Virus record (IMG/VR): IMGVR_UViG_3300022744_000022 | Span: 62,001 to 126,000 of that record | Length of the DNA: 64,000 nt | From: a virus | Strand: one strand, 5' to 3' | Part shown: piece after piece, positions 1 through 64,000 of the stretch | Numbering within the stretch: position 1 is the stretch's first letter | Layout of the letters: each line of letters begins with the position of its first letter | Notes under the pieces: model-generated | What the model was told of the DNA's origin: nothing | What the model saw: only the letters and a program-made list of their open reading frames with translations | Databases searched by the model: none | Translations under genes and position numbers: made by a program

Positions 1-543
1 ATGTGCCCGGGATCGTACCGTGTAGTGGTGAGTCGAGATCTCTTACGACAGACGGATGAACCGTGGTCTGGTTTGGAGCTTCGCGACACGCTGCTGATCT
101 TGACTTCGAGCAGAGTGCTGTATGGCTTTTTGTTTCGGGTGCCTCTCCGCGAGGACACTGTTGCCGATCAAATCGCAAAGACGGGCAGCGGTGCTTTGGC
201 GATCGATGCTTGTCGCGTGCTGGGGTCGGGACGCTGGCCGCCAAACCTTTTGCTGGTGCATCACACAACTTGTGGGTCTCAACCTGAGCAATGCCACCCG
301 ACTTGTCCGGTTCGTAAGCTTGACGCTCAAAGCGGCGTCATAACGAGCGGAAAGGTCGCACCCCACCATCGCCGTAATAACACTATGAACCCAGCAGACG
401 GCGGGTATCACGGCCACTTTGGGGACTCGCAACTCATCGGGTATGGTGACTCCGGGGGTGCGTCACGGTTTTACCCTCAGTTTAGATCTTTGGTTGAGTG
501 TGTGACCTGGTTGCAAACTTTGGTGGCTACGCCGCGCGTCTAG
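1..543 (+). CDS. DNA methyltransferase, C-terminal part (cut by window edge)
   Basis: Only the last 180 residues are visible. The frame is open to base 1, so the first ATG need not be the true start. The segment GRWPPNLLL (residues 77-85), followed by C91, C98 and C102 and by GGASRFYP near residue 152, is the usual C-terminal arrangement of phage site-specific DNA methyltransferases, where a GRxPxNL segment and a final GGAxRFF segment flank a cysteine-containing loop. The catalytic DPPY or NPPY part would lie to the left of the window. Role (family knowledge): modifying phage DNA against host restriction. Base specificity cannot be read from this fragment. Confidence 0.75.
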   Translation: MCPGSYRVVVSRDLLRQTDEPWSGLELRDTLLILTSSRVLYGFLFRVPLREDTVADQIAKTGSGALAIDACRVLGSGRWPPNLLLVHHTTCGSQPEQCHPTCPVRKLDAQSGVITSGKVAPHHRRNNTMNPADGGYHGHFGDSQLIGYGDSGGASRFYPQFRSLVECVTWLQTLVATPRV

Positions 544-585
544 GCTTCACTTTCTCCTAATCAAATGTGGTTAGGGAGGTGTCGC

Positions 586-975
586 ATGGACGGTATTGCG
601 GAATTCATCAACACTAACGTACTCCCCCACTGGCCGTTCGTGGCTGCGATGGTGATCTTCATGATCATCGGCGAGGTCACGACGAAGAACATCTTCACGC
701 GAGATGCGCACAAGACCAACAAGCCCGTGTGGCTGTTCTGGTGGGGCCGTAAGACTCTGGCGCTCCACCCAATCATCGCGGGTATGGTTCTCGGGCTCAT
801 GTGGCGGAACCCCGAGGCAGGGGTGGATACGCTCGTGGAGTCCATGGCGTACTTTGCGATGGCGGGCGGCTTTTCAGTTTGGGCCTATGAATTTCTGAAA
901 GGCATGGCCAAGAAGGAAGGGATCGACATCGATCTTCCTGGCGTTGACGACTCAACACCCCCTCCGGCGAACTGA
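586..975 (+). CDS. Small membrane protein with three predicted TM segments (holin candidate)
   Basis: 129 residues from the ATG at 586, chosen because GGGAGGT lies just upstream; an earlier in-frame ATG at 565 has no such site. Hydrophobic stretches at about 14-31, 58-74 and 83-104 suggest three membrane passes, followed by an acidic, proline-rich tail. Three passes, small size and position before another membrane protein and an exported protein would fit a class I holin, but no holin sequence signature is recognised. The stop is two bases before the next start, so the genes are probably translated together. Confidence 0.7.
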   Translation: MDGIAEFINTNVLPHWPFVAAMVIFMIIGEVTTKNIFTRDAHKTNKPVWLFWWGRKTLALHPIIAGMVLGLMWRNPEAGVDTLVESMAYFAMAGGFSVWAYEFLKGMAKKEGIDIDLPGVDDSTPPPAN

Positions 976-976
976 G

Positions 977-1552
977 ATGCCCCAAGCGACCCCTCCCCCG
1001 CCAATGCCTCCGGAACCCACGGCTCCCCCCGAGCCTGGGTTCTGGCAGGTTGTGGGTGCCAAGCTAGCGGCATTTGCCAAGTGGGCAGCTCGGGTGCTTG
1101 TGGCCCCGGGGGTCGCGTTGCTCCTGATCGTGGGGGCCGTGATGCTGGTGGCCCTAGGGCTCAAGAACGTTCAGATCGGCGGCCTGCTCGGGATGCTCTT
1201 TGGTAAGAAAAAGCCCGAGCACACGGCGATCGACACCGCCAACTCGGTGCCTAAGGACCGAGTAGACGACAAGGGCAAGATCATTCCCATCGGTGAGCCC
1301 GACTCGAAGGGGATGACGCAAGCGGTCGTGGTGCCGATCCAGAACCCAGGTATTCTCTCCAATCCTGATCACGTTGTGTTCACGCCGCCGGGCGAGACCA
1401 AGCCGATTGAGATTCAGCTACCTGACGGCGTGAAGGCCAAGGATGTTGAGAAGGTGATCGTCGTGAAGCCCACGAAATTCGTTGTGACGGTGAAGGACAA
1501 GTCTGGGATCACCGGCAAGCATGTCGATGACCTCTTGAAGAAGTACGGCTGA
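977..1552 (+). CDS. Single-pass membrane protein, unknown function
   Basis: 191 residues. A proline-rich N-terminus (residues 5-20) is followed by one strong hydrophobic segment (about 38-61), a basic GKKK stop-transfer segment and a soluble domain of about 110 residues ending in a Lys-rich helix. It starts one base after the upstream stop and lies between another membrane protein and an exported protein. A lysis or membrane-remodelling role is an inference from context only. Confidence 0.7.
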   Translation: MPQATPPPPMPPEPTAPPEPGFWQVVGAKLAAFAKWAARVLVAPGVALLLIVGAVMLVALGLKNVQIGGLLGMLFGKKKPEHTAIDTANSVPKDRVDDKGKIIPIGEPDSKGMTQAVVVPIQNPGILSNPDHVVFTPPGETKPIEIQLPDGVKAKDVEKVIVVKPTKFVVTVKDKSGITGKHVDDLLKKYG

Positions 1553-1563
1553 TCGGGAGGCCC

Positions 1564-2205
1564 ATGATGCTGCACCTACTGCCTTGGTTGTTCCTGCTCC
1601 CGATGACGCCGATGCAGGCTGCGGGGCCAGATCAGGTCGTGGTGGTCGAGGAAGATCCGGCCCCCGCACAGCTCTGCCCTGAGGGCTTTATTTGCGTTCC
1701 GCCGGAGGACATGGCGGTGTTCGTTCAGCTCTTGCGGGACCAGAAGTGTCGGGCCGAGACAGAGCCTAAGATCATCGCTGACTCCGTGGTGATCATTGTG
1801 GACCGCCAGGGTCGGGTCTACGGATCAGGTACAGGACCCAAGCCCTACAAGCTGCACGTAGACTGGTGCAACTACCAGCTCGACGCCGAGTCCGAAATTC
1901 ATTTGGATGTGGCGCAACGAGTTGAGCCCACGTGGGGTTTTCGGCTGCGGGTCAAGGCCACCGCTGGTGTACTGGCGGTGGACGCCTTCACGGTCAACAA
2001 GCTCTACGAGGCTCTTGATGGGGGCATCCTGGTTGAGCCGTTTTTCATTCAATGGGCAAACCTCAATGCGTTCGTTGGGTTTCGCTCGTTTGGTGCCGGT
2101 GTTGGCGCTGATGTCACCACCAACATGGGGCTGTATCTGGGCTATGCGTTGACGTGGGGAACCTGGCGGTCCAACCCCTACTTGGGCGTATCGTTCGCCT
2201 TCTGA
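1564..2205 (+). CDS. Exported protein with possible outer-membrane beta-strand C-terminus
   Basis: 213 residues. GGGAGG precedes the double ATG. The N-terminus is a signal-peptide-like hydrophobic stretch ending around MQAAGP. Four cysteines follow (in LCPEGFIC, QKCR, DWCNY), possibly paired in the periplasm. The last 80 residues alternate polar and hydrophobic and are aromatic-rich, and the protein ends in SFAF; a terminal Phe in a final beta-strand is the classic recognition signal of outer-membrane beta-barrel proteins. It could serve in lysis (a spanin substitute) or as an envelope protein. No family is recognised. Confidence 0.65.
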   Translation: MMLHLLPWLFLLPMTPMQAAGPDQVVVVEEDPAPAQLCPEGFICVPPEDMAVFVQLLRDQKCRAETEPKIIADSVVIIVDRQGRVYGSGTGPKPYKLHVDWCNYQLDAESEIHLDVAQRVEPTWGFRLRVKATAGVLAVDAFTVNKLYEALDGGILVEPFFIQWANLNAFVGFRSFGAGVGADVTTNMGLYLGYALTWGTWRSNPYLGVSFAF

Positions 2206-2217
2206 GGTCTTGGTGAA

Positions 2218-2661
2218 ATGAAGTCATCTGCTGGTCTGCACCTGATCATGGACGGCTATGTGAAGGACCCTGGGGTGTTCACCCGGGAGAATCTGGCGCG
2301 GCTCTTTGCTCAGCTCATACAGGCTCTGGAGATGAAGGCCCTCGACGTGCCCAAGTTCTACGAGGTTGACGTAGACCCGGCGGTCTTGGAGCGCGTGAAG
2401 GCTACCGGCAAGTTCGAGGACGAGGGCGGGACAACTGGTTTCCAGGTGATCAGCACCAGTCACATGGCGCTGCACTCGTGGCCTCTACAGGCCTTCTTCA
2501 GCCTGGATGTTTTTTCCTGCAAGACGTTCAACGCGGACTTGGCAATTTCTCTCGTGAAAGAGTCGCTGGGCGTCTACACGGACAACACGGTTGTGTTGCA
2601 CCGCGAGAAGCCCGCCAATCGGGACGACAGCCTGTCCATAACTCACCACTTCAAATTCTAG
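2218..2661 (+). CDS. speD: S-adenosylmethionine decarboxylase-like pyruvoyl enzyme
   Basis: 147 residues, close to class 1b AdoMet decarboxylases such as the Thermotoga enzyme. The motif TSHMALHSWP gives S81 as the serine that would self-cleave to the pyruvoyl group, H86 as the processing histidine, and DVFSC supplies C101 as the proton donor. The spacings 81-86 and 81-101 equal the S63/H68/C83 spacings of the Thermotoga enzyme. The usual Glu before the serine is Thr here. The family makes decarboxylated AdoMet for spermidine; relatives have switched to ornithine or arginine, so the substrate is uncertain. A spermidine-synthase-like gene lies at 52879-53502. Confidence 0.85.
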   Translation: MKSSAGLHLIMDGYVKDPGVFTRENLARLFAQLIQALEMKALDVPKFYEVDVDPAVLERVKATGKFEDEGGTTGFQVISTSHMALHSWPLQAFFSLDVFSCKTFNADLAISLVKESLGVYTDNTVVLHREKPANRDDSLSITHHFKF

Positions 2662-2668
2662 GGTAGCG

Positions 2669-3796
2669 ATGGAACACGCGATACTTCTGCTTGCAATGTC
2701 GCTGGATGAAGCCAAGGCGAAACTTGGCTTTCCGCCCGGTAGCAACCCGAGCCCCCAAGAGGTCAAGGAAGCGTATCGGCGCAAGGCGCTTGAAGCGCAC
2801 CCTGATCGTGGTGGGGACGAGGAAGCCATCAAGGAGATCAACGTCGCGAAGGACATCCTGGACGGCAAGGCTCGGCCGACCTACGACCGTCGCCCTTCGT
2901 CTCCAGGCCCTTCCAGGACCCCCTGGCCCACTGAGGAACAGCAACGCGGCAAGCCGTACGAGCAGCCCAAGAAGAAGGAAGTCTCGTTCGATGCTGCTCA
3001 GGCCAAGGCTGGGATCCCGAGCGGTGTGGAATGGCAGTTTGTGACGCCGCCGCAGCGTGGCGTGGGCTACAGTTCGGACGAGTTCTACCGCAGTGACAAC
3101 TGCTTCGTGGCCTACGGGCGTACGGACAGCAAGCACTGCTTCGTGGCGGCTCGGCATTTCGAGTACCAACAGTCCTTCATTGGGGCGGGTCCTGGCGAGG
3201 ACACTTGGACCCTAAAGTCGTTCGAGTACCCCATCAAGGACGAGTCCAAGGAGAGCCAGAACCCTGCGTGGCTCTACGGGAACGTGGTGCGGGCGCTCAA
3301 GGGCATAGACTTCAAGGGTAAATTCAACTCGAAGGTGCTCGACGCCAAGGGTTGGAAGCTTGGGGACAGGTTGCCAAACGGGGCCGCCACCTCGATCAAG
3401 CACTGGCTTGTGGGTAGCGGTCAAGTTGCGGGAGACGCCCCGTCAGTGGCGGGACGCAAGCAAGTTGTGGAGTTCCAGGTCGATAGCACGTTCATCGAGA
3501 AGCCGGGTTACTACGCAAACCCGAAGGCGACCTACAGCAGCGACTTCTACAAGATGACGCTCATCATCAACGGTCGTCCTTTCGAGTTGAGTGAGCGGGA
3601 CACTTTGAAGTTCTTCACGGAGTTCAAGGGCGGCCTTCGCTGGATCTTCGGCGAGTATGCCTACCAAGGCGGCAAGAAGAACCTGACGCGCATGCCTAAG
3701 GGTAAGGCCACCCTTCAGTGGATGGCCCAGAACTTTAGCCTGCCCCCTGATGCCCTGGCCAGTTTGCAGGCCGCCTCTGATCAGATGAAGGGTTGA
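2669..3796 (+). CDS. J-domain (DnaJ-like) protein with unknown C-terminal domain
   Basis: 375 residues. Residues about 11-67 form a J-domain with the key HPD tripeptide at 44-46, followed by the helix-IV region. The G/F and zinc regions of full DnaJ are absent. A Pro-rich linker leads to a domain of about 270 residues I cannot assign. Family knowledge: J-domains stimulate Hsp70 ATPase, so this protein may recruit host DnaK to a phage client. The gene starts seven bases after the upstream stop. A second in-frame ATG at 2696 is a possible alternative start. Confidence 0.8.
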   Translation: MEHAILLLAMSLDEAKAKLGFPPGSNPSPQEVKEAYRRKALEAHPDRGGDEEAIKEINVAKDILDGKARPTYDRRPSSPGPSRTPWPTEEQQRGKPYEQPKKKEVSFDAAQAKAGIPSGVEWQFVTPPQRGVGYSSDEFYRSDNCFVAYGRTDSKHCFVAARHFEYQQSFIGAGPGEDTWTLKSFEYPIKDESKESQNPAWLYGNVVRALKGIDFKGKFNSKVLDAKGWKLGDRLPNGAATSIKHWLVGSGQVAGDAPSVAGRKQVVEFQVDSTFIEKPGYYANPKATYSSDFYKMTLIINGRPFELSERDTLKFFTEFKGGLRWIFGEYAYQGGKKNLTRMPKGKATLQWMAQNFSLPPDALASLQAASDQMKG

Positions 3797-3801
3797 CCCC
3801 G

Positions 3802-4437
3802 ATGACGAATCCCGCGAAAGCATTTCAAGAAGCTCTGGAGCGTCAGGCGGCCGAAGCGGCCGATCAACGTTGGCAGTACAACTTCATCGGCGGCCAAAAC
3901 CAGGTCACGATGATGGTGTCTGTTACCGCTGCCGAGGCCGACGGTTGGCGGGCAGACCTCGGTATTTCTGAGGGTGGTAAAGTGATCGATCACGGATCGA
4001 TCAAAAGCGAATGGGCTAGGACGTTCGAGGGTGCCGTTTCTCTCGCCAAGAGCATGGCGAAGAAGGCTAAAATTACTTGGTCGCCCAAGCACTATTCGAC
4101 CGCCAAGGATCACAAGCCAGGTGAGCCGCCTCCGGATGGGGTTAAGCGCCAAGCGTTCGAGCGGATCGCCAAGAACCTTGACCCCAAGGTCATCAAGCGT
4201 CTCCGCCGTATGACGCATGAGAACAACGCCTCGGAAGCCTACGTGGTGGGCGCTGAGGCGATTGGTGCGAAACACTTGGCCGAGAAGTTCAAGCTGATCC
4301 AGCAGCTCGTGAAGCTAGAGGGGCACAAGCCCTCAGGACTCAACGACTACCAGTACAGCTTGTACCAAGAGATGATGCACCAGGCGAAGCAGACGCTTGA
4401 CGAGGCGGACTTCCAGGAGTTCTACCAGTCGTTCTGA
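3802..4437 (+). CDS. Unknown protein
   Basis: 211 residues from ATG 3802; a TTG at 3793 overlapping the upstream stop is possible. The first half is mixed alpha/beta with a repeated AKxMAKKAK basic patch; the second half is helical and charged. No family recognised. It lies just before the first leaderless-type promoter and closes the upstream operon. Confidence 0.6.
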   Translation: MTNPAKAFQEALERQAAEAADQRWQYNFIGGQNQVTMMVSVTAAEADGWRADLGISEGGKVIDHGSIKSEWARTFEGAVSLAKSMAKKAKITWSPKHYSTAKDHKPGEPPPDGVKRQAFERIAKNLDPKVIKRLRRMTHENNASEAYVVGAEAIGAKHLAEKFKLIQQLVKLEGHKPSGLNDYQYSLYQEMMHQAKQTLDEADFQEFYQSF

Positions 4438-4454
4438 GGGCGCACTTCGGAACT

Positions 4455-4463
4455 TGGTGTAGA
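4455..4463 (+). promoter_or_regulatory. Extended -10 promoter, leaderless type
   Basis: TGGTGTAGA, with the presumed -10 hexamer TGTAGA at 4458-4463 and only 7 bases to the ATG at 4471. Normal sigma-70 geometry would start the RNA at or one base before the ATG. No Shine-Dalgarno sequence is present. Confidence 0.6.
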
Positions 4464-4470
4464 CCGCCCC

Positions 4471-6276
4471 ATGGCGGCCCCCAAAGAAGATGTCGTAAGC
4501 AAGCACGAGAAGGCTTACGAGTTCCTAAAGCAGGTCCGGGCGAGCAAGACCGTTACGCTCAAGCCCACCGCTATGTTGCGGTCCGAGATCGTGGGGCTGG
4601 ACGGGACGAGTCGCCCGCTCAAGATCCGGTATTACCAGGTGCAGGCCATCATGCACCTCTTGACCATGAAGCGCATGGTCCTGGGGGACGCGACGGGCAC
4701 GGGTAAAACGCTCGTCCTGATCGCCTCGCTTTGCTACGCCTGGGACAAGGAGCCCACTAACAAGGGCGTGGTGGTGTGCCCCAAATCGGCGCTCCGGCAG
4801 TGGGAAGCTGAAATCCTGAAGTTCGCGGTGGGCATCAAGACCTTTTTGGTAGACGGCACACCGGCGGAACGCAAGGAAGTGTACGAGGCCTTTCAGGCCC
4901 ACCCCACGACCCCAGGGGGCGAGAAAGCGGTGCTCCTGATCGGATACGCCCCGTTGGTCCGGGACTGGAACCAGGGCTCTACTAGGCCCTTGCTGCCCAG
5001 CGGCCAGCCCAACATGAAGGTGCCCCAGACTCCCGGTTTGCTCTCGGGTATCATGGGGTCCATTCCGAACCTGACCGTTACGTTTGACGAGGCCACGGCG
5101 TTCAAGTCCACCAAGACCAAGACGTGGCAAGTCGCGAGCGAGCTGTCTGCGTACGCGAACCGTTGTTACGGCCTGACCGCGACCCTGTTGAAGAACAACC
5201 TGATCGAGGGCTTCGCGATTTTCAAGGTCATCTACCCGCAGGTCTTCACCACCGTCACGGCGTTCCACCGCGACTACTGCGTGACCAAAATGCAACCCGT
5301 GGGTGGGGGTCGGAAGATCCCCATCGTGGTTGGGTACCGGAATCTCGAAGCGTTCCGAGCCCGCATCGACATGTTCTTCTTGGGCCGGGCCAAACACCTG
5401 ATCTCGGACGAGTTGCCCAAGCTCATCACCAAAGAGGTTCAGGTTGACCTGTCCGAGGCCGAAGACGCCAAGTACGTTGAGGCGCTGACCGGGATCCTCC
5501 AGTTGGGGGACGGGCAGATCAAGGACTATGAGGAACACAAGAAGCTTGTGGCCCTCATTTACTGCCAGCAGACCGTCGATTCGCTTTCGTTGCTCAAGTA
5601 CAAGGAAGGCGACGCTCTTGAGCTAGGCCTCTACCACGACGAAATCGTCGAGGTGGCGGGCGTCGGCTCAAAAGAGCAGGCGTTGCTGGATCTTCTGGCC
5701 GAGGAATTCGATGACGAGAAGGTGATCGTGTACACACGCTTTGCCTCGCTTGTCCCGAGGCTCCAGGAGCTGTGCAAGAAGCAGGGGATTGAGTCGGTGG
5801 CGGTGACGGGCCAGGTGGTGGACACGAAGGCCAATCCGGCGCGTCAGAAGGCCCAGCAGGCCTTCCAGGACCTCAACTCGAAGGTCAGGGTCATCTTCAT
5901 CACGGATGCGGGCTCGGAGGCCATCAACCTTCAAGCCGCTTCGGCCATGATTTTCTACAACGCCCCGTGGAGCTGGGGCAACTACGTGCAGCTTTTGGGT
6001 CGCCCGATCAGGATCGGGTCACCTCACCAGCACGTGGTGGCGGTGCATCTTGTGGCCCAGCGCCCCAAAGCCAAGGGCAAAGAGCGGAAAACCATCGACC
6101 ACTACACGTTGGCGATCCTCCAGAAGAAGAAGGACTTGATCGACAAGGTGCTCGGGGAGTCCGCTGTAGGGGCCCTGGACTTCGATTCTGGCGAGAGTTT
6201 CGCCCATTTGCTCATGGACGAGCTACAGAAGTCGGTCAAGGGTCCGCGTGGTGTAGCTAAGCCCCGTGCCACCTGA
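4471..6276 (+). CDS. SNF2-type superfamily 2 DNA helicase/translocase
   Basis: 601 residues. Motif I is GDATGTGKT (72-80), followed by VVVCPKSAL (Ia), a Walker B variant DEAT near residue 205 instead of DEAH, LTAT (motif III), and in the second RecA lobe VIVYTRF (IV), GSEAINLQAA (V) and QLLGRPIRIG (VI). This order is typical of SNF2/RapA-like ATPases that move along duplex DNA; compact phage homologues remodel replication or recombination intermediates. It opens the replication operon behind a leaderless-type promoter. Confidence 0.88.
   Translation: MAAPKEDVVSKHEKAYEFLKQVRASKTVTLKPTAMLRSEIVGLDGTSRPLKIRYYQVQAIMHLLTMKRMVLGDATGTGKTLVLIASLCYAWDKEPTNKGVVVCPKSALRQWEAEILKFAVGIKTFLVDGTPAERKEVYEAFQAHPTTPGGEKAVLLIGYAPLVRDWNQGSTRPLLPSGQPNMKVPQTPGLLSGIMGSIPNLTVTFDEATAFKSTKTKTWQVASELSAYANRCYGLTATLLKNNLIEGFAIFKVIYPQVFTTVTAFHRDYCVTKMQPVGGGRKIPIVVGYRNLEAFRARIDMFFLGRAKHLISDELPKLITKEVQVDLSEAEDAKYVEALTGILQLGDGQIKDYEEHKKLVALIYCQQTVDSLSLLKYKEGDALELGLYHDEIVEVAGVGSKEQALLDLLAEEFDDEKVIVYTRFASLVPRLQELCKKQGIESVAVTGQVVDTKANPARQKAQQAFQDLNSKVRVIFITDAGSEAINLQAASAMIFYNAPWSWGNYVQLLGRPIRIGSPHQHVVAVHLVAQRPKAKGKERKTIDHYTLAILQKKKDLIDKVLGESAVGALDFDSGESFAHLLMDELQKSVKGPRGVAKPRAT
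6249..6257 (+). promoter_or_regulatory. Extended -10 promoter inside the end of the helicase gene
   Basis: TGGTGTAGC lies in the last codons of the upstream gene, with exactly 8 bases between the hexamer TGTAGC and the GTG start at 6266. Distance and sequence match the other copies, but the bases also encode Gly-Val-Ala, so chance is possible. Confidence 0.45.
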
Positions 6277-7165
6277 GGTCAACAGTTCAAACTGCCCGCT
6301 CTGTAAAGGGGCCCAATGGTTGTACGAGACCAAGGGCGAGGAAGTGATCCCGACCCGGTGTCGGTGCTTGGAGCGGAAGCTTCTGCACGACTTCCTGGGC
6401 CCGGAAATCTATCGCGCTCCCTGGGTCCCGTCGTCCCTGTACAACATCACGACCAACGAGGCCGGGGAGGTCGCGGGGGACCGGACAGAGGAAAACCTGT
6501 TCCTCAAGGGTTCGTGGGCCGTGGTTTGCCAGCACCTTCATTGGGCGCTCTCAGCTAAGCGTCTGTATAGCCCTAGGTTCAACTTCAAGATCGTGGGCAA
6601 CGACAAGCTCATGACAGTGTGGCTGGGTCTGGAGTCCTACACGCAACGGTCAACGGCGACTCGCAACGAGATCGAGACCAACAACAGCCTGGACGATCTT
6701 CTCGGCAACGCCGCTCTCGTGATCATCCGCCTCGATGGCCTTGAGCACCAGAACAAAGCGGCGGCCAACGTTCTGAAAGAGGCGCTCAAGGTCCGGGAAT
6801 TTGGGTACAAACCTACGTGGCTTGCCGAGTGCGGCCGTCGGTTTGGGCCCGGGCACCCGTCCTACAATGAAGCGGTTGGGGACTACATCGAAGAACGCTT
6901 CGACATTGTGGATCTCAGCGACGAAGATCCTAAGACCAGAGCGCAGCAAGCAGCCCTGGATGCAGCGGCCCAAGACATTATGGAGTCCGGTGAGGTCTCG
7001 ATGGGGGCCGATGTGGAAACGCCGCGTCTCGTGGACCCGCCAACTTCCAAGGAGCGCTTTTTTGCAGACCCCGAACCGGACCCTGAACCTGATTCTAGGC
7101 GTTACGTGCCAGGCGGTAAGGGTAAAAAACGCAACAAGGGCAAAGGCCAAGCGGAGCTTGAATAA
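6266..7165 (+). CDS. Zinc-finger protein, helicase-loader-like (inferred)
   Basis: 299 residues from GTG 6266, overlapping the helicase stop. The N-terminus carries a zinc-ribbon-like CPLC...CRC cluster (C10, C13, then CRC). The central part (ALVIIRLDGLEHQNKAA) looks like the Walker B strand of a DnaC/DnaA-type AAA fold, but no Walker A is visible. The C-terminal 60 residues are acidic then basic and probably disordered. Position directly before the replicative helicase is where phages often keep the loader; this is inference from context and a weak fold resemblance. Confidence 0.6.
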   Translation: MPPEVNSSNCPLCKGAQWLYETKGEEVIPTRCRCLERKLLHDFLGPEIYRAPWVPSSLYNITTNEAGEVAGDRTEENLFLKGSWAVVCQHLHWALSAKRLYSPRFNFKIVGNDKLMTVWLGLESYTQRSTATRNEIETNNSLDDLLGNAALVIIRLDGLEHQNKAAANVLKEALKVREFGYKPTWLAECGRRFGPGHPSYNEAVGDYIEERFDIVDLSDEDPKTRAQQAALDAAAQDIMESGEVSMGADVETPRLVDPPTSKERFFADPEPDPEPDSRRYVPGGKGKKRNKGKGQAELE

Positions 7166-9936
7166 TGCCTAAGCGTCTACTTCGTTCCATCATCGAGTTC
7201 GATTCTGAGATCTCCTCGGAGAACCTCGTCCGTAACTTCCAACGTCTGCGGAAGGCCGTGGACGTTGGGCAGCTCGATTGGGGTCGTCCCGAAGACGAGA
7301 AGCTCTACAAGTACGCTCTCGGCTTCTTCATCCAGCACTTCGAGCTGCCGTCGGCTCAGACCTGCCTCGACTACTTTCAGAGCGTCAACAACGTTGAAGT
7401 CATCGAGCGTCTCAAGGATGTTCAGGTCGAGAAGCCGTACGCCCGCACGAACTTCGTGCATCTCTTGCGGACCCTGCAAGAGGATCAGGCCCGCCTAAAG
7501 GCCGTCGCGTTGCTCAAAGAGACGCACGAGATCCTGGTCAAGGGGATTGAAGACAAGAAGTCTGGGGTGGTTCAGAAGGGCGTTGAAGACGCCATCCTGC
7601 ACTTCACCAAGCGTTCGCAAGAGATCAGGGTCAACGACCACAACGTTCAGATCCACGGTGACATCCGGCAGGACGCTGAGCGGATGAAAGAGGAATACGC
7701 GACCGCTGAGAACGACAAGGGTAAGGTCATTGGCGTCCTGTCGGGCATCAACGAGCTGGATGAGTCTTGCAAGGGTGCCAAAAAGGGCGAGCTGTGGATG
7801 CACGCTGCATTTCCGGGCGAACTCAAGTGCGTTGCCGGGGATGCTACCCTTTTCGATCACGCAACCGGCAGGCTACGGACAGTTCGTGAGCTATTCGAGT
7901 CCGGAGATCTGCCTATTGTGACTGCGCTTGACCGTGAAGGTGAAACCCACAAACTTGTGCAGGCCCAGACTTCGCACCTTGTTGAAAACGGGATCAGGGA
8001 TGTTTACGAGTTATCGTTATCGTCTGGTCGATCTCTTGGGGCGAGCAACAACCACAAAGTCTTCACCCCCAAGGGGTGGCAACAATTGGATGCGTTGAGT
8101 GTCGGTGATTGGGTGGCTGTGCCGTCCATCATGCGAGCCGAACCGCCCAGAGCCTTCACAGATAGTGAGGTCAAAGCTGTTGGTTACTTAATTGGGGATG
8201 GTGCAGTAGACTACTACATCACCCTCACGAACTCTTGCCAGGCTGTGCGAGAGGACTTCAAAGGCTGCCTTCGTGACTTTGGGCTGCAAGAAGGTGCGGC
8301 GGACTACATCACCCCTAACTTCACTGAGAACTTCCCGGAAGACAGGGCACCTTTCATCCGAGTTAGTCACAGCTCGGGGTTGGGGAGTGCCGCAGTCCCA
8401 ACCTCAAGCCTACGCACGCTTCTGGAAGAGCTGGGGGTTTGGGGTTGCACGTCTCGCACAAAGCAAGTCCCTCAAGCGTTCTTAGGGCTTCCGGATGATC
8501 AGGTGGCGCTCTTTCTAGGTGCCCTTTGGGCAACCGACGGATCGTGCCACACAGGGGATCATGAGCGTGAGGACCGGGAATCCTTGTGTTCGCGTAATGA
8601 CATTTCTTACGCCTCGGTTAGCCGGGCCTTGTGTCTTGGGGTTCAATCTCTACTTCTGCGCCTTGGCATCCAGTCTACGGTTACAACGGTACAGACAACC
8701 TATCGAGGGGAACCCTACACGTTTTATTGTGTTCGTGTGGTAACCAACCCCTCGAAGCGGGTATTCGTAGAGCGGATCCAGGTCGCGGGTAAGGAAGATC
8801 GGTTTGCCGAACTTCAGCGTAGATTGCCCTCGACAGACAACCGTCCTTTCCCAACTGACTTCATCCCGGAGGGTATGAAGATCCGCTGGGTTGGGGTGAA
8901 CGGGGAACGGTGGCGTTACGCCACTAACACCAAAAACCGCCCGTCGGCGCAAGCAGACACACTACGTCTTTTTGCCACTGATCCGACTGTAGCGAAAGCC
9001 TTGGACGGGGACTTGGCATGGGAACAGGTGGCGTCTGTGCGGCTCCGTGGGCAGGAGATGACCTACGACCTTTCGGTCCCAGGGCACCACTCGTTTGTGG
9101 TGAACGACATCGTGACCCATAACACGATGCTTGCCTCGAACTGGTGCTACAACGCGGTCACTCGGTTCAAGAAGAATGTCGTGTATGTCTCGTTCGAGAT
9201 GCCTCGCGATCAGATTCGCCGCAACATCTACACGATCCACACTTCCAACGCCCGCTTCCTCAACCAAGGGTACCAAGGACTCGACTACCGTAACATTCGT
9301 GACGGTAACCTGACGAAGGCCGAGAAGGAGTTCTACTTCGACGGGGTGATCCCGGACTTCACCACAAACCCCACGTACGGCACGTTCGAGGTCGTGACCC
9401 CGGACCGTGAGTGGACCATGGAGGATGTGCGGTCTGAGCTTGAGCTTCTCCACAAGGAATTCGAGGTTGGGCTCGTGGTGCTCGACCACGGTCAGTGGAT
9501 TGAGGCTAAGAAGACCAAGAAGAACAAGGACTACACGATTGAGTTGAATTCCGTAATCACGGACGCTAAGCGGTTGGCTCTGAACTTTGATCACAACTCG
9601 GGCGTTCCTGTCTTGATGTTGTTCCAGATCAACCGTACGGGCAAAACGGACGCGGACAAGAACGAGGGCGTCTACAAGATGAACGCCTTGACTTACGCGA
9701 ACAACGCGGAGAAGACCGCTGACGTGATCACCACCACGTACCTCAACACTGAGATGCGTGCCGCTGGGATGACCAAGTTCACGAACCTCAAGAATCGAGA
9801 CAACCCGCTCTTTGACCCGTTTTCAGCCAACGTGAACTTTGGGTGGCGTCGTATCTCTAGCGGCAAGCGCATGGAGCCCCAGGGTTTTTCGGTGGACCAC
9901 CATTCCTCGTATCTGGGCGCTACGGAACAGGTCTAA
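7165..9936 (+). CDS. dnaB: DnaB-like replicative helicase with in-frame intein
   Basis: 923 codons; after protein splicing the helicase would be about 491 residues. Residues 1-221 hold the N-terminal helical domain and the start of the RecA fold. The intein is 222-653. The C-extein continues TMLASNW, then VVYVSFEM (near 672, motif 1a-like), LVVLDHGQW (near 770, Walker B) and LFQINRTGK (near 820, the glutamine-sensor QxNR motif). The joined P-loop reads FPGELKT, with Leu where the second Gly of GxGKT is expected. It unwinds DNA at the fork and should work with the adjacent primase. It overlaps the upstream stop and the downstream start. Confidence 0.88.
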   Translation: MPKRLLRSIIEFDSEISSENLVRNFQRLRKAVDVGQLDWGRPEDEKLYKYALGFFIQHFELPSAQTCLDYFQSVNNVEVIERLKDVQVEKPYARTNFVHLLRTLQEDQARLKAVALLKETHEILVKGIEDKKSGVVQKGVEDAILHFTKRSQEIRVNDHNVQIHGDIRQDAERMKEEYATAENDKGKVIGVLSGINELDESCKGAKKGELWMHAAFPGELKCVAGDATLFDHATGRLRTVRELFESGDLPIVTALDREGETHKLVQAQTSHLVENGIRDVYELSLSSGRSLGASNNHKVFTPKGWQQLDALSVGDWVAVPSIMRAEPPRAFTDSEVKAVGYLIGDGAVDYYITLTNSCQAVREDFKGCLRDFGLQEGAADYITPNFTENFPEDRAPFIRVSHSSGLGSAAVPTSSLRTLLEELGVWGCTSRTKQVPQAFLGLPDDQVALFLGALWATDGSCHTGDHEREDRESLCSRNDISYASVSRALCLGVQSLLLRLGIQSTVTTVQTTYRGEPYTFYCVRVVTNPSKRVFVERIQVAGKEDRFAELQRRLPSTDNRPFPTDFIPEGMKIRWVGVNGERWRYATNTKNRPSAQADTLRLFATDPTVAKALDGDLAWEQVASVRLRGQEMTYDLSVPGHHSFVVNDIVTHNTMLASNWCYNAVTRFKKNVVYVSFEMPRDQIRRNIYTIHTSNARFLNQGYQGLDYRNIRDGNLTKAEKEFYFDGVIPDFTTNPTYGTFEVVTPDREWTMEDVRSELELLHKEFEVGLVVLDHGQWIEAKKTKKNKDYTIELNSVITDAKRLALNFDHNSGVPVLMLFQINRTGKTDADKNEGVYKMNALTYANNAEKTADVITTTYLNTEMRAAGMTKFTNLKNRDNPLFDPFSANVNFGWRRISSGKRMEPQGFSVDHHSSYLGATEQV
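7828..9123 (+). mobile_element. LAGLIDADG-type intein inside the helicase gene
   Basis: 432 residues, from Cys222 (start of block A, CVAGDATLFD) to Asn653 (block F/G, HHSFVVNDIVTHN), followed by Thr as the +1 extein nucleophile. Block B is visible as NNHKVFTPKGW. Two dodecapeptide-like motifs, GYLIGDG and FLGALWATDGS, mark a homing endonuclease domain. Codon use is visibly AT-richer than in the flanking extein DNA, consistent with later acquisition. Insertion lies between the Lys and Thr of the helicase P-loop, a common intein site because it is highly conserved. Confidence 0.92.
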
Positions 9937-10580
9937 TGGCTCGGGACTATGAGCGTGAAGCGTATGCCGATCACGAGCGTGGTCTAGCGATCCAGGCATG
10001 GTTCAAGGCTCGTGTTGCCAACATCCACAAGCACGTCTCGGCAGCCGACGTGCTGTCCCGTAACGGGGTGTCGCTTCGTAAGAGCGGTGGGCAGGAGGAA
10101 CAGATCTCGTGTCCTTTCCACGGGGCTGACAAGAGGCCCTCGGCCCGCTACTTCCCAGAGCACGGGGACAGTCTCTCGCACGTTTGGTGCTTCGTGTGCC
10201 ACAAGCGGTGGGACGCTGTTGGGCTATGGAAGCAGTTCACGGGCGAGACCAAGTTCTCAACCCTGCTCTTCAACCTAGAGAAGGCGTTTGGGATCACGGC
10301 CCCCGAGTACAACATCGCTCCAAGTCCTGAGGATGAGTACGACCCGCTCAAAGAGGAAGTCGAGAAGTTGTTGGAGGCCTGCGAGAACCGGCTGCGTGAG
10401 TACAAGGATTCCTTTGACATGACCGCCCACTTGAAGGTCGGGTCCATCTTGGACCAGATCAGGTTCGGACTGGATCGGGGCGCAGTTACACTGCCGGAGG
10501 GTCGGGATCGGTTGCAGCAAGTTTTAGCGAAGATTGGTCAAAAAGTACGTGCCGCGAAGACTTCGACTCCCGAGCGTTGA
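9936..10580 (+). CDS. CHC2 zinc-finger primase-like protein
   Basis: 214 residues, start overlapping the helicase stop (TAATG). Residues about 38-95 form a DnaG-type zinc domain: DVLSRNGVSLRK, CPFH, PSARYF and CFVC give the C-H-C-C ligands. The TOPRIM catalytic core is absent; instead the C-terminus is helical (residues 125-214). It may bind template DNA for a separate catalytic subunit or the host primase. Its place between helicase and polymerase supports a priming role. Confidence 0.8.
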   Translation: MARDYEREAYADHERGLAIQAWFKARVANIHKHVSAADVLSRNGVSLRKSGGQEEQISCPFHGADKRPSARYFPEHGDSLSHVWCFVCHKRWDAVGLWKQFTGETKFSTLLFNLEKAFGITAPEYNIAPSPEDEYDPLKEEVEKLLEACENRLREYKDSFDMTAHLKVGSILDQIRFGLDRGAVTLPEGRDRLQQVLAKIGQKVRAAKTSTPER

Positions 10581-10581
10581 G

Positions 10582-10977
10582 ATGGGTTTTCTGGAGCTGT
10601 ACCTCATTTACGATGAGGGCGGCGTCTGGGAGATGGAGTGGCGCGAGCTTCAAGGGGTGCTGGAGCTTCCGGTGGTGAGCAAGGAGAACATGGACCATGC
10701 ACTGCATGGTTGGACCCGACCCCTGGTAGACGCTTTGGGGCCGCCCCCCAAGGGCATGTTGTTGAAGCTTCCGAAGACTGCCCGGCGATGTGCGCACGAA
10801 GCGACCTGCCCGTTCTACGACAAACGGCGGTGCGAGATTTTCCACGCGAAACTTCCGTGGTGTTTTGAGGCGGCCGGTCTGGCGGCTCCGAAACTTGTGG
10901 CCGAAGTGATCAAGCTGTGGCGGCAAGAGGTGTACGTGATGCTCGTAAGGGAGCCGCCGGATGCCTCAAGTGGATGA
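10582..10977 (+). CDS. Cysteine-rich small protein, unknown
   Basis: 131 residues from the ATG just after the primase stop; a longer form from TTG 10534 is less likely. C70, C76, C84 and C94 form a cluster (in RRCAHEATCPFYDKRRC) that could bind zinc or an Fe-S cluster. Lies in the replication operon and overlaps the polymerase start by 17 bases. Confidence 0.65.
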   Translation: MGFLELYLIYDEGGVWEMEWRELQGVLELPVVSKENMDHALHGWTRPLVDALGPPPKGMLLKLPKTARRCAHEATCPFYDKRRCEIFHAKLPWCFEAAGLAAPKLVAEVIKLWRQEVYVMLVREPPDASSG

Positions 10978-13975
10978 CGATGATGATCTCAGCGCCTTCT
11001 TGGCTTTGGCCATGTCGGACATGCCTGCGCCTAAAGCTGAGACGCCACCCCAAGCGGCCCCCGCTGCACCGGCGGTGGAGGCCTCTCTTGATGAGTTTCT
11101 GACAACCGCAGCGGTCCCTGAGTCCCCCGCAGCGGTTGAAGCGTCGATCGAAGAATTCCTATCCTCTAGAGAACCGGATTCAGAGCCTGAGGCCGTTGAG
11201 GCTGCCCCTACGGCAGAGCCCGAAGGGGATGATGCTCTATCGTTTCTAGCGAACTCTGGGCTCAAACGAGTCCGTGACGTTCCGGACATCATCAAGCCGT
11301 GGATGAAGCACCACACCTTCACTCAGGTGAAGACGCTTGCTGAGGTCAACCAGATCGTTGACGAGTGCATCAAGCGAGGCTTCTGCTCTCTCGATCTAGA
11401 GACGCAGGGTCTAGATAACCGCATCTACTACGACGCTGCTGGGAACCCGCAGACGGTCCACAAGATCGTAGGCTTCTGCATTTCCTACGACGGTATCGAG
11501 GGTTTCTACATCCCGGTCCGGCATCGACCCACAGATGGGGGTCCAGATCTCAACGTCACGCCCGTAGCAAGCGTGGAGCAGGCCATCTCTCGGCTTTGCC
11601 ATGCTGCGATCCCGGTCGGTACCCCCGAGGCTATCGAGAAGGACTTGCTCTCGTACGAGGCTCCGCGTCCACAGGTCGTCATTGCCATGTGGAACGCGCA
11701 GTTCGACCAAGAGTTTCTGTACCCCATCACGGGGATTGACTGGTGGCACCCCAGTTCCTTCGAGGACGGGATGTTGGCCGCTTTCACCAAATGGGCTGGC
11801 GACAAGGCACTCAGCCTCAAGAAGAAGGCGGTACAGCTTCTCAAGGATCCCGACGGCAACCCGTACGAGATGATCGAACTCAAGGAGCTGTTCGATAAGG
11901 GCCGGAAGATCCAGTTCGACACCTTGGCCCCTGATGAGCCCGGTGTGCTTCGTTACGCGGGTTCCGACGCTATCTGCACCTACAAGCTCTGCCAGATCCC
12001 GGATTTGGTACCGCTGTGTTTGGAGAAATACGGGTTCACGTACCGACTTGAGAAGCAGACGACTTGCGCTCTGCGGGTGATGGAGCGTAATCGGGTCTAC
12101 ATCACGCGGGACAGGGTTCGTGAAACGCTGCGTGAGCAAGAGGCTTTGCGTGATGACTTGCTCCAGAAGATCCGTGCGTTCGCTTGGGAGCAGAAGCAGG
12201 TTCGTCTAGATCCGAACTCCCCCAAGCAACTCGGGGAGTTTCTGTTCGGAACGGGCGCTCAGGGCATGGGGATCACTCCCGCTCCTGACAAGAACGAGGC
12301 ATCGGGGCAATACAAGACCGACGGTGACACGCTAGAGGAGCTGGCCAAGGCACCCAACGCTCCGACGATTCTCAAAGAGATCGTCACCTACCGCGAGCTG
12401 GAGAAGTACATCGGTACCTATCTGCTCAACCTTGCGAACAACCCAGACGAGAACTCTGAGTTGCGGTTCTGCTTCAAGCAGACCGGCGCGGCGTCGGGAC
12501 GTTTGTCAGCCCCCTCGGGGGATCCCGAGCAAGGGCAGTCGGGTGTTCCGGTCCACGGTATCCCGGGTGGCTCAGAAGTTCGGCGCAACTTCGAGGCCCG
12601 TAAAGGGTACACGATGGCCAAGTGTGACTACGCAGGCGAGGAGCTGCGTATCGCAACCAACATCACGAACGAGCCTGTTTGGATCAAGGAGTTCACGTAC
12701 GGCACTGGTGACCTGCACACCATCACGGCCCAGGCGTTCTTCAGCAAACAAGAGGTCACCAAGGAAGAACGTAACGCGGGTAAGATCGCTAACTTCTCGC
12801 TGCTCTACGGTGGCGGTCCCAAGGCTATCGTTCGTGCCACGGGCTGCGATGACATGGAGGCCCGTCGTCGTAAGCAGGCGTTCGACAAGTCGGTCCCGGT
12901 CTTTGCGAAGTGGATCAAGACCCAGCATGAGGCGGTCAAGAGGGATTTGGGGGTTTGGACGGCCTTCGGTCGTTGGCTCTCGATTCCAGATGCCCGGCAC
13001 ATGGATCAGGCGATTCGGGCAGCCTGCGAGCGGCACGCGGTCAACTACCAGATTCAGGGTGCTGGCGCTGACATCATGAAGATCTCGATGGTCACGCTGC
13101 ACAAGGCGTTCCATCGTAAGGGTTGGCTCCGGAACGGCGGCGACGATTCGATCCGAATGCTCTTGACCGTACACGACGAAATCGTCTTCGAGATCAAGCA
13201 CGAGCGGGTAGCTGAAGCGATCCCCTTGATTGTCGAGATCATGGAAGCCCCGTGGAGGCGTCCCAAGAAGCCGGAGTGGAAGGTGCCTCTCGTGGTGGAG
13301 CCTCTTGTGGGGTTCAACTGGGCCAGCGGGTACATGGTGGAGCGGGCCAAGCCTGGCCACAAGCTCAGCAATACCGAAGTCTTGATTAACGGTTTCGTGT
13401 ACCACACGACACGCAAGCCTAAGATTAAGAATGACGTGATTGTTGAGTCCCTTGACACCCAAGAGGTCGTGGAGGGTAAGAAGTTCCGGGTCGTGGATCC
13501 CCCGTGGTTGATGGGTCGTGTTCCTGGGGTTGAGGACCCCAACGAAACCACGCCTTCGGCGGCACCTGATCCGGCTCCGACCGCTTCTCCGGCAGCAGTG
13601 GAAATGCCCCCCGCCGACGGGGATCAGGCGGAGTTGGATCAGATGTTGGAGGGTCTTACGGAGTCGGGGCCGCTTGCAGCTCCAGCCCCTTCGGCACCTT
13701 CCCCAGCCCTTTCGGCACCCCCACCGGCGTCGGCTTCTCCAACGACTACCTCGCAATCTGAGGTGCTCAAGATTGCGATCAATCAGCTCAACGAGCAGAC
13801 CGCCGAACAGGTCTGCGACTTCCTTCTGAGCAGTGGCGACAACGACGCCGGGGTGGTGCTTCACCTCACGGATATTGTTGGGGAAACGTTGATCTCCCCT
13901 GACCGTGGCTGGATGGTCCTTAAGGATACGTTCATAGCCAAGCTACGTAAACACAACCTGTTGTGTGCCGAATGA
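10961..13975 (+). CDS. polA: Family A DNA polymerase with proofreading domain and extra termini
   Basis: 1004 residues. Residues 1-90 are acidic and Ala/Pro-rich. The 3'-5' exonuclease shows DLET (D145), NAQFDQEF and YAGSDAICTY. The polymerase shows motif A DYAGEELR (D556), motif B around K608 (RNAGKIANF...YGGG) and motif C VHDE (737-740), so all catalytic carboxylates are present. No 5'-3' exonuclease domain is seen. After the polymerase core come about 170 further residues: a small beta-rich part, a long Ala/Pro linker and a final folded unit of about 70 residues. This is the phage replicase; the tail may tether a partner. Confidence 0.93.
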   Translation: MPQVDDDDDLSAFLALAMSDMPAPKAETPPQAAPAAPAVEASLDEFLTTAAVPESPAAVEASIEEFLSSREPDSEPEAVEAAPTAEPEGDDALSFLANSGLKRVRDVPDIIKPWMKHHTFTQVKTLAEVNQIVDECIKRGFCSLDLETQGLDNRIYYDAAGNPQTVHKIVGFCISYDGIEGFYIPVRHRPTDGGPDLNVTPVASVEQAISRLCHAAIPVGTPEAIEKDLLSYEAPRPQVVIAMWNAQFDQEFLYPITGIDWWHPSSFEDGMLAAFTKWAGDKALSLKKKAVQLLKDPDGNPYEMIELKELFDKGRKIQFDTLAPDEPGVLRYAGSDAICTYKLCQIPDLVPLCLEKYGFTYRLEKQTTCALRVMERNRVYITRDRVRETLREQEALRDDLLQKIRAFAWEQKQVRLDPNSPKQLGEFLFGTGAQGMGITPAPDKNEASGQYKTDGDTLEELAKAPNAPTILKEIVTYRELEKYIGTYLLNLANNPDENSELRFCFKQTGAASGRLSAPSGDPEQGQSGVPVHGIPGGSEVRRNFEARKGYTMAKCDYAGEELRIATNITNEPVWIKEFTYGTGDLHTITAQAFFSKQEVTKEERNAGKIANFSLLYGGGPKAIVRATGCDDMEARRRKQAFDKSVPVFAKWIKTQHEAVKRDLGVWTAFGRWLSIPDARHMDQAIRAACERHAVNYQIQGAGADIMKISMVTLHKAFHRKGWLRNGGDDSIRMLLTVHDEIVFEIKHERVAEAIPLIVEIMEAPWRRPKKPEWKVPLVVEPLVGFNWASGYMVERAKPGHKLSNTEVLINGFVYHTTRKPKIKNDVIVESLDTQEVVEGKKFRVVDPPWLMGRVPGVEDPNETTPSAAPDPAPTASPAAVEMPPADGDQAELDQMLEGLTESGPLAAPAPSAPSPALSAPPPASASPTTTSQSEVLKIAINQLNEQTAEQVCDFLLSSGDNDAGVVLHLTDIVGETLISPDRGWMVLKDTFIAKLRKHNLLCAE

Positions 13976-14604
13976 CCCAACGACACGATCTATACGGCGA
14001 ATGCAACACGGTGGGGGCCCCTAACGAGGTCTTTGCCGAGCAGTGCTGCAAACACTGCATCAACCCGGAATGCACCCGCAGCGCTTTTGGTAAGACCAAG
14101 TTCGACCAGAGGGTGAACACTTGGTACGACCGCTTGTTCGCGCATGTTCCGCGTATGGATCGGGGGGATCCGAGGTTCGAGGGCATTGCGGCTCAGCGGT
14201 TCATGCTGATCAATCCGGCGTTGACCGTCAATTCCCAAGCGTCCTGGGTGGATCCTCGTGACTTGTCGGATCAGGTTGCGGTGCCTAACCGGGCTCCAGA
14301 CCCGCCAGAACCCGTTCCTGAGCCGCCGCAAGTTCAGGAAGCCCCACAGGCTCCGGTTGCCGAAAGTCCGCCCGTAGAGGCCCCACAAGCGCCTTCCCTG
14401 CCTGTTGTTCCACCCCAGCAGTCTACGGGGCGTTTATCCCCGAATCTGGTGACCGCCAACACGGCCGTGCAACAGGGGCGAATGCTTCAACCGCCTCCGG
14501 GGGCCCCAAAACCGAGCAATTCCTGGGATGCCCCTGTCCCCACGACCGATACCGCTGGGGTCAAGGTTGTGAAATCGGGGGCTCGTGTAAAACTGGGCGG
14601 CTAA
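13972..14604 (+). CDS. Cys-rich N-terminus, Pro-rich tail; unknown
   Basis: 210 residues, ATGA overlap with the polymerase stop. C11, C25, C26, C29 and C34 make a compact likely zinc-binding head; residues 90-165 are Pro/Ala/Glu-rich and probably disordered. A DNA- or protein-binding accessory of the polymerase is possible from position, but no family is recognised. Confidence 0.6.
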   Translation: MTQRHDLYGECNTVGAPNEVFAEQCCKHCINPECTRSAFGKTKFDQRVNTWYDRLFAHVPRMDRGDPRFEGIAAQRFMLINPALTVNSQASWVDPRDLSDQVAVPNRAPDPPEPVPEPPQVQEAPQAPVAESPPVEAPQAPSLPVVPPQQSTGRLSPNLVTANTAVQQGRMLQPPPGAPKPSNSWDAPVPTTDTAGVKVVKSGARVKLGG

Positions 14605-14606
14605 AC

Positions 14607-14614
14607 GGTGTAGC
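14607..14614 (+). promoter_or_regulatory. GGTGTAG element before the DUF2997 gene
   Basis: GGTGTAGC lies between the two genes, but here 18 bases and a good Shine-Dalgarno site (AGGAGG) separate it from the ATG at 14633. If it is a promoter, this transcript has a normal short leader. Confidence 0.4.
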
Positions 14615-14632
14615 TAGAGGCCAGGAGGACAC

Positions 14633-14806
14633 ATGAAGGGTAAGACAACTATCAAGCCGGATGGCACGGTCGTCACTGAAGTTCTGGAGCGTGAGGGCCA
14701 GGACTGCAAAGAGGTCATGAAGTTGACCGAGCGGATCGGCCAGCAGATTGGCGAGGAGATCACGGGGCCCGATTGCGATACCAACAACGAAACCACCATC
14801 GGCTAA
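14633..14806 (+). CDS. DUF2997-like small protein
   Basis: 57 residues behind AGGAGG. The pattern of a PDG turn (IKPDGTVVTEVL) followed by a cysteine and a helix (GQDCKEVMKLTERIG) fits the DUF2997 family. In cyanobacteria and other bacteria that family sits beside DUF1257 and Ycf46-like AAA+ genes, exactly as here. Molecular function is unknown. Confidence 0.7.
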   Translation: MKGKTTIKPDGTVVTEVLEREGQDCKEVMKLTERIGQQIGEEITGPDCDTNNETTIG

Positions 14807-14830
14807 GTCCGAGAAAGAAGAAAGCACGCC

Positions 14831-15160
14831 ATGTCACGACGCATTTCTACGAAGACTTCGATCACGGACAAAGAGCTGGCTCTGCAAGCGTTGAAGCAGG
14901 CGGGCATTCAGTATCAGGATCAAGGCAACTCCATCCGTTTCACGTCAGGTGAGATGGCCAACGCCACCTTGGACTTGACCACGGGCACCATTTCCGGCGA
15001 TTCCGACTTCGGTCACACGAAGGAACGCTTGGTGGGGTTGCTTCGCCAACACTACTCCGAGGCTCAGATCAAGCGTGAGTACGCAAAGCTGGGCACGGTC
15101 ATCGATGAGCGTCTGACCGACAAGCAGGGCAACGTTGTGCTCATGTGGCACATGGCCTGA
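14831..15160 (+). CDS. DUF1257 (Ycf35-like) protein
   Basis: 109 residues. Begins MSRRISTKTSITDKELALQAL and has the two-repeat ferredoxin-like pattern of DUF1257 proteins (chloroplast Ycf35 relatives). Preceded by a purine-rich stretch (GAAAGAAGAAAG). Together with the DUF2997 gene upstream and the Ycf46-type AAA+ gene downstream it forms a recognisable module of unknown biochemistry. Confidence 0.75.
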   Translation: MSRRISTKTSITDKELALQALKQAGIQYQDQGNSIRFTSGEMANATLDLTTGTISGDSDFGHTKERLVGLLRQHYSEAQIKREYAKLGTVIDERLTDKQGNVVLMWHMA

Positions 15161-15162
15161 GT

Positions 15163-15432
15163 GTGACTCGCGACGAGATAGCAGATTTGCTTTCGACTGA
15201 GAACCCATCGGCGCTTTTGGCCGATGGGTTTGAAGACGCCTTTTTAGGTGTGGCACGTCGTTGCGGTCAACCAGCACTTGCCGTGTACGACTACCGTTTG
15301 GGCGTCAAGGTGTTGATGCAACGTGACGCCATGTCCTACGAGGACGCCGTGGAGTGGATGGCGTTCAACGTCTTGGGCGCGTGGGTTGGGGAACACACTC
15401 CAATGTGGCTTGTGACACCTGAGACGGTGTAG
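15163..15432 (+). CDS. Small conserved phage protein, unknown
   Basis: 89 residues from GTG 15163, two bases after the DUF1257 stop. The core YDYRLGVKVLMQRDAMSY leading to VGEHTPMWL resembles a small protein I know from many phage and bacterial contigs; no function is assigned. It sits within the AAA+ module. Confidence 0.7.
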   Translation: MTRDEIADLLSTENPSALLADGFEDAFLGVARRCGQPALAVYDYRLGVKVLMQRDAMSYEDAVEWMAFNVLGAWVGEHTPMWLVTPETV

Positions 15433-15433
15433 T
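15426..15433 (+). promoter_or_regulatory. GGTGTAG element before the AAA+ gene
   Basis: CGGTGTAGT overlaps the stop codon of the upstream gene, with the hexamer TGTAGT 9 bases before ATG 15443. The TG of the extended -10 is missing, so this is a weaker copy. Confidence 0.35.
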
Positions 15434-15442
15434 GGATCTACG

Positions 15443-16987
15443 ATGCTCCCTGAACTAGCGTTTCACATTAAGACGTTCACACGTCTCATCTACTTCGTCA
15501 CTCCCGAAGAGGACCGCTTCCTCGTCCAGCTCCGGGACGCAATGAAGACACAGGTGCCGCATGTGAAGGTCTACAACGCGGCGTTCGGCCTCGTTCCGTT
15601 GACGCAGCTCATTGGGGATTGGTCGAGCAAGGCTCATGCGTCGGATGGGCCTACGCAGGGCATTCACGACGCCCTCATTGCAATCTATAAAGAGCCGACT
15701 CCGACTGACGCCAAGATCTACATCATCACGGATCCTGATCGTTGGTTGAAGGACGAGCACGTTCAACGCCGCATCCTGAACATCTTGCATCAAGTCCATA
15801 ACGACACCAGCACTGTGAAGGTGCTGATCTGCGTGAGTAGCCGCCGCTTCGTTCCCGAGAAGCTTGCGAGGTACACGGAAGTCGTCCAAGACACCGGGCT
15901 GTCGTCGGATGAAATCCTGGAGATCGTAAGCTCAACGTGCGGCAGGCTCAAGATCGAGCCGCCTGAGGACACCGATCGAGTGTTTAAGGGCATGACGGGC
16001 TTCGAGGTCCAAGCGGCTCTCATTCAGACCAAGCGGAAGGCTCGGTTTGCTGATCCTAAGTTGCTGTCCGAGTATCGGTTCAAGCAGCTCCGCAAGACTG
16101 ACCTGGTGCAGTACATCGACACCTCAGACTACACTTTCGAGTCTGTGGGGGGCGCTGGGCGCTTCAAAAATTGGGTCGGAAAAATGAAATCGGCTTGGAC
16201 CCCTGAGGGCCGGGCGTTTGGTCTTGAGCCGCCCAAGGGGGTGTTGGCCGTCGGGGTTTGGGGCACGGGCAAGTCCCTGTCTATCAAGGCCTTGGGCAAC
16301 GCTTGGGGGCTGCCTGTTGTGCAACTGGACATGGGACGTTTGCGTTCATCGGGCGTGGGTGATTCCGAGTCCAACGTGTATCAGGCGATCAGGATCATCG
16401 AGGCGGTAGCGCCCTGCATCATCTGGATCGATGAGGCAGAAAAGAGCCTGTCCGGTGGGCAGTCCTCTGCTCAAACGGACTCAGGTACCACGAGCCGTAT
16501 GATTGGGGCACTCTCGACTTGGATGCAAGAAACCAAGTCACCCGTGTGCGTAGCGATGACTGCGAACTCGCTCAAGACTCTGCCTGTCGAGTTCGTGAAC
16601 CGCATGGACGAGCGGTGGTTCTTCGACCTGCCGTCCCAAGAGGATCGCATCGACATCCTCAAGATCCACCTGAAAAAGCGTAAGCAGGAGCCCCTCAACT
16701 ACAACCTTGCGTTGTTGGCTGAAAAGGCCGAGTCGATGGTGGGCCGCGAGATCGAGCAGTGCTTGAAGGCAGCGATGACCCTCAGCTTTGTGGAAGGGCA
16801 TTCTCACCTCGATGAAGCTATTTTTGTCAACGAGCTAGAGCATAAGCCTCGAATCGTTCGCACAATGGTGGATGAGATCAAGGAAACCCTCGACTGGGTG
16901 GGCTTTGACCCGAAGGTGGATGACGGGGTTCGGGCACGCTTTGCAGCCGACCCTAAAGGCCCCGACCGCAAGTTCTCGGTAGCGTGA
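15443..16987 (+). CDS. Ycf46-like AAA+ ATPase
   Basis: 514 residues. The N-terminal 230 residues match the Ycf46 pre-domain. Then Walker A GVWGTGKS (271-278), Walker B CIIWIDEAEKS (D330, E331), sensor-1 CVAMTAN and an arginine-bearing FVNRMDERWFFDLP segment. The stretch LDMGRL...GVGDSES and the TWMQE segment are characteristic of Ycf46. Chloroplast and cyanobacterial members affect photosynthetic regulation, but the phage role is unknown; as an AAA+ machine it should remodel a protein or nucleoprotein target. Neighbouring DUF1257 and DUF2997 proteins are probable partners. Confidence 0.87.
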   Translation: MLPELAFHIKTFTRLIYFVTPEEDRFLVQLRDAMKTQVPHVKVYNAAFGLVPLTQLIGDWSSKAHASDGPTQGIHDALIAIYKEPTPTDAKIYIITDPDRWLKDEHVQRRILNILHQVHNDTSTVKVLICVSSRRFVPEKLARYTEVVQDTGLSSDEILEIVSSTCGRLKIEPPEDTDRVFKGMTGFEVQAALIQTKRKARFADPKLLSEYRFKQLRKTDLVQYIDTSDYTFESVGGAGRFKNWVGKMKSAWTPEGRAFGLEPPKGVLAVGVWGTGKSLSIKALGNAWGLPVVQLDMGRLRSSGVGDSESNVYQAIRIIEAVAPCIIWIDEAEKSLSGGQSSAQTDSGTTSRMIGALSTWMQETKSPVCVAMTANSLKTLPVEFVNRMDERWFFDLPSQEDRIDILKIHLKKRKQEPLNYNLALLAEKAESMVGREIEQCLKAAMTLSFVEGHSHLDEAIFVNELEHKPRIVRTMVDEIKETLDWVGFDPKVDDGVRARFAADPKGPDRKFSVA

Positions 16988-18153
16988 TGCCCGACATATT
17001 AGCCAAAGTTGATGTATCGGTCTTGACCGTGGCGAACCCGGTTGCCGGGACGCTCTTGGCTGCCCGAACGGTCATCCGAACGGTTCCGGAGATCCAGGTG
17101 CTGTTCCAGGACGCTCGCGAAAAGGGGTGGACCGCTGGGCAGCTCGCCGATGCTCTGTACGTCCAGTTGCCCGAGCACCTTCTGGACCCGCAGGACCTCT
17201 GGGAAACCTGCCTGTACCTCGCGGACGAGTTCTTCCAACTGGGGGAGCACACGTTGCTCGTGTCCTCGGAAACTGGGCTCGCAATCGCCAGGGTCCAGGA
17301 GGACGACATCTACCTGCCTGCGCCCGTTTCCCGTGAAACAGAAGACGGGTCGGTACGGCTGGCTCAACCGCTGCCCCGTCTCCGGCCTGACCTGGAGGGG
17401 TTGATTGTCCAGTGGCAGTTTGACCGCGCCCAGGACCGGAAGGTGGTTCAAGGGCTCGCCGTCAAGCTACCCAGCTCTGCGCTGCTGGCTCAGGAAGGGG
17501 ACAACCGTCTTCTTCAAGTCACCCAAGACGGGCGGCGGCGAATTGTGGATCGTTTACGGGCAGATCTCCCCACGATTCTGCATGGAGACGTGCCGGGGGT
17601 GAGCGGAGCACTGCTCAAGCTGTGCAAGTTTAGTACAATCGGGGAAGTACCGTCCGGCTTCTTGCCTTGTGCCCCTTCGACGGCTCTGGTCCGAGTGACC
17701 CGTCCGGTGATTGACCCGTTGGCAGCCAATCTGAGACAAGATGCCTACACGGCGTTGCTTGGGCAGATCAGGTCGGGGTGGGTCCGAGACATCGCCCGAG
17801 TGTTGTCGGGGCTTGTGCATGGCTTACGGGAGGTCCAGGACGCCTCGGTGCTGGACGCCTTGCCGGGGAGTCTTTGGATCTGCGAGCCCAACACGGCGAT
17901 GGCTCTTCGTGGGAAGGTGGTGTTGCCAGTGCCTGGGGCGGCCACGACGTTAGTCCATGCGTGGCTCGATACCCCGGTGGCGTACATCTGCCCCCGAGAG
18001 GACTCGTACGCCTGCCAGTCCAGAGAGTTCTTGGGCCGCTGGGAGGTGGGGGCGAGCCTAGAGTTTGCGTTGCACCTGAACCCCCAAGCCTTCTCGGCTT
18101 ACCGCCTCAAGGATGTGTTGGAATCAGGGGTTTCGGTAGAGGTGGTGGCGTGA
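16987..18153 (+). CDS. Unknown protein linked to the AAA+ module
   Basis: 388 residues; start ATG 16987 overlaps the AAA+ stop (TGATG), implying coupled translation. Mixed alpha/beta throughout, several short Pro-rich turns, no transmembrane segment and no motif I recognise. Coupling suggests it is a substrate or partner of the AAA+ protein. Confidence 0.65.
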   Translation: MPDILAKVDVSVLTVANPVAGTLLAARTVIRTVPEIQVLFQDAREKGWTAGQLADALYVQLPEHLLDPQDLWETCLYLADEFFQLGEHTLLVSSETGLAIARVQEDDIYLPAPVSRETEDGSVRLAQPLPRLRPDLEGLIVQWQFDRAQDRKVVQGLAVKLPSSALLAQEGDNRLLQVTQDGRRRIVDRLRADLPTILHGDVPGVSGALLKLCKFSTIGEVPSGFLPCAPSTALVRVTRPVIDPLAANLRQDAYTALLGQIRSGWVRDIARVLSGLVHGLREVQDASVLDALPGSLWICEPNTAMALRGKVVLPVPGAATTLVHAWLDTPVAYICPREDSYACQSREFLGRWEVGASLEFALHLNPQAFSAYRLKDVLESGVSVEVVA

Positions 18154-18365
18154 AGCATTACTACTCTGTAGTGGCCTTCGCGACCACCTCTAGGCAGTAC
18201 CAGGACCCTATGATCTTCATCGAGCCCGGTCTCAACGTCTTCACGGTGACCACCGACGCGATTGATGCTCTTGTGTCTCGCCTAAAGGCAGACGGGCATC
18301 GTATCGATGAGGTGAACCAGCTTGACGGGTCGGAAGCACACGTCGTCAACCGACTTAGCTCGTGA
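18150..18365 (+). CDS. Small unknown protein
   Basis: 71 residues from GTG 18150 (GTGA overlap with the upstream stop). Begins KHYYSVVAFATTSRQY and looks like a single alpha/beta fold. Same operon as the AAA+ module; function not recognised. Confidence 0.6.
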   Translation: MKHYYSVVAFATTSRQYQDPMIFIEPGLNVFTVTTDAIDALVSRLKADGHRIDEVNQLDGSEAHVVNRLSS

Positions 18366-18615
18366 GGCGTTACTTCAACACCTCCGACGGGATCCGTCAC
18401 GGATCCTGTACGCTGGCCCTATCACGCTTTGGTTACGGGGTGGGTACAGCTTGGAGCGCGTGGAAGCGCTTCTTGAGAATTTGGTGACCGAGGGTGTCCT
18501 CCGGTACGCCACCCCTCAGGAGCTTGCGACTGCTTCGCTGCGTCACGGGTATTTCTTGACCCCTGAGGGTGTTGCGAAGCTGCCTCCAGAAGATCGATCC
18601 TACGGAGTAACGTGA
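18322..18615 (+). CDS. Small winged-helix-like protein, unknown
   Basis: 97 residues from TTG 18322, chosen because GAGGTG lies 7 bases upstream; it overlaps the previous gene by 44 bases. The layout helix, helix, LERVEALLENLVTEGVLRYATP, then a beta wing resembles a winged helix-turn-helix, so DNA binding is possible. Confidence 0.55.
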   Translation: MTGRKHTSSTDLAREALLQHLRRDPSRILYAGPITLWLRGGYSLERVEALLENLVTEGVLRYATPQELATASLRHGYFLTPEGVAKLPPEDRSYGVT

Positions 18616-18624
18616 CTCGGAACC

Positions 18625-18633
18625 TGGTGTATG
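18625..18633 (+). promoter_or_regulatory. Extended -10 promoter, leaderless type
   Basis: TGGTGTATG; the hexamer TGTATG ends 7 bases before ATG 18641. No Shine-Dalgarno sequence. Starts the nucleotide-metabolism operon. Confidence 0.6.
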
Positions 18634-18640
18634 CCGGGTC

Positions 18641-19021
18641 ATGTCCAAGCTTCGTGTGGTGATCGAGAGTCCCCTGAAAGGCGACTTTGAACGGAACAAG
18701 CGATATGCCCTGTGGTGTGGCTATCACTGTTTCACCCTGGGTGAGGCCGCCTACGCGAGCCACCTGTTCTACCCGCAGTTTTTGAACGACCTTGATCCTG
18801 AGCACAGGAAGTTCGGGATCGAAGCCGGGTACTGCTGGGCCCAAACAGCGGATCAGTTCGCTTTCTATACCGACCTTGGTTGGAGCGACGGGATGCTGCG
18901 GGCCAAGGACCGTTGGGCAGGCCGCGTAACGGTTGAGCGTCAGCTCCCTGCGGACATGCTGAGCGCTTTTGAGCGTGGTGAGCTTCCGGGTCAGACCCCT
19001 GGATTCGAGGCCACCCTATGA
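18641..19021 (+). CDS. Nucleoside-deoxyribosyltransferase-like protein (DUF4406/DUF7768 type)
   Basis: 126 residues. The pattern RVVIESPLKGDFERN, then GEAAYASHLFY, then a conserved CWAQTAD helix and YTDLGWSDGM is that of small phage proteins with a deoxyribosyltransferase-like Rossmann fold. Enzymatic activity is unproven in the family. It overlaps the next gene (ATGA), which is a deoxyribonucleotidase, consistent with a nucleotide role. Confidence 0.7.
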   Translation: MSKLRVVIESPLKGDFERNKRYALWCGYHCFTLGEAAYASHLFYPQFLNDLDPEHRKFGIEAGYCWAQTADQFAFYTDLGWSDGMLRAKDRWAGRVTVERQLPADMLSAFERGELPGQTPGFEATL

Positions 19022-19572
19022 GACGCAAACGCCTGCTAGTCGATGTTGATGAAGTTCTGGCGGACTTCCATACCCCCGTGTTTGATCTTGCCGCGAAGTT
19101 GTTCGGCAAGAAACTGACCTCAGAGGACTTCGACACTTGGGATCTCTTTGATCACTTCCCAAAGGCGGAGCGTAAGGCCCTCTTCAATGCGATGGAGCAG
19201 CCTGGCTACTGCACGTCTTTGCCGCCTCTGCCGGGAGCCCTTGAAGCGATCCAAGAGCTGCGGAACTACGTGGACGTGTACGTGGTGACGAGTCCGTTCC
19301 CGAGTCCCACTTGGGTCTCAGAGCGTTATGCCTGGTTGCATGAGCACTTCAACTTCAAGCCGAGTGAGGTGATCACTACCAGCTCCAAGTTCGTGGTCGC
19401 GGGGGACGCATTCTTGGATGACCGCCCCGACAACGTGGTGGATTGGCTGGAAGCCCACCCGCAGAAGACCGGGATGCTCTGGCACACACCCAACACGAAG
19501 ACGTTGGTCGAGCACGACTCTCTGCGGGTGTACTCGTGGGAACAGGTTATTCAGAAAGTGAAAGCACTATGA
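19018..19572 (+). CDS. 5'(3')-deoxyribonucleotidase, HAD family
   Basis: 184 residues. HAD motif I is DVDEVLADF (D9 nucleophile, D11 acid/base); motif II VVTSP; motif III/IV K129 region and DDRPDNV. Phage and mitochondrial homologues remove phosphate from dUMP/dTMP and so adjust nucleotide pools. Lies between a deoxyribosyltransferase-like gene and a ThyX-like gene, with ATGA-type overlaps on both sides. Confidence 0.83.
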   Translation: MRRKRLLVDVDEVLADFHTPVFDLAAKLFGKKLTSEDFDTWDLFDHFPKAERKALFNAMEQPGYCTSLPPLPGALEAIQELRNYVDVYVVTSPFPSPTWVSERYAWLHEHFNFKPSEVITTSSKFVVAGDAFLDDRPDNVVDWLEAHPQKTGMLWHTPNTKTLVEHDSLRVYSWEQVIQKVKAL

Positions 19573-20852
19573 GCGACATCTACGTCAACGATGAACTGCA
19601 CCCCGAAGATAACGCGATGCTGCAAGCGTTGTACTCCCGTAGCCCGCAGTCAGTGACCAAGCACCTGGAAAAGGTGAAGCTCGCGGGTTCGGGCAACTTC
19701 ATGGGTCAATACTACGTTGGGTATGGGCACCAATCGATCGGGGACTGCGGCACTACCACGCTCTACGTGGAGTACGTTTCGATGCTTGCCGCCAAGGCCA
19801 TCCAAGACTCCCCGCTCTACAACGGTCAGGAAGCCTCGACGCGCTATCTAGACATGTCCAAGCAGCCCGTCTTGAATCCTATCGGGACACCCCGAGGGAA
19901 GGTGATTCAAGACCTCTGGATGGAGTTCTACACATCGTCGATGGCCCCGACCATCGAGCACTTGTACGCGACTTACCCGCTCAAGGAAGGCGAGGACGCC
20001 AAGCAGTACGAGAAGGCCATCAAGGCGCGGGCGTTCGATATTCTGCGAAGCTTCTTGCCTGCGGGGTGTACCACGCTTGTGTCTTGGCATACGACGCTTC
20101 GGCACGCCGCTGATCACCTGAGCAACCTCAGGCACTACCCGTTGGCTGAGGTCCGGGGGTTGGCGGATTCGATGTTGTCGAGCCTCCAAGAACGGTACCC
20201 GCACAGCTTCGGGCAGAAGCGCTACGAAGACACTGAACAGTACCTGGCTACGGTCGGGACTCAGTATCTGTATAATCCAAAGGGGTGTTCAACGCACGTT
20301 ACGTGCAAGGCTAATTTGGATGTCAGGCAACTGAATCAGCCGGTGATTCAAGGCCGACCTCCGAAGACACGTTTGCCTCATTACCTGGATGAACTCGGGC
20401 AAGTCACCTACGAGTTCCTTTTGGACTTTGGAAGTTTTCGCGACCTCCAGCGGCACCGCAACGGCGTTTGTCGAATGCCCTTGCTTTCTACTCAGTGGGG
20501 GTTCAACCCGTGGTACCTAGAGCAACTGCCCCCGAGTCTTCGGGATAGGGCCGAGATCTTGATTGGTCACCAAGCCTTAGCAATCGACCGTCTAGAGACT
20601 TCCCCTGAAGAAAAGCAGCACTATGTTGCGATGGGCTTCAACGTCCCGTGTAAGGTAACCCGGGGTTTGCCAGGGACACTCTACCTGATCGAGCTTCGCA
20701 CGAGCAAAACGGTTCACCCTACGATGCGTCGTGTGTCGCAGGAGATGGCACAGACACTCCAAGCCAAGTACCCTACGCTACCCGTTCACGCGGACATGAG
20801 CCCGGATGATTGGGATATCCGGCGTGGTGCTCAAGACATCGTGGCTCGGTAA
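19569..20852 (+). CDS. thyX: ThyX-like flavin-dependent thymidylate synthase homologue (duplicated fold)
   Basis: 427 residues from ATG 19569 (overlap with the previous stop), about twice the usual ThyX length. The first half has GYGHQSIGDCGTT and QEASTRY; the second has FRDLQRHRNG and ends with LRTSKTVHPTMRR. These correspond to separate parts of the ThyX signature, suggesting two ThyX-like repeats with the active site shared between them. The canonical RHRxxSxNxxSxR stretch is not intact in one place, so activity (dUMP methylation or a modified-base variant) is uncertain. Context supports pyrimidine metabolism. Confidence 0.75.
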   Translation: MSDIYVNDELHPEDNAMLQALYSRSPQSVTKHLEKVKLAGSGNFMGQYYVGYGHQSIGDCGTTTLYVEYVSMLAAKAIQDSPLYNGQEASTRYLDMSKQPVLNPIGTPRGKVIQDLWMEFYTSSMAPTIEHLYATYPLKEGEDAKQYEKAIKARAFDILRSFLPAGCTTLVSWHTTLRHAADHLSNLRHYPLAEVRGLADSMLSSLQERYPHSFGQKRYEDTEQYLATVGTQYLYNPKGCSTHVTCKANLDVRQLNQPVIQGRPPKTRLPHYLDELGQVTYEFLLDFGSFRDLQRHRNGVCRMPLLSTQWGFNPWYLEQLPPSLRDRAEILIGHQALAIDRLETSPEEKQHYVAMGFNVPCKVTRGLPGTLYLIELRTSKTVHPTMRRVSQEMAQTLQAKYPTLPVHADMSPDDWDIRRGAQDIVAR

Positions 20853-20899
20853 GCAAGTGGTTTTTCTTCGATAGGCCCTCAAGGCTCGAATTCACAAGG

Positions 20900-21652
20900 A
20901 TGAACGTGGACAGCAAAGTGATTGCACCGCTCTCAGACGAGCGTCGTACCGAACTCTTGGCCAGACTCGCAACTGAGCCGTCTGACACCAAGCTATCGTT
21001 GGAATTCGGGATTTCACGCAAGGCTCTCTGGCGTATGCGCCAGAACTTGAAAAAGGATGCTGCACCTGTAGTGCCCGTACCTGTGATGACGCCCCCTGCC
21101 CCCGAGGCATCGAAGCCGTTGCCACCTGTAGTGATCCCGCCTGCTCCTGTTCCCAAGGTAGTGGTGCCCAAGGTTTTGAAAGCACCCCCACAGGCAGTCA
21201 CGACACCGACGTTAGTGCAACCGCCCCCAGCCCCGTTTCCTGAGGACCCGCGACCCAAGGTGGACGTAGAGCCCGTGCATTTGAGCACGTACTTTGCGGT
21301 CCAGCTCCTTCGAGGGGAGTCCCATAAGCAAGTGGCGAACGTCATTTTGACGGAGGCCGAAGCCAAGGGCATTCTGTTCCGCAAACTTCAAGTCTTGGAC
21401 ATCGTGTCGGTGGGCACTACGTCCTTCGTGCGGTTCCGTGGGGATCTGCCGGACGCTTTTGCGGTTTTGAAAGCCTTGCGGGATCGAGCGCTTATTGTGC
21501 CCGATTCCGTAGGGGCCTACACGGTGACCTTTCCGAACGGGCGAAGCGGTAAGTTCCCTGGGTCGTCCATGTGCAGCTCGCCCAAGATGGGGTTCGGGCA
21601 CACGTACGCGGGGACCAGAATCAAGAAGTGGAAGCAGCAATTCGCGGCGTGA
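20900..21652 (+). CDS. HTH protein with Pro-rich linker, unknown
   Basis: 250 residues from ATG 20900. An N-terminal helix-turn-helix (TKLSLEFGISRKALWRMRQ, residues 33-51) precedes a Pro/Val/Ala linker (62-118) and a C-terminal domain of about 120 residues. DNA binding is likely from the helix-turn-helix; target and role are unknown. An in-frame upstream ATG at 20810 overlaps the ThyX-like gene and is less likely. Confidence 0.6.
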   Translation: MNVDSKVIAPLSDERRTELLARLATEPSDTKLSLEFGISRKALWRMRQNLKKDAAPVVPVPVMTPPAPEASKPLPPVVIPPAPVPKVVVPKVLKAPPQAVTTPTLVQPPPAPFPEDPRPKVDVEPVHLSTYFAVQLLRGESHKQVANVILTEAEAKGILFRKLQVLDIVSVGTTSFVRFRGDLPDAFAVLKALRDRALIVPDSVGAYTVTFPNGRSGKFPGSSMCSSPKMGFGHTYAGTRIKKWKQQFAA

Positions 21653-21684
21653 ACCATAGGTGAACACCGCTAAACTGTTTATCT

Positions 21685-22560
21685 GTGGGCTGTAGCGTGA
21701 TCGCAGAACGTCTACATGGTCTGAGGGCAACAGATGAGTACAGCATCTGGGCCACGATTAAAGATAAGTGCTCAAACCCGAGCAGTAAAGCCTACCCTCG
21801 TTTCGGTGGACGTGGGCTTACGATGTATGGCCCTTGGGCGAATGACTTTAGAGTTTTCATTCGGGATTTAGGGCACCGCCCGGCCCCCGGGTATCGGTTG
21901 GTACGAGCAGATAAAAACGGTAACTTTGAGCCGGGTAACCTTAGTTGGAGCCCCGGGTCATACGTGGAAGCCGCCCCCTCCAATAGGGGGCCCGACGCTA
22001 AAACGCTTGCTCTGGTAGGACAAGAGTTCAACAAGCTAACTGTAGTTGGGGTGGTGCGTTACATTCGTGGGGATACGACGCAGACTTGCTACAAAGCAAG
22101 GGTGCAGTGTTCTTGTGGTAGCGCCCCCTTCACTCTTTTCGTGCAGGCCTTAGGTAAAACCCAATCTTGCGGGTGCTCCGTTGACTACGGATCACGGACA
22201 GGTGCAAAGAGTTACAAGTTTAGTGGCTACCGTGAAATACGCGGTAGCTATTGGGCGCACGTTCAGCACGGTGCTGAGACACGCGGCTTGCCTTTCGAGA
22301 TTTCCATAGAGTACGTATGGGGGTTGTTCGAGCAGCAAGACCGCAAGTGTGCTCTTTCGGGTGTCCCGCTTTCCTTTGGCCCTTACCAATCTAGACGAAG
22401 AGGGCAGACAGCCTCCTTAGACCGTATTGATGCTTCGCTAGGGTACGTGATCGGCAACGTGCAGTGGGTACACAAGTCGATCAACCTCATGCGTATGGAT
22501 CTCTCAGTCGAGGAATTCGTGAGGCAGTGCCGTCTGGTGGCCGCTAATTGTCCTTTGTGA
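21685..22560 (+). mobile_element. HNH homing endonuclease gene
   Basis: 291 codons from GTG 21685 (start uncertain). The N-terminal part (WATIKDKCSNP...YPRFGGRGL...W...F) and the C-terminal CALSGVPL ... SLDRIDASLGYVIGNVQWVH match free-standing phage HNH endonucleases with a DNA-recognition repeat. Middle residues carry a CxC...CGC zinc-like cluster. Codon use is AT-richer than in neighbours. It ends on the start of the nitrilase gene, so it looks like an insertion between operon genes. Confidence 0.82.
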
Positions 22561-22571
22561 ACACGTTAGGT

Positions 22572-23336
22572 ATGCGCACTGCCGTGATCCAGTTTCGCCC
22601 GCTACTCAAGGACGTACAGGGCAACCTTCATCGTTTAGCGCTGCTTGCTATGAAAGCGGCGCAGGCGAACGCAAAGTTGATTGTGCTTCCGGAGCTTGCC
22701 CTCACTGGTTACAGCTTCATGTCTGCGGCTGAGGTTGAACCCCTGGCGGAGGTCATCACAGCTTTCAAACCCGGCAGTGGGGACAGGACATCTAGTATGG
22801 GCGTCTTCCATGCTATTGCGAAGAAGTATGGTACGCATATCGCATGGGGGTTGATTGAAAAAGATGCGGGTACAGGCAAGCTTTTCAATGCCCAAGTCCT
22901 AATGTGTCCTGACGGGACCTTTGAATCGTATCGTAAAATAAATCACTTTTCTGCGGATTTCCTATGGGCTGCTGAGGGCCGTGCCAACCCTCCTATCCGT
23001 AAGATTGAAGTCGGGGGTAAAACCTACAAGGTTGGGCTTCTGATTTGCCGCGACGTTCGGGACAAGAAAGACGACTCCTGGAAGTCCTTCTATGAGAAGG
23101 GGGATGCGGATGTGGTGGTCCTGTCCGCTAACTGGGGTAAGGGCGGCTTCCCCGCAACTGCTTGGATGGATTTCGTTAAAGACAACGACACCATCTTGGC
23201 TGTAAGCAACAGGTACGGCGCAGAGATCCCTAACGACTTCGGTGAGGGTGGGGTCTGCATCATCTACCCGGACGGCACCGTGCAGTGCGACGGCCTCGTG
23301 TGGGGGCAGGACTGCATCGTCTACGGGGAAGTCTAG
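22572..23336 (+). CDS. Carbon-nitrogen hydrolase (nitrilase superfamily)
   Basis: 254 residues from ATG 22572 (MRTAVIQF is a typical nitrilase start; GTG 22557 overlapping the upstream stop is possible). The Glu-Lys-Cys triad is clear: E41 in LPELALTGY, K122 in YRKINHF, C159 in LLICRDVR. The family hydrolyses amides or supplies ammonia, for example as the glutaminase part of NAD synthetase. The substrate is not predictable here; other genes in the window also touch NAD metabolism. Confidence 0.87.
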   Translation: MRTAVIQFRPLLKDVQGNLHRLALLAMKAAQANAKLIVLPELALTGYSFMSAAEVEPLAEVITAFKPGSGDRTSSMGVFHAIAKKYGTHIAWGLIEKDAGTGKLFNAQVLMCPDGTFESYRKINHFSADFLWAAEGRANPPIRKIEVGGKTYKVGLLICRDVRDKKDDSWKSFYEKGDADVVVLSANWGKGGFPATAWMDFVKDNDTILAVSNRYGAEIPNDFGEGGVCIIYPDGTVQCDGLVWGQDCIVYGEV

Positions 23337-24232
23337 TGCTTTCATCCCGAGTAGCGCGCCGCTTCCAAGCCGCCTTGTCCGATCAGCTTGAGGACAAGAT
23401 GCGGGCGCTGCTGGCTAAGCCTTTGGATGCCGCTGAGGGTAAAGAGATCGCCCGGTGGTTACAGGACAACTTCTTTTTCTTGGGGACTAAGACCCCCAAG
23501 GGGCAGAAAGACCTCAAGGAGTCGATCAACAAGCTGCACTGGTTTCTTGCGCACGGAATCAGTCAGTCTGTAGATCCCGAGCGCTTGCGGGACACCATTG
23601 AGGCTGAGTGGCAGGTGGTGCAAAAGCGCCTGGGCGACCTTGCCAAATACTTCTCCGAAGAAGGCGGCAAGTCGGTCCCGAAAGAGATCAAGCAGGGCGG
23701 CAACACGTACCTGAACGTCTCAGGCTTCTACGAGGCCGACCTGATGAAGTTCGTCAAGCGTCTTGAGGCCGTGTTCGACATGCTCAAGGGTTGGCGTAAG
23801 AAAGCGTTGAGCGGGGGTGTCACGGTCGCCTTGGCGGGTCCCAAGGATTTCCGGGGTACCTCTGGGGGTAAGTACAAATCCGCCGACGACGTGCTGTACG
23901 TGCGTGCCACCCCGGATGTGTTGAAGCGCTCCAGTGGGAACTACGGAAGCTTCGAGTACATCATTGTGCATGAACTGGGCCACCGTTACGATTACAAGGT
24001 TCACCGGCCTTCTGTGGACTTTGACAAGGCTGAGTGGTGGACCAGCCGCTACAGCCGCAATGAGGGTGAGTCGTTTGCCGAGTTGTTCGCCCTCAGCAAC
24101 TTCGGGATTACGGGCCAAGGGGATCCCTTGAAACTGGACCGTTTTGAGGCGTTGATGGCAGGCCGGGATGAGCAGCCGAAGCCTGAGATCCCTGAGCACT
24201 TGAAGAAGTACCGGACACAGCCGACTTTTTGA
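23336..24232 (+). CDS. Zincin-type metallopeptidase-like protein
   Basis: 298 residues from GTG 23336. The N-terminus carries the signature SSRVARRFQAAL shared with other proteins of this phage. A helical region follows, then the zinc motif HELGH in YIIVHELGHRYDYK, with a downstream ESFAELFAL helix giving a plausible third ligand (Glu). Family: gluzincin-like HExxH proteins of phages; the substrate is unknown. A role in virion protein maturation or wall degradation is inference. Confidence 0.72.
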   Translation: MLSSRVARRFQAALSDQLEDKMRALLAKPLDAAEGKEIARWLQDNFFFLGTKTPKGQKDLKESINKLHWFLAHGISQSVDPERLRDTIEAEWQVVQKRLGDLAKYFSEEGGKSVPKEIKQGGNTYLNVSGFYEADLMKFVKRLEAVFDMLKGWRKKALSGGVTVALAGPKDFRGTSGGKYKSADDVLYVRATPDVLKRSSGNYGSFEYIIVHELGHRYDYKVHRPSVDFDKAEWWTSRYSRNEGESFAELFALSNFGITGQGDPLKLDRFEALMAGRDEQPKPEIPEHLKKYRTQPTF

Positions 24233-24258
24233 GGCGTTCTGGAAAGTCCCTCTTTGCC

Positions 24259-24266
24259 GGTGTAGT
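24259..24266 (+). promoter_or_regulatory. GGTGTAG promoter before clpX
   Basis: GGTGTAGT with hexamer TGTAGT 11 bases before ATG 24278; the upstream TG is missing. Transcription would start a few bases before the ATG. No Shine-Dalgarno sequence. Confidence 0.5.
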
Positions 24267-24277
24267 GTACCCGGGCC

Positions 24278-25552
24278 ATGCCGAGAGAGCCCCAGGTACC
24301 CCGCTGCAACTTCTGTGGTCGTCCCCGCAATGAGGTCAAGCACCTCATTGGAGCGCCGGATGGGGCGAACATCTGCAACGGCTGTATCACCGCGACCTCT
24401 CAGGCTATCGATGAGGCTGAGCGCAAGTCCCCCGGGGCCAAGAAGGCTCAGGGCCCGCTCAAGAAGCCCAAGGAAATCACGGCGTTCGTGGACGAGCACG
24501 TGATCGGCCAGGATGCGGCCAAGCGGGAAATCGCCATCGCGGTCTACGAGCACTACCGCCGCCGGGAAGTAGACAAGAGCAAGAACGGCGTGATCATGCT
24601 CGACGGGGAAGCGGTCGAGATTGAGAAGTCCAACATCTTGCTGCTCGGGCCTTCGGGATCGGGCAAGACGCACATTGCCAGGACGATTGCCCGGTTGCTG
24701 GATGTTCCGTTCTACGTCGGGGATGCCACGAAGCTCACGAGTGCAGGCTACGTCGGGGAGGACGTGGAGTCGTTGCTTCAGGGGCTCTTGGCGGACGCTC
24801 AGAACGACATCGAGAAGGCACAGTGGGGCATCATCTTCCTGGACGAGTTTGACAAGCTGGCCCGCAAGGCTGGCTACGGGGCTTCCGGGATGCGGGATGT
24901 GACCGGCGAGGGTGTCCAGCAGGCCTTGCTCAAGCTTATTGAGGGTGGGCAGGTCGCGGTCCCCCGGGGCATGGGTTCCCGAGCGGTGTCCGGGATGATG
25001 CCTTCTGACGTGGTGGACACCCGGAACATCCTGTTCATCTGTGCCGGGTCCTTCGCAGGGATCGAGCCCGTGATCGAACGCAGGCTCAACAAGTCCACGG
25101 GCCTCGGGTTCGGCAAAGAGCACCGGAAGCAGCACGCCAAGTCCGACCTGTATCGAGAGGTCACGGTCGAGGACATTGAGGAATTCGGGTTGATTCCGGA
25201 GATCGTGGGCCGTCTGCCTGTGATCACCAGCACCTTGGAGTTGACCGAGGACGAGCTGATCCGCATCCTGACCGAGCCCAAGAATGCGATCTGCAAGCAG
25301 TTCCGGGCCTTGTTCTCGTTGGATGGGATTGACCTCCAGTTCGACCCTGAGGCATTGCGGGCGGTGGCTCAAAAGGCTCGGAAGCGGTCCACGGGTGCCC
25401 GAGCATTGCGAGCAATTCTCAAGGAAGTGCTCAAGCCTTACTCCTACGAGGCCCCGGATAACCTGGACATCTCGGCCATCCGCATTACCCCGGAGGCTGT
25501 CGAGACTCCTGGAAAGGCCCTCGTGATGCGAAAAGGCGTTGGGACGGCTTAG
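24278..25552 (+). CDS. clpX: ClpX ATPase, phage-encoded
   Basis: 424 residues, the length of bacterial ClpX. N-terminal zinc domain with C10, C13, C33 and C36; Walker A GPSGSGKT (124-131); Walker B IIFLDEFDK (185-193); pore loop GYVG (157-160). The ClpP-docking loop is kept as LGF (276-278). ClpX unfolds proteins and feeds ClpP; no clpP is present in this window, so it would use host ClpP or act alone. It may redirect host proteolysis or disassemble phage DNA complexes. It starts behind a leaderless-type promoter next to a zincin gene. Confidence 0.93.
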   Translation: MPREPQVPRCNFCGRPRNEVKHLIGAPDGANICNGCITATSQAIDEAERKSPGAKKAQGPLKKPKEITAFVDEHVIGQDAAKREIAIAVYEHYRRREVDKSKNGVIMLDGEAVEIEKSNILLLGPSGSGKTHIARTIARLLDVPFYVGDATKLTSAGYVGEDVESLLQGLLADAQNDIEKAQWGIIFLDEFDKLARKAGYGASGMRDVTGEGVQQALLKLIEGGQVAVPRGMGSRAVSGMMPSDVVDTRNILFICAGSFAGIEPVIERRLNKSTGLGFGKEHRKQHAKSDLYREVTVEDIEEFGLIPEIVGRLPVITSTLELTEDELIRILTEPKNAICKQFRALFSLDGIDLQFDPEALRAVAQKARKRSTGARALRAILKEVLKPYSYEAPDNLDISAIRITPEAVETPGKALVMRKGVGTA

Positions 25553-25576
25553 AGTTTTTGTGCTTTCTCGTAAGGC

Positions 25577-26257
25577 ATGGATGCTCTTTCGTTGCGTGTC
25601 GCCGCCCGGTTCGGGAGGATCGCTTTTGGCCAAGAAGGTAAGTTCTTGGGTCGAGACTGCCGCCTGACTTGGAGCAGGCACGGCTGGACCCTGGAAGAGC
25701 TGCCGGTCAAGGGCAAGAAAAAGTGCAAGGTGGCGGAGTTGCAGAACCCCGGGACTAGGGGTTGGGCAAACTTTGACGCTTACATCGACGGGAACATCCT
25801 GCGAGATGCGAAGCTGAGCGCTTCGGATTCGTACGAGACTATCAAGCAGAAGATGCTTGACGCTTACGAGTTGGCAGCGGAGCTGACCATCAACAAGATG
25901 ACGCCCGACGAAGCCAAGCATGCCTTGTGGCTCCGTGATCTCAAGTGGTACGAGAACGAGGTCCATTACCTCAAGATCACCCCTGAGAACACGGAACCCT
26001 TCGAGGCTGAGGGCAAGGACTACACGATCAAGGTCACGTGGACCAAGTTCTCAGTCTACTCCCCCGACTCGGACTTTCAGCAAAGTGACCCGTACTACAC
26101 GCAGTACGCGGAGTCCTCGGCCCAAGGGGCACGTAAGCTGTACCAGACTTTGAAAGCGGATCCGAACGCGCTCAAGAGCGTTCCTTGGTCCAAGCTGGGC
26201 GATTGGTTCATCAAGAACAAGATCCCCTACAAGACCAACTTCTCCCAGTGGACCTGA
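25577..26257 (+). CDS. Unknown protein with RVAARF N-terminal signature
   Basis: 226 residues. The N-terminus DALSLRVAARFGRIAF matches the short signature seen in the zincins of this phage. The rest is a mixed fold rich in Tyr, Lys and Trp; no family recognised. Upstream TTAGAGTTTTTG and TTCTCGTAAGGC directly before the ATG may form its promoter; no proper Shine-Dalgarno distance. Confidence 0.6.
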   Translation: MDALSLRVAARFGRIAFGQEGKFLGRDCRLTWSRHGWTLEELPVKGKKKCKVAELQNPGTRGWANFDAYIDGNILRDAKLSASDSYETIKQKMLDAYELAAELTINKMTPDEAKHALWLRDLKWYENEVHYLKITPENTEPFEAEGKDYTIKVTWTKFSVYSPDSDFQQSDPYYTQYAESSAQGARKLYQTLKADPNALKSVPWSKLGDWFIKNKIPYKTNFSQWT

Positions 26258-26267
26258 GGCTAAACCG

Positions 26268-29147
26268 ATGACAAATCAAATTAGGACTGCGGGCCAGCTC
26301 AGGGCTGCTAGGTACCGCCTTCAGTGGCAAGGGGTTTTGGGCGATGGCCCTGTAACAGCTAAGCACCCAGAGCAGGAAGGTGTTTACGAAGTTACCGAGT
26401 ACGCTAATGGCGGCGCGGGGTGGCTGCTTAAAAAGAAGGCTACTGATCCCTCCGGTATTAGTGGCGGCCGTTTTCGTAGTCTAGAGTCCGCTATCAAGGA
26501 CGCTGAAGATCACGCTTTTGGAACTGGGCGTTGGCGGCACAAGACGGCTACAACAGCCGAACGAGTCCTGTCCCGCTTTGAGGAAGGCAAACCTGCCGAC
26601 CCCACGGAGAACATGAGTCCTGAGGACGCCAAGAAGTGGCGTGAGCAGACGGACGAGCACAAGGACGAGTTCAAGTCTGCGGCTGACAAGACGGCCACCA
26701 AGGTCGAGATCAAGCTACAGTACGACAGCCCTACGAGTGTCGGTAAGATCGTGTCGCCTTCGGGGCGAGCTGAATACTACTACACCCTCGGGAACGGCGC
26801 GAAGATGAGCTATTCCGACCGGGAGAAATTCCGGTACCAACTACGCAACCAAGCAAACGTGCGTGAAGCTGAGAAGTTGGTGAAGGAATTGGATCAGAAG
26901 GTGCCGTCCAAGACGGCCGCTGCAAAGAAGCCCTCGCGTCCCTCGGTTGAGGAAACCCCTGAGGAAAAGCGTTTCACGCAGGAACGTGAGAAGGTCGAGA
27001 AGGCGCTTGAGGACTTGCGGGAAGAGATCGCGGATCGCTTCCCTATCCCAGAGGATCGTCGGCATCCGCCGGAAGCACGCGAAGTCCTCAACCACTACCT
27101 TCTTGCGGATCGCCTGCAACACAAGGCGTTCATGCAGTCCGTGGGTGGTAACTCGGACGAGCCCTCAGTTCTCCGAGAAATGTTTGGGCTCTTGGCCAAG
27201 TCGGAAGCAGAGATCAAGAAGGCCAAGCGCTTGCTGGCTGAGGCGGCTGCTATGGAAAAGCGGAAGTCTGCTTCATCGGTTAGTGTGTTGACCCGCTTCC
27301 TGACAGCGGATCAGGACAAAGCGGCCCCCGAGCAGGTGGACAAGTATTTCAAGCAGGTCAAGAAGGACAACCCGTCCTACAGTGACTCGCAGGCCTACGC
27401 GACCGCGTGGTCCATCTACTGCAAGCACAAGAATCCTGGCTCGGAGTCGTGCCACCAGGACGAGTACCTGACGGGCAAGACGGCCGCTTGGAAGGCTCCC
27501 GCGATCAATCAGGCTCTCGCCAAGTTGATCGCCAAGAAGGTAGACCGCCATTTCGTCACGGACCTCTTGAACGAAAAGCTGTCGGGGCGTAGCTGGGAAG
27601 CCAAGCTGAAAGAGGCCATTGGGAAAGCCGTGGCCCCCACGCAAATGCGTGATCAGGTTGAAGCACAGCCCGCGATCAAGAAGTGGCTGGCGGACCTTTC
27701 GGATTCGGAGCTTTCCAAGATCCGTGACTTGCTAGAGGAAACCCTCAACCACGGCAAGAGTGAGCAGTACAAGGCCAAGCCCGACGCTTGGAAGACGGCC
27801 TCAAGCCCTCAAGAGCTGCATGAGATGCGCAAGATGTTGGAGCGTTCCGGGTACGACCCCGATGACGCCCAGGTCTTGCAAGAAGAGGGTATGGGCCCCG
27901 ATGAGCTGGCGGAGCGTCTTCGGGTTCGCCCCGGGGCCCCCGGCAGCCTTGGCTACTCGCACCGGCTCAAGTTGATGCTGGAGAAGAAGGCGCTGCAAGC
28001 CATCGCGTGGATGGAGCGCAACGGCTATCGTGAGGACCCCCTGCTGCGTGAGCTGCAACAGCAGCTTCGGCGCGGGACGCCGAGTGCCCTGGCAGGTGCC
28101 CAAGAGATCTTGGAATCCGCGATCGAGGCGTACGACATCCCGATCAAGTTGGCCTCGGATGTGACGGCGGCTCGTAAGCCCAAGAGCATCGCCGAGAAGA
28201 AGGACCTTCAACTGCTCATCGATCAGTTGAAGCGCAACCCGAAGGACGGGGACGCAGAGCGTGCTCTGCGTGGGGATTGGGAGTACCGAGACGCGGACAT
28301 CGCGAAGGTCAAGGCGCAGACCAAGACAGCGGGTGCTGGGGAGGACATGATCCCGCAGATCATTCAAGATCTATCCCGGATTCATGGCTTGGGTGCGGTC
28401 GAGGTCAACGATTTCTCCCGCCCCGGCGCATCTACAGTAGATTTTTCGGTGTTCGCTGATCTCAAAGTCACGGCTTCGGGGAGTGTTCAAACACGGCGTA
28501 ACGGACCTTACGAGAAGAAACCGTTGGAGTTTCAGGCTGATCTACGCAGTGTCAAAAACACGATCTTAAGTCTGTTGAAGAAGCACCGAGCATACGACGT
28601 GATGGTGGTGATGCCTCTGCGTAAGAATTCAGCGCAAGATCGCCTTTCTGAGCCGGGGCCAAAGTTTTATGACGATTCGATCGTGCGAATTTCATTTTCA
28701 CTCGCTTTACAAGCAAAGACCGCTGGGCACAGCTATGCCGTAGATAGCATGTCGGTCTTGTTCGTTGAGGGCCGTCGCATGACCCCGTTCAACCGCGACA
28801 CGATTGACGATATCAACCACACTTCGATCGAGGTTGTGGCTGACGATGGGGAGCTGCACGAGGCTAACCTGAAGTTTCTAGGCTACCAGTCTTCTGGGAT
28901 TTTGACGCGCATTGATGAGCAGAACGGTCTACGTCGTGAGACTCGCGTGGATGTCCAGTACCCGGTAGACGAGGGTGGGTCGTCCCAGACTTCGGCACGT
29001 ACGGCACTCTCGGCTTTGGTCCGCCTGGGTAAGAAACTCGACTTCCTCGTAGAGCCCGTAGCCCGTGGGTACCAACCCCAGCACCGTCAAACCAGCTTCG
29101 TAGCCAAACCGAAGGGACCTAAGAGCCCCTTCGGTAGGTTCCGGTGA
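26268..29147 (+). CDS. Very long modular protein with repeated KTA linkers
   Basis: 959 residues. KTA occurs at 92, 141, 215, 404, 509, 686 and 817, each time next to a likely module boundary, and two RVLSRF/SVLTRFL signatures follow such sites. Modules include an N-terminal beta unit, a Glu/Lys coiled-coil region (about 215-330), a small YCKxxNPGSESC motif domain near 390, helical repeats, and a C-terminal beta-rich domain with AT-richer codons (from about 690). No enzyme motif. A processed polyprotein or large structural/injected protein is possible; neither is shown. Confidence 0.6.
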   Translation: MTNQIRTAGQLRAARYRLQWQGVLGDGPVTAKHPEQEGVYEVTEYANGGAGWLLKKKATDPSGISGGRFRSLESAIKDAEDHAFGTGRWRHKTATTAERVLSRFEEGKPADPTENMSPEDAKKWREQTDEHKDEFKSAADKTATKVEIKLQYDSPTSVGKIVSPSGRAEYYYTLGNGAKMSYSDREKFRYQLRNQANVREAEKLVKELDQKVPSKTAAAKKPSRPSVEETPEEKRFTQEREKVEKALEDLREEIADRFPIPEDRRHPPEAREVLNHYLLADRLQHKAFMQSVGGNSDEPSVLREMFGLLAKSEAEIKKAKRLLAEAAAMEKRKSASSVSVLTRFLTADQDKAAPEQVDKYFKQVKKDNPSYSDSQAYATAWSIYCKHKNPGSESCHQDEYLTGKTAAWKAPAINQALAKLIAKKVDRHFVTDLLNEKLSGRSWEAKLKEAIGKAVAPTQMRDQVEAQPAIKKWLADLSDSELSKIRDLLEETLNHGKSEQYKAKPDAWKTASSPQELHEMRKMLERSGYDPDDAQVLQEEGMGPDELAERLRVRPGAPGSLGYSHRLKLMLEKKALQAIAWMERNGYREDPLLRELQQQLRRGTPSALAGAQEILESAIEAYDIPIKLASDVTAARKPKSIAEKKDLQLLIDQLKRNPKDGDAERALRGDWEYRDADIAKVKAQTKTAGAGEDMIPQIIQDLSRIHGLGAVEVNDFSRPGASTVDFSVFADLKVTASGSVQTRRNGPYEKKPLEFQADLRSVKNTILSLLKKHRAYDVMVVMPLRKNSAQDRLSEPGPKFYDDSIVRISFSLALQAKTAGHSYAVDSMSVLFVEGRRMTPFNRDTIDDINHTSIEVVADDGELHEANLKFLGYQSSGILTRIDEQNGLRRETRVDVQYPVDEGGSSQTSARTALSALVRLGKKLDFLVEPVARGYQPQHRQTSFVAKPKGPKSPFGRFR

Positions 29148-29187
29148 AGGCAAACTGCGTTTTTTCTAGCCCAAAGTCTTGGCCAAA

Positions 29188-29196
29188 TGGTGTAGT
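29188..29196 (+). promoter_or_regulatory. Extended -10 promoter, leaderless type
   Basis: TGGTGTAGT; the hexamer TGTAGT ends 8 bases before ATG 29205. A run of six T at 29160-29165 just upstream may end the previous transcript. Confidence 0.6.
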
Positions 29197-29204
29197 CTGC
29201 GTTC

Positions 29205-30026
29205 ATGCCTTTCAGTGGTGTCGCAGAACGCATCCCCTACAGTCTGTCTCGTTGGACTGACGTTCCAAGCTCGAAGTGGTCTTGGTTCGAGGCGTGCCTC
29301 GATTCCAAGAAGATGGTGGCGTTTGACCCCCGGACCAGTGCCCCGGGGGTCTGGTCCCTGTCCCCTGAGGACACGTTGGGCCTCGTCTTCTGGACTAAGA
29401 ACCCGACTGCTTTGCTCCAAAGCCGGGCTCGCCTCGCTCCCTACGATGTGACGGTCCATGTGACGGCCACGGGTTGGCATGAAGTCGAGAAGGGTACCCC
29501 ATCTCTGGATGAAGCGGGCCGCTTGCTCGTACGGACAGCCAGGGTCTTCCCCAAGACCTACTGGCGATTCAGCCCCATTCCGATCCTACCCGATGCTGAG
29601 CTGTTCCGCCGGTTCCAGAGGCTTCTCGGGTTTGCGGCTATCGCGGGCATCCAACAATGCTTCGTCTCGTTCCTGCAAGAGAACGACAAGGTGCCGGAAT
29701 CTCGGACTCCGAAGTCCAGGTTCGCTCTCCTGAACACCTTGGCGGACGAGGCTCATGCTTTCGGGGTGCAGGTGGTGCTGTGTAAGGACGACCACACTTT
29801 TGATGGGTGGCCTGGCGCACGATTCACTACCGAAGCATGTGTACAGCCTGTGGACTTCGGTGGCCAAGATCGTGTACACCTGGAAGATTGTGGCTGCGTC
29901 CTGATGGTGGACCCTTTTACCATGAATGAGTCCTGCCATTTTGGCTGCCACTACTGCTACGCCTCAGACAAGAGTCTGTCCCCCAAGAAGCGGAACACGA
30001 CCCGCAGCTTGAACGTGGTGCGATGA
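29205..30026 (+). CDS. DUF1848 family protein
   Basis: 273 residues. The start SRWTDVP, the conserved LVFWTKNPTALL, the WRFSPIP segment and the final CHFGCHYCYA (CxxxCxxC) are the hallmarks of DUF1848. The family resembles radical-SAM proteins with the cysteine cluster at the C-terminal side; biochemical function is not established. First gene of its operon; the next gene overlaps by ATGA. Confidence 0.85.
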   Translation: MPFSGVAERIPYSLSRWTDVPSSKWSWFEACLDSKKMVAFDPRTSAPGVWSLSPEDTLGLVFWTKNPTALLQSRARLAPYDVTVHVTATGWHEVEKGTPSLDEAGRLLVRTARVFPKTYWRFSPIPILPDAELFRRFQRLLGFAAIAGIQQCFVSFLQENDKVPESRTPKSRFALLNTLADEAHAFGVQVVLCKDDHTFDGWPGARFTTEACVQPVDFGGQDRVHLEDCGCVLMVDPFTMNESCHFGCHYCYASDKSLSPKKRNTTRSLNVVR

Positions 30027-30295
30027 TCGAGATTCCCGCAGAGCTTGGTGACGACTCCGAGGACTTCTCTGATGAAGAAGTTGCTCTCGCGGTGGCGTTG
30101 CCCTCTGTGGATCGCGTGATTGCTCATCTGCGTGACCTTCGTTGTCCGCAGTGCGAGCAAGGCATGGCTGCGATTGAGCATGCGTTACGTCGGCGAGTTC
30201 CTTCACTGTACTGGCGAATGCGTGTGCAGTGTGCGGCCCATCACGATCCCGTGCTGGTGATCATTCGTGCCGATTGGCTGCACGAATCCTCTTGA
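30023..30295 (+). CDS. Small CxxC protein, unknown
   Basis: 90 residues, ATGA overlap with the DUF1848 gene. An acidic N-terminus is followed by RCPQCEQG, suggesting a metal-binding knuckle with later Cys/His residues (QCAAHH). No family recognised. Confidence 0.6.
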   Translation: MIEIPAELGDDSEDFSDEEVALAVALPSVDRVIAHLRDLRCPQCEQGMAAIEHALRRRVPSLYWRMRVQCAAHHDPVLVIIRADWLHESS

Positions 30296-30321
30296 GCTTC
30301 CGCTACAGGTGAGGTGTCCCG

Positions 30322-30714
30322 ATGTCTTGCGGTTGCCAAAGTTCTCCGTGTTCATGCGCTGGTGAGTGTCCGACGCCGCCAACCACGAAGTGTGATCGCT
30401 ACGTCCCGGGCTCGAAGAACGTCTGGGTGGAACGTGGCAACAGCCCGAACGATGTGAACGCCCCAGGGGTCTGCATGCTCGATACGATGACCGAGGAACA
30501 AGTCATCTACAGCCTTGAGCGAGATGAGCAGGCTCGTGCGGATCTGCTGCAAATCACGTCTGATCCGCATCTGCTGGAGTTGGCCAAGACGATCCCACGC
30601 TTGCCCACCGTGGAACAGACCGACGTGGAGCAGGCGGAACTCAACCAGCCGAACAACTCGGGCTCGATCCCCTTCTACTCCATCTTCCGGGGTCAGCCTC
30701 CGTTCGCTCAATGA
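30322..30714 (+). CDS. Small protein with Cys-rich N-terminus
   Basis: 130 residues behind GAGGTG. Six cysteines within the first 24 residues (CGCQSSPCSCAGEC...C) look like a compact metal site or disulfide knot; the rest is acidic and helical. No family recognised. Confidence 0.6.
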   Translation: MSCGCQSSPCSCAGECPTPPTTKCDRYVPGSKNVWVERGNSPNDVNAPGVCMLDTMTEEQVIYSLERDEQARADLLQITSDPHLLELAKTIPRLPTVEQTDVEQAELNQPNNSGSIPFYSIFRGQPPFAQ

Positions 30715-30742
30715 TTGATTGCGCACTGAGGTGCGACGCTCC

Positions 30743-31138
30743 ATGAACCGTCACGCACGTCGAAGCCAAGCAGCACAAGCTCCGAAACTACCGGCGGCTG
30801 TGGACGTGTCGAAAGCTCTGTCAACGATCCAGTCGTTGCAAGAGCTTTCGTCCGTTGTGGAGAGGCTCAACCTGTTTCTCTCTGAGGCCGACAAACTCGA
30901 AGTGCGGCTTGCAGACGCGCAGTCGGCAGTACAGGCGGCTCAAACCGAAAACACGCTGCTTCGTGGCGCATTGGAAACACAGCGCCAAACGTTCTTGCGT
31001 ATGTTCGCTCAGGGCATGGGTATCTCTCTGGAGGATGTTCTTTCGATGGAACAGGCCATACAGGGACAGCTCGCCGATGCCAATACGTCTTCTGAATCAG
31101 TCGAACCCGTCATCCGCGAAACGGATCCAGGCACCTGA
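30743..31138 (+). CDS. Coiled-coil protein, unknown
   Basis: 131 residues from ATG 30743 (GAGGTG upstream; TTG 30719 also in frame). Residues about 25-85 form a heptad-rich coiled coil after a basic N-terminus. Its last 62 bases overlap the following gene. Confidence 0.55.
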   Translation: MNRHARRSQAAQAPKLPAAVDVSKALSTIQSLQELSSVVERLNLFLSEADKLEVRLADAQSAVQAAQTENTLLRGALETQRQTFLRMFAQGMGISLEDVLSMEQAIQGQLADANTSSESVEPVIRETDPGT

Positions 31139-31322
31139 TCGCCGCGAGGACTGGAAACAGCTCCTCGTCAAGGCAATCCAGCGGGCCGAAGCCACCGGGG
31201 ACCGGAGACTCGAAGGGTTGAAACGCGCCCTTGTGGATGGTCAAGCCGAACGACATCTGCGCCGTTTGGGGATCATTCATGACGTGGACTTGAGTCGTGA
31301 ATTCCCCGTCTTGACTCCATAA
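31077..31322 (+). CDS. Small basic protein in overlapping frame
   Basis: 81 residues from ATG 31077, overlapping the coiled-coil gene by 62 bases in another frame; most of it (31139-31322) is outside that gene and remains open with ordinary codon use. Arg/Lys-rich helix (LLVKAIQRAEATGDRRLEGLKRAL). No family recognised. Confidence 0.5.
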   Translation: MPIRLLNQSNPSSAKRIQAPDRREDWKQLLVKAIQRAEATGDRRLEGLKRALVDGQAERHLRRLGIIHDVDLSREFPVLTP

Positions 31323-31398
31323 CGTAATGTTTTCGATAGTTTACGCTAACCTGATCTGACCCTACGCCAGTGGTCAAAGTGATCAGGTCCGTAAAAAT

Positions 31399-31442
31399 CG
31401 ACATTAGGTCAGGGGTCTTGTGTTGATTTTGACCTAATGTCG
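31399..31442. repeat. 13-bp perfect inverted repeat
   Basis: CGACATTAGGTCA at 31399-31411 and its exact complement at 31430-31442, with an 18-base spacer. It lies in the leader region of the histone-H1-like gene. Either an operator or an RNA hairpin; no T-run follows, so a classical terminator is unlikely. Confidence 0.7.
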
Positions 31443-31447
31443 GTTGC

Positions 31448-31477
31448 AGCCCCTAACCTAAAGAGTTAGGTTGGGCT
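31448..31477. repeat. Hairpin in leader of H1-like gene
   Basis: AGCCC-CT-AACCTAA, loop AGAG, TTAGGTTGGGCT: a 12-bp stem with a two-base bulge. It follows the 13-bp inverted repeat; a third small hairpin (TTTGAGGC/GCCTCAAA, 31516-31535) lies just before the Shine-Dalgarno site. The cluster suggests leader regulation. Confidence 0.6.
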
Positions 31478-31559
31478 CGTTAGTCAAAGAAACGGCCCGG
31501 AGGTGACTACCGGCCTTTGAGGCACTCGCCTCAAAACATCGGATGTTGAGGAGAAAACT

Positions 31560-32378
31560 ATGCAAATCGAATTGAACAAGCTTCGTACGGCTGTGACGGC
31601 CAACCTGAGCAAGACCCAGAAGGCCAAGCAGGCTGCTGAGGCTGCCTTCCTGAAGGCCAAGGCGGCGTACGATGCTGCTCACGCTGAGCATGCCAAGGCG
31701 ACGGAGGACCACGCGAAGATCGCGCAGCTTTTCCCCGTCGAGACCGCTGCGAAGGTCAAGAGCAAGCCGGGTCCCAAGGCCAAGGTGAAGGCGGCTGCTG
31801 TGGCGGCGGCCCCCAAGGGCAAGCCGGGTCCCAAGGCGAAGGCGAAGCCGGGTCCCAAGGCGAAGGCGGCCCCCAAGGCAGTGGCAGCCCCGAAGGCGAA
31901 GGCGGCCCCCAAGGCAAAGACGGGCCCGAAGAAGACCCGCAAGAAGGCCGACGGCAGCATGACCATGGTCGAGCGCCTCGTGGCCGTGATCGGCAACAAG
32001 ATCCTGACCGCTGGTGAGATGGCTCAAGGCCTCATCGCCGCCGGTAACCCCCCGACCAGCAAGAACCTGCCCGCGTACATCAGCTCGGTGCTGTCGAGCA
32101 CGGTGGACGAACAGGGCAACAAGGTCTTCGAGGCCGTGGAGCGCGGTAAGTATTGCGTGGCTGCCAACCGCAAGACCGCAACGGCAACGACCAAGACGGC
32201 AGCGGCCCCGAAGGCTGCTCCGAAGGCCGCTGCTCCGAAGGCCGTGGCGGCTGCTGTCGCTGCCCCGACCCCAGCTCCGGAGGCCGCATCCGACGGCCAG
32301 AGCCCGGCGGACAAGCTCTTGGCGGATATGGGCCTGGGCGATCAGTTCGGCGGTTCCGCTGCGGCTCCGCTGTCCTGA
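31560..32378 (+). CDS. Histone-H1-like DNA-binding protein with HARE-HTH-like core
   Basis: 272 residues behind GAGGAG. Residues 1-60 form an Ala-rich coiled coil. Residues 65-130 are tandem KPGPKAK/APKAKA repeats like AlgP or histone H1 tails, with AT-hook-like character. A folded unit at about 135-205 (MVERLVAVIGNKILTAGEMAQGL...RGKYCVA) resembles the HARE winged-helix domain. The Ala/Pro/Lys tail follows. It probably coats or condenses DNA, or competes with host nucleoid proteins. The isolated position and long structured leader suggest its own regulation. Confidence 0.75.
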   Translation: MQIELNKLRTAVTANLSKTQKAKQAAEAAFLKAKAAYDAAHAEHAKATEDHAKIAQLFPVETAAKVKSKPGPKAKVKAAAVAAAPKGKPGPKAKAKPGPKAKAAPKAVAAPKAKAAPKAKTGPKKTRKKADGSMTMVERLVAVIGNKILTAGEMAQGLIAAGNPPTSKNLPAYISSVLSSTVDEQGNKVFEAVERGKYCVAANRKTATATTKTAAAPKAAPKAAAPKAVAAAVAAPTPAPEAASDGQSPADKLLADMGLGDQFGGSAAAPLS

Positions 32379-32385
32379 AGAAAAG

Positions 32386-32404
32386 CTTGCACCTAGCAAG
32401 CTAG
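32386..32404 (+). terminator. Short hairpin after H1-like gene
   Basis: AGCTTGC and GCAAGCT form a 7-bp stem eight bases after the stop codon. No strong T-run, so efficiency is uncertain. Confidence 0.35.
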
Positions 32405-32430
32405 ACAGTCTACATACGCTGCCCGGCGAC

Positions 32431-32477
32431 GGCAGAACGCGGAAACGGACCCTCCTGAAATCCTTTCGCGTTCTGCC
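32431..32477 (+). terminator. Long hairpin between operons
   Basis: GGCAGAACGCG at 32431-32441 pairs perfectly with CGCGTTCTGCC at 32467-32477, with a 25-base loop. It lies between the H1-like gene and the next promoter. A terminator or small structured RNA; no T-run. Confidence 0.45.
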
Positions 32478-32527
32478 GCTCGCCTTTAAACTGCTCGGGA
32501 CTGCCGATAAAGACCCTACGAGCCGCC

Positions 32528-32536
32528 TGGTGTAGA
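32528..32536 (+). promoter_or_regulatory. Extended -10 promoter, leaderless type
   Basis: TGGTGTAGA; hexamer TGTAGA ends 8 bases before ATG 32545. No Shine-Dalgarno sequence. Confidence 0.6.
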
Positions 32537-32544
32537 GCCAAGCA

Positions 32545-33054
32545 ATGGACGTAGGCGACTTACTTGAGGGTCAGGGCAAGTTCTGGTTGGTGCGCAAGGT
32601 CGAACCGGCTTTGCGCACGGCCTTTGTTGAAGATCAGGCTACCCACGTCCAGCAGTTGAGTTTTGATACCTTGGAGGGGTTCACGCGACTGTGTAACCCA
32701 ACGCTGGATTGGCCTACCGCAACATTGCCCCAGGTGCGGCACGGGCGTCTGGTGACTGTCATCCGAGCCGATCTGGCCGACCCTCAACTTCTAGCCCGCT
32801 TCAAGGATTGGGTCCGGATGGACGAGTTTCAGATTGGGGGCGCGTTGTACCTGAATCCAGAGTTGCGGCTAGGGTTCCGTGACCGCCTCTTGGTGACTTA
32901 CCAGGATGGTACTTGTGCCTCCGTCGATATCCCGAGGGATTTCCACCCCCTCAAGGAAAAAGCGGCCCGCTTGACCCCCACTGCCCCGGTTGCCCCGAAA
33001 CCGCCTCCAGTATCGTTGCTTGATCGGTTGCTGGACGAAGGGGATGACGAATGA
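32545..33054 (+). CDS. Unknown protein
   Basis: 169 residues; mostly beta structure, then a short Pro-rich linker and an acidic end. First gene of an operon running to 35191; stop overlaps the next start. No family recognised. Confidence 0.65.
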   Translation: MDVGDLLEGQGKFWLVRKVEPALRTAFVEDQATHVQQLSFDTLEGFTRLCNPTLDWPTATLPQVRHGRLVTVIRADLADPQLLARFKDWVRMDEFQIGGALYLNPELRLGFRDRLLVTYQDGTCASVDIPRDFHPLKEKAARLTPTAPVAPKPPPVSLLDRLLDEGDDE

Positions 33055-33662
33055 AGCGACAACTCCCCATCATGGTTGAGCGAGCGGTCGCTGAGGTGAA
33101 AGCGCTCCAAACCGAAGTCGGGGCCGACTTCGAGGGCCGCGTCAGGCAGGAACGTGCTGTCTCTTGCAAAATCGGCTGCTCGAACTGCTGTCATCACCCG
33201 TTCCTGATCACACTCCCCGAAGGGCTGTTGTTATACCGCTGGCTTGCAGCCCACGGGCGTTGGACCCCTTCTCTACGTAAGAGGGTTGAGCAGACCCGCG
33301 ACAAGACCTTGGGGCTGGCGTTTCGGGTCTGGTTGTTGAGCAACATCCCGTGCCCTCTCTTGGAGGATCGTAAGTGCGTGGCGTACGATGCTCGACCTCT
33401 GCATTGCAGGGCGACCTTCTCAAGGGGTGCTCCCGAGATGTGCCACCCGCATGAACTCGGATCCGGAACGGGCCTTGTGCCCAACACAGAGGTCATCGTG
33501 GGGTACAACAGCCAAGTGCGGGCGCTGTTCAAACGCATCGGCATCCCAGGCGCTCTCATGCCCCTTGCTGAGGCCGTCTTGTTGGGGGAGGCCATCGATT
33601 CCGGTCAAATCGAAATCGAGGACTCTGCGCTCCAGCATGCGAAGGATCTGTTCAGTGCCTAA
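33051..33662 (+). CDS. YkgJ-type cysteine cluster protein
   Basis: 203 residues, ATGA overlap. The cluster CKIGCSNCCHHPF (residues 39-51) and the later CPLL...KCVAYDARPLHCR are the two parts of the YkgJ/CxxCxxCC family signature, thought to bind zinc or an Fe-S cluster. Function of the family is not established. Confidence 0.83.
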   Translation: MKRQLPIMVERAVAEVKALQTEVGADFEGRVRQERAVSCKIGCSNCCHHPFLITLPEGLLLYRWLAAHGRWTPSLRKRVEQTRDKTLGLAFRVWLLSNIPCPLLEDRKCVAYDARPLHCRATFSRGAPEMCHPHELGSGTGLVPNTEVIVGYNSQVRALFKRIGIPGALMPLAEAVLLGEAIDSGQIEIEDSALQHAKDLFSA

Positions 33663-33945
33663 CACATGTTGCATCTGCGAGAACGCCTTTGTGGGTGGCA
33701 AGTCCTTCACGCTGACTCCCGAGGAATTGGCGGTAGCGGGTCCCGACGCCCCTCAAGAAGTCCACTATTGCAAGCACTGCATCAAGGTGATGGAGGACCG
33801 CGAGTCTGGGGCTCAGTTGCTCAAGGGGCTCTACGAGATGCAGTTGACGGCCCGTGGTGTACCTAACGCCAGAGCGATCTCAGAACGCTTTCACGCTCAA
33901 CTGCTCGCCAAGGCGAAACAGGGCACGGTAAGGAAGATGCACTGA
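33655..33945 (+). CDS. Small zinc-ribbon protein
   Basis: 96 residues from GTG 33655, overlapping the upstream stop. CCICEN and YCKHC give a two-knuckle zinc ribbon (about residues 5-42); a helical C-terminus with ISERFHAQLLAKAKQ follows. The upstream extension of this open frame lies within the YkgJ gene and is not coding. Confidence 0.65.
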   Translation: MPNTCCICENAFVGGKSFTLTPEELAVAGPDAPQEVHYCKHCIKVMEDRESGAQLLKGLYEMQLTARGVPNARAISERFHAQLLAKAKQGTVRKMH

Positions 33946-34629
33946 ATGGAAACGACCGTTGAACACCACTTGAAGACCTTTCGTGAGCTACACGGCGAAG
34001 AAGCGTGGCGCAGTGAAGTGCAGCGCCTAGCCTTGGCGGGGATCTGTACCAGCCCCAAGCACGAAGCTTTTTGGCAAGAGTTCACCAAGGACTTCGAGTG
34101 GCTCGATTGGGCGGCCTTGAAGCAACAGGCGGTGGGGCAGGCTTCTCCCAGGAGTCCCGGCTCCGGTCCTATGCGCCCCGATCAGATGATGGCGGAGATG
34201 CTCCGCAAACAAATGCCGGGGATCAAGACGCAAGCCCAGTACGATGCGGTGGTGGGCTCTCTCGACGCCGTACGGCTCGTGGTCAATGCCATCCTGGAGG
34301 GCGGGGGCACCAAAGAGGCAGAGGCTCGCCGGGCTCTTGAGATGACCTTCACGGTGCTGGCGAAAGCCACCGAGGTCACCGACAAGCTCCAGGACAGCCC
34401 CGAGGCCGCCTCAAGCCCCGAGGCTGAGAAGTTCAAGACCCCGCCCGCACAGTTTCACGAGCATGACGTGCATGCCAAGCTCATGGGTGAGCTTGCAACG
34501 CTAGGAACGCTGGACGCCTTGAACACTTGGTACGCACAGACCAAGCCTGAACGTGATCGTGTGGTGACCCAGAGTCTCCGGAACTCCCTCTTGGACTCGA
34601 TCCGGGCGAAGCGGAACGGTCTGGTGTGA
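33946..34629 (+). CDS. Unknown helical protein
   Basis: 227 residues starting immediately after the upstream stop. Helical with charged segments and a short Pro/Ser linker near 65-75. No motif recognised. Overlaps the next gene by four bases (GTGA). Confidence 0.62.
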   Translation: METTVEHHLKTFRELHGEEAWRSEVQRLALAGICTSPKHEAFWQEFTKDFEWLDWAALKQQAVGQASPRSPGSGPMRPDQMMAEMLRKQMPGIKTQAQYDAVVGSLDAVRLVVNAILEGGGTKEAEARRALEMTFTVLAKATEVTDKLQDSPEAASSPEAEKFKTPPAQFHEHDVHAKLMGELATLGTLDALNTWYAQTKPERDRVVTQSLRNSLLDSIRAKRNGLV

Positions 34630-34997
34630 AGGTTCTGGTTTTCGGATCCCGTGAGTGGGTCTGGGATGGCATCATCTTCCGCGTGCTTTCCCGGCTCCCC
34701 AAAGACACCATCTTGGTGAACGGGTACGCCCCTGGGGCGGACAAGATCGCCGACACCATCGGTCGCCAGCTCGGATTCGAGGTCAGGCCCTACCCGGCTG
34801 ACTGGACCAAGTTGGGACCAGCAGCGGGCCCGATCCGAAACGCAGAAATGCTCGCCAAAGAGCACCCGGACCCGCAGGGCATTCGGATCGACAAGGGGTT
34901 CGGTTTCTCAACGGGGCGGCAGAACAAGGGCACCCACGACATGGCCGAGAAGCTGTGGGGTGCCCGGATCAGGTTTGAGATCATCTTTCCGCCATGA
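34626..34997 (+). CDS. SLOG-family (DUF2493-like) nucleotide-binding protein
   Basis: 123 residues from GTG 34626. VLVFGSREW at the N-terminus, LVNGYAPGADKIAD, then PYPADWTKLGPAAGPIRNAEML are the standard motifs of DUF2493, a SLOG/LOG-related Rossmann fold that binds nucleotide-derived ligands. Related SLOG proteins sense or process NAD/ADP-ribose-type signals; the role here is not known. Confidence 0.82.
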   Translation: MKVLVFGSREWVWDGIIFRVLSRLPKDTILVNGYAPGADKIADTIGRQLGFEVRPYPADWTKLGPAAGPIRNAEMLAKEHPDPQGIRIDKGFGFSTGRQNKGTHDMAEKLWGARIRFEIIFPP

Positions 34998-35191
34998 GTC
35001 TGAAAATGAACACACGTGATCAAGTCTTCGAGAGCCTCGACAACGCTGTGGCGAACGGTTACGCCATGTCTCAGATGACGGCGGAGCAGATCGTCCTCGA
35101 CCTCTGCACGTACGACGCTGACCTGGAGAAGTTAGAGCCCGAGGTCTTGGTGCCGCACGTCAAAGAATGGTTGGGTCAAGCAGCACTCTAA
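34994..35191 (+). CDS. Small unknown phage protein
   Basis: 65 residues, ATGA overlap with the SLOG gene. Acidic, helical; MTAEQIVLDLCTYDADLE and HVKEWL resemble small phage proteins seen elsewhere. No function assigned. Last gene of its operon, facing a reverse-strand gene. Confidence 0.6.
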   Translation: MSLKMNTRDQVFESLDNAVANGYAMSQMTAEQIVLDLCTYDADLEKLEPEVLVPHVKEWLGQAAL

Positions 35192-35201
35192 CGACACCGA
35201 C

Positions 35202-35486
35202 TCAGGGCCGTCGGTACGTGGGTGGATTTTCTCGTAGGAAGCGGTCTACGATCCGCTGACTCATTCGGTCCGCGATGGTCTGCTCGATGTGCCGCTGCCG
35301 GGCCTTTTCGCTCGTGAAGGCGAGATGCCACAGGGGTTTGTCCCCCTTCTTGGCGAACACGATGGCGTAAGGTCGGCCCCCGGCCTCGTACTCCCAGACC
35401 AGCAGGTCAGAGCCCTTGGGCGTGTAGGGCTTCATGCCCCGCGTCTTGGGCGGCAGGTAACTCCGGTCGAGGCTCAGCACGTTCAC
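35202..35486 (-). CDS. Small unknown protein, reverse strand
   Basis: 94 residues from GTG 35486. Basic; contains a YAIVFAKKGDKPLWHLAFTSEKARQRH core. GGTAGGA lies five bases upstream of the GTG. Isolated reverse gene between two forward operons; divergent from the gene at 35533 with 46 bases between starts. Confidence 0.6.
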   Translation of the reverse strand: MNVLSLDRSYLPPKTRGMKPYTPKGSDLLVWEYEAGGRPYAIVFAKKGDKPLWHLAFTSEKARQRHIEQTIADRMSQRIVDRFLRENPPTYRRP

Positions 35487-35516
35487 ATCCTACCGTGGTA
35501 CAAATAGTCTCGCCGA

Positions 35517-35525
35517 TGGTGTACT
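35517..35525 (+). promoter_or_regulatory. Extended -10 promoter, leaderless type
   Basis: TGGTGTACT; hexamer TGTACT ends 7 bases before ATG 35533. Confidence 0.57.
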
Positions 35526-35532
35526 AAGGTAG

Positions 35533-35784
35533 ATGGTCGAGCCTTTACGCCGAGGGAATCTTCCGCACGGTCGTGTTCACTTGCAAAAAGAGTCCCTGGC
35601 TCCTGTCACCGCGTGCGGTAAGCCTCACCAAGGGACTGGGCTTGTGGTGGTCACACGGTTAGACCTCGTGACCTGTGGCCGGTGTCGTCAAACCTTGGAC
35701 TTCACCAAAAGCTCGCGCACTAACTCAATGCAAGTGGGCTTCGAGACGGCATACGGGATTCAACGTCCCATTGAGTCAGAATGA
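35533..35784 (+). CDS. Small zinc-ribbon-like protein
   Basis: 83 residues. ACGKPHQ and VTCGRCRQTL give a C...CxxC zinc-like site resembling small zinc-binding proteins found in many phages. First gene of the macro-domain operon; overlaps the next by ATGA. Confidence 0.6.
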   Translation: MVEPLRRGNLPHGRVHLQKESLAPVTACGKPHQGTGLVVVTRLDLVTCGRCRQTLDFTKSSRTNSMQVGFETAYGIQRPIESE

Positions 35785-36296
35785 TCCAGTACCTCAAAGG
35801 CGATGCCACCCTCCCCCAAGGCGCAGGCCCTAAGCTGATCGTCCATGTTTGCAACTCGTTGGGTGGTTGGGGTCGCGGGTTCGTCCTCGCGATCTCGAAC
35901 CGTTGGCCATACCCCGAGCGGGAGTACCGGCGTTGGCACCGAGAAGGCCACGACTTGTTGGCTGGGAAGTTCCAGCTCGGGGCCATTCAGGTTGTCCCAG
36001 TGCAGGGTGATCCGCCGCTCTCTGTGGTCAACATGATCGCCCAAGAGGGCTACGGGAAGGGCAACCTGAATCGGCACCGCACCAGTGAGCCGGACTCCCG
36101 ACCCCCGATCAGGTATGACGCTTTGGAGCAGTGCTTGACTGAGGTCGGGTACCTGGTCAAGAGTGGTCCGGCCCAGGGGGCGAGCATTCACATGCCCCGG
36201 ATCGCAACGGGCCTTGCGGGTGGGACCTGGGGTGAAGTCGAGCCCATCATTGAGCGAACCCTGAGTCACGCTCAGGTGACCGTGTACGATTTATGA
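35781..36296 (+). CDS. Macro-domain protein (ADP-ribose binding or hydrolase)
   Basis: 171 residues. IQYLKGDATLPQG, VHVCNSLGGWGRGFV (the N and GGWGxGF loop that holds ADP-ribose) and IHMPRIATGLAGGTW (substrate loop) define a full-length stand-alone macro domain of the Appr-1''-p phosphatase type. Members remove ADP-ribose from proteins, nucleic acids or tRNA-splicing products. Overlap with the nucleotidyltransferase gene downstream suggests a shared task such as RNA repair or reversal of a host ADP-ribosylating defence; that link is inference. Confidence 0.87.
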   Translation: MIQYLKGDATLPQGAGPKLIVHVCNSLGGWGRGFVLAISNRWPYPEREYRRWHREGHDLLAGKFQLGAIQVVPVQGDPPLSVVNMIAQEGYGKGNLNRHRTSEPDSRPPIRYDALEQCLTEVGYLVKSGPAQGASIHMPRIATGLAGGTWGEVEPIIERTLSHAQVTVYDL

Positions 36297-36835
36297 GTGC
36301 CCCGCACAACAAGCAACGGTACGGTGAGACTTGGGATCAGCAGCACATCAATCTGTGCCGTGGGATCCTGGAGGCTATACGCACTCAAGTTGTACTCTCC
36401 GGCGGTTGGGCATGGCATTTCATGTCGCCCAAGGGCCACGTGGAGTTGAAGCACGCTCACGACCACAAGGACATTGACCTCTTCGTGCCCCCGCAGGAGG
36501 TACCAGAAGTGGTGGCGTTTTTGAAGCGCGCAGGGTTCGAGCGAACGTGGACTAAGTATGATCGGCTGGAGAGCAAAGAAGACTTCCGACGCTATGAGAA
36601 GACCAGCCAACTCCCGGGGCTAAAGACCCGTCGAGTCACCATCGACTTCTTTGTCCGAGCTGTGCCCGAGCGGTTGGTGCAGGGGTTCCGCGTTGTGGAG
36701 CCCGCAACCTTACTCACGTTCTACTCGAACATTCACACGAGCGACAAGTGCTTCGCGGTGAAGGCTGCTTCACGTTTACTGGCCCAGGGTATTGACCCTG
36801 AGGGGCATCCTGATCTCGTGGCGATCCCCGCCTAA
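36293..36835 (+). CDS. Nucleotidyltransferase-like protein
   Basis: 180 residues, ATGA overlap with the macro gene. LSGGWAWHFM followed by HDHKDIDLFV gives the GG...DxD catalytic arrangement of the pol-beta/MNT nucleotidyltransferase fold (D in DIDLFV), with a third acid in VTIDFFV. Substrate unknown. The stop codon lies inside the terminator hairpin. Confidence 0.72.
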   Translation: MSAPHNKQRYGETWDQQHINLCRGILEAIRTQVVLSGGWAWHFMSPKGHVELKHAHDHKDIDLFVPPQEVPEVVAFLKRAGFERTWTKYDRLESKEDFRRYEKTSQLPGLKTRRVTIDFFVRAVPERLVQGFRVVEPATLLTFYSNIHTSDKCFAVKAASRLLAQGIDPEGHPDLVAIPA

Positions 36836-36866
36836 ACAGGGCCGGGAGAATCCCGGCCCTGTTTAG
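36832..36866. terminator. Bidirectional terminator hairpin
   Basis: A perfect 16-bp stem (CTAAACAGGGCCGGGA and its complement) with a GAA loop, between the convergent gene ends at 36835 and 36877. It would serve both strands. Confidence 0.8.
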
Positions 36867-36876
36867 CACAACACTC

Positions 36877-37629
36877 TTACTCAGCGGCGACCGCCATTTG
36901 AGCAGTACCCAACGGAGAGGGGTTGGCCAACTGCTCAGTGGGCAATCGCATGAAGTCGTAGTCCTTAGCGGAAGGCACAAGCGTCCCTACGATCTTGCGA
37001 ATGTGCGCCATGGTCAGATCTGCTTGATCAAAGGACAACTGGACGGTCACCGTTTGTTGTGGACCGACGGCAATCACCAGGGTGTTGGGCTTGGGCATGT
37101 CATCCTCTGCTTGGGTTTCTGAGTTAGACGGCTCTGCGTTCAACTCATTGGGGACCACCGGAGTGCCCTCTGAGACGGCCACCGAATTCGCTGTGGTGAC
37201 AGCCGGGGCCGCTGTACGGGTCGTTCGCAGCGAGTCAGCTTGGTACTTTGCCCACCTCTTGGTCGGAACGAAGGTCGTAATGTTCACACAGCGATCCGTG
37301 TAGTCCGCCGCCAGATCCCTGACCTTCTTGGCATAGTTGTCAGCGGATCGAGCGTCGCCGTGTTCTTTGTTGATCCACCGCTTCTGGAATTCCTCCACGA
37401 GGGCTCCGATCCCCTGGACCGAGATATCCTCGCCTTCTTGAGCGACACGCACTAGAGAACGGACGGCTGTAACGACCTGCTTGGCACGCTTCTGCGTTAA
37501 GTTGCCAGCGTCAGCCTCGCGTAAGATCCAACGACACGCCGCCCAGATAGGGTCCGTCACCTGATAGGTGATCGGGGTGTTCGCAACAAGATCCTTGGCA
37601 GTTGGTGGAGTTTCGAGTATAGTGGTCAT
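36877..37629 (-). CDS. Unknown protein, candidate regulator
   Basis: 250 residues. Residues about 25-120 are helical with RSADNYAKKVRDLAADY, which resembles the SAM-like DNA-binding part of recombinases; a Ser/Thr/Ala linker (140-185) precedes a C-terminal domain beginning TLVIAVGPQQTVTVQLSF. A strong Shine-Dalgarno site (AAGGAGG) lies inside a small hairpin directly upstream. Isolated reverse orientation and a long structured leader suggest a regulatory protein, but no known repressor motif is seen. Confidence 0.6.
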   Translation of the reverse strand: MTTILETPPTAKDLVANTPITYQVTDPIWAACRWILREADAGNLTQKRAKQVVTAVRSLVRVAQEGEDISVQGIGALVEEFQKRWINKEHGDARSADNYAKKVRDLAADYTDRCVNITTFVPTKRWAKYQADSLRTTRTAAPAVTTANSVAVSEGTPVVPNELNAEPSNSETQAEDDMPKPNTLVIAVGPQQTVTVQLSFDQADLTMAHIRKIVGTLVPSAKDYDFMRLPTEQLANPSPLGTAQMAVAAE

Positions 37630-37634
37630 AGTTG

Positions 37635-37649
37635 CCCCTCCTTAAGGGG
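37635..37649 (-). promoter_or_regulatory. Hairpin holding the ribosome binding site
   Basis: On the reverse strand CCCCT-TAAGG-AGGGG forms a 5-bp stem whose loop and 3' arm contain the Shine-Dalgarno AAGGAGG of the gene starting at 37629. Could limit translation until opened. Confidence 0.45.
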
Positions 37650-37686
37650 TAGCTGAGCGCCCGAGGTTTCGAGTCGAGGACGCTTT

Positions 37687-37722
37687 GAAAGAGGGGCTGG
37701 CTTGATCGCCAGCCCCTCTTTC
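37687..37722. terminator. Perfect 15-bp hairpin in leader of reverse gene
   Basis: GAAAGAGGGGCTGGC at 37687-37701 and its complement at 37708-37722, six-base loop. On the forward strand CGCTTTTCT follows, giving a terminator-like end; on the reverse strand it lies between a likely promoter and the gene and could act as attenuator. Confidence 0.65.
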
Positions 37723-37821
37723 GCTTTTCTAGCTACGTAGATCCGGCACCGCAACCAAATAAAGGATCGTGGCTATCGAATTCTGATTTCGTGGCTGTCG
37801 AACTGCGCGGCGGATACTTCG

Positions 37822-37851
37822 CTTATACTGGATCTAGCCTGGAAACTCTTT
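37822..37851 (-). promoter_or_regulatory. Reverse-strand promoter candidate
   Basis: Read on the reverse strand: AAAGAG (37846-37851), 18 bases, TATAAG (37822-37827). The AGAGTTTC context resembles the CTAGAGTTT box found before other reverse genes. It would give a leader of about 185 bases to the gene at 37629. Confidence 0.4.
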
Positions 37852-38016
37852 TAGAACCAAGGACTTAGGCATCACTGGTGGGGCCAGCCGCACGATAAGG
37901 GCACTCGGATGCTCTCCCGGTGCGAAGGGTTGCGCGATAGGGCGCACTTACCTCGACGGTCCACAGGGCTTCACGATGCATCATGAAGTTTCCAATGCCA
38001 TTCGGCGTTCGTTCGC

Positions 38017-38025
38017 TGGTGTAGG
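38017..38025 (+). promoter_or_regulatory. Extended -10 promoter, leaderless type
   Basis: TGGTGTAGG; hexamer TGTAGG ends exactly 8 bases before ATG 38034, as in intact operons. This supports the broken ORF downstream being, or having been, a real gene. Confidence 0.55.
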
Positions 38026-38033
38026 CGTGCAGA

Positions 38034-38222
38034 ATGCCGTCTGACCTTGACTGTCCCCGCTGCCATCACCCGATGACCCAGCACTACGTGGGTGAGGGGT
38101 GAGGTGACAAGTGCTGGGAGCGTGATCACCCGCATGACAGCGGGCGCTGCGGGTGTCGGTACAAGCCCCCTGAAAAACCGAGTCCCGTGAGGGACCTGTG
38201 GGATCACCTGCTCAAAGACTAA
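38034..38222 (+). pseudogene. Zinc-ribbon mini-protein interrupted by in-frame TGA
   Basis: 62 codons from ATG 38034 to TAA 38220-38222, with a single in-frame TGA at 38100-38102 (codon 23). Part one (22 residues) contains CPRCHHPM; part two continues in the same frame with KCWERDHP and GRCGC, so the Cys/His pattern spans the stop and reads as one zinc ribbon. A leaderless-type promoter sits at the expected distance. Either a nonsense mutation, a sequencing error, or recoding of TGA. GGTGA/TCACC just after the TGA could pair as a weak hairpin. Confidence 0.5.
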
Positions 38223-38250
38223 CTGTTTTGTGCGGCCCGTAAGTAAACCC

Positions 38251-38763
38251 ATGTACGCCTACCGCCGGACAGCAGCAACGCGACCCTCGCAACCGGAGTT
38301 GACCGCGTTGCTTGAGAAAGCCGTCGATGTTCACTCTCAGTTACAGAGGTGGATCGATCGTTTTCCCGCCATCCTGAAAGAGGCGCGGAAAGAAGCCCAA
38401 GACCTCCCTGAGGGTCTTGTGTGGCAGGACCGTTTTGTCCCGTACTGGAGCGAACTAGACGCCTGGGAAAAAGAGCTGTCGGAACTCTCGTACCAGGCTG
38501 AGGGTCTAGAGTACCCCAAGGGTTCCGCCAACGTGGCGTTACGCCGGACGATTGAGAACACCCTTAGCAAGCACTCTACCCCCGATAAGGCCAGGCTTAC
38601 GTATGCCATCGATAGGGTGCATTTCGAGTTCTCCACGAAGCTGAACCGAAAAGACCACATTGCCTACGAGATCTCTCGCTTGGAGACATGGGCCAGGGCC
38701 TTTGAAGCGTGGACCCACGAAGCCAAACGCACTCTCCTGGCCTCAATCAAGTTCACTCGTTAG
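38251..38763 (+). CDS. Unknown helical protein
   Basis: 170 residues from ATG 38251 (GTG 38230 also in frame, so the start is uncertain). Long helices with many charged residues, possibly coiled coil; Tyr/Arg-rich N-terminus. No family recognised. Confidence 0.6.
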   Translation: MYAYRRTAATRPSQPELTALLEKAVDVHSQLQRWIDRFPAILKEARKEAQDLPEGLVWQDRFVPYWSELDAWEKELSELSYQAEGLEYPKGSANVALRRTIENTLSKHSTPDKARLTYAIDRVHFEFSTKLNRKDHIAYEISRLETWARAFEAWTHEAKRTLLASIKFTR

Positions 38764-38771
38764 CTCCGAGT

Positions 38772-38780
38772 TGGTGTAGC
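38772..38780 (+). promoter_or_regulatory. Extended -10 promoter, leaderless type
   Basis: TGGTGTAGC; hexamer TGTAGC ends 8 bases before ATG 38789. No Shine-Dalgarno sequence. Confidence 0.6.
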
Positions 38781-38788
38781 CGCCTTTC

Positions 38789-39772
38789 ATGGCGCTACCC
38801 CTCGAAAAACTCCTGGCAGTCAAAATCATCATCTCGCATCAGAACTGTGCTGATGGCACGGCGGCTGCGATGTTCCTGCACGACGTTCTCCCTGACGCCC
38901 AGATCCGGTTCTTGCAGTATGGGACCGAAGCGTATCGGACGTTGCAGGCGGAGCCCGGAATGCTCTTTCTGGACTTCTCGCCTTCCCCCGAGACATACCA
39001 GCAGTTCATCGCCCAGGGGGCGCTCATCCTGGACCACCACAAGGGTGCTCAAGCCATCGTAGAGGCGTTCGGGGAGTCCGGGGTATTCGGAGATGAGGTC
39101 AAGGACCCGGGGGTCTGCGGGGCCTTCCTGGCGTACCGTGAGGCCTGGTTTAGGCTCAAGCACACGGACGGCAAGCCCGGGCCCTCTCCGGAAGAAGCAG
39201 GGTTTGGCGGCCAGATTGCTCGTTTGGCTGGGATCCGGGATACCTGGCAGCGCCAGGACCCCACGTGGGACGAGGCTTGCGTGCTCGCTGAGGCGATGCG
39301 GTTTTACCCTGCCGAGTCCTGGCTGATTGACCGACCATTTGCCCCGGAGAATCGAGCTTGGTGGGACGCTCGCCTGGCTACCGGCCGTATCTTGGTTGAG
39401 CGCAACGTCAGGTCCGTGAAGAAGGCAGTTGATGGGGCGTACCGCTTCACGACTTCGCGAGGCACCCGTGTCTGCCTGTTTTCGGGGGTCCCATTGTCGA
39501 GCGACGCCGCCGAGTTGGTGGACCATGATGCGGACCTTGTGGTCGGGTTCGACTACTACGCGATGGAGCAGGGTGTGGCACCCTTGGTCTTCTCAACCCG
39601 CTCCCACACAACCTTCAACTGCCTGGAATTCTGCAAAGCGCACGGCGGGGGCGGCCACACCAAAGCGGCAGGCTTCTCGGTCAAGTTCGATCCGAAGGTG
39701 GGGGCACAGGATCCCTACTCGGTGTTCGAGGGCTTGTTGGAACGCTACGAAGCGTCGGTTCAACCGGGCTGA
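38789..39772 (+). CDS. DHH-family phosphoesterase
   Basis: 327 residues. HQNCADGTAAA (motif I region), LDFSPS, LDHHK (DHH at 82-84) and the C-terminal DHHA1 motif GGGGHTKAAGF are all present. DHH/DHHA1 enzymes include RecJ, oligoribonuclease NrnA and cyclic-dinucleotide phosphodiesterases, all Mn-dependent. Full motif set suggests activity; substrate (nanoRNA, DNA or signalling nucleotide) is open. Confidence 0.87.
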   Translation: MALPLEKLLAVKIIISHQNCADGTAAAMFLHDVLPDAQIRFLQYGTEAYRTLQAEPGMLFLDFSPSPETYQQFIAQGALILDHHKGAQAIVEAFGESGVFGDEVKDPGVCGAFLAYREAWFRLKHTDGKPGPSPEEAGFGGQIARLAGIRDTWQRQDPTWDEACVLAEAMRFYPAESWLIDRPFAPENRAWWDARLATGRILVERNVRSVKKAVDGAYRFTTSRGTRVCLFSGVPLSSDAAELVDHDADLVVGFDYYAMEQGVAPLVFSTRSHTTFNCLEFCKAHGGGGHTKAAGFSVKFDPKVGAQDPYSVFEGLLERYEASVQPG

Positions 39773-39830
39773 TAATTCATGCGTGACGGGGGTTTAACGA
39801 ACCGCTCACTCTGAGCGCCGTGGAGCCCCT

Positions 39831-40796
39831 TTGGACCAAGCCCTGCACTCTGAGCGTGTAGCTCACCGCTTCCTGATCGCCTCGTTCAAGCCGGGCGACT
39901 ACATCTTGTTCGGCAAGTTCCGGAACAAGCGTGGGCGCGTGGTCCGCATCTTCAACGATGAGCGGGACATCCCGTACATCGAGATTCAGCCGGTGCCCAA
40001 GGGCCGCAAGAAGAACAGGATTTTTGGGCTCTACACGATCCGCCAGATGACCCCTGAGGCCATCCAGGAAGCGCAGCAGTTGGAGGCGGCGGAACGGGCT
40101 CTCGTCCACAAGGTGGCGGCCCGTTACCTGGAAGCCACTCAGATGCCGCCTGGGTGGGTTGAGCACAAAGGGTCTGCGGGGCGTTCCTTTTGGATCAGCC
40201 CCGACGGTAAGGCGGAGATCAGCGACACGGGTCGTAAAGGCAGCCCGCAGCGCTTCCAGGTCTTCTTTCTTCAGGACGGGAAACGGCACGAGGACATCGG
40301 CTGGCCGTCCCTCAAGAAGGCGCTCCAGTACCTGAGTGGCGAAGTGGGGTTGAGTGCCCACCCAATGGCCAAGCGGGAGGGCGGCAACCTGGAGAACTTC
40401 CTGGACGGCTTCGCACGACGGCACTCTAGGCTTGGGCGGCTTCTCCCTAAGGTCGTGGAGAAAGCTCAAGGATCCAGCTCGGGGCACGGAGAAGCTCGCC
40501 AACACGGTAACGAGATCTGGCTGTTCCCGAAGTTCTGGGACCTCGATCTCAAGACCCAAGATTTCGTACTGGCTCACGAGATCGGGCACTATGCGTTGAG
40601 TCGGAAACCCGGCACCTGGTTGATGGACCTCGGGAAAGAGCTGGGCGTTGACGTGTGGGACACGGGCAGCCTACCCTTCGGACAGTTCAATCAAGACGAG
40701 GCGTTCGCGGATTCCTTTGCTAGTTACTTCTTAGAGCCGGGTGAACTGCGGAGACGCTACCCTGCTTGGGTTACTTTCGTTGAGGCCGTCCTGTGA
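39831..40796 (+). CDS. Zincin-type protein with two RVAxRF/Y signatures
   Basis: 321 residues from TTG 39831, supported by GTGGAG five bases upstream. N-terminal SERVAHRFLIASF begins a beta-barrel-like domain; LVHKVAARYLEATQ (near 95-108) marks a boundary before a second domain. The C-terminal zincin has HEIGH in FVLAHEIGHYALS and a following DEAFADSFASYF helix with the likely third ligand. Target unknown. It overlaps the giant gene downstream. Confidence 0.72.
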   Translation: MDQALHSERVAHRFLIASFKPGDYILFGKFRNKRGRVVRIFNDERDIPYIEIQPVPKGRKKNRIFGLYTIRQMTPEAIQEAQQLEAAERALVHKVAARYLEATQMPPGWVEHKGSAGRSFWISPDGKAEISDTGRKGSPQRFQVFFLQDGKRHEDIGWPSLKKALQYLSGEVGLSAHPMAKREGGNLENFLDGFARRHSRLGRLLPKVVEKAQGSSSGHGEARQHGNEIWLFPKFWDLDLKTQDFVLAHEIGHYALSRKPGTWLMDLGKELGVDVWDTGSLPFGQFNQDEAFADSFASYFLEPGELRRRYPAWVTFVEAVL

Positions 40797-43700
40797 ACAC
40801 CATGCAAACACGATTGGTCGAACGCTTCACACGGGTAGGGGCCTACTCCGAGGACACCCTAGAGATTGTTGCGGCCGGTCTTGCTCTACTGATCGCGCAG
40901 AACTACATCGTCACCAACCCCTTCTTCGATGAGAAGGAGATCCGAAACTACCTGCTGTTGCGCAAGCAGTTTCACGGGGACTTCGTTCAAGCGTGCCTGG
41001 ACTTGGCAGACGCCTTTGAAGAGGGGCAGTTCGGTCAGGCGGTTCTACCCGCTGTCCCAGCCTTGCGGGCCATCGGGCATCTCGGGGTCAAGCAGGATCA
41101 GCAAGCAATCCGCCAACTCGCAAGAGCGTTCCGAGGGCTCAAGCACCTCAAGTACCGGGATGTCGAAAACCCGAAGCTCATGCGTCTCATCATGATGGCG
41201 CGTAAACTTGATGTCACCACCGGGGCAGATGGTAGGGACATCAAGGACTTCTTGGAGAATCTTGTTAAGATCCAGGCGGTGCCGACAAGACTCCGGACCC
41301 TTCTTCGCAAAGTCATCAAGTTGCCCGTCCCGGGCAGGACGCTCACCGAGAATGCCGATCCAGGCGCTTGGTTCGAGATGCCCGAGGACAAGAAACAAAG
41401 CCTTCGCGAGCTGACCGAGAAGGTTGAGCAAGAGCAGCTTGGGATCTGGGAGAAGTACAAAGACGCCAGTGACGATGAGCGGATGGCGGCTTACCAGAGT
41501 GCTGCCCGTCGCCTACAGAAGATTCAGAGCATCGCAGGCGTGAACCTGGGTGTTATCAAGCGTGACGATGAGGTCCCGCTTGACACGCTTTTGAAGAAGG
41601 AAACGCGACTCGAATCCGACGGACCGACGGAGTACACACGACTCAAAATTGAGGACTACCTCAAAAAGACAGGGGCGTACCGCTTCCAGCGCAAGGAAGG
41701 TGATCCGCTACCTCGTGAGGTCAGCAAGCTGCTCACATTGTTGCGCAAGGCCAAGACCTTCTCGACAATGCAGCGCGTGATCAAGGATGCTGTGGATCGT
41801 CAGGTGTTGGGCAGGGCGTCCACCGAAGATGTCGATCACATCATCACGCAAGCGAACAAGAACCGGGCGTTGAAAGAGGGGAAACCTCTCACGCCTCTAC
41901 AGTTCGAGCCTAAGAGCGTAGAGCAGTTTCAGGTGGACCACGATACGGGCCCCGTGGCGTTCGACCCTGAGTACACGGATGACGAAAAGAAGCAGTTGCT
42001 GGGTCGTGTCTCCCGTGCTTTGAGTGATCTAGAGAGTGTCTACGGAAAAGGCTTCTGTGGTAAGCATGCCAAGAAGCTCGCGTTCCGTTTCAACAAGGGG
42101 TACAGCGGGACCGCTTCCGCTCACTACTTCGTTTGGGATGACCGTCGGACGTGGCAACCCAGGGTAACGTTTGGTCCGGAGTTCGAGGGCCTCTTGGCTC
42201 ACGAACTCTCGCACTACCTGGAAGACTTGCTGGCGTACCAGATTCAGAAGCAGGACGAACCAGAGCGCATCGAGGCCCTCCTGGGTAAAGGGATCGAGGG
42301 AGGACCAGGCGTCCTGTTCTCCAACACGGGGGTGTCCCTGAGGCTCTTCGCTGAGGGTGGTGCCCTGGAGAGTTACCGAGGACACCTAAGTAAGTCGGTC
42401 CCGGAGTTCGTTGAGTTCATCGACGCCGTGCTTGCAACCCCGGACTACAAGCGCTGGGAGGACAAGCTTGGATCAGCGTACGACACCGCACTGCCCATGG
42501 CCATCAAGGCGCTGACAGGGATGAGCTACTACGACTTGCCCAAAGAGCACCCGTACTACGGTTTGATCGACAAGGCGCAATACCGCTCGGACCTGCCCCC
42601 GGAAGTGAACGACGAGACTCAGAAGCAGTTCAAGAACCTGATGGATGGGGATGGGCGCAAGCTCAACTACTACAACAGCTCCACCGAGGTCTGGGCCCGG
42701 ATGTGCGAGCAGTACGTGTACAACCGGCTGATCGATGCGGGGATCTCGAACCCCTGGCTCACACAGATGAACTACGAGGAAGATGTCTTCATGAACGAGA
42801 AGACCTTCGATACGCAGTTACGTCCGATTATGGACAAGATCTTCGCCAAGCTGAAAGGCCGCAAACTCATTGCCAGTGTGCCCATGAGCCCCTTGCGTGA
42901 ACGTCTGGCAGACCGCTTCTTGCTCATCAATCGGGTAGCTGCTCGTTACAAAGAGAAGAAGCAGGTAAAGTCGGAGGACGGCGGCAAGACTACCGTCTAC
43001 GTCTACTCTGAGCGGCAGATCGCCAATCGGAACAAGGCGAAGGCTGAGCGAGTCCAAAAGCTCAGCGGCGCTATCAAGAAGCTGAGGGCCAAGGTCAAGA
43101 AGGACTTGGGGTCCAAGGATCCTGAGACGGCTCGTACAGCACTCGCGGTGGCCCTCATGGATCATACCTATGAGCGAGTTGGCAACGAGAGTTCTGCCAA
43201 GGACGGGCACTTCGGGGTCACGGGGTGGCAGCGTAAGCACGTGAGCTTCGGCAAGGACGGGGCGTTCATCAAGTACGTGGGCAAGTCCGGGGTCAAGCAC
43301 GAGAAGAAGGTCACGGACTCGGCGATCCGTAGTGCGTTGAAGGCTGCTTACGACTCCCTGGAAGGTGATGACACGGGCGTTCTGGAGTGGGACGGGGGCA
43401 AGGTCACGGCCGAGAAGGTGAACCAGTACCTGGAGCCCTTTGACGTTACGGCCAAGGACATCCGTGGCTTCCACGCCAACGACCAGATGCGGGTCAACCT
43501 CAAGAGCGTGCGCTCGAAGGGCGGCTCGCTTCCTGAGGACAAGAAGAAGCGTGAGGACAAGCTCAAGAAGGAGTTCGCGGAAGCTCTTGAAGCGACCGCA
43601 GAGTGCGTGGGGCACGAGGCCGCTACACTCAAGAATCAGTACCTTGTCCCCGGCCTAGAGGACTCGTTTCTCAAGGATGGGACGGTCATCGACAAGCTCG

Positions 43701-43906
43701 GGAGCCAACACGAAGACGAGATCCCCGGCGGCTTGGCGGACAAGAAAAAGCCAAGCGACTTTGACCCCAAGCAACTCGCCAAGGGAATCAAGGTCGAGCT
43801 GGAGCACACCGATGATCGAAATCTCGCGCAAGAGATCTCGATGGATCACTTGACCGAAGATCCGGATTACTACAGCAAGCTTGAGAAGATGGAGTCGGAA
43901 AAATGA
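40793..43906 (+). CDS. Giant fusion: zincin, type IB topoisomerase and DUF5661
   Basis: 1037 residues from GTG 40793 (ATG 40802 possible). Residues 1-460 are helical; HELSH (470-474) marks a zincin domain reaching to about 700. The signature RLADRFLLINRVAARY (704-719) leads into a topoisomerase IB catalytic domain with R795 (YERVGNE), K831 (GKSG), R891 (DIRGF), H941 and Tyr950 as nucleophile; H-to-Y spacing of nine matches the vaccinia enzyme. Residues 998-1037 (KVELEHTDDRNLA...DHLTEDPDYY) match DUF5661. The topoisomerase part would relax supercoils; the protease-like part may process this or other virion proteins. Confidence 0.85.
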   Translation: MNTMQTRLVERFTRVGAYSEDTLEIVAAGLALLIAQNYIVTNPFFDEKEIRNYLLLRKQFHGDFVQACLDLADAFEEGQFGQAVLPAVPALRAIGHLGVKQDQQAIRQLARAFRGLKHLKYRDVENPKLMRLIMMARKLDVTTGADGRDIKDFLENLVKIQAVPTRLRTLLRKVIKLPVPGRTLTENADPGAWFEMPEDKKQSLRELTEKVEQEQLGIWEKYKDASDDERMAAYQSAARRLQKIQSIAGVNLGVIKRDDEVPLDTLLKKETRLESDGPTEYTRLKIEDYLKKTGAYRFQRKEGDPLPREVSKLLTLLRKAKTFSTMQRVIKDAVDRQVLGRASTEDVDHIITQANKNRALKEGKPLTPLQFEPKSVEQFQVDHDTGPVAFDPEYTDDEKKQLLGRVSRALSDLESVYGKGFCGKHAKKLAFRFNKGYSGTASAHYFVWDDRRTWQPRVTFGPEFEGLLAHELSHYLEDLLAYQIQKQDEPERIEALLGKGIEGGPGVLFSNTGVSLRLFAEGGALESYRGHLSKSVPEFVEFIDAVLATPDYKRWEDKLGSAYDTALPMAIKALTGMSYYDLPKEHPYYGLIDKAQYRSDLPPEVNDETQKQFKNLMDGDGRKLNYYNSSTEVWARMCEQYVYNRLIDAGISNPWLTQMNYEEDVFMNEKTFDTQLRPIMDKIFAKLKGRKLIASVPMSPLRERLADRFLLINRVAARYKEKKQVKSEDGGKTTVYVYSERQIANRNKAKAERVQKLSGAIKKLRAKVKKDLGSKDPETARTALAVALMDHTYERVGNESSAKDGHFGVTGWQRKHVSFGKDGAFIKYVGKSGVKHEKKVTDSAIRSALKAAYDSLEGDDTGVLEWDGGKVTAEKVNQYLEPFDVTAKDIRGFHANDQMRVNLKSVRSKGGSLPEDKKKREDKLKKEFAEALEATAECVGHEAATLKNQYLVPGLEDSFLKDGTVIDKLGSQHEDEIPGGLADKKKPSDFDPKQLAKGIKVELEHTDDRNLAQEISMDHLTEDPDYYSKLEKMESEK

Positions 43907-44160
43907 GCTACGATCGTCGCACAGCCAGCTTATTCGATCAGAAGCTGGCTCGCGCTGTCTCTAGGGCTAAAGCTCATTGGGGGTCGGGCTGGGCGAACCT
44001 CACACCCAACATGCAAAACGCTTATGTTTGTCAAGGCGTGGTTGCGGAGCTTGGTTCCATGGATTGGGATCACCTGGACTCCGCTGATCCTGAGGTCCAG
44101 AAGGTCGTAGATCGGCTGAAAGCAATTTCTGAGTTGTGTTTGGATGCGACTCGAAGTTGA
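43903..44160 (+). CDS. Small unknown protein
   Basis: 85 residues, ATGA overlap with the fusion gene. Contains SLFDQKLARAVSRAKAHW at the N-terminus and an acidic helical end. Last forward gene before a reverse block. No family recognised. Confidence 0.58.
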   Translation: MSYDRRTASLFDQKLARAVSRAKAHWGSGWANLTPNMQNAYVCQGVVAELGSMDWDHLDSADPEVQKVVDRLKAISELCLDATRS

Positions 44161-44165
44161 GGCGA

Positions 44166-44483
44166 TCAAACTTCATCGCACTTGACGGGACAGCTCGGGC
44201 CTCGCGGTGAAGATCCGCAAGTAGGACACGGGGACGTGGGCTTGACGTAATCAGGGATCGTGTGGACTGGGGCGGTGGCTTCGACCCACACGACTCGGGT
44301 CCTGTTGTCGTGCCCGTGGATCGCCACCACGTCATCGATGGTGGCGTACATACCCATGGAGGAACGCTTGGCGAGCCAGTGAATCACGCATTCACGGTTC
44401 GTGAACTCCACTCCTTCGGCTACGACACCTGTACCACTGACACCCGAGGAATCTTCGTCACGATGAAGCTGAAAGAGGCGCAT
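44166..44483 (-). CDS. Small conserved phage protein, unknown
   Basis: 105 residues from ATG 44483, chosen because AGGAG lies eight bases upstream inside the end of the dam gene. LHRDEDSSGVSGTGVVAEGVEF followed by VAIHGHDNRTRVVWV is a pattern I know from many phages; a CPTCG end could bind metal. Function not established. End of the reverse operon. Confidence 0.65.
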   Translation of the reverse strand: MRLFQLHRDEDSSGVSGTGVVAEGVEFTNRECVIHWLAKRSSMGMYATIDDVVAIHGHDNRTRVVWVEATAPVHTIPDYVKPTSPCPTCGSSPRGPSCPVKCDEV

Positions 44484-44488
44484 TGGAT

Positions 44489-45448
44489 TTACTCCTGGAT
44501 ACGGGTCGAACCGCACCCGCACACAATCTCAGCGGAACTATAGAAGGCTCCGCAATCGGCACATTCAAGTGGGAACATGTCCGGCATATAGGTGTGGACC
44601 GGGACATCGATCTTTAGGTGCTTGGGTTGCCCAACTATGACTAGCTCGTTGACCTTACCCCGCTTGTCGCCCTTCGAGTTGACGTTCCGCTTAGCGCCCA
44701 CGGTGTGCAGATCGAAGCCCTCGTACAGCTCATGAACCAAGGGGGCGTCCGAGTTGGACTGCACGCACATGACACCGCGATCCACAAGTTTGCGAAACAG
44801 CTCGGCAAGTTCCCGTTGTTCCTCGGGCCCGAACTGCCCTGCGTAGGCTGTAAAGCTGGCGGTTTCTGAGACAGGGACGTAGGGCGGATCGAAGTACACG
44901 AGGTCGCCCGCTTGGGCGTCGTGGACCGCCTCAGCAAAGCCGCCGACCCGTAGGGTAGCGAAGCGTTGAAGGGTTTCTTGACACGCCTCGATGTTGTGGC
45001 GGTCATAGAGGCTGGGGTTGTCGTACTTGCCGTAGGGGGCGTTGAACTTCCCCGAGCGGTTGACCCGGTAGAGGCCATTGAAGCAGGTGCGGTTCAGGTA
45101 GAGGGTGCGGGCCGCCTTCTCAACAGGCCCCTCGTGCTCCGCCGCTCGAACGCGCTTGAATTGGGCTTCCGTGTTCCAGTCCTCGTCTAGTTTGTATTGG
45201 TCCAGACGGCGCAGTAGCTCGGGAAGTTGATCGCGGACCACCTGGTAGCAGTTGATCAGCTCGGGGTTGAAATCGTTAAGGACGGCTTGGCGGAAACGCC
45301 GCCGGTCAGCGAAGTAGAAGAACGTGGCTCCGCCGCCGATGAAGGGCTCGTAGTACGTCAAGCTCTTGTGGGTGATGAGTCGGGATAGGACGCGGAGCAA
45401 CTGGCTCTTGCCTCCGACCCACTTGAGAAACGGCGCTGTCCTTGTCAC
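44489..45448 (-). CDS. dam: DNA adenine N6-methyltransferase, Dam/D12 class
   Basis: 319 residues. Motif X KWVGGKSQLL (9-18), motif I YYEPFIGGGATFF (AdoMet binding) and motif IV DPPY (187-190) occur in the alpha-class order of Dam methyltransferases. A short C-terminal zinc-ribbon-like addition (LECADCG...CGCG) is unusual for Dam. Probably methylates adenine in GATC or a related site to protect phage DNA. Overlaps the upstream gene (ATGA type). Confidence 0.92.
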   Translation of the reverse strand: MTRTAPFLKWVGGKSQLLRVLSRLITHKSLTYYEPFIGGGATFFYFADRRRFRQAVLNDFNPELINCYQVVRDQLPELLRRLDQYKLDEDWNTEAQFKRVRAAEHEGPVEKAARTLYLNRTCFNGLYRVNRSGKFNAPYGKYDNPSLYDRHNIEACQETLQRFATLRVGGFAEAVHDAQAGDLVYFDPPYVPVSETASFTAYAGQFGPEEQRELAELFRKLVDRGVMCVQSNSDAPLVHELYEGFDLHTVGAKRNVNSKGDKRGKVNELVIVGQPKHLKIDVPVHTYMPDMFPLECADCGAFYSSAEIVCGCGSTRIQE

Positions 45449-45822
45449 TCGTCCTCAGCATCGGCCAACGTCTCGGCCTCAGCGGTCACTGCTTGGATGA
45501 AGTCTTGGAAGAAAGCCTGCCAGGCACGTACCGTAGGGATTTCCCCACGCTCTTTAGCCCAGGCTTCGTAGGCAGTGATGACCTCGGGACCCACCGCTTG
45601 AAAGAACAAGGCACGCAAAGGGTTGTCGGAAGCAAGGGACCGTTTCAGGACAGTTTGGGCAGCCTCAAGGAACAACGCGGTAGACTCGCCACCGACTTCG
45701 CAACCCTTCTCGAAGGCATCCTTCGCGAGAGCCAACAGGGCCTCTTGGGCCTGTGCCGGGGGGATGTGGGCTCCCACCATGAGCTGGTACGCGGGATCGA
45801 AAGCAGGTAGGTCGGTGGTCAT
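45445..45822 (-). CDS. Unknown protein
   Basis: 125 residues, helical, Ala/Glu-rich, no motif recognised. Overlaps both neighbours by four bases, so it is translated with RNase HII and Dam. Confidence 0.62.
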   Translation of the reverse strand: MTTDLPAFDPAYQLMVGAHIPPAQAQEALLALAKDAFEKGCEVGGESTALFLEAAQTVLKRSLASDNPLRALFFQAVGPEVITAYEAWAKERGEIPTVRAWQAFFQDFIQAVTAEAETLADAEDE

Positions 45823-46490
45823 GAATCGATGGCCTCGAAAAGGGCGAATAGGTCTTGCGGGGCTGCGTCCCTGGGCTTCATGTCGGACATCGGGGAATAG
45901 CTCAGGCGATGCACGGGGGATACACCGAGCCGGTCCAAGGCTTCCCGGTGTTTGGGTGTGCCGTACCCCGAGTTCTTGGTGAGCCCGTAACCCGGGTGCA
46001 GGCGGTCCAGCTCCGCCATGATGCGGTCGTGGAACACCTTGCCGATGACCGAGGCAGCGGAAACCGCCGGAATCAGAGCATCGGCTTTGGGTAACGCCAC
46101 GGCCCCCTGGACGCCCCGGCTGCCGTCGATGATGACCAAGGGTGTCTGCGTGTGCCCTTTGGCCCGGTGAGCACCCAAGGCCCCCTGAATGGCCCTGGAG
46201 TGAGCCTCAAGCAATACCTCACCAACGCCCCGTCGGTCGATCTCGTCCGGGTCCACCCGGATGATGCAGTGCGAGAGCACCGTCAGGCTCTCGTAGAGCC
46301 GCTCCCGAACCGCTCCCGTGAGCTTCTTGGAATCCTGGACCCTGGGATCCGACCACCCTCTTGGCGCTACAGCAGCACAGACGATCAACGGCCCGGCCCA
46401 GCTCCCGTACCCGCACTCATCCGAACCACATACGAAGTCGTATGTGGGCAGATCTCGGGCCAACGCAGGGGGAATTTCACCGGAGGCCAT
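45819..46490 (-). CDS. rnhB: Ribonuclease HII
   Basis: 223 residues. Catalytic carboxylates D24 and E25 in GSDECGYGSWAGPL, D122 in VIIDGSRG and D155 in KVFHDRIM match the DEDD set of RNase HII, and the conserved QDSKKL segment is present. The enzyme removes RNA primers and ribonucleotides from DNA, which fits a phage with its own polymerase and primase-like protein. Confidence 0.92.
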   Translation of the reverse strand: MASGEIPPALARDLPTYDFVCGSDECGYGSWAGPLIVCAAVAPRGWSDPRVQDSKKLTGAVRERLYESLTVLSHCIIRVDPDEIDRRGVGEVLLEAHSRAIQGALGAHRAKGHTQTPLVIIDGSRGVQGAVALPKADALIPAVSAASVIGKVFHDRIMAELDRLHPGYGLTKNSGYGTPKHREALDRLGVSPVHRLSYSPMSDMKPRDAAPQDLFALFEAIDS

Positions 46491-46806
46491 GGAGGATCCT
46501 TTCCGCTCGGTTGGGTTCTCGTTTGCGGAGTTCGGCCTCGACTCGGTTGTAGAACGCGGCTCGATTCAGCATTCGGTATCGCACGGTGGAAACCATGCCG
46601 CCGCCCATCCGGAGGGCACTGAACGTAATGGTCAGGAACGAAACCATGGCCAGCGTGCTCAGGCGTTCGACCTGGAGCTTGGCGAGGATCAGGTCCGCAT
46701 CGGGGGCGAGTTCCCCAAGCTCGGGGCTCATCCGTTCGTAGATGGCATCGACCAACGAGTCGTCGGACCCTTGCCACGTGTAGATCGTTTCGAGCCACGA
46801 CTCCAT
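46477..46806 (-). CDS. Unknown protein, first gene of the rnhB-dam operon
   Basis: 109 residues. Central hydrophobic helix (LSTLAMVSFLTITFSALRMGGG) could be buried or membrane-associated; basic C-terminus. Overlaps rnhB by 14 bases. No family recognised. Confidence 0.6.
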   Translation of the reverse strand: MESWLETIYTWQGSDDSLVDAIYERMSPELGELAPDADLILAKLQVERLSTLAMVSFLTITFSALRMGGGMVSTVRYRMLNRAAFYNRVEAELRKREPNRAERILHGLR

Positions 46807-46814
46807 GTGGGGTG

Positions 46815-46823
46815 ATTACACCA
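46815..46823 (-). promoter_or_regulatory. Extended -10 promoter, leaderless type (reverse)
   Basis: Reverse-strand TGGTGTAAT; hexamer TGTAAT ends 8 bases before the ATG at 46806. Same geometry as the forward copies. Confidence 0.6.
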
Positions 46824-46832
46824 CGCGGAGGA

Positions 46833-48422
46833 TCAACCGCTCAATGTGTGATTGTGCCCGTTTTGCGTATGATTGTGCCCGGAATCGGTCGTGCCATGGG
46901 TGTGCCCGGAGTCAGTTACTGAGATCCCTGTGGCGCTGGACCCTAAGGTATGGGTGTGCGAGGTCTGGTTTAGGTTCAACGTGTAGGTGTACCACACATC
47001 AACTCCGTGGTTACCATGATGAAGACCTACGACATCAAAGGTACCGTTCACGAGGTCCGTTGCCGAGAAGGTCCTGACTGCCCCGTCAACACTGACCTTT
47101 AGAAATGCCGTAACGTTGTCGTTAGGTACGCCATAGAGCGACCCCAAAGCGATAGTTACGCTAGCGCCCCCACCCACAGGGGCACTGTTCACGTAGTCGG
47201 TGACGAAAAAGAAGGGTTTGGCACCTGGCACGACTCCACCGCCGATTGGTTTGGTGAAGACCTCAGACAAAGCGCTACCGTTGCGGCCTGTGCCGTTGAT
47301 TGTGATTGTGCCACCTATCCAACCCGCTGGGAACGTCACGTCCATGGTGCGGGGCACCCCGGGCTGTGCAGTGGGGACGCTACTGGCGGCAGGTTGCGCG
47401 ATAGAACCCTGAGCCAAGCCGTCTATCTCTAGAGAATCCAGGGCATACCAGCCCGTCAATGTGATCGCGGTGTTTACAGCAGTCGTTGCCCCCACCGTAT
47501 GAGCGTGTCCGGGGTCTGAAACAGTGGTGTTAGCCGTACCACTGTTGACTGCGAGGCCTGTGGTACTTGAGTTGTTCGTGGGTGTGGTTGAGTCAACCGT
47601 GAGAGGGTCCGCGCCGCCTGCGTGCGTTGCAGCATGGTTGGTGGGGGTACGGGCGTCAGAAAGTCGGGGATCATTTCCTGCCGTAACCGTGTTGGCCGCT
47701 GCGCCGTATGGGACTTCTTCCCACGCTGTGTTCGTAGCGTTCCGTTTGAGAAAGCCGTTCGCGAGCTTGGCAGGAAGCGCGTCTGCTTGCAGACCAGCTA
47801 CTGACGGGGCCGGGTAAACGCCTGCCAAGTCGCCACTGGCTGGACCTACGGGTGGCCCCCCACCGAAGACGATGGGAGCATGCGTCCACTGGTTCAGGAA
47901 GGAATCAAAAATGAGAGTGTCCCCGTTACTCGGGGGCGGGACTTCAATCGGGATCCCCTCAAGGCCTACAACCGTGGGATTCGGGTATGTCCCCGAGAGG
48001 TCGCCACCTGCGGGGCCAGTTGGGGGGCTCCCTGAGATCCAGTTGGTGCCGTCGGACCAGTTGGGTCCATTTTCCGTTGTGTTCCAGACTACGGTCCCTG
48101 AGGGGTATCCCGCAGCATCCGGAAGGGTCAACGTCGTGTACACCTCTGGGGTGACAAACATCTGGGCGATGATGACGCCCACTTGATGGAACTTCCGAAT
48201 CGTGCCTGCCTCAAACGAGAGCAACGAACGGCTAGATCCCGCGATGTCGATGAAGCCGCCCACCGGGACATAGCAGGCGACTTTACGATTCTGGTTCTCG
48301 TACCCCACGTCCAGATCGTTGATCAGGACCGGATTCGTGTTGGGACGCCCATCGGCCAGCAAGCCCGTGTGGGTCAGCCGGATCAGAAGGACCGGGCGGG
48401 GGGCTGGGTTCGGCGTGGGCAT
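46833..48422 (-). CDS. Tail fibre / receptor-binding protein
   Basis: 529 residues. Two copies of the GPAxGDLxGxYPxPxVxGL repeat (about 138-158 and 193-213), a repeat common in phage fibres, then a Thr/Asn/Ser-rich beta region and a C-terminal section of His-rich TDSGHTHGTTDSGHNHTQNG repeats. His repeats of this kind bind metal ions along the fibre axis in long-tail-fibre tips. It is a single gene; no chaperone gene is obvious next to it. Confidence 0.8.
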   Translation of the reverse strand: MPTPNPAPRPVLLIRLTHTGLLADGRPNTNPVLINDLDVGYENQNRKVACYVPVGGFIDIAGSSRSLLSFEAGTIRKFHQVGVIIAQMFVTPEVYTTLTLPDAAGYPSGTVVWNTTENGPNWSDGTNWISGSPPTGPAGGDLSGTYPNPTVVGLEGIPIEVPPPSNGDTLIFDSFLNQWTHAPIVFGGGPPVGPASGDLAGVYPAPSVAGLQADALPAKLANGFLKRNATNTAWEEVPYGAAANTVTAGNDPRLSDARTPTNHAATHAGGADPLTVDSTTPTNNSSTTGLAVNSGTANTTVSDPGHAHTVGATTAVNTAITLTGWYALDSLEIDGLAQGSIAQPAASSVPTAQPGVPRTMDVTFPAGWIGGTITINGTGRNGSALSEVFTKPIGGGVVPGAKPFFFVTDYVNSAPVGGGASVTIALGSLYGVPNDNVTAFLKVSVDGAVRTFSATDLVNGTFDVVGLHHGNHGVDVWYTYTLNLNQTSHTHTLGSSATGISVTDSGHTHGTTDSGHNHTQNGHNHTLSG

Positions 48423-48468
48423 ACCAAGAGCCCCGCACTAAAGGATCCCCTAATCGTTCTCGTAGGGC

Positions 48469-48831
48469 ATGGCGCTCAATGACCTGGACCGTTGGAACCG
48501 CAAGCAAGCGGCATACATTCGCCGGAAAGCCCTGCAAGAGCGGGCCATCAACCATCTGGGCGGTAAGTGCCGGATTTGCGGCTACGACAAATGCATGGCG
48601 GCCCTGGACTTCCACCACACCGATCCTCAAGGCAAAGACTTCAACATCTCGTCGGGCCTGACTTCGTGGGAACGGATCAAACCTGAGCTTGAGAAGTGCG
48701 TGCTCTTGTGCTCGAACTGCCACCGTGAAGTTCACGACGGGTTGCACCCGGGGTACCTCGAACTCGATGGCGCTTGGGGCTCACAGTACGACACGGGTGT
48801 AGAGGATGAGCTGGAGTTGATGGACTCATGA
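48469..48831 (+). CDS. HNH endonuclease
   Basis: 120 residues. CRICGYDKC (C34, C37), ALDFHHTDP (HH at 49-50), and CVLLCSNCHREVH (C81, C84) form a complete zinc-bound HNH site. Either a free-standing homing enzyme or a genome-linked nuclease. TTCTCGTAGGGC directly before the ATG resembles the sequence before 25577. Overlaps the next gene (ATGA). Confidence 0.85.
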   Translation: MALNDLDRWNRKQAAYIRRKALQERAINHLGGKCRICGYDKCMAALDFHHTDPQGKDFNISSGLTSWERIKPELEKCVLLCSNCHREVHDGLHPGYLELDGAWGSQYDTGVEDELELMDS

Positions 48832-49262
48832 GAGCCTATTGGTTAGACGCAAAAGAGTGCCTGGATCTCCCTCTTGAGGAGTTGCAACGGCACGGGGTTC
48901 TGTACGAATTGATCCCAGTTAACGACCCTTGGCCCCACCTGAATCGAATCAAGGCGGAGCGAGGGTACGTTGCTGAGGACTTGGTGGACCTGAACGCAAC
49001 GCGGCCGGATTTCGAGAAGCTGGGCCAGGCGTTCAAGCGTGAGCATTCTCACGATGAGGACGAGGTTCGCTTCATCCTCTCGGGCGGCGGGACCTTCGAC
49101 ATCCGGTCAAACGATGACTGCTGGATGCGCGTCTGGGTTGAGCCCGGGGACCTGATCATCATCCCGGCGGGTCGCCACCACCTGTTCCACTTGACCAGCG
49201 AAGGCATCGAGGCCATCCGGCTGTTCAAGAACGAGGCGGGCTGGGTGCCTAGCTACCGTTAG
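48828..49262 (+). CDS. mtnD: Acireductone dioxygenase (cupin)
   Basis: 144 residues; ligands H73, H75, E79 and H117 have the same spacing as H96/H98/E102/H140 of the Klebsiella enzyme, and the cupin core EVRFILSGGGTF...GDLIIIPAGRHHLF is intact. With Fe the family makes the methionine precursor ketoacid of the methionine salvage pathway; with Ni it makes CO. In a phage it may recycle methylthioadenosine produced when decarboxylated AdoMet is used. ATGA overlap with the HNH gene. Confidence 0.88.
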   Translation: MRAYWLDAKECLDLPLEELQRHGVLYELIPVNDPWPHLNRIKAERGYVAEDLVDLNATRPDFEKLGQAFKREHSHDEDEVRFILSGGGTFDIRSNDDCWMRVWVEPGDLIIIPAGRHHLFHLTSEGIEAIRLFKNEAGWVPSYR

Positions 49263-49263
49263 A

Positions 49264-50106
49264 TCAACGGGGAACAGCACCGACCATCGCCAGGGGCTCG
49301 TTTGAAAGCTCGAACCGCATCACCTGCTCAAACCCGACAGGGACCCGAAGGAAGGGCCCGTCGAGATACAGGGTGGCATCGGTCGTGAGGCTGGTGAATA
49401 TGAACTCGTCCCCCAGCCAGACCAAGGAGCCCGTCTCGGTTTCAGAGCAGACCTCACGCACAACGGTTTGAAGCCGCTTCGAGCGAAGGGGCAGCACTGT
49501 TCCGCCCGAAGACCTGATGGCCCCCGTGGAGCCCGCTCCAGTGCCCACCCAAAGCCCTGAGCAGGCATAACGAATCTTCCCTGGGGGTGCCACGCGGGTC
49601 ATGGCTGCCGGGCACGTGTGGCTGAACAGGGCCTCGTTGAGCACTCGGCGGCTCACCACCTGTTTGTCCACCGTCACGGACATCCGGGGGATCAGGGTGA
49701 CCTTACGTTCGTCTGAGAGCGCTTTCTTGAGCGCCTTGGTCAACAGGTGCTTTCTCTCGAAGATCTGGCAGAAGCGGCCCTTACTGAGCACTGGGTCACT
49801 GTTGATCGCGAACAGGAAAGCCTTAGGGCCGATGTTGTGGCTCGCCGACAAGACCGTGCCATCCCCGCCCACGGTGATCACGAGGTCCCCGTGCCCCGCC
49901 TTGAAGCTCTGCCCCGCACCTTCCACGACCCACGGCTTCACCTTGAGTTCGTGCAAGACGGTCGAGACGAGATTCACGGTACGCATGTGACGCTCGTGAG
50001 AGCCCTCCATGCGGAGCCTCGATACAGGGCTGAGCTTACCGAACTGATCGGGGCTCATGAGGTACTGCTCCCAAGTGGATTGCTTTTTGACGAGGATCAC
50101 CCTCAT
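49264..50106 (-). CDS. nadK: NAD kinase-like protein
   Basis: 280 residues. LVITVGGDGTVLSASH holds the GGDGT nucleotide site, followed by INSDP, RVLNEALFSH and GLWVGTGAGSTGA, the four usual NAD kinase motifs. The enzyme turns NAD into NADP. Last gene of the RlaP operon; four-base overlap with the upstream gene. Converges with mtnD only two bases away. Confidence 0.88.
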   Translation of the reverse strand: MRVILVKKQSTWEQYLMSPDQFGKLSPVSRLRMEGSHERHMRTVNLVSTVLHELKVKPWVVEGAGQSFKAGHGDLVITVGGDGTVLSASHNIGPKAFLFAINSDPVLSKGRFCQIFERKHLLTKALKKALSDERKVTLIPRMSVTVDKQVVSRRVLNEALFSHTCPAAMTRVAPPGKIRYACSGLWVGTGAGSTGAIRSSGGTVLPLRSKRLQTVVREVCSETETGSLVWLGDEFIFTSLTTDATLYLDGPFLRVPVGFEQVMRFELSNEPLAMVGAVPR

Positions 50107-50351
50107 CGGATGTCCATTTTGGTGTTGTCCCCAAACTTGATGGCCTTACCCACGGCCTTAGAGAGAGGGATCTCCAGCATCACCGCCAGCATCCCGAAGA
50201 TACGGGATGCATTGTAGAGGGAGCATTCGATGGTTTGGCAGGTCTCCCCCTCCCCACACACGATCATGAGTCGTTCACGTCCCTGATCGTCGGTCACACG
50301 GCGGACCGCAACTTGACCATCATCTGGTTCTCGGAGAGCTTGCTTGAACAT
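50103..50351 (-). CDS. Small unknown protein
   Basis: 82 residues behind GAGGTGACACA. Contains a CGEGETCQTIEC cysteine pattern. Overlaps nadK by four bases. No family recognised. Confidence 0.6.
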   Translation of the reverse strand: MFKQALREPDDGQVAVRRVTDDQGRERLMIVCGEGETCQTIECSLYNASRIFGMLAVMLEIPLSKAVGKAIKFGDNTKMDIR

Positions 50352-50361
50352 TGTGTCACCT

Positions 50362-50604
50362 CTACCAAGTTGCCCGCTCGGAAGGTTTCCCCACCGGCAT
50401 TACCGTCAACTGTACATCGTCATCGAGGTTCCAGTCGCGTAGCGCTTCGAGCGGGGAGAACTCATCGGACTCTTTGATCGCTGCAATCACATCGGCGGCT
50501 GTCGGGTTCTCAGGGGCATCCCCGTCAGGCCAGATCTGCTGGATCGAAAGAGTAACGCTCAGGTTCATGTCCAAGATGAACCGCTTCTCGTTGTCTGCCA
50601 TCAC
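50362..50604 (-). CDS. Small unknown protein
   Basis: 80 residues, acidic, with a short beta start and one helix. Overlaps the upstream gene by four bases. No family recognised. Confidence 0.58.
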   Translation of the reverse strand: MMADNEKRFILDMNLSVTLSIQQIWPDGDAPENPTAADVIAAIKESDEFSPLEALRDWNLDDDVQLTVMPVGKPSERATW

Positions 50605-51068
50605 TTCACCGCGTCCCTTGCATCCCCTACGATTTGATCGAGACTCACGAGCACGTCACTCGCCTCCCCCAGGGGGTACGTGGGGCGGAACTTAGGCAGC
50701 ACTTCCAACGTGTACCCCAGACCCCCTGCGGAGCCATCCACGATGTACTCGGTGGGCCCCCGTTTGGACGCCTCAGCGGCGGCTTTCTGGGAAGCTGCGC
50801 TTGTGCGACAACCGTTGGGGCACTCGAAACGCTTGTAGAGCGCCTTGCCGACCCCATTCGCGCCTTCGTTGAAGACCAAGCCCTCACAGCACTCGCTGCA
50901 CAGAGCGGTGCCCCGAGATGCGGAGGGACCTAAGTTCAAGGGTTGATCCGTCACGAGCATCCCGACGATGGCGTAGCGGTAGACGGGCTTGCCGTCCTTG
51001 TCCTTGGCTTCGGTGGGGTGGTCTTCTGTCTGCCGTGGCCAGATGACGGCCCGTAGGTGTTCACGCAT
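50601..51068 (-). CDS. Zinc-ribbon-like protein, unknown
   Basis: 155 residues from ATG 51068 (GGAG eight bases upstream; the frame extends to 51128 without a good start). CSECCEG and CPNGC could bind zinc. Overlaps the small membrane protein gene by eight bases. Confidence 0.6.
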   Translation of the reverse strand: MREHLRAVIWPRQTEDHPTEAKDKDGKPVYRYAIVGMLVTDQPLNLGPSASRGTALCSECCEGLVFNEGANGVGKALYKRFECPNGCRTSAASQKAAAEASKRGPTEYIVDGSAGGLGYTLEVLPKFRPTYPLGEASDVLVSLDQIVGDARDAVK

Positions 51069-51255
51069 TGCTAGCTCCAGGTTTCCGAGGCCAGTGGATT
51101 GACAAGATCCAATACACCTCAGTGTCACGCTTCTCTCGGGAGAACGTGAGCACCCAAGCCAAAGGGTTAATAGGGTGGTTCCACTTAGGGGCGAGCCACA
51201 CCGTCAAAAAGATGCCTGCCCACAAGGCAGCGAACGCCCAAACCAAAGTCACCAC
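51061..51255 (-). CDS. Small membrane protein
   Basis: 64 residues from GTG 51255 behind AGGAGC. One hydrophobic segment (about 4-21, LVWAFAALWAGIFLTVWLA) then a basic, aromatic tail. No family recognised. Confidence 0.6.
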   Translation of the reverse strand: MVTLVWAFAALWAGIFLTVWLAPKWNHPINPLAWVLTFSREKRDTEVYWILSIHWPRKPGASNA

Positions 51256-51257
51256 TT

Positions 51258-51749
51258 TCAGCTCCTGCGTGCCGAACCTTGGAAATGTGCGTTGGGGTGC
51301 AGCCGGGCACCATCGAGCAAGATAGGCTTTTCGTCGGGCATGACCTTGTAAAGAGGAAGCCCGAGATGAGCGCTGTCATGGATTGCGTGGGCACCATCTC
51401 GGAACGGGAGATCCTCAGCGCCCTCTGGCCGTCGGCCCGAACCGCCCTGTGTGACCGTTTGACCCAAGGGGTAACCCAAGAGCTGCCCCAACAGGTGCCG
51501 CACGACCAAACGGTACACGACCTTGAACTCCCGCCACTCGTTGATCGAAACGTAGGCTAGCTCCAACCGAGGGACCGGAAGCTCGGGGTCGTCTTGCAGC
51601 TCTTGGGCACACCGCCAACCATCCTTGGACCCCTCCAAAGCCTGCTGGAGTTCCTCGATGGTTTCACGAGCTTCCTCCAGCTCCTGATCCTTGGCTTCAA
51701 GGAGGTCTTCGAGACGCTCTAGAGCTGCTTCGACTTTTTCAGAAGACAT
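51258..51749 (-). CDS. Coiled-coil protein, unknown
   Basis: 163 residues; residues 4-42 are a strong acidic coiled coil (ALERLEDLLEAKDQELEE), the rest a mixed fold with a HAIHDSAHLGLP segment. Starts two bases before the RlaP-type stop region. No family recognised. Confidence 0.6.
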   Translation of the reverse strand: MSSEKVEAALERLEDLLEAKDQELEEARETIEELQQALEGSKDGWRCAQELQDDPELPVPRLELAYVSINEWREFKVVYRLVVRHLLGQLLGYPLGQTVTQGGSGRRPEGAEDLPFRDGAHAIHDSAHLGLPLYKVMPDEKPILLDGARLHPNAHFQGSARRS

Positions 51750-51750
51750 G

Positions 51751-52848
51751 TCAGCCCATCCCCAGGATGATGCTCATGCAGACCTGATCGAGTTTCTTGC
51801 GGTCCGGCTGCTTGGGCAACCCCGAGGTCTTGACCAACTCGTTCAGCTCTGCGTCTTGCTTGTCCGAGTACGCCACGAGTTCTTCGTAGGTCCACTTGCC
51901 GTGACGGATCTCCAGAAGCTCTTGAGCATCGGGACGACGCACGCGGATCACGCCGTCGGTCAAGATCTCACGGCACATGCGAGAGAGCCGGACGAGGTGC
52001 ATCGCATGCTTGGTGTCGTAACCCCACTTGGCCTCAAGCTCAGCACGAGCCGGGTTGCGGGTCTTGACCCAGGTCTGATAGTTCTGCCACTCCCTGAGAC
52101 GGCCCGTGTAACGACGCTCCAGGTCCAGCAGGTGGATGAAGTTGGTATCGAACCCGACGGCCCGAGAGGCGGCGGTCCAAACCCGCTCATCCACCTGATC
52201 TTCACCCCACTGCGTGATCTCAAGCAAGCGACGGCTGAACTCGTCCTGCATCGCTTGACGCAACGCGGGATCCAAGTGCTCCATCTCGTGCCACGACCAC
52301 TGGTCGATCTGCTTCTGGATGGCCGCCTGAGCCGCCGCAAGCTGATCTGCGGGGATCACGGTCCGCTCGGGCAGGTCGAACTCAGCCCGGGTGGGCGGAG
52401 CCTTGGGAGGGTCCTTGAGCCAGCGGTAGTGGGCGTTGATACGCTTCATCTGGGCACGGCTGTACCCAGAGAAAGTGTGCTTGGCCTTCTGGCTGATGAA
52501 AGCCTGACGGGCCTCAAACAGCTTCTCCATGAGCGGGTGGACCAGCAGGTGGTCACTGGGGTCCGTGAAGATGATCTCTAGAGCGTTCGGGTTGGCGTCA
52601 GCCGCCAAGTGCATGAACTTCCGGAGGTCGAAAATCGTGAGATCCACCGGCTGGCTTTGGACCGCCTGCTCGAAGACCTCGGAGATCCCGAGGTAGTAGT
52701 GGATGGGCGCTACCGCGATACCCCGGATGTCCATGTCGCTGGTGGGCAACGATGTTCCGTACGCATGACTGCCGTGGCGAGTCATAAAGAGCGTGCGCTC
52801 GGGGAGCCACTTGAGATTGCCTGTGTACTGCGTCCAGTCGAAAGTCAT
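51751..52848 (-). CDS. RlaP-type predicted nucleotidyltransferase
   Basis: 365 residues. The N-terminal motif HGSHAYGTSLPTSDMDIRGI (GS...DxD) is the signature of the PF10127/RlaP nucleotidyltransferases, which occur beside phage RNA ligases and are linked to RNA repair. The long helical C-terminus with HAMHLVRLSRMCREIL is typical. No RNA ligase gene is in this window, but a macro-domain/nucleotidyltransferase pair is at 35781-36835. Confidence 0.85.
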   Translation of the reverse strand: MTFDWTQYTGNLKWLPERTLFMTRHGSHAYGTSLPTSDMDIRGIAVAPIHYYLGISEVFEQAVQSQPVDLTIFDLRKFMHLAADANPNALEIIFTDPSDHLLVHPLMEKLFEARQAFISQKAKHTFSGYSRAQMKRINAHYRWLKDPPKAPPTRAEFDLPERTVIPADQLAAAQAAIQKQIDQWSWHEMEHLDPALRQAMQDEFSRRLLEITQWGEDQVDERVWTAASRAVGFDTNFIHLLDLERRYTGRLREWQNYQTWVKTRNPARAELEAKWGYDTKHAMHLVRLSRMCREILTDGVIRVRRPDAQELLEIRHGKWTYEELVAYSDKQDAELNELVKTSGLPKQPDRKKLDQVCMSIILGMG

Positions 52849-52855
52849 AGGGTTC

Positions 52856-52883
52856 TTTCTACACTACTACACCGAAACTCACC
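52856..52883 (-). promoter_or_regulatory. Reverse promoter before the RlaP operon
   Basis: Reverse strand: GGTGAG (52878-52883), 16 bases, TAGAAA (52856-52861), then 7 bases to ATG 52848. The spacer contains GGTGTAGTAGTGTAG, so an alternative -10 (TGTAGA, 52858-52863) lies 9 bases before the ATG. No Shine-Dalgarno site: leaderless type. Confidence 0.5.
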
Positions 52884-53502
52884 AGCCGTAGCGGCTGTCC
52901 TGACGCTTTTCACGACGCTTCTGGCTCTTGAGCTGATCCCGGCACCACGAGTCCATCCAACCGCCTTGGACAAGGCTGGAGCGGAACCGGCGGTGAAGCG
53001 TGGTCATCTCGGGCAGGTTGTCCGTGGTGATGTTGGGCCAGATATCGAAGTAGATGCAGTCGAACTTGGTGCCCTTCGCGGGCTTGTACTCGAAGATGTC
53101 CCCCTGGATCACCTCCACCTTGGCCGGGAGCGTGCCCTTCACGAGATCGATGACGCCTTGGCTCTTTTCGAGCACGGTGATCTTGGTCACCTCGGGCTTG
53201 GCCGCGATGGGGTGCAAGATCATTCCGATCCCGAGGCCCGCGATGAATACATGGCCGTGAGCGTTCCAGACCACTGCACGGTTGGTCCGCTTCTCGTTCT
53301 GGGTGTCGGTCATCATGAGGGTCCGACCGACCGTCAGTTGAGCGTAGGAGCCTTCGGGGACATAGGATCCAGGGTGCTGGAAAGCCCGCATCGCGGTGAA
53401 CTTGGAGTCCGCTTCGCTCACGGTGAAGTGCGTGATTTCAGCGTCCCCGCTCTTACCCGGCGGGAGGATTTCGACCATCTTGGGGAACGTCAGAGTTGTC
53501 AT
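52879..53502 (-). CDS. Spermidine-synthase-like AdoMet-dependent transferase
   Basis: 207 residues. The Rossmann motif GHVFIAGLGIGMIL, the acidic end of strand 2 (TVLEKSQGVIDLV) and YFDIWP (motif IV) match the class I methyltransferase/spermidine synthase fold; the layout before and after motif I is closest to spermidine synthases. A methyl or aminopropyl transfer role cannot be decided, but an AdoMet-decarboxylase-like gene at 2218 makes aminopropyl transfer worth testing. Confidence 0.72.
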   Translation of the reverse strand: MTTLTFPKMVEILPPGKSGDAEITHFTVSEADSKFTAMRAFQHPGSYVPEGSYAQLTVGRTLMMTDTQNEKRTNRAVVWNAHGHVFIAGLGIGMILHPIAAKPEVTKITVLEKSQGVIDLVKGTLPAKVEVIQGDIFEYKPAKGTKFDCIYFDIWPNITTDNLPEMTTLHRRFRSSLVQGGWMDSWCRDQLKSQKRREKRQDSRYGW

Positions 53503-53508
53503 GCCGGT

Positions 53509-53536
53509 ACTACAACCAGGGTCCGGGAAACTCTAG
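53509..53536 (-). promoter_or_regulatory. CTAGAG-N16-TGTAGT promoter, leaderless
   Basis: Reverse strand: CTAGAG (53531-53536), exactly 16 bases, TGTAGT (53509-53514), then 6 bases to ATG 53502. Confidence 0.65.
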
Positions 53537-53971
53537 CTATCTAGTGACGATTTCACCTGACGACACTAGGGTTGCCTTGCTCATCAGGGTCTTGTTGGAC
53601 ACTACCCAACGATCAGCGTTGGCCGGGATGTCGGAGAAGTAACTGTTGGCTTCCCAACTGTCCTTGAACATGTCGTACACGATGCGTGGTGTGTCTTTCC
53701 CGCACCCAAAGGCTTCTGCTACCTGCTGGATCAAGTCCGGAGTCGAGGGCTGGAGCACCGATTTGCGTTCCTCCAGGCAGAAGAACCACTCGTGTGGGTC
53801 GCTCTTTACCCTGAAGCAGTACATGATCTCGTAGAGCTGCTTCTCAACCCTAACCAAGGAGCCGGGCTGCCACCGTAGCTTGGGCGGCTTGCCTGCCTGC
53901 ACGACCATGCGGCCCCTAGCTTCGGGGCCGCGAAGCCCCGTCATAGGGGGCACCTGAATGCTCTTTTTCAC
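53537..53971 (-). CDS. Unknown protein
   Basis: 144 residues; beta-rich first half with WQPGSLVRVEKQLYEIMYCFRV, helical second half. Four-base overlap with the upstream gene. No family recognised. Confidence 0.6.
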   Translation of the reverse strand: MKKSIQVPPMTGLRGPEARGRMVVQAGKPPKLRWQPGSLVRVEKQLYEIMYCFRVKSDPHEWFFCLEERKSVLQPSTPDLIQQVAEAFGCGKDTPRIVYDMFKDSWEANSYFSDIPANADRWVVSNKTLMSKATLVSSGEIVTR

Positions 53972-54216
53972 TGAGTCGCTCCGGGGCCTCGAAAGAGCTT
54001 CTTGGCCGCTTGGTTCTTGGCCGCCGCAACGAGACTGGCTTGCGTGGCCTCGGAACGGAACGCGATCTGGGGGTAGCGCCCCTCCAGCTTCTCGAAATGC
54101 TGCATGTAGGTCTGGTACGCCCGTTCCTGAACTCGGATGTGGGATCCGTCCGTGAGGATGTAGCGAGCCAGCAGGCTCACGAGCTTGCGCTTGTCCGCCG
54201 ACTTTACTTTAGGCAT
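53968..54216 (-). CDS. Small basic protein, unknown
   Basis: 82 residues, Lys/Arg/Ala-rich helices, possibly nucleic-acid-binding. Middle gene of a three-gene operon. No family recognised. Confidence 0.58.
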   Translation of the reverse strand: MPKVKSADKRKLVSLLARYILTDGSHIRVQERAYQTYMQHFEKLEGRYPQIAFRSEATQASLVAAAKNQAAKKLFRGPGATQ

Positions 54217-54219
54217 GAC

Positions 54220-54441
54220 CTACTCCCTTTCGCCTCTGGTCAGCACCTCGATCTGCGAAGCCAGTGGGTCCAGGGGCCACGGCTTGCCATTGAAGTGGGT
54301 TACCACAAGCCGTAGTGATCCCGTGTCGGCATCGTGGTAGCAGTCGCGTACGTCACCCAGCAGGCGCATGGTGCCGATGTCGCAGACGATCTGCGCATGG
54401 ATGTAGTTGGGCTCAGATGCCTGGAACTTGGTATTTGGCAT
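54220..54441 (-). CDS. Small unknown protein
   Basis: 73 residues, mostly beta (YIHAQIVCDIGTMRLLGDVRD). First gene of its operon, directly behind a leaderless-type promoter. No family recognised. Confidence 0.6.
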   Translation of the reverse strand: MPNTKFQASEPNYIHAQIVCDIGTMRLLGDVRDCYHDADTGSLRLVVTHFNGKPWPLDPLASQIEVLTRGERE

Positions 54442-54447
54442 GCCGGT

Positions 54448-54475
54448 ACAACACCTGAGCCCGGAGAAACTCTAG
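54448..54475 (-). promoter_or_regulatory. CTAGAG-N16-TGTTGT promoter, leaderless
   Basis: Reverse strand: CTAGAG (54470-54475), exactly 16 bases, TGTTGT (54448-54453), then 6 bases to ATG 54441. The last ACCGGC before the ATG is identical to that before 53502. Confidence 0.65.
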
Positions 54476-54543
54476 GGATGGTACTTCGAGCGGCACTCGT
54501 TGCACTGCGGCTGGTTCGCATTCGTTGCTTTGCACGAACTCAC
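54472..54543 (-). CDS. Possible 23-residue zinc mini-protein
   Basis: From GTG 54541-54543, overlapping the upstream stop as GTGA, to TAG. Translation MSSCKATNANQPQCNECRS then KYHP: three Cys and a His in a ribbon-like order. Its stop overlaps the -35 box of the next promoter. Very short, so confidence rests on the cysteine pattern and the overlap. Confidence 0.4.
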   Translation of the reverse strand: MSSCKATNANQPQCNECRSKYHP

Positions 54544-54830
54544 GATTCGTCCCCCGGAAACGCGAGCCTGCACAGGACACCCACGCCAAAGGCATTTGCC
54601 CGCTCCTCGTTAGCGAGTCGAACGCGGAGGGCCTCGCGGCCTGCTCGCTCGGAGGCGAGGCATCGGCGCGCCCGACGCAGATCGCGCTCCAGTGCGGCGA
54701 CCAGCTCACGCAACCTGGAAACCTCGTCTTTTCGGGCCTGCCTGTCCGCATGGGACAAAGCCGCCGGCATGCGCTCATCTGCCTCGCTGGACAAGAGGCG
54801 CGAGCCTCGTCTGTACGCCGCCGCGCTCAC
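54540..54830 (-). CDS. Arg-rich coiled-coil protein
   Basis: 96 residues, dominated by an Arg/Ala/Glu coiled coil (about 28-75). Four-base overlap with the upstream gene. Codon and base use of 54540-55680 (many GCGC and CTCGC words) differ from the surroundings. Confidence 0.58.
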   Translation of the reverse strand: MSAAAYRRGSRLLSSEADERMPAALSHADRQARKDEVSRLRELVAALERDLRRARRCLASERAGREALRVRLANEERANAFGVGVLCRLAFPGDES

Positions 54831-55471
54831 GACTTCTCCTCTTGGTCGTAGAACCAGATTGCAGTGCTCAGCTCTCTCGAATCGTGCTTCGCGGCGTCGC
54901 TGACCTCGCAGTCTTCCAGGCGATCCTCCCAGCTGTAGGCTGTCAACTGACGGGCCAGCATCACGACCTCTTCGGCCTTTTTGAGTCTCCGTTCGGCAGC
55001 GCCGGCCCTAGCGATCCACTCGTCCATCTCGTCGAGCAAGTGCGTCACACGCACCCCCAGGCCGTCGAAGATGACTGCGCGCCCGTCGAGCGCATCGAGC
55101 ACCTCGCGCAGCCTCACGTCCTCCGGCTTGGCCAGCTCCTCAGCGAGACTCTCGATGCGCATCGCCATCGACTCGACCTGTCTGGCTAGCGAGGCGTTTT
55201 CGGAACTGAGGTGATCGCTGTTCGAGCGCAGGACTTCGTTTTCACGAAGCAACTCACGGTTCCGCTCCTCCCAGTGCCGATTACAGCCCGGAGAAAGCTT
55301 GCACACGCCATCCTGGCCGCAGTCCTCGATCTCGCTGCGCTGCCGGATCTTCGGCAACGCGCCGCTGCATGTCATCGTCTCGCGGTCGTAGTTGCGCACC
55401 ATGCCGCAATGCGAGCAGACAGACCAACCCTCGCGCTCGTGTTTCGTCCACTCGTGCCCGGGGCTGCTCAC
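54827..55471 (-). CDS. Zinc-ribbon plus coiled-coil protein
   Basis: 214 residues from GTG 55471 behind GGAGGTG. CSHCGMVRNYD near the N-terminus is a zinc ribbon followed by more cysteines (TCS, DCGQDGVC, GCNRHW); then coiled coil (75-115) and helical end. Possibly nucleic-acid binding. No family recognised. Confidence 0.62.
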   Translation of the reverse strand: MSSPGHEWTKHEREGWSVCSHCGMVRNYDRETMTCSGALPKIRQRSEIEDCGQDGVCKLSPGCNRHWEERNRELLRENEVLRSNSDHLSSENASLARQVESMAMRIESLAEELAKPEDVRLREVLDALDGRAVIFDGLGVRVTHLLDEMDEWIARAGAAERRLKKAEEVVMLARQLTAYSWEDRLEDCEVSDAAKHDSRELSTAIWFYDQEEKS

Positions 55472-55677
55472 GACACACCTCCGCTGTTAACCGCGCGCTT
55501 CGTTCGCGCGGTGTAAAATTTCGGGTCGCGGAGTTTGTGAGCCAGCCTGTGAGCCTCAGCCTTGCTCAAAGGGCTCTCTCCGAGGTGGGTTTTGGTCCAA
55601 GCGCGGCGTCCGTCGAACACGTCAACGGCCCAGCCTTGCTTGTCATCTCGCGGTCTTACGTGGATACAGAGTTTCAT
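55468..55677 (-). CDS. Small unknown protein
   Basis: 69 residues, basic, one alpha/beta unit (VDVFDGRRAWTKTHLG). Four-base overlap with the downstream gene. CTCCG(G)CTGTTAAC occurs both upstream of this gene and of the next, a local duplication of leader sequence. Confidence 0.58.
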   Translation of the reverse strand: MKLCIHVRPRDDKQGWAVDVFDGRRAWTKTHLGESPLSKAEAHRLAHKLRDPKFYTARTKRAVNSGGVS

Positions 55678-55713
55678 GGCTCGTTAAATTCTCCGGCTGT
55701 TAACTTCGCGGAT

Positions 55714-55878
55714 TCAAACGAATCCCTTCCTGATCTCGCCGCCCTTCATGCGGCGGAGCCCGAAGTGCTTGGCACCCTTCCACTCCCCGCAATCGGTGCA
55801 GTGAAACTTGGCATTGGTCAGCACGACCTTGCCGGTGCGGTGGCGTACCGTTGTGTTTGCATCTTCATCTTTGCCCAT
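55714..55878 (-). CDS. 54-residue zinc-knuckle protein
   Basis: 54 residues from ATG 55878 behind AGGAG. CTDCGEWKGAKHFGLRRM gives CxxC and a following His: the look of a small zinc ribbon. Lies tightly between the HD gene and the next small gene. Confidence 0.6.
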   Translation of the reverse strand: MGKDEDANTTVRHRTGKVVLTNAKFHCTDCGEWKGAKHFGLRRMKGGEIRKGFV

Positions 55879-55885
55879 AAGTCTC

Positions 55886-56524
55886 CTACAGTTCGGTGAT
55901 CAACCTCCGGATGTTCCGACGGGCCTGCGCCTCGAAGCGGTCCTGGAAGTACGGAGTCAGGAAGATGCTCTGCTTGGCCAGCAGGCCCCCAAGGAACGCC
56001 TTGCGGCCGACCTTGATTTGCTCTGGGGTGAACTTCTGGAGCAGCTCCAGGGTGATGTTCTGATCGTTCCAGACCGCGATCTCCCAGCGGGGTTCACCGA
56101 AGCTGGCGATGTCGCAATCCATGAACAGAGCGGTCTCGAAGGGCACGTCGGTAGCCTCCAGCTTGCCGTGCTGTGCCGTCGCGAGGATGATCTTCTCTGC
56201 CTTGTAGTACCGCCCAATGTACGAACACTGGTCCGCCAAGAAAGCGACGCTGGCTTCTTCGTTTTTGGGGGAACCCTGCGTCGTGTAAACCACGTCGTGG
56301 AACAAGGCCGCGATCCCCAGCTCGTGCTTTGTCGAAGGTGAGATGCTGTCCTGGTACACGTCGCAGCAGTGGTTGACCCAGCTCAGAACCGACAAGGCAT
56401 GGTTCCAGTCATGGTAGTGCCGGTGGGGCTCCTGGTACTTGGCCTTGACCTGTTCAAGACACGGGAGGTCCTGGAGCCCAGCACGAGTCAAGATGTGGGT
56501 TTCTTCTGAGGGTGTGAAGTGCAT
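55886..56524 (-). CDS. HD-domain phosphohydrolase
   Basis: 212 residues. RHYHDWNHALSVL gives the first His, AALFHDVVY the HD pair, and MDCD the final Asp, matching the predicted metal-dependent HD hydrolase family of small bacterial and phage proteins. Likely substrate is a nucleotide (dNTP or alarmone class), not determinable here. Confidence 0.85.
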   Translation of the reverse strand: MHFTPSEETHILTRAGLQDLPCLEQVKAKYQEPHRHYHDWNHALSVLSWVNHCCDVYQDSISPSTKHELGIAALFHDVVYTTQGSPKNEEASVAFLADQCSYIGRYYKAEKIILATAQHGKLEATDVPFETALFMDCDIASFGEPRWEIAVWNDQNITLELLQKFTPEQIKVGRKAFLGGLLAKQSIFLTPYFQDRFEAQARRNIRRLITEL

Positions 56525-56525
56525 G

Positions 56526-56897
56526 CTATTCTCCGAACAGAGCCTTCTTGAGGGCGGCTCGGGCCTCGGGGTTGCTGTCGATCACCGGCCCGAAGATACA
56601 CCTGAGCTTCTCCCCAAGATAGGCCATGTCGTGACCCTCGCAGGGCAACGCCACCCCGGAGTGCTCGTTGATCAGGTGCGGGTCGATCCCTTGCTCCGCA
56701 GCTCTGGCCAACAAATCCACGTACTTGCTCATGAGTCCGTTGAACTCGATGAAGGCGTGTGCCTCGCTTCCGACCTTGGCCACGAAGCACATCCAGTAGA
56801 ACTTCTCGTTCAGGGCCCGAAGGGTCCTGATGATCTCCGGCTTGTGCCGGACCACCTCATCGTCAGGACCCACGAGTTCGAGATCAGCGTTTTGCAT
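56526..56897 (-). CDS. Conserved phage protein, unknown
   Basis: 123 residues. FYWMCFVAKVGSEAHAFIEFNGLM followed by ALPCEGHDMAYLGEKLRCIFGP recalls a protein type I have seen in other phages; no function assigned. Confidence 0.62.
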   Translation of the reverse strand: MQNADLELVGPDDEVVRHKPEIIRTLRALNEKFYWMCFVAKVGSEAHAFIEFNGLMSKYVDLLARAAEQGIDPHLINEHSGVALPCEGHDMAYLGEKLRCIFGPVIDSNPEARAALKKALFGE

Positions 56898-56907
56898 AGG
56901 GCTCCAG

Positions 56908-56915
56908 GTTACACC
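56908..56915 (-). promoter_or_regulatory. GGTGTAAC element (reverse)
   Basis: Reverse strand CGGTGTAAC, hexamer TGTAAC 10 bases before ATG 56897. A weaker copy; GGAG also lies seven to ten bases upstream of the ATG, so normal initiation is possible. Confidence 0.4.
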
Positions 56916-56937
56916 GAAAGTCAGCGGTCAGCGTCCA

Positions 56938-57387
56938 CTACGGAACAATAGGGGCTTCAAACGTGTAACCCTCGTACTCGTAGTCACGCCGGGCCTCCAG
57001 AATCAAGAAGGCCAGGTTACCATCCTTGGCTTTGACGGCTTTCTTCGCGTTCTCGAAAAGCTCGACAGCTTCAGCCCACTCGGCTCGACGCTTGGCGTTC
57101 TCTTTGATGACGTTGAGGGCCTGCTTGCGGTAGGGCTCAGGAAGCGCCTCGGCAGCTTCCTTGGTCAGCTCCTCTTGGAGCCCGTAAATCTCGCTTTCGG
57201 ATCCCGGGTGTTGGATGTAGCCGCAGCGCGGATCAAGCCGTTCCTTAAGGACCATGAGGCAAGCTCGCCCCAGCGCGTCCTGGTCCGCACACAGGTAGTG
57301 GCTGGTGGAGTGCTTGTCTTTGAAGATCATGAGTTGGGGCCAACTCATGCGTTGGAGGTACTTGGGCAACTGCTTTTGAGTGTCCAT
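56938..57387 (-). CDS. Unknown protein
   Basis: 149 residues; LPKYLQRMSWPQLMIFKDK at the start, central helices, Tyr-rich end. No family function known. Follows the upstream gene by four bases. Confidence 0.6.
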   Translation of the reverse strand: MDTQKQLPKYLQRMSWPQLMIFKDKHSTSHYLCADQDALGRACLMVLKERLDPRCGYIQHPGSESEIYGLQEELTKEAAEALPEPYRKQALNVIKENAKRRAEWAEAVELFENAKKAVKAKDGNLAFLILEARRDYEYEGYTFEAPIVP

Positions 57388-57391
57388 AAGG

Positions 57392-58063
57392 TTACACCGA
57401 ACCGTCGTTGATCGCCGCGTCGTAGGCCTCGCTCTCCAATTTCGTGATACGGGCCCGGTTGATACTGTGGCTGATCCCGCCGCCGTAGTAGGTGTCGAGG
57501 TACTTGTAGAGATGGTTGAACCCGTCGTCGTCCCGGGAGTGGGGCTTGAGGCCCTTGGCCCGCTTGCGTAGGATCTCGTCGAGCTTGGCGATGCGTTCTT
57601 CGAGTGGGGCGTCGCCTTTCAAGAAGGCTGCCACCTCGGTACGCTCGTCCTTGGCTTTCTGCACCCGTGCTTTATGGTCAGCTTCGGCTTGCTCGCGAGC
57701 CCTGCGCTTCTCGTGGATCTTCTGGTTGATCTCGTCGGGATCGATGTCGCAGGCCCGGATCAACCCGTGGAGGTAGGCAAAGAACGAACGAGCCGTGTCC
57801 TTCGAGCCGAACAGCGGGTAGACCCAGGACTGCGATCCGAAAAACGGCCGTTGGAAGATCTGTTCGAGCGTTTCGTCGTCGTCGATCCAGCCTTCCTTAC
57901 GTCCGGCGGCCTCGAAGGCTTTGTCGAGTTCCTCGCTCGCAAAGCCGTGGGTCTCGGGCACCCAGCTCAGGAGGCTGATCACCGCCTGCTTGATGGAGCC
58001 GTGGCAGTGGTGGCGAACCGTGTCGCCGCAGTCGGGGCATAGAACTCGTACTCCGTTGCTCAT
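57392..58063 (-). CDS. Unknown protein with small zinc-like N-terminus
   Basis: 223 residues. VLCPDCGDTVRHHCHG could bind zinc; a charged helical region (IHEKRRAREQAEADHKARVQK, split here as a long helix near 120-150) follows. Overlaps the upstream gene by four bases. No family recognised. Confidence 0.6.
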   Translation of the reverse strand: MSNGVRVLCPDCGDTVRHHCHGSIKQAVISLLSWVPETHGFASEELDKAFEAAGRKEGWIDDDETLEQIFQRPFFGSQSWVYPLFGSKDTARSFFAYLHGLIRACDIDPDEINQKIHEKRRAREQAEADHKARVQKAKDERTEVAAFLKGDAPLEERIAKLDEILRKRAKGLKPHSRDDDGFNHLYKYLDTYYGGGISHSINRARITKLESEAYDAAINDGSV

Positions 58064-58353
58064 TGGGGGCCTCCGATGATGCTTTGCATGATGTGGTTGA
58101 AGCCCGCGATACAGCGAGCCCGCGTGGCCAACACCTTCTCAACCAGCGTGGGGCTCTCGGTCCGGGCGATCTCCATGAGCCGCTTACCCGCGAGGTAGCT
58201 GATGATCGAGGGGTGTTGCGCCCCGGTGTGGGGCAGGGCCGCCCGGACAAGAGTCTCGACCACCAGCTCGTCCGCCTGGGCTTGCCAATAGCTCAGGGGC
58301 TTGCCGTTGAAGTTCTTGCGCTTGCGAATGATCTCGTCAAATTGGTGGGTCAT
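58060..58353 (-). CDS. Unknown protein
   Basis: 97 residues from ATG 58353; the open frame extends further upstream but runs into the terminator and dissimilar codons. Helical, Ala/Arg-rich. No family recognised. Confidence 0.57.
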   Translation of the reverse strand: MTHQFDEIIRKRKNFNGKPLSYWQAQADELVVETLVRAALPHTGAQHPSIISYLAGKRLMEIARTESPTLVEKVLATRARCIAGFNHIMQSIIGGPQ

Positions 58354-58362
58354 GGGGATCCC

Positions 58363-58399
58363 AAAACGGGGGAGGCCGGAAGGGCCGACCCTCCCCGTT
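58363..58399 (-). terminator. Terminator after the DUF932 gene
   Basis: On the reverse strand AACGGGGAGG pairs with CCTCCCCCGTT across a 14-base loop and is followed by TTTT, ten bases after the stop at 58409. Confidence 0.65.
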
Positions 58400-58408
58400 G
58401 GTTGAGGT

Positions 58409-59131
58409 TCAGTTGGAGAGCGCCACGAAGTAGTCGTGGGCCTTGGCGTGGCGGTCGATGACCGTGGCCGGGCTGCCCTTCTTGAGACCCTCGGTGACGG
58501 CGTTGTAGAGGCCCCAGATGTTGCGATCCGCGAACTCCTCGTGACGGGGCGTCTCCCAGTCACCGAAGGCCACCGAAGCCTGGTGGGGCGTCAGGAGGCC
58601 CCGGCCGATCGCGACACCCAGGAGGGCGAAGCCGCGATCCTTGTGGCAGGGCTTGGCCTTCATGGCCTCGACCTCGTGCTGGACCTTCTCGAAGCTCTGC
58701 ATCGCCGTGCCGACCTGCTCGATCACGAGGCGCTGGAAGTCCTCCCAGACGTTCGCGGTGTTGCGGCGAACCACGCGGAAGGCGTCGCCCGAGAAGCAGA
58801 GGTTGTCGCACACGAAGACGTTGGCACCACCGACCAGACCGAGCGCAAGGCTCTTGTCGTAGGACTGGCGCATACCGATCGAGAGGCCCTTCTCGGAGTC
58901 GCCGGTGTCCAGGGTGATGCGGCCGAACAACTGGTGCCCCGACTTGTTGAGGCCGTACGACTCGCTCTTGACCTCCAGGCCCAGGCGTTCCCGTGCCGTG
59001 TCCTTCAGGAAGTTGATGGCGTCGCCGTACGAGACGGGCTTCCAGGTGTCGGTCGCCTCGGGAGGCGTCACGGCCAAAACCTGAGCCAAGGTCGTCTGTT
59101 CCGAACCGCAGTGAAGAATGAGGCCGTTCAT
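58409..59131 (-). CDS. DUF932 family phage/plasmid protein
   Basis: 240 residues. SYGLNKSGHQLFGRITLD, IGMRQSYDKSLALGLVGG and VFVCDNLCF are the DUF932 core. Such proteins are common in phages and plasmids and usually highly expressed; their role is unknown. GC-richer and more strongly codon-biased than neighbours, with a single-gene transcript (own promoter and terminator), suggesting high expression. Confidence 0.85.
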   Translation of the reverse strand: MNGLILHCGSEQTTLAQVLAVTPPEATDTWKPVSYGDAINFLKDTARERLGLEVKSESYGLNKSGHQLFGRITLDTGDSEKGLSIGMRQSYDKSLALGLVGGANVFVCDNLCFSGDAFRVVRRNTANVWEDFQRLVIEQVGTAMQSFEKVQHEVEAMKAKPCHKDRGFALLGVAIGRGLLTPHQASVAFGDWETPRHEEFADRNIWGLYNAVTEGLKKGSPATVIDRHAKAHDYFVALSN

Positions 59132-59175
59132 GTGTTGCTCCGTTTCGAGGGGGTGTTGTTTCGAGGTCCCTAACT

Positions 59176-59203
59176 ACTACACCGACGAGAACGAAAACTC
59201 TAG
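59176..59203 (-). promoter_or_regulatory. CTAGAG-N16-TGTAGT promoter for DUF932 gene
   Basis: Reverse strand: CTAGAG (59198-59203), exactly 16 bases, TGTAGT (59176-59181). Here a leader of about 38 bases with GGAG precedes ATG 59131, so this is the same promoter type with a conventional leader. Confidence 0.65.
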
Positions 59204-59286
59204 ACCTAATTGCAAAAAAGAGCGTCGCGATTACGTGGGCCCAAACCAAACCCGCAGAAACTCAGGCAAATTGCCGGAGAAAAAGT

Positions 59287-59295
59287 TGGTGTAGG
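59287..59295 (+). promoter_or_regulatory. Extended -10 promoter, leaderless type
   Basis: TGGTGTAGG; hexamer TGTAGG ends 7 bases before ATG 59303. Divergent from the DUF932 promoter. Confidence 0.6.
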
Positions 59296-59302
59296 GGGTT
59301 GC

Positions 59303-60469
59303 ATGATCCCCATCTATGCCCGTGAGCCCCTGCCGACCAAGATGGTCAAGTCGATTTTTCTGGCCGGTCCGACCCCTCGAAGCCCTGAGGTTGAGAGCTG
59401 GCGTCGGGACGCCCTAGGGATTCTTGAGTCCCTAGGGTACGATGGACACGTTTTCATCCCCGAGCCCGCCGACGGGGTTTGGGCCTCGGATTACGACGGC
59501 CAGATCGAATGGGAGGAACAGGCGCTCAATCAAGCGGACCTGATCGTGTTCTGGCTGCCTCGGAATCTAGAAACGCTTCCGGGATTCACAACGAACGATG
59601 AGTGGGGCGTGTGGAAGGCTTCTGGGAAGGTCCTATTTGGGGCTCCCGAGGGGGCGGCCAAGGTCAGGTACCAGCAACACTACGCGGAGAAGCACAGGGT
59701 TCCGCAACACGACACCCTGCGGGGGCTGCTGCGGGCCGCAGTGACCCGCCTGGGTCCAGGGCGTCTCCGACAAGGGGGCGAGGTCAAGGTGCCGCTCTAC
59801 GTCTGGGAACAGCCGTCTTTTCAGAGCTGGTACAGCTACCAGCAGCACGCGGGTAACGTGCTCAAGGCCGCAGAGGTTTTGTGGACCTTCCGGGTTGGTC
59901 CGAAGCTCGACAAGATGTTCTGCTGGGTGCTCAGGGTGTCCGTGTACGTCACGTCCGAGGACAGAGTTAAAAAGGCTGAATTCGTATTAGGCCGCCCCGA
60001 TACCTCATCGGTGATCTTGTGGCACCGAGCCCCGACGCTCGCAGAGACCCGAGTCGTCCTGATTAAGGAGTTTAGGAGTCCTGCAAGAACTCTTGACGGC
60101 TTCCTGCGTGAAGCCCCCGGTGGCTCTGCAAAACTTGGTACTGTGTCTACGGATCCTATGCAGACGGCACTGTCCGAACTCAAGGAAGAAACAGGGTTCG
60201 CAATTGCTCGTGAACGTCTTCGCGATCATTCCTTGCGACAAGTTTTTGGCACACTGACCTCAGTCGGGTCTTTCGTATATTCGGCGGAGATTACGGACGA
60301 GGAACTTGGCTTCTTCGAGGAACAAAAGGGTCAAGTTCACGGAATCGAAGAAGACTCTGAGCGTACCTTTGTCGAAGTCCACAAGGTTGGGGACTTACTG
60401 GCACAACCGTTGACAGACTGGGTAACGCTCGGGATGATCTTTGTCGCGTTAGCTGATGCGATGCGGTAG
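59303..60469 (+). CDS. Deoxyribosyltransferase-like / Nudix fusion
   Basis: 388 residues. Residues 15-135 (SIFLAGPTPRSP...WEEQALNQADLIVFWLPRN) match the nucleoside 2-deoxyribosyltransferase-like fold. Residues about 230-385 form a Nudix domain with PGGSAKL...ALSELKEETGF; the usual REUxEExG reads SELKEETG, so the first Arg is replaced. From about base 59955 the codons become clearly AT-richer, suggesting the Nudix half came from another source. Likely cleaves or transfers bases on nucleotides, possibly ADP-ribose-type; not proven. Confidence 0.8.
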   Translation: MIPIYAREPLPTKMVKSIFLAGPTPRSPEVESWRRDALGILESLGYDGHVFIPEPADGVWASDYDGQIEWEEQALNQADLIVFWLPRNLETLPGFTTNDEWGVWKASGKVLFGAPEGAAKVRYQQHYAEKHRVPQHDTLRGLLRAAVTRLGPGRLRQGGEVKVPLYVWEQPSFQSWYSYQQHAGNVLKAAEVLWTFRVGPKLDKMFCWVLRVSVYVTSEDRVKKAEFVLGRPDTSSVILWHRAPTLAETRVVLIKEFRSPARTLDGFLREAPGGSAKLGTVSTDPMQTALSELKEETGFAIARERLRDHSLRQVFGTLTSVGSFVYSAEITDEELGFFEEQKGQVHGIEEDSERTFVEVHKVGDLLAQPLTDWVTLGMIFVALADAMR

Positions 60470-60518
60470 TGACCCTACATCCGACCTACCCAATACTCGC
60501 TTTGTGTTTTTGGCAGAT

Positions 60519-61268
60519 ATGACCAAAACGACGACTTGTGCTTGTGGTAGCCCTGCGAAGGTTGGCCGCACCCTCTGTAGGTCTTGTACGAATGCACGAA
60601 GACGGGAACGGTACGCTACTGACGATGAGTTTCGTAAGGATCTGATCAATAGGGCCAAAGAAAACTACGACATTGAGCACAAGAAAAAGCTGTACCATCA
60701 CCACAGACGAAAAGCGTTTGAAGTTCTTGGTGGGTACCTTTGTAAGAAGTGCGGCTTTGACGATCCCAGAGCCTTGCAGATTGACCATTTGGGGGATGAT
60801 GGGTACCTAAAGCGCAAAGGTGGGGAGTTAGGTCAAACGCTATACCGTAGAGTCCTTAAGATGGGTGGGGTGGGTTTTCAAGTGTTGTGCGCTAACTGTA
60901 ACTGGATTAAGAAAGCTGAGTCTGAGGGGCGCACCATCGAATACTACTGGGAAGAAGCGTCAGAAGGTTTTCGCCCTCGCCAACCAAATCAGCAGTGTGT
61001 CGTTAGCCCAGAAGACGCCTTCGCCGCGTTCGCTACAGGGGAGTCTGCCAGCTCTGTAAGGTCAAGACTTCATGTGTCCGCTGTTACTTTACGCAACTGG
61101 TGGGTTGGCAAGTTTGGGGAGGAGGCCGTGAGGCTCCGTGCTCGAACAATTCAGGCTAAGGCAGTGACTCAGACGGGGCACCAAAACAGGGGTAGAGTCG
61201 TAACCCCAGAGGTCCGGGCCAGAATTTCAGCTACCCAAACGGGGAAACCTAAGCCACGACGCTCGTAA
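60519..61268 (+). mobile_element. HNH homing endonuclease with NUMOD3-like repeat
   Basis: 249 residues from ATG 60519. Zinc-like CACGSPAKVGRTLCRSC at the N-terminus, HNH-type CKKCGFDDPRALQIDHLG ... VLCANCNW in the middle, a helix-turn-helix (SASSVRSRLHVSAVTLRNW), and TPEVRARISATQTGKP at the end, which is the NUMOD3 DNA-binding repeat. AT-rich relative to its neighbours. Inserted between the Nudix fusion and dNMP kinase. Confidence 0.82.
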
Positions 61269-61269
61269 G

Positions 61270-61278
61270 TGGTGTAGC
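61270..61278 (+). promoter_or_regulatory. Extended -10 promoter, leaderless type
   Basis: TGGTGTAGC; hexamer TGTAGC ends 8 bases before ATG 61287. Confidence 0.6.
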
Positions 61279-61286
61279 CGCCAGGT

Positions 61287-62003
61287 ATGTTGCTCGGAAT
61301 TTCTGGTTTCGCGGGTTCAGGAAAAGACGCGGCGGCGAACTTCCTGGTTGAGGATCACGGCTTCACCAAGGTTGCGCTCGCAGACCCCTTGAAGCGCATA
61401 GCCCGCGACGTGTATGCCTTCACAGACGAACAGCTCTGGGGGCCGAGTCAGTTCCGCAACACTCCCGACAAACGGTATCCGAGGCCCTGCAAGACTTGCC
61501 GTGGGCAAGGGGACCGCGTAGATGCCGATGGGGCGTTCGAGCCCTGCCTGGGGTGCCACGGGGCTCGGGTCACGCACCTGACGCCTCGTGAGGCTCTCCA
61601 GAAGCTCGGGACCGAGTGGGGCCGCGAGTGCTACCCAGACACGTGGGTTGACCTTTGCATCCGAACCTCAGCCCACTTGCTGGACAACATCTACGCCCGT
61701 TACGATCAACAACGCGGGGCGTACCAAGCGATGGTGGATACCCAGAGCGCCCTCAACTACCGGATCAAGGGTGTCGCAGTCCCAGATGTACGGTTCCTCA
61801 ACGAGATCCGAGCCATCAAACAAGCGGGCGGTAAGGTGATCAGGATCTCGCGTCCTGGGGCTGGGCTCGACGGTGCGGGTGCTCTCCATGTGTCCGAGAC
61901 AGAGCAGGCCGGGTTACCCGACTCGATGTTCGATGCTGTGATCCAGAACACGGGGACCCTCGAAGACCTGAGGGCTGCGGTTCAAGCGTTCCTCAGCGAT
62001 TAA
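61287..62003 (+). CDS. Deoxynucleoside monophosphate kinase-like with zinc insertion
   Basis: 238 residues. P-loop GFAGSGKD (7-14), LADPLKRIAR and the late DVRFLNE and VIRISRPG segments fit phage dNMP kinases. Between P-loop and lid sits an extra CKTCRGQG...CLGCHG segment (about 68-92), a DnaJ-type CxxCxGxG zinc element unusual for this fold. The enzyme would charge dNMPs, including modified ones, for replication. Confidence 0.83.
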   Translation: MLLGISGFAGSGKDAAANFLVEDHGFTKVALADPLKRIARDVYAFTDEQLWGPSQFRNTPDKRYPRPCKTCRGQGDRVDADGAFEPCLGCHGARVTHLTPREALQKLGTEWGRECYPDTWVDLCIRTSAHLLDNIYARYDQQRGAYQAMVDTQSALNYRIKGVAVPDVRFLNEIRAIKQAGGKVIRISRPGAGLDGAGALHVSETEQAGLPDSMFDAVIQNTGTLEDLRAAVQAFLSD

Positions 62004-62007
62004 AAAG

Positions 62008-62041
62008 CAAGAGGCTGTGGGACGGATCCCACAGCCTCTTG
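62008..62041. terminator. Bidirectional terminator hairpin
   Basis: A perfect 15-bp stem (CAAGAGGCTGTGGGA and complement) with a CGGA loop between convergent genes ending at 62003 and 62061. Confidence 0.78.
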
Positions 62042-62060
62042 GCTCAACCGTTGAGACGTT

Positions 62061-62399
62061 TCAATCGTCGCTGGGCTCGTCCTCGTCATCACCGGCGTCA
62101 TCGGAATCGTCGTCCTTCTTGGACTTCTTTTTCCGAGACTTCGGCGCTTCTTTGACGACCGGCGGAGCAACGGCGACCGGGGCAGCCTTCGCTTCGCCCG
62201 AACGCACACGCAGCACCTTGTCCACGAGAGCGATCAGGTGATCCGTCGAGTGCTTGGCAGCACCCTCCGGAATAGCAACGGGGCCTGCTTCTGCTTCCAG
62301 CTCAGCACAATACCCTGCCGCATTGGCGATCTGTCTGCCGTACTGCTTGGCAGTCTGGCATCGGGCCCGGAACTCAGTCAACGCTTGTGGTGTCATCAT
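62061..62399 (-). CDS. Small protein with acidic/basic tail
   Basis: 112 residues from the double ATG at 62399, overlapping the end of the lipoprotein gene by 26 bases (GAGGCGG just upstream). A helical core (30-75) is followed by KSRKKKSKKDDDSDD and an all-acidic end, typical of a disordered tail. No family recognised. Confidence 0.6.
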   Translation of the reverse strand: MMTPQALTEFRARCQTAKQYGRQIANAAGYCAELEAEAGPVAIPEGAAKHSTDHLIALVDKVLRVRSGEAKAAPVAVAPPVVKEAPKSRKKKSKKDDDSDDAGDDEDEPSDD

Positions 62400-63252
62400 C
62401 CGCCTCTTGCTTCTGTTGGGGGATAAGAGAATTCTCGCCCAAGAGCTGCGGGATCCTGTGACGGCGCTGAGCCCTACCCCCTGCAATTGCAGCAGAGAGC
62501 AACTTGCTCTTGGTGACCTTCGTCTCGTCAATGGGAAGACACGCCCCTGCGTTAGCGAGATCCCGGGGATCCGCCCAGTATGTGTTTCGCATAGGGCCGC
62601 CCACGTTCAGAGGACAGAAGTTACGAGCCTCACCACGCCAGTAATCCATGTCCCCGCCCCACTGGATCGGTTTGCCTGGAAGGGTCTGAGGGACAACACC
62701 ACTAAAGTAGAGTTCGCGAGCTTGACTGCGAAAGGCCGTCCACCCCTTGACCGTGGATGCCCAGTTGCCTGTGCAACCCTCTGGCGTCGGCCTCTTAGTT
62801 GTCGGGTCTTTACCCGTACACTCTACCCAACCCTTCTCAGGCGGCTCTGTGCCTTGCATAGGCAGGTAGCTGACCCAGATTTGGCGGGTGTCCGTGAAGG
62901 GTTCACGTCGCGTAATCTTCGAGGACTGCGCGTACATGGCATTGAGCAGAGACTTGTCGCTCCGCATCTCTCGCATGTTCTCCAACGTCTGGAGCAACTT
63001 CTGGGCTTCTTCAATACTGAATCCGCCCTCGCTCACGCAGATCTTGGTGAACCACTCACTCTCAAGGCGGCTTGTCCGAATAGCCTTCCTAGGTTCGGGA
63101 ACCTTGGGCTGCGCTTCGGCTACCACTACCGTGCTAATGGTCTGAACGACCGCTTGAGGGGCAGCCGTCAAATTAGGTACGCTATCTTGCGCCACCGAAG
63201 TTGAGCAGGCCACCATCGCGAAAGAGATGCTTACGAGCTTCAAACTTTTCAT
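62374..63252 (-). CDS. Lipoprotein-like exported protein
   Basis: 292 residues. N-terminus MKSLKLVSISFAMVACSTS fits a lipoprotein signal (AMVA-C lipobox, cleavage before C16). The mature part contains ICVSEGGFSIEEAQKLL and later WGGDMDYWRGEA with several Trp and Cys. A cell-wall hydrolase or lysis role is possible from export alone; no catalytic motif is certain. Confidence 0.62.
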   Translation of the reverse strand: MKSLKLVSISFAMVACSTSVAQDSVPNLTAAPQAVVQTISTVVVAEAQPKVPEPRKAIRTSRLESEWFTKICVSEGGFSIEEAQKLLQTLENMREMRSDKSLLNAMYAQSSKITRREPFTDTRQIWVSYLPMQGTEPPEKGWVECTGKDPTTKRPTPEGCTGNWASTVKGWTAFRSQARELYFSGVVPQTLPGKPIQWGGDMDYWRGEARNFCPLNVGGPMRNTYWADPRDLANAGACLPIDETKVTKSKLLSAAIAGGRAQRRHRIPQLLGENSLIPQQKQEADDDTTSVD

Positions 63253-63478
63253 TTCCTGTCTCCTAGTTAGATCGCATCACTCTGAGTGCATGAGCCGTGG
63301 GCATGCCTTTCTTCGGACTCAGATCAGCCACGCTGGTTGGCGTTGTGATTAACGCCTGGACCTGTTGACTACGTTTCTGAGTTCATTGGCTCAAGTTAGA
63401 GATCTTTACACTCATCTGGATGCTGTGAAGTTGACCTTGTAACACTGTGACAAGAGAACTATCGTTTAGGGGTTGAAG

Positions 63479-63495
63479 TTGGCACAGCATTTGCA
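63479..63495 (+). promoter_or_regulatory. Sigma-54-like -24/-12 promoter
   Basis: TTGGCACAGCATTTGCA matches the -24 TTGGCAC and -12 TTGCA boxes at the canonical five-base-plus spacing (GG to GC of 10 bases). It would start RNA near 63507, about 65 bases before ATG 63572. Confidence 0.5.
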
Positions 63496-63555
63496 AGACA
63501 GCACTTAGAAGTGCGCCCACTCTATTACACCAGCCGCACAGGTTTTTGTTGGGCC

Positions 63556-63564
63556 CGGTGTATG
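63556..63564 (+). promoter_or_regulatory. Extended -10-like promoter, leaderless type
   Basis: CGGTGTATG; hexamer TGTATG ends 7 bases before ATG 63572. The TG extension is CG here. Confidence 0.5.
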
Positions 63565-63571
63565 TACCCCC

Positions 63572-64000
63572 ATGGCATCGACTCCCACGATTTCTACTTC
63601 ACAGAATGTTGAGCGTCACCGGACCTTGTTGGGCAAGGAGCCCACTGGGATTCAGGTCCGCCTGTACGAAAACTTCCCTACGTTCCGAGGCTTCTCGGAT
63701 AAGACCCTAAACCCCGAGGTCTTGGAGGCCGTGATCGTTTTGGGTCTGACCTTCGGTACGGCGCAGGATCGAGTCTTTGTGCTAGCCCCTGTAGCGCATG
63801 AGGACTGGGTGCTCGAAGAGTTCAACAAGGTCACGGACCTTGTGTTCAACGAGTGCAAGAAGCACCCGCACCGAGCCCGAGTCGCCAAAGCTTACGGCAC
63901 GCTGTTCAAGAAGATGGCCATCATGGGTCGGCTGTTGCAGTTCAAGGAGGAGCCTGTTCGTTGGGTTTCGTTCGGTTTCTCCGCAGAAGATCCGATCCCT
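63572..64000 (+). CDS. Unknown protein, cut by right window edge
   Basis: 143 codons open to the window end. Begins MASTPTISTSQNVERHRTLL; mixed fold with conserved-looking PTGIQVRLYENFP and VLAPVAHEDWVLEEF. No family recognised. Its promoter region holds both a sigma-54-like and a leaderless-type site. Confidence 0.62.
   Translation, partial: MASTPTISTSQNVERHRTLLGKEPTGIQVRLYENFPTFRGFSDKTLNPEVLEAVIVLGLTFGTAQDRVFVLAPVAHEDWVLEEFNKVTDLVFNECKKHPHRARVAKAYGTLFKKMAIMGRLLQFKEEPVRWVSFGFSAEDPIP

Follow-up and report, generated by a model that had tools for sequence, protein, structure and literature searches.

A short element, TGGTGTA, recurs immediately before start codons in this viral DNA, and it raises the question of whether it is a promoter that places the 5' end of the RNA on the first codon. 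The stretch analysed, called the window, is 64,000 nucleotides long and represents bases 62001-126000 of an IMG/VR virus record of 208,486 bases (G000). A preliminary description of the window had proposed that TGGTGTA and its variants form sigma-70 promoters producing leaderless mRNAs for most operons of the phage. Relatives of G000 were retrieved with DNA polymerase and AAA ATPase queries. The gene order of G000 was colinear with that of a 323-kb relative, G005. Because the left end of G000 corresponds to about 112.6 kb of G005 and the following late block of G005 is missing, G000 appears to be an incomplete fragment. The clade's baseplate, tail and terminase genes are those of a myovirus-like jumbo phage. 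The nearest named records were LR745208 (485 kb) and, distantly, Acidobacteriota phage Tunturi_5.

We determined whether the element exceeds what base composition would give. TGGTGTA occurred 14 times in the window, whereas 100 dinucleotide shuffles averaged 3.43 copies and never exceeded 8. This is an over-representation of about four times, and the expected enrichment over shuffled sequence was thus confirmed. Genes were called by a simple coding-score caller without a ribosome-binding or promoter model. In an unbiased count of positional upstream 6-mers, GGTGTA was first or among the leading words in G000 and five relatives, and it was the top word in G000, G001, G003, and G005. In a test that needed no gene caller, distances were taken from every GGTGTA to ATGs that open 30 codons or more. 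Five of the six records had distance peaks at 9 and 10 nt; the 111-kb G004 had too few sites for a peak. When pooled, 68 sites lay at 9 nt and 60 at 10 nt against a background of 4.6 per position. Exact GGTGTA was found 8-11 nt before called starts 75 times (0.9 expected), and the 18 single-mismatch forms totalled 23 (about 13 expected). Single-mismatch variants of GGTGTA are nearly unused. A chance or compositional artefact is refuted by the shuffle, positional-word, spacing and clade counts, and we give it practically no weight.

The sites of the window were then located. Elements designated class A lie 9-11 nt before the start. On the forward strand, TGGTGTAG at 4455..4462 lies 9 nt before ATG 4471 of an SNF2-like helicase of 601 aa, whose G003 orthologue also carries a class A element. 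The site at 6249..6256 lies 10 nt before GTG 6266, an uncertain start that overlaps the end of gene 4471-6276. TGGTGTAT at 18625..18632 and TGGTGTAC at 35517..35524 both precede their ATGs (18641 and 35533) by 9 nt, as does 59287..59294 (ATG 59303), which is kept in G001. The spacing is 10 nt at 29188..29195 (ATG 29205, a DUF1848 protein; kept in G001, G002, and G005), at 32528..32535 (ATG 32545) and 38772..38779 (ATG 38789), both kept in G001, G003, and G005, and at 38017..38024, where ATG 38034 opens an ORF of 22 codons only. It is also 10 nt at 61270..61277 before ATG 61287 of a dNMP kinase-like gene, which is of the leaderless type in G000, G001, and G005; the G003 copy is leadered with AGGAGG. 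On the reverse strand, TGGTGTAA at 46816..46823 lies 10 nt before ATG 46806 and is kept in G001. These ten forward sites and the reverse site had been placed correctly in the preliminary description, and the 7-8 nt it gave between TGTAGN and the start equals 9-10 nt after GGTGTA.

Six further sites had been grouped there as variants. One is a full member, CGGTGTAT at 63557..63563 (+), 9 nt before ATG 63572. Three had longer spacings: CGGTGTAG at 15426..15432 (+), a class A site 11 nt before ATG 15443 of an AAA ATPase; GGTGTA at 56910..56915 (-), 12 nt before ATG 56897; and GGTGTA at 24259..24264 (+), 13 nt before ATG 24278 of a ClpX-like gene, a spacing also found in G001 and G004. The remaining two (53502 and 54441) belong to a separate two-box class described below. 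TGGTGTA was also found away from gene starts, at 1965, 33855, and 63526 (-). Two other features of the window were a DnaB-like helicase with an intein bearing a LAGLIDADG domain (7165-9936) and a 1037-aa protein with a eukaryotic-type topoisomerase I core, LPD1 and DUF5661 (40793-43906).

Orthologue comparisons showed that the motif was kept at 8-12 nt in 120 of 207 cases and lay farther upstream in 20, with variable spacing and flanks. In the AAA ATPase gene, GGTGTA lies at 11, 10, 9, 9, and 9 nt in G000 and four relatives, in surroundings that are unrelated. Only 25 of the 42 start-adjacent sites in G000 coincided with starts from the coding-score caller, so starts of this kind readily escape annotation.

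A logo of 136 sites, in which the hexamer is invariant by construction, showed a pyrimidine before and a purine after it (YGGTGTAR) and nothing else upstream. No information indicative of a -35 box was found at -42 to -3 relative to GGTGTA in these sites; class B sites, described below, differ. TANNNT was likewise not found in the 136 sites, and the -7 position had no T preference. C at -1 of the ATG was enriched, being seen in 76 of 136 sites versus 241 of 652 (p=7e-5). Such enrichment is likewise reported for mapped transcription starts in M. tuberculosis (PMC3898074).

These features bear on the sigma-70 reading of the preliminary description, which did not hold: since a -35 box and TANNNT are missing and single-mismatch forms are nearly unused, recognition by ordinary sigma-70 is unlikely. 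In a broader form of this explanation, host sigma-70/sigma-A would recognize GGTGTA as a -10 box of degenerate or extended type. A phage protein might first release sigma region 4, in the manner of gp39 of Thermus phage P23-45. The geometry suits a -10 box for which no -35 is needed, the extended -10 class includes the middle and late promoters of P23-45 (PMC7403470), and leaderless genes are found in many bacterial phyla (PMC3160421). However, the lack of T preference at -7 and of TANNNT, the near-absence of permitted mismatches in GGTGTA, and a motif unchanged from GC 42 to 65% all speak against host sigma-A, and we consider this explanation rather improbable, though the strongest of the rivals.

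We examined whether the element could act on the ribosome instead. No 4-base Shine-Dalgarno (SD) core was found at -19..-5 of the ten forward genes of the window, and none was visible at 46806, as had been described. A strong SD was found in none of 86 start-adjacent GGTGTA genes (0/86). The 4-base core occurred in 10 of these 86, about the random rate, although part of this deficit arises because the motif itself occupies some of the SD window. Where GGTGTA lay 16-64 nt upstream, the core was present in 28 of 47 genes (p=1e-8 against the start-adjacent genes), and this contrast is not due to window occupancy alone. The earlier statement that genes lacking the element do have SD sites holds only in part: the 4-base core occurred in 323 of 753 of them (43%), against about 15-17% of random 15-mers.

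The window contains natural examples of the leadered arrangement. GGTGTA at 14607..14612 (+) lies 20 nt before ATG 14633 and is followed by AGGAGG, and this natural control, with a GGAGG- or AGGAGG-type SD, is also present in G001 and G005. Another leadered copy lies at 52868..52873 (-), 19 nt before ATG 52848. The flanking pyrimidine was present in 51 of 60 intergenic off-start copies versus 54 of 99 intragenic ones (p=7e-5). GGTGTA is therefore predicted to be a promoter element rather than a ribosome site, because no strong SD lies near the start-adjacent genes, yet SD sites follow the distant copies.

An mRNA-level translation signal, that is, an unusual ribosome or protein binding site, would also explain the fixed distance to the start codon, and pairing of the anti-SD with GGUG is possible. 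However, GGUG lies about 11-12 nt from the ATG, beyond normal SD pairing, the distant copies precede normal SDs and keep their flanks, and 13 of the 35 divergent operon heads of G000 carry GGTGTA. A signal of this kind is very improbable. Together, the fixed ATG distance, the lack of SD sites, the C at -1, the orthologues and the SDs after distant copies give comparative support to the proposal of leaderless initiation from a recurrent element. On these sequence patterns, GGTGTA is very probably a promoter giving leaderless or near-leaderless RNA.

A second class, class B, has two boxes. In G000 and G001, TAGAGTTT stands at -33..-26 and GTGTAGTACC ends 3 nt before the ATG. In the window, 53509..53535 (-) has TAGAGTTT at -33..-26 and TGTAGT at -12..-7 of ATG 53502, and 54448..54474 (-) has TAGAGTTT and TGTTGT before ATG 54441. 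A leadered promoter with TAGAGTTT and GGTGTAGTA lies at 59178..59202 (-), 46 nt before ATG 59131. The equivalent in G006 (about 20 copies) is (C/T)TGAAC, about 15 bases, and CGTAGTA about 5 nt before the ATG, and in G020 (5 copies) it is TTGATC, about 16 bases, and TGTAGGAC. If RNA begins at the A of the ATG, the class B boxes are located at about -33 and -12, near a normal promoter layout.

The distribution of the motif was investigated within genomes and across the clade. Of 93 operon heads in G000, 17 were of the leaderless type and 6 were leadered, which contradicts the claim that most operons use leaderless initiation. The 62-kb structural part had almost no leaderless-type heads; in G000 and G005 the motif is scarce in the structural module and gathers in regions of replication, nucleotide and accessory genes. 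G000 also encodes a PurA-like synthetase (L013:18493-19821), a nicotinamide phosphoribosyltransferase (L013:14724-16166) and an RtcB-like ligase (L015:9556-10974). A 2-aminoadenine genome was considered and rejected: the PurA-like gene (phrog_1211), which retains GDEGKG, was present in just one of six records, G000, and is therefore not tied to the GGTGTA motif. A single tRNA with a CUA anticodon, a possible amber suppressor, was found in G000 (L013:9011-9083) and G003 (L038:5239-5313), and TAG still serves as a stop in called genes despite it. Two adjacent 20-kb pieces of G005 (L064, L065) gave about 42 tRNA calls and a tmRNA with the tag ANYNGFAQAA.

Start-adjacent GGTGTA was enriched in 24 jumbo-phage contigs of GC 42-65%, of which the 18 beyond the first six have GC 0.42-0.64. 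In 80-kb pieces from eight of these 18, clear peaks at 9-11 nt were seen in G006, G009, G011, G013, G018, G019, and G020, and a weaker one in G021. Outgroup contigs, whose AAA gene has at most 36% identity, had no GGTGTA peak and used ordinary SD sites. The GGTGTA-ATG peak was doubtful in LR745208 and absent from Mycobacteriophage Gizmo (first 50 kb) and from two 50-kb pieces of Tunturi_5. Tunturi_5 (PP885688; L174, L175) has a strong motif of its own, GGGTATTA, often just before the ATG and usually with ATAATC or a similar box some 20-25 nt upstream.

This distribution bears on recognition by an alternative (ECF-type) sigma of the host. Such a sigma fits a short stringent element that departs from the sigma-70 consensus. 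However, one sigma specificity would have to persist among the hosts of phages that differ widely in GC, and the genome scan found no host relative; we regard this explanation as improbable.

We next considered readers encoded by the phage. G000 yielded no match to an RNA polymerase and no strong match to a sigma. In profile searches, PF00562 was absent from G000, PF00623 was absent from six records with its positive control detected, and PF00940 gave no match, its positive control also going undetected. No RNAP-like DxDGD motif was found. With no match in these searches, a phage-encoded RNA polymerase was set aside as a probable reader.

Larger members of the clade encode two sigma-like proteins, and both genes are absent from G000, the apparent fragment. 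The first, a tandem-HTH protein (L062:1113-1757, reverse strand), matches sigma region 4 (Pfam Sigma70_r4, 6e-13) and was present in 12 of 12 contigs of at least 231 kb and in none of the outgroup contigs. Its structure model superposed on single SigF/SigR region-4 domains to about 1 A (probability 1.0), although E exceeded 0.01. The gene sits among structural genes, whereas the GGTGTA promoters are on non-structural genes. Adjoining it, at L062:1795-3591 (-), is a NusG-like KOW/antiterminator domain fused to a 5'-3' exonuclease.

The second protein, of roughly 300-470 aa (in G005, L065:15887-16843, reverse strand), has a weak match to sigma region 2 and the same place in most members tested; it was found in 10 contigs of at least 252 kb and in none of the outgroup. 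Its alignment points to an insertion separating regions 2.2 and 2.3. After excision of the insert, with borders chosen by the analyst, Sigma70_r2 was the best match for six of six cores. Five of the six covered almost all 71 positions of the model, at E-values (3.5e-5 to 1.3e-3) that fall slightly short of the Pfam cut-off. For comparison, phi32_gp36, a phage sigma proven by experiment, scored 0.002 in this search. A profile comparison of the candidate with phi32_gp36 gave no significant similarity, and a fold search placed sigma chains first at E about 0.75, which is not significant. Tunturi_5 gp3 matched no Pfam family and resembled neither candidate convincingly. The only link between these proteins and the motif is co-occurrence within one clade, which does not prove recognition.

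We propose a promoter class specific to the phage in which recognition depends on YGGTGTAR alone, in the position of the -10 box. Its reader would probably be the host RNA polymerase with a sigma supplied by the phage, the insertion-bearing region-2-like protein, perhaps assisted by the separate region-4-like protein. RNA would start about 10-11 nt past the final A of YGGTGTAR, in most cases at the A of the start codon, giving a leaderless mRNA whose translation would be independent of SD sites; in a minority, the RNA start would lie upstream and an SD would follow. These promoters would drive replication, nucleotide and accessory genes and not the structural module. Overall, a single-element leaderless promoter read by a phage sigma is likely to be the best explanation. 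For the narrower claim that a phage sigma reads GGTGTA, the chances appear even. Still more tentative is a divided sigma system, with an insertion-split region 2 and a separate region-4-like protein, in which YGGTGTAR and the two-box TTGAAC/TAGAGTTT...(T/C)GTAGTA would both put the start on the first codon and make a whole temporal gene class leaderless. The element offers a sequence-only rule by which promoters, the starts of transcription and correct start codons can be located across a large jumbo-phage clade. The two candidate sigma proteins are now directly testable. The results also suggest that a whole class of viral genes can be given over to SD-independent translation.

Several known systems share parts of this arrangement. 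The phage RNA polymerase promoters of AR9 and phiKZ are also short stringent elements near the transcription start; they differ in that no RNAP beta or beta' match was found here, and AR9 UTRs are 26-491 nt long. T4 late promoters consist of a -10 element only. The T4 element, TATAAATA, is on late genes, whereas GGTGTA is on non-structural genes, and TATAAATA was not among the enriched upstream words. The T4 late system combines a phage sigma, gp55, with a separate phage co-factor, gp33 (PMC3014915), as in the pair proposed for this clade. Leaderless promoters of Actinobacteria and Deinococcus-Thermus have TANNNT about 10-12 nt before the start and no SD (PMC3160421, PMC12340547, PMC3898074). 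They resemble GGTGTA in the position of a -10-like element and the lack of an SD, but TANNNT is the host sigma-A consensus, and here an almost invariant GGTGTA takes its place. The promoters of Thermus phage P23-45 likewise need no -35 (PMC7403470); they differ in using host sigma-A with phage gp39, and their sequence is not alike. In phiEco32, the gp36 promoters have one element, tAATGTAtA, with the start 6-8 bp downstream, and their reader is a phage sigma that lacks region 4 (PMC8948821). These middle/late promoters differ in consensus, number six, and are not described as leaderless in PMC8948821; the sequence similarity of gp36 to the sigma candidates of the clade is not significant. Both systems have a single highly conserved TGTA-containing element and no -35, and by this analogy the phiEco32 gp36 promoters appear to be the closest functional analogue of the GGTGTA class.

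Follow-up and report, generated by a model that had tools for sequence, protein, structure and literature searches.

A recurrent peptide tag at the ends and module junctions of huge-phage proteins, including a fusion of a zincin-like region with a type IB topoisomerase

Introduction

One open reading frame in the 64,000-nucleotide stretch analyzed here (the window; positions 62,001 to 126,000 of IMG/VR virus record IMGVR_UViG_3300022744_000022) joins a region with an HExxH motif to a type IB topoisomerase (TopIB), with the short peptide RVAARY between the two. The locus raises the question of whether this protein is a dedicated enzyme with a new architecture and what the peptide at its junction might do. 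The features considered, in window coordinates, are as follows.

39831 to 40796, + strand: upstream gene of the same build, with tag RVAHRF (39855), a KOW-like part, tag KVAARYLEA (40110), and an M78/ImmA-like HEIGH metalloprotease-like part
40793 to 43906, + strand: open reading frame of 1037 amino acids (tag, zincin/LPD1, tandem tag, TopIB, DUF5661)
40811 to 40828, + strand: diverged N-terminal tag copy RLVERF, residues 7 to 12
41978 to 42862, + strand: zincin-like metallopeptidase region, about residues 396 to 690 (HExxH motif; low-confidence model)
42200 to 42214, + strand: HELSH, residues 470 to 474, invariant
42656 to 42856, + strand: LPD1 (PF18796), residues 622 to 688 (Pfam E = 1e-7)
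42884 to 42949, + strand: junction MSPLRERLADRFLLINRVAARY, residues 698 to 719, with two tandem tags
42902 to 42919, + strand: tag RLADRF, residues 704 to 709, in tandem with the junction RVAARY
42932 to 42949, + strand: tag RVAARY, residues 714 to 719
42950 to 43699, + strand: TopIB module, about residues 720 to 969 (Pfam, PDB search, AlphaFold2 model, and alignment)
43175, 43283, 43463, 43613, and 43640, + strand: catalytic residues R795, K831, R891, H941, and Y950
43769 to 43897, + strand: DUF5661 (PF18905), residues 993 to 1035 (Pfam E = 4e-12)

Results

The 1037-residue translation contains no stops, and the frame starts with GTG and overlaps the upstream stop by 4 nucleotides. Because the same zincin-topoisomerase fusion is present as a single open frame in two further metagenomic huge-phage contigs (L002 and L003), a frameshift or assembly artefact splitting two genes was rejected, and the single-gene fusion of the original prediction stands. 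A host search in genome collections gave only two matches, which were metagenome-assembled and probably binned phage.

Domain and structure searches bore out both the topoisomerase and the DUF5661 tail that had been recognized from the letters. Pfam Topoisom_I (PF01028) matched residues 744 to 948 (E = 1.2e-22), and a PDB sequence search matched residues 731 to 985 to variola TopIB (E = 2e-10). The AlphaFold2 model of the whole protein was poor outside the topoisomerase (mean pLDDT, 59); that of the topoisomerase module (pLDDT, 80) matched the variola, Deinococcus, and human TopIB structures in Foldseek (E = 1e-11 to 1e-8), with variola TopIB (E = 1e-11) far ahead of XerH recombinases (E = 3e-3). 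All five catalytic residues were found where they had been placed, with the order (R-K-R-H-Y) and spacing of type IB topoisomerases, and were invariant in 23 of 23 aligned sequences. The module has the TopIB catalytic fold and a complete active site, and DNA-relaxing activity is predicted.

The HExxH domain of the original prediction is represented by HELSH. In the low-pLDDT model this motif lies on a helix (residues 465 to 488) that follows strands 429 to 435 and 441 to 447, the second of which carries an invariant H444. Invariant E632 and E639, candidates for the glutamate that serves zincins as third zinc ligand, are located downstream of HELSH in helix 630 to 648, inside LPD1, in a model too poor for distances. 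LPD1 itself had been missed previously. Similarity to other phage zincins was only local, around HExxH, and a PDB search with a profile of the region found no relative. The HExxH motif, the order of helix and strands, and LPD1 are what make this a candidate zincin fold, with zincin activity predicted.

The topoisomerase module was found in at least 67 distinct viral contigs, in about 25 of which it stands alone and in about 42 of which it is fused behind varied partners, including a 2H phosphoesterase, CCA/polyA polymerase, Swiss-army-knife HAD, PAP2, KOW, and unrelated HExxH proteins. Most of these fusions have the tag at the junction, HExxH is missing from many of the tagged topoisomerase polypeptides, and no shared ancestry was detectable among the different HExxH partners. 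The topoisomerase has many interchangeable partners, of which the zincin is one; both of the closest homologues (L002 and L003) lack DUF5661, and stand-alone tagged topoisomerases are common. The zincin-TopIB-DUF5661 combination, originally put forward as a distinctive enzyme architecture, is thus not a dedicated enzyme. LPD1 and DUF5661 were also considered as parts common to the whole system, an idea that was rejected since each was present in only 3 of 20 related records. The 1037-residue protein and its relatives do combine several unrelated effector domains with an MPTase/LPD association, as polyvalent proteins do.

The same modules occur in different arrangements. HAD with a C-terminal tag is its own gene adjoining 2H-tag-topoisomerase in L040 and L045, is part of HAD-tag-2H-tag-topoisomerase in L046, and is joined directly as HAD-tag-topoisomerase in L033 and L043. 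KOW is found alone in L002, as KOW-tag-topoisomerase in L018, and as KOW-tag-M78-like in the window, where the M78 match is weak. The zincins of the window and L003 are 85% identical and their topoisomerases 55%; the corresponding values for the window and L002 are 63% and 73%. In the tree, the topoisomerases of the window, L002, and L018 group together (support, 100/98), with L003 outside. Module trees and identities together indicate that modules have been exchanged at the tag.

The consensus of the tag is R-V-A-x-R-[YF]-L-x-A. RVAARY lies exactly at the module junction, as originally noted. The AlphaFold2 model has low confidence there, and the stretch is probably flexible; part of the junction match (Y-K-x-K-K) belongs to the first strand of the topoisomerase itself. 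A methionine ahead of the tandem tags looks like the earlier start of a separate topoisomerase gene. Two further copies, RLVERF near the N terminus and the tandem RLADRF, had escaped the first reading; the N-terminal tag of the homologues is RVAERF in L003 and NVVGRYLTA in L002.

Tag copies were far more numerous than expected, both in this genome (10 versus 1.6) and in its relatives (57 versus 2.3). By position, 25 were N-terminal, 11 C-terminal, and 30 internal, against expectations of 0.28, 0.36, and 2.62. Many unfused proteins carry the tag at the N or C terminus, in some cases at the very C terminus; stand-alone topoisomerases have it 5 to 15 residues from the start, and several single proteins have three copies. 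The first collection had been seeded partly on the tag motif, and the possibility that the enrichment was a search artefact was tested by repeating the collection with the motif-free topoisomerase core as the only seed. The strict tag was directly upstream of the topoisomerase in 43 of 67 cases and a looser form in 10, compared to 2.9% of 60-residue control windows from the same open reading frames. Synonymous codons of the tag vary freely at every position; therefore, selection acts on the peptide, and a DNA element or recombination site was rejected. A literature search for RVAARY, a weak test, gave no match.

In five related records (L004, L019, L028, L040, and G018) the topoisomerase gene is beside terminase and portal genes and precedes the head protease where the stretch extends far enough. 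In the window no head cluster is recognized around the gene, whose neighbors include a DHH phosphoesterase and a D12 methylase; there, as in L018/L020, nucleotide and DNA-modification genes surround it in place of head genes. Searches of the window's possibly partial record with portal, head-protease, and terminase profiles gave no match, and two of these searches matched no control either.

Discussion

The best reading of these results, to which we give about an even chance, is that the peptide tags polyvalent effectors carried in the virion, targeting them to the capsid or sorting them, and that these effectors have been fused tag to tag. Two separately tagged modules, the zincin-like metallopeptidase with LPD1 and the complete TopIB, would have been joined in frame, with a DUF5661 tail, to give a polyvalent protein. 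The tag would be a modular sorting signal, able to work at either end or between modules of many huge-phage proteins, and may fold into an amphipathic helix through which the protein docks within the prohead, like a T4 or P1 capsid-targeting sequence. Tagged effectors would be packaged with the DNA and enter the host together. There, DNA that is incoming or in early replication may be relaxed or untangled by the topoisomerase, and the zincin may either trim the polyprotein itself or act against proteins of the host. The head-gene neighborhoods in several relatives favor this reading. Weighing against it are the setting of the gene in the window, outside any recognized head cluster, the occurrence of the tag at positions other than the N terminus, the share of the junction match that is topoisomerase strand, and the candidate status of the zincin fold. 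The original suggestion that RVAARY is a processing or targeting site is backed, as to such a role, by the nonrandom recurrence of the tag at protein ends and junctions; as to which of the two, the data agree with targeting no less than with cleavage near residue 719.

Cleavage itself seems unlikely. RVAxRY would then be a protease recognition site, cut at or near residues 704 to 719 by the protein's own zincin, a head protease, or a host protease, to free a topoisomerase with a near-native N terminus. The probably flexible setting of the junction tag and its position close to the start of stand-alone topoisomerases are in line with cleavage, self-processing has been proposed for polyvalent zincins (PMC5512222), and head proteins of giant phages are extensively cut (PMC5694885). 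However, a cut at the C-terminal tag of an unfused protein would free almost nothing, and many tagged topoisomerases have no HExxH motif of their own. The conserved positions L-2, V2, and Y/F6 look like a single helix face, not a scissile pair. Furthermore, neither the G018 major head protein nor any portal, terminase, or head protease examined carries the tag, which therefore does not evidently mark the site of head-maturation cleavage; that candidate was not favored. The tag could instead be a protein-interaction helix of another kind, docking for example to a replication or phage-nucleus-like compartment, and the proteins would then do their work once expressed in the cell rather than from the virion. 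The nucleotide and DNA-modification genes around the locus in the window and L018/L020 are in line with this, as is the usefulness of a topoisomerase and RNA-repair enzymes during replication too, but tagged genes are located between portal and head protease in several relatives, and parts of the zincin and LPD kind are characteristic of proteins for which injection has been proposed (PMC5512222). We regard this as improbable to a similar degree.

Less probable still is that adjacent tagged genes were simply joined by loss of a stop codon, leaving the internal tag as a functionless relic. The methionine just ahead of the junction is kept in both the window and L003, with AGGAG upstream in L003, and fused and separate arrangements coexist. 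Yet across a diverse collection most fused proteins still show a recognizable tag, which is unlike a relic, and three copies in single proteins also speak against one.

Returning to the targeting explanation, we tentatively propose, with slightly less than even confidence, that RVAxR[YF]LxA serves a group of huge phages as a tag for packaging, processing, or both, one that has not been described before and acts independently of its position in the protein. The proteins marked and linked by it would form a repertoire carried in the virion: TopIB, several zincins, and, for tRNA/RNA repair, a kit comprising a CCA-type polymerase, an RNA ligase, a 2H phosphoesterase, and an HAD phosphatase. Recombination at the tag would shuffle this repertoire, which would enter the host with the genome. 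If the peptide does direct packaging, every gene of these uncultured huge phages that carries it can be expected to act within minutes of the onset of infection, and dozens of proteins without annotation would become testable candidates for injected effectors.

Comparison with known systems

Polyvalent proteins in which phages combine zincin-like MPTase and LPD domains are known, and their delivery with DNA has been proposed (Iyer et al. 2017, PMC5512222). The protein described here resembles them in being phage encoded and in joining several unrelated enzymatic domains in a single chain, with a zincin-like hub and LPD1; neither a TopIB domain nor a recurring tag at linkers or termini is described in the main text of that study. 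Jumbo phages RSL1, Lu11, PaBG, Motura, and NCTB encode a topoisomerase I with a tyrosine-recombinase fold (PMC7824862), and these enzymes and XYR93271 of Xanthomonas phage PhiXhv-15 are, like the present module, phage TopIBs, for which zincin fusion is not described. The topoisomerase gene of PhiXhv-15 directly follows one for a SprT-like zincin, but the enzyme is only about 30% identical and does not have the RVAARY tag. PhiXhv-15 was also considered as a cultured model of the tag and set aside, with no recurrent N-terminal motif seen by eye in proteins around its topoisomerase.

Poxvirus (variola/vaccinia) TopIB is the closest solved structure and has an identical catalytic pentad; unlike the module, it is stand-alone, with about 20% identity and no tag. 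It is a virion-carried enzyme, and a virion-carried TopIB in these phages would parallel it and bear on the handling of very long phage DNA at entry.

Capsid-targeting sequences (T4 internal proteins/Alt, P1 DarB, SPN3US/phiKZ propeptides) are short peptides like the tag; in some relatives here, the tagged genes are near head genes. P1 DarB has an N-terminal signal (PMC9024508), and the T4 sequence, which is removed by the head protease, and the SPN3US propeptides have been described (PMC5694885). The T4 and P1 sequences sit on virion-packaged effectors, whereas packaging is predicted here. Known capsid-targeting sequences are exclusively N-terminal; the RVAxR[YF]LxA tag, with 11 C-terminal and 30 internal copies, differs from them in this respect. 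If the targeting explanation is correct, this would be a sorting tag functional at either end of a protein or between its domains, unlike the N-terminal signals of T4 and P1.

A zincin-like part and a type IB topoisomerase in one polypeptide

The window protein was read as a single stop-free translation with the features listed below, and a PHROGs search with it gave no match at E 1 or better.

Features of the window protein
40793-43906, + strand: zincin-topoisomerase ORF, 1037 residues
Residues 7-12: RLVERF, near the N-terminus
Residues 622-688: LPD1 (Pfam, E 1e-7)
Residues 704-709: RLADRF, in tandem with RVAARY
Residues 714-719: RVAARY, the junction tag
Residues 744-948: Topoisom_I (Pfam, E 1.2e-22)
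Residues 993-1035: DUF5661 (Pfam, E 4e-12)

The window is part of a 208-kb viral record, and the same zincin-topoisomerase polypeptide was found in a single frame in two further viral contigs, L002 (955 aa) and L003 (1061 aa); the relatives are all metagenomic. The single-gene fusion of the original prediction is real. DUF5661 was absent from both related proteins, and therefore the tail lies outside the common architecture; of the three-part arrangement first proposed, these two contigs share the zincin-topoisomerase portion.

The window protein matched variola topoisomerase IB in a PDB sequence search (E 2e-10). An AlphaFold2 model of the topoisomerase module, built from four sequences (pLDDT 80), bore out the expected fold by matching the type IB topoisomerase (TopIB) structures of variola, Deinococcus, human, and Leishmania, with scores for tyrosine recombinases poorer by many orders of magnitude. 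The five catalytic residues that had been proposed (R795, K831, R891, H941, and Y950) did not vary across 23 sequences. By modeled fold and catalytic residues, this part is assigned to the type IB topoisomerases and is predicted to relax DNA.

In the zincin part, the HExxH motif noted earlier at residues 470-474 is an invariant HELSH. Also invariant are H444, on the latter of the two paired strands that precede HELSH, and E632 and E639, within a later helix inside LPD1. The order of these elements fits the MPTase core described for polyvalent proteins (PMC5512222). A whole-protein AlphaFold model was of poor quality over the zincin part, for which no solved relative was found by sequence. By architecture, the window protein belongs to the polyvalent proteins, with putative delivery into the host.

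A recurring peptide tag

With a regular expression picked after examples had been seen, a bias limited by shuffled and reversed controls and by a core-seeded collection, a relaxed form of the tag RVAxRY occurred 10 times in the window phage genome (1.6 in shuffled proteins), 57 times in the flanks of related loci (2.3 in shuffled and 1 in reversed proteins), and 9 times in the related phage genome G018 (versus 1.5). The consensus from 79 distinct instances was L-x-x-R-V-A-A-R-[YF]-L-x-A-K. Synonymous codons varied freely among these instances. Hydrophobic positions -2, 2, 6, and 9 returned at a spacing of 3 to 4 residues, which suggests that the tag is an amphipathic helix. The Y-K-x-K-K portion of the junction match is the topoisomerase's own first strand. 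Judged against RVAERF (L003) and NVVGRYLTA (L002), RLADRF and RLVERF are diverged tag copies.

Other tagged proteins of the window phage (G000, its genome record)
39831-40796: upstream gene, tag-KOW-tag-M78-like (HEIGH) protein
G000 134984-135703 (L010:8984-9703), minus strand: SprT-like zincin, tag at both ends
G000 155331-157160 (L011:9331-11160): zeta-toxin-like kinase, two tags

The upstream gene and the window protein place two zincin-like proteins side by side.

Gene calls were mechanical and positions relative to protein starts depend on predicted start codons; on these calls, the tag stood within 30 residues of the protein start in 25 cases (0.28 in shuffles), within 30 residues of the end in 11 (0.36), and internally in 30 (2.62). 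The tag was not filed as a T4-type capsid-targeting sequence, because N-terminal-only placement, when tested, was not found. It is possible that proteins are cleaved at the tag, but this is less favored because tags also stand at protein ends and a protease motif is absent from many of the proteins that bear them.

Exchange of modules at the tag

Comparison of the related sequences shows that modules are swapped at the tag. The window protein shared 85% of the zincin and 55% of the topoisomerase with L003, versus 63% and 73% with L002, and the shift coincides with the junction. In the tree, the window topoisomerase clustered with those of L002 and L018 (100/98), and that of L003 was placed elsewhere. 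A zincin is lacking in L018, which falls within the window/L002 clade; there VVERYL links a KOW module directly to the topoisomerase. In L002 the same KOW module stands alone as a protein of 91 aa, and in the gene upstream of the window fusion KVAARYLEA links it to an M78-like HEIGH domain. HAD has a gene to itself in L040 and L045, where its tag is C-terminal, and is fused via the tag in L033, L043, and L046. Ahead of the junction in L003 is an ATG with AGGAG upstream, resembling the start of a once-separate gene; the window keeps the ATG without such a ribosome-binding sequence.

The topoisomerase as a shared module

A first topoisomerase scan, with the motif among its seeds, gave 31 loci, and a second, with core-only seeds, gave 80 loci (67 distinct). 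A strict tag stood within 60 residues upstream of the topoisomerase in 43 of the 67 and a looser form in 10, versus 2.9% of control windows; degenerate tags such as RVLAKYKAKK were present in several of the other 14. On its N-terminal side, the topoisomerase was stand-alone in ∼25 loci and fused in ∼42, in ORFs reaching ∼2800 residues; HExxH was present anywhere in 14 of the 42 fused ORFs. N-terminal partners included 2'-5' RNA ligase/2H phosphoesterase (9/42), polyA/CCA polymerase (7/42), HAD_SAK and PAP2 (4/42 each), and also InPase, NUDIX, and phosphoribosyltransferase. C-terminal partners include RNA ligase, tRNA-ligase CPD, InPase, and GNAT. This set of partners is suggestive of a tRNA-repair kit, and the recurring RNA-repair theme might reflect protection from tRNA-cutting defenses.

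Across L029-L047 and L081-L148, partners were mostly RNA-repair or nucleotide enzymes. In L034, tandem AAAKY repeats (AAAKYAAAKYAAAKYAAAKYKEKK; ∼residues 365-385 of the fused ORF) stand immediately ahead of the topoisomerase and are apparently the tag's end, duplicated locally. A second recurrent element of ∼50 residues (ATKTxxEKEDEExERLVKPSPKKKPPRxDLRRxRxxxDPDxxxDKDLSxNYK) lies C-terminal to the topoisomerase in many fused proteins (L030, L038, L040, L047, L117, and others), often with an RVA-type tag next after it, and also opens separate proteins near the portal gene (ORFs L019:9937, L028:8912, and L036:7370). KPPRxD gave 45 matches, nearly all belonging to this element, which was not found in the window.

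In L004, L019, L028, L040, and G018, the topoisomerase gene sits beside those for terminase and portal. In stretches long enough to show it, the gene also precedes the head-maturation protease and, in G018, the major head protein. The tag was absent from those core head proteins. In the window phage, the fusion gene's neighbors encode a DHH phosphoesterase and a D12 methylase; portal, protease, and terminase were not found with the profiles tried, two of the profile searches being silent in controls too and hence uninformative.

Comparison with known systems

By analogy, the window protein would work like a phage polyvalent protein bearing peptide tags akin to capsid-targeting sequences. The first 30 residues of P1 DarB are enough to package a reporter (PMC9024508), and T4 propeptides have 10 to 20 residues, those of SPN3US being longer (PMC5694885). 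In the cultured jumbo Xanthomonas phage PhiXhv-15, an SprT-like gene (XYR93270) lies immediately upstream of a TopIB gene (XYR93271; L005/L068), and this pair is a separate-gene counterpart of the fused zincin-topoisomerase.
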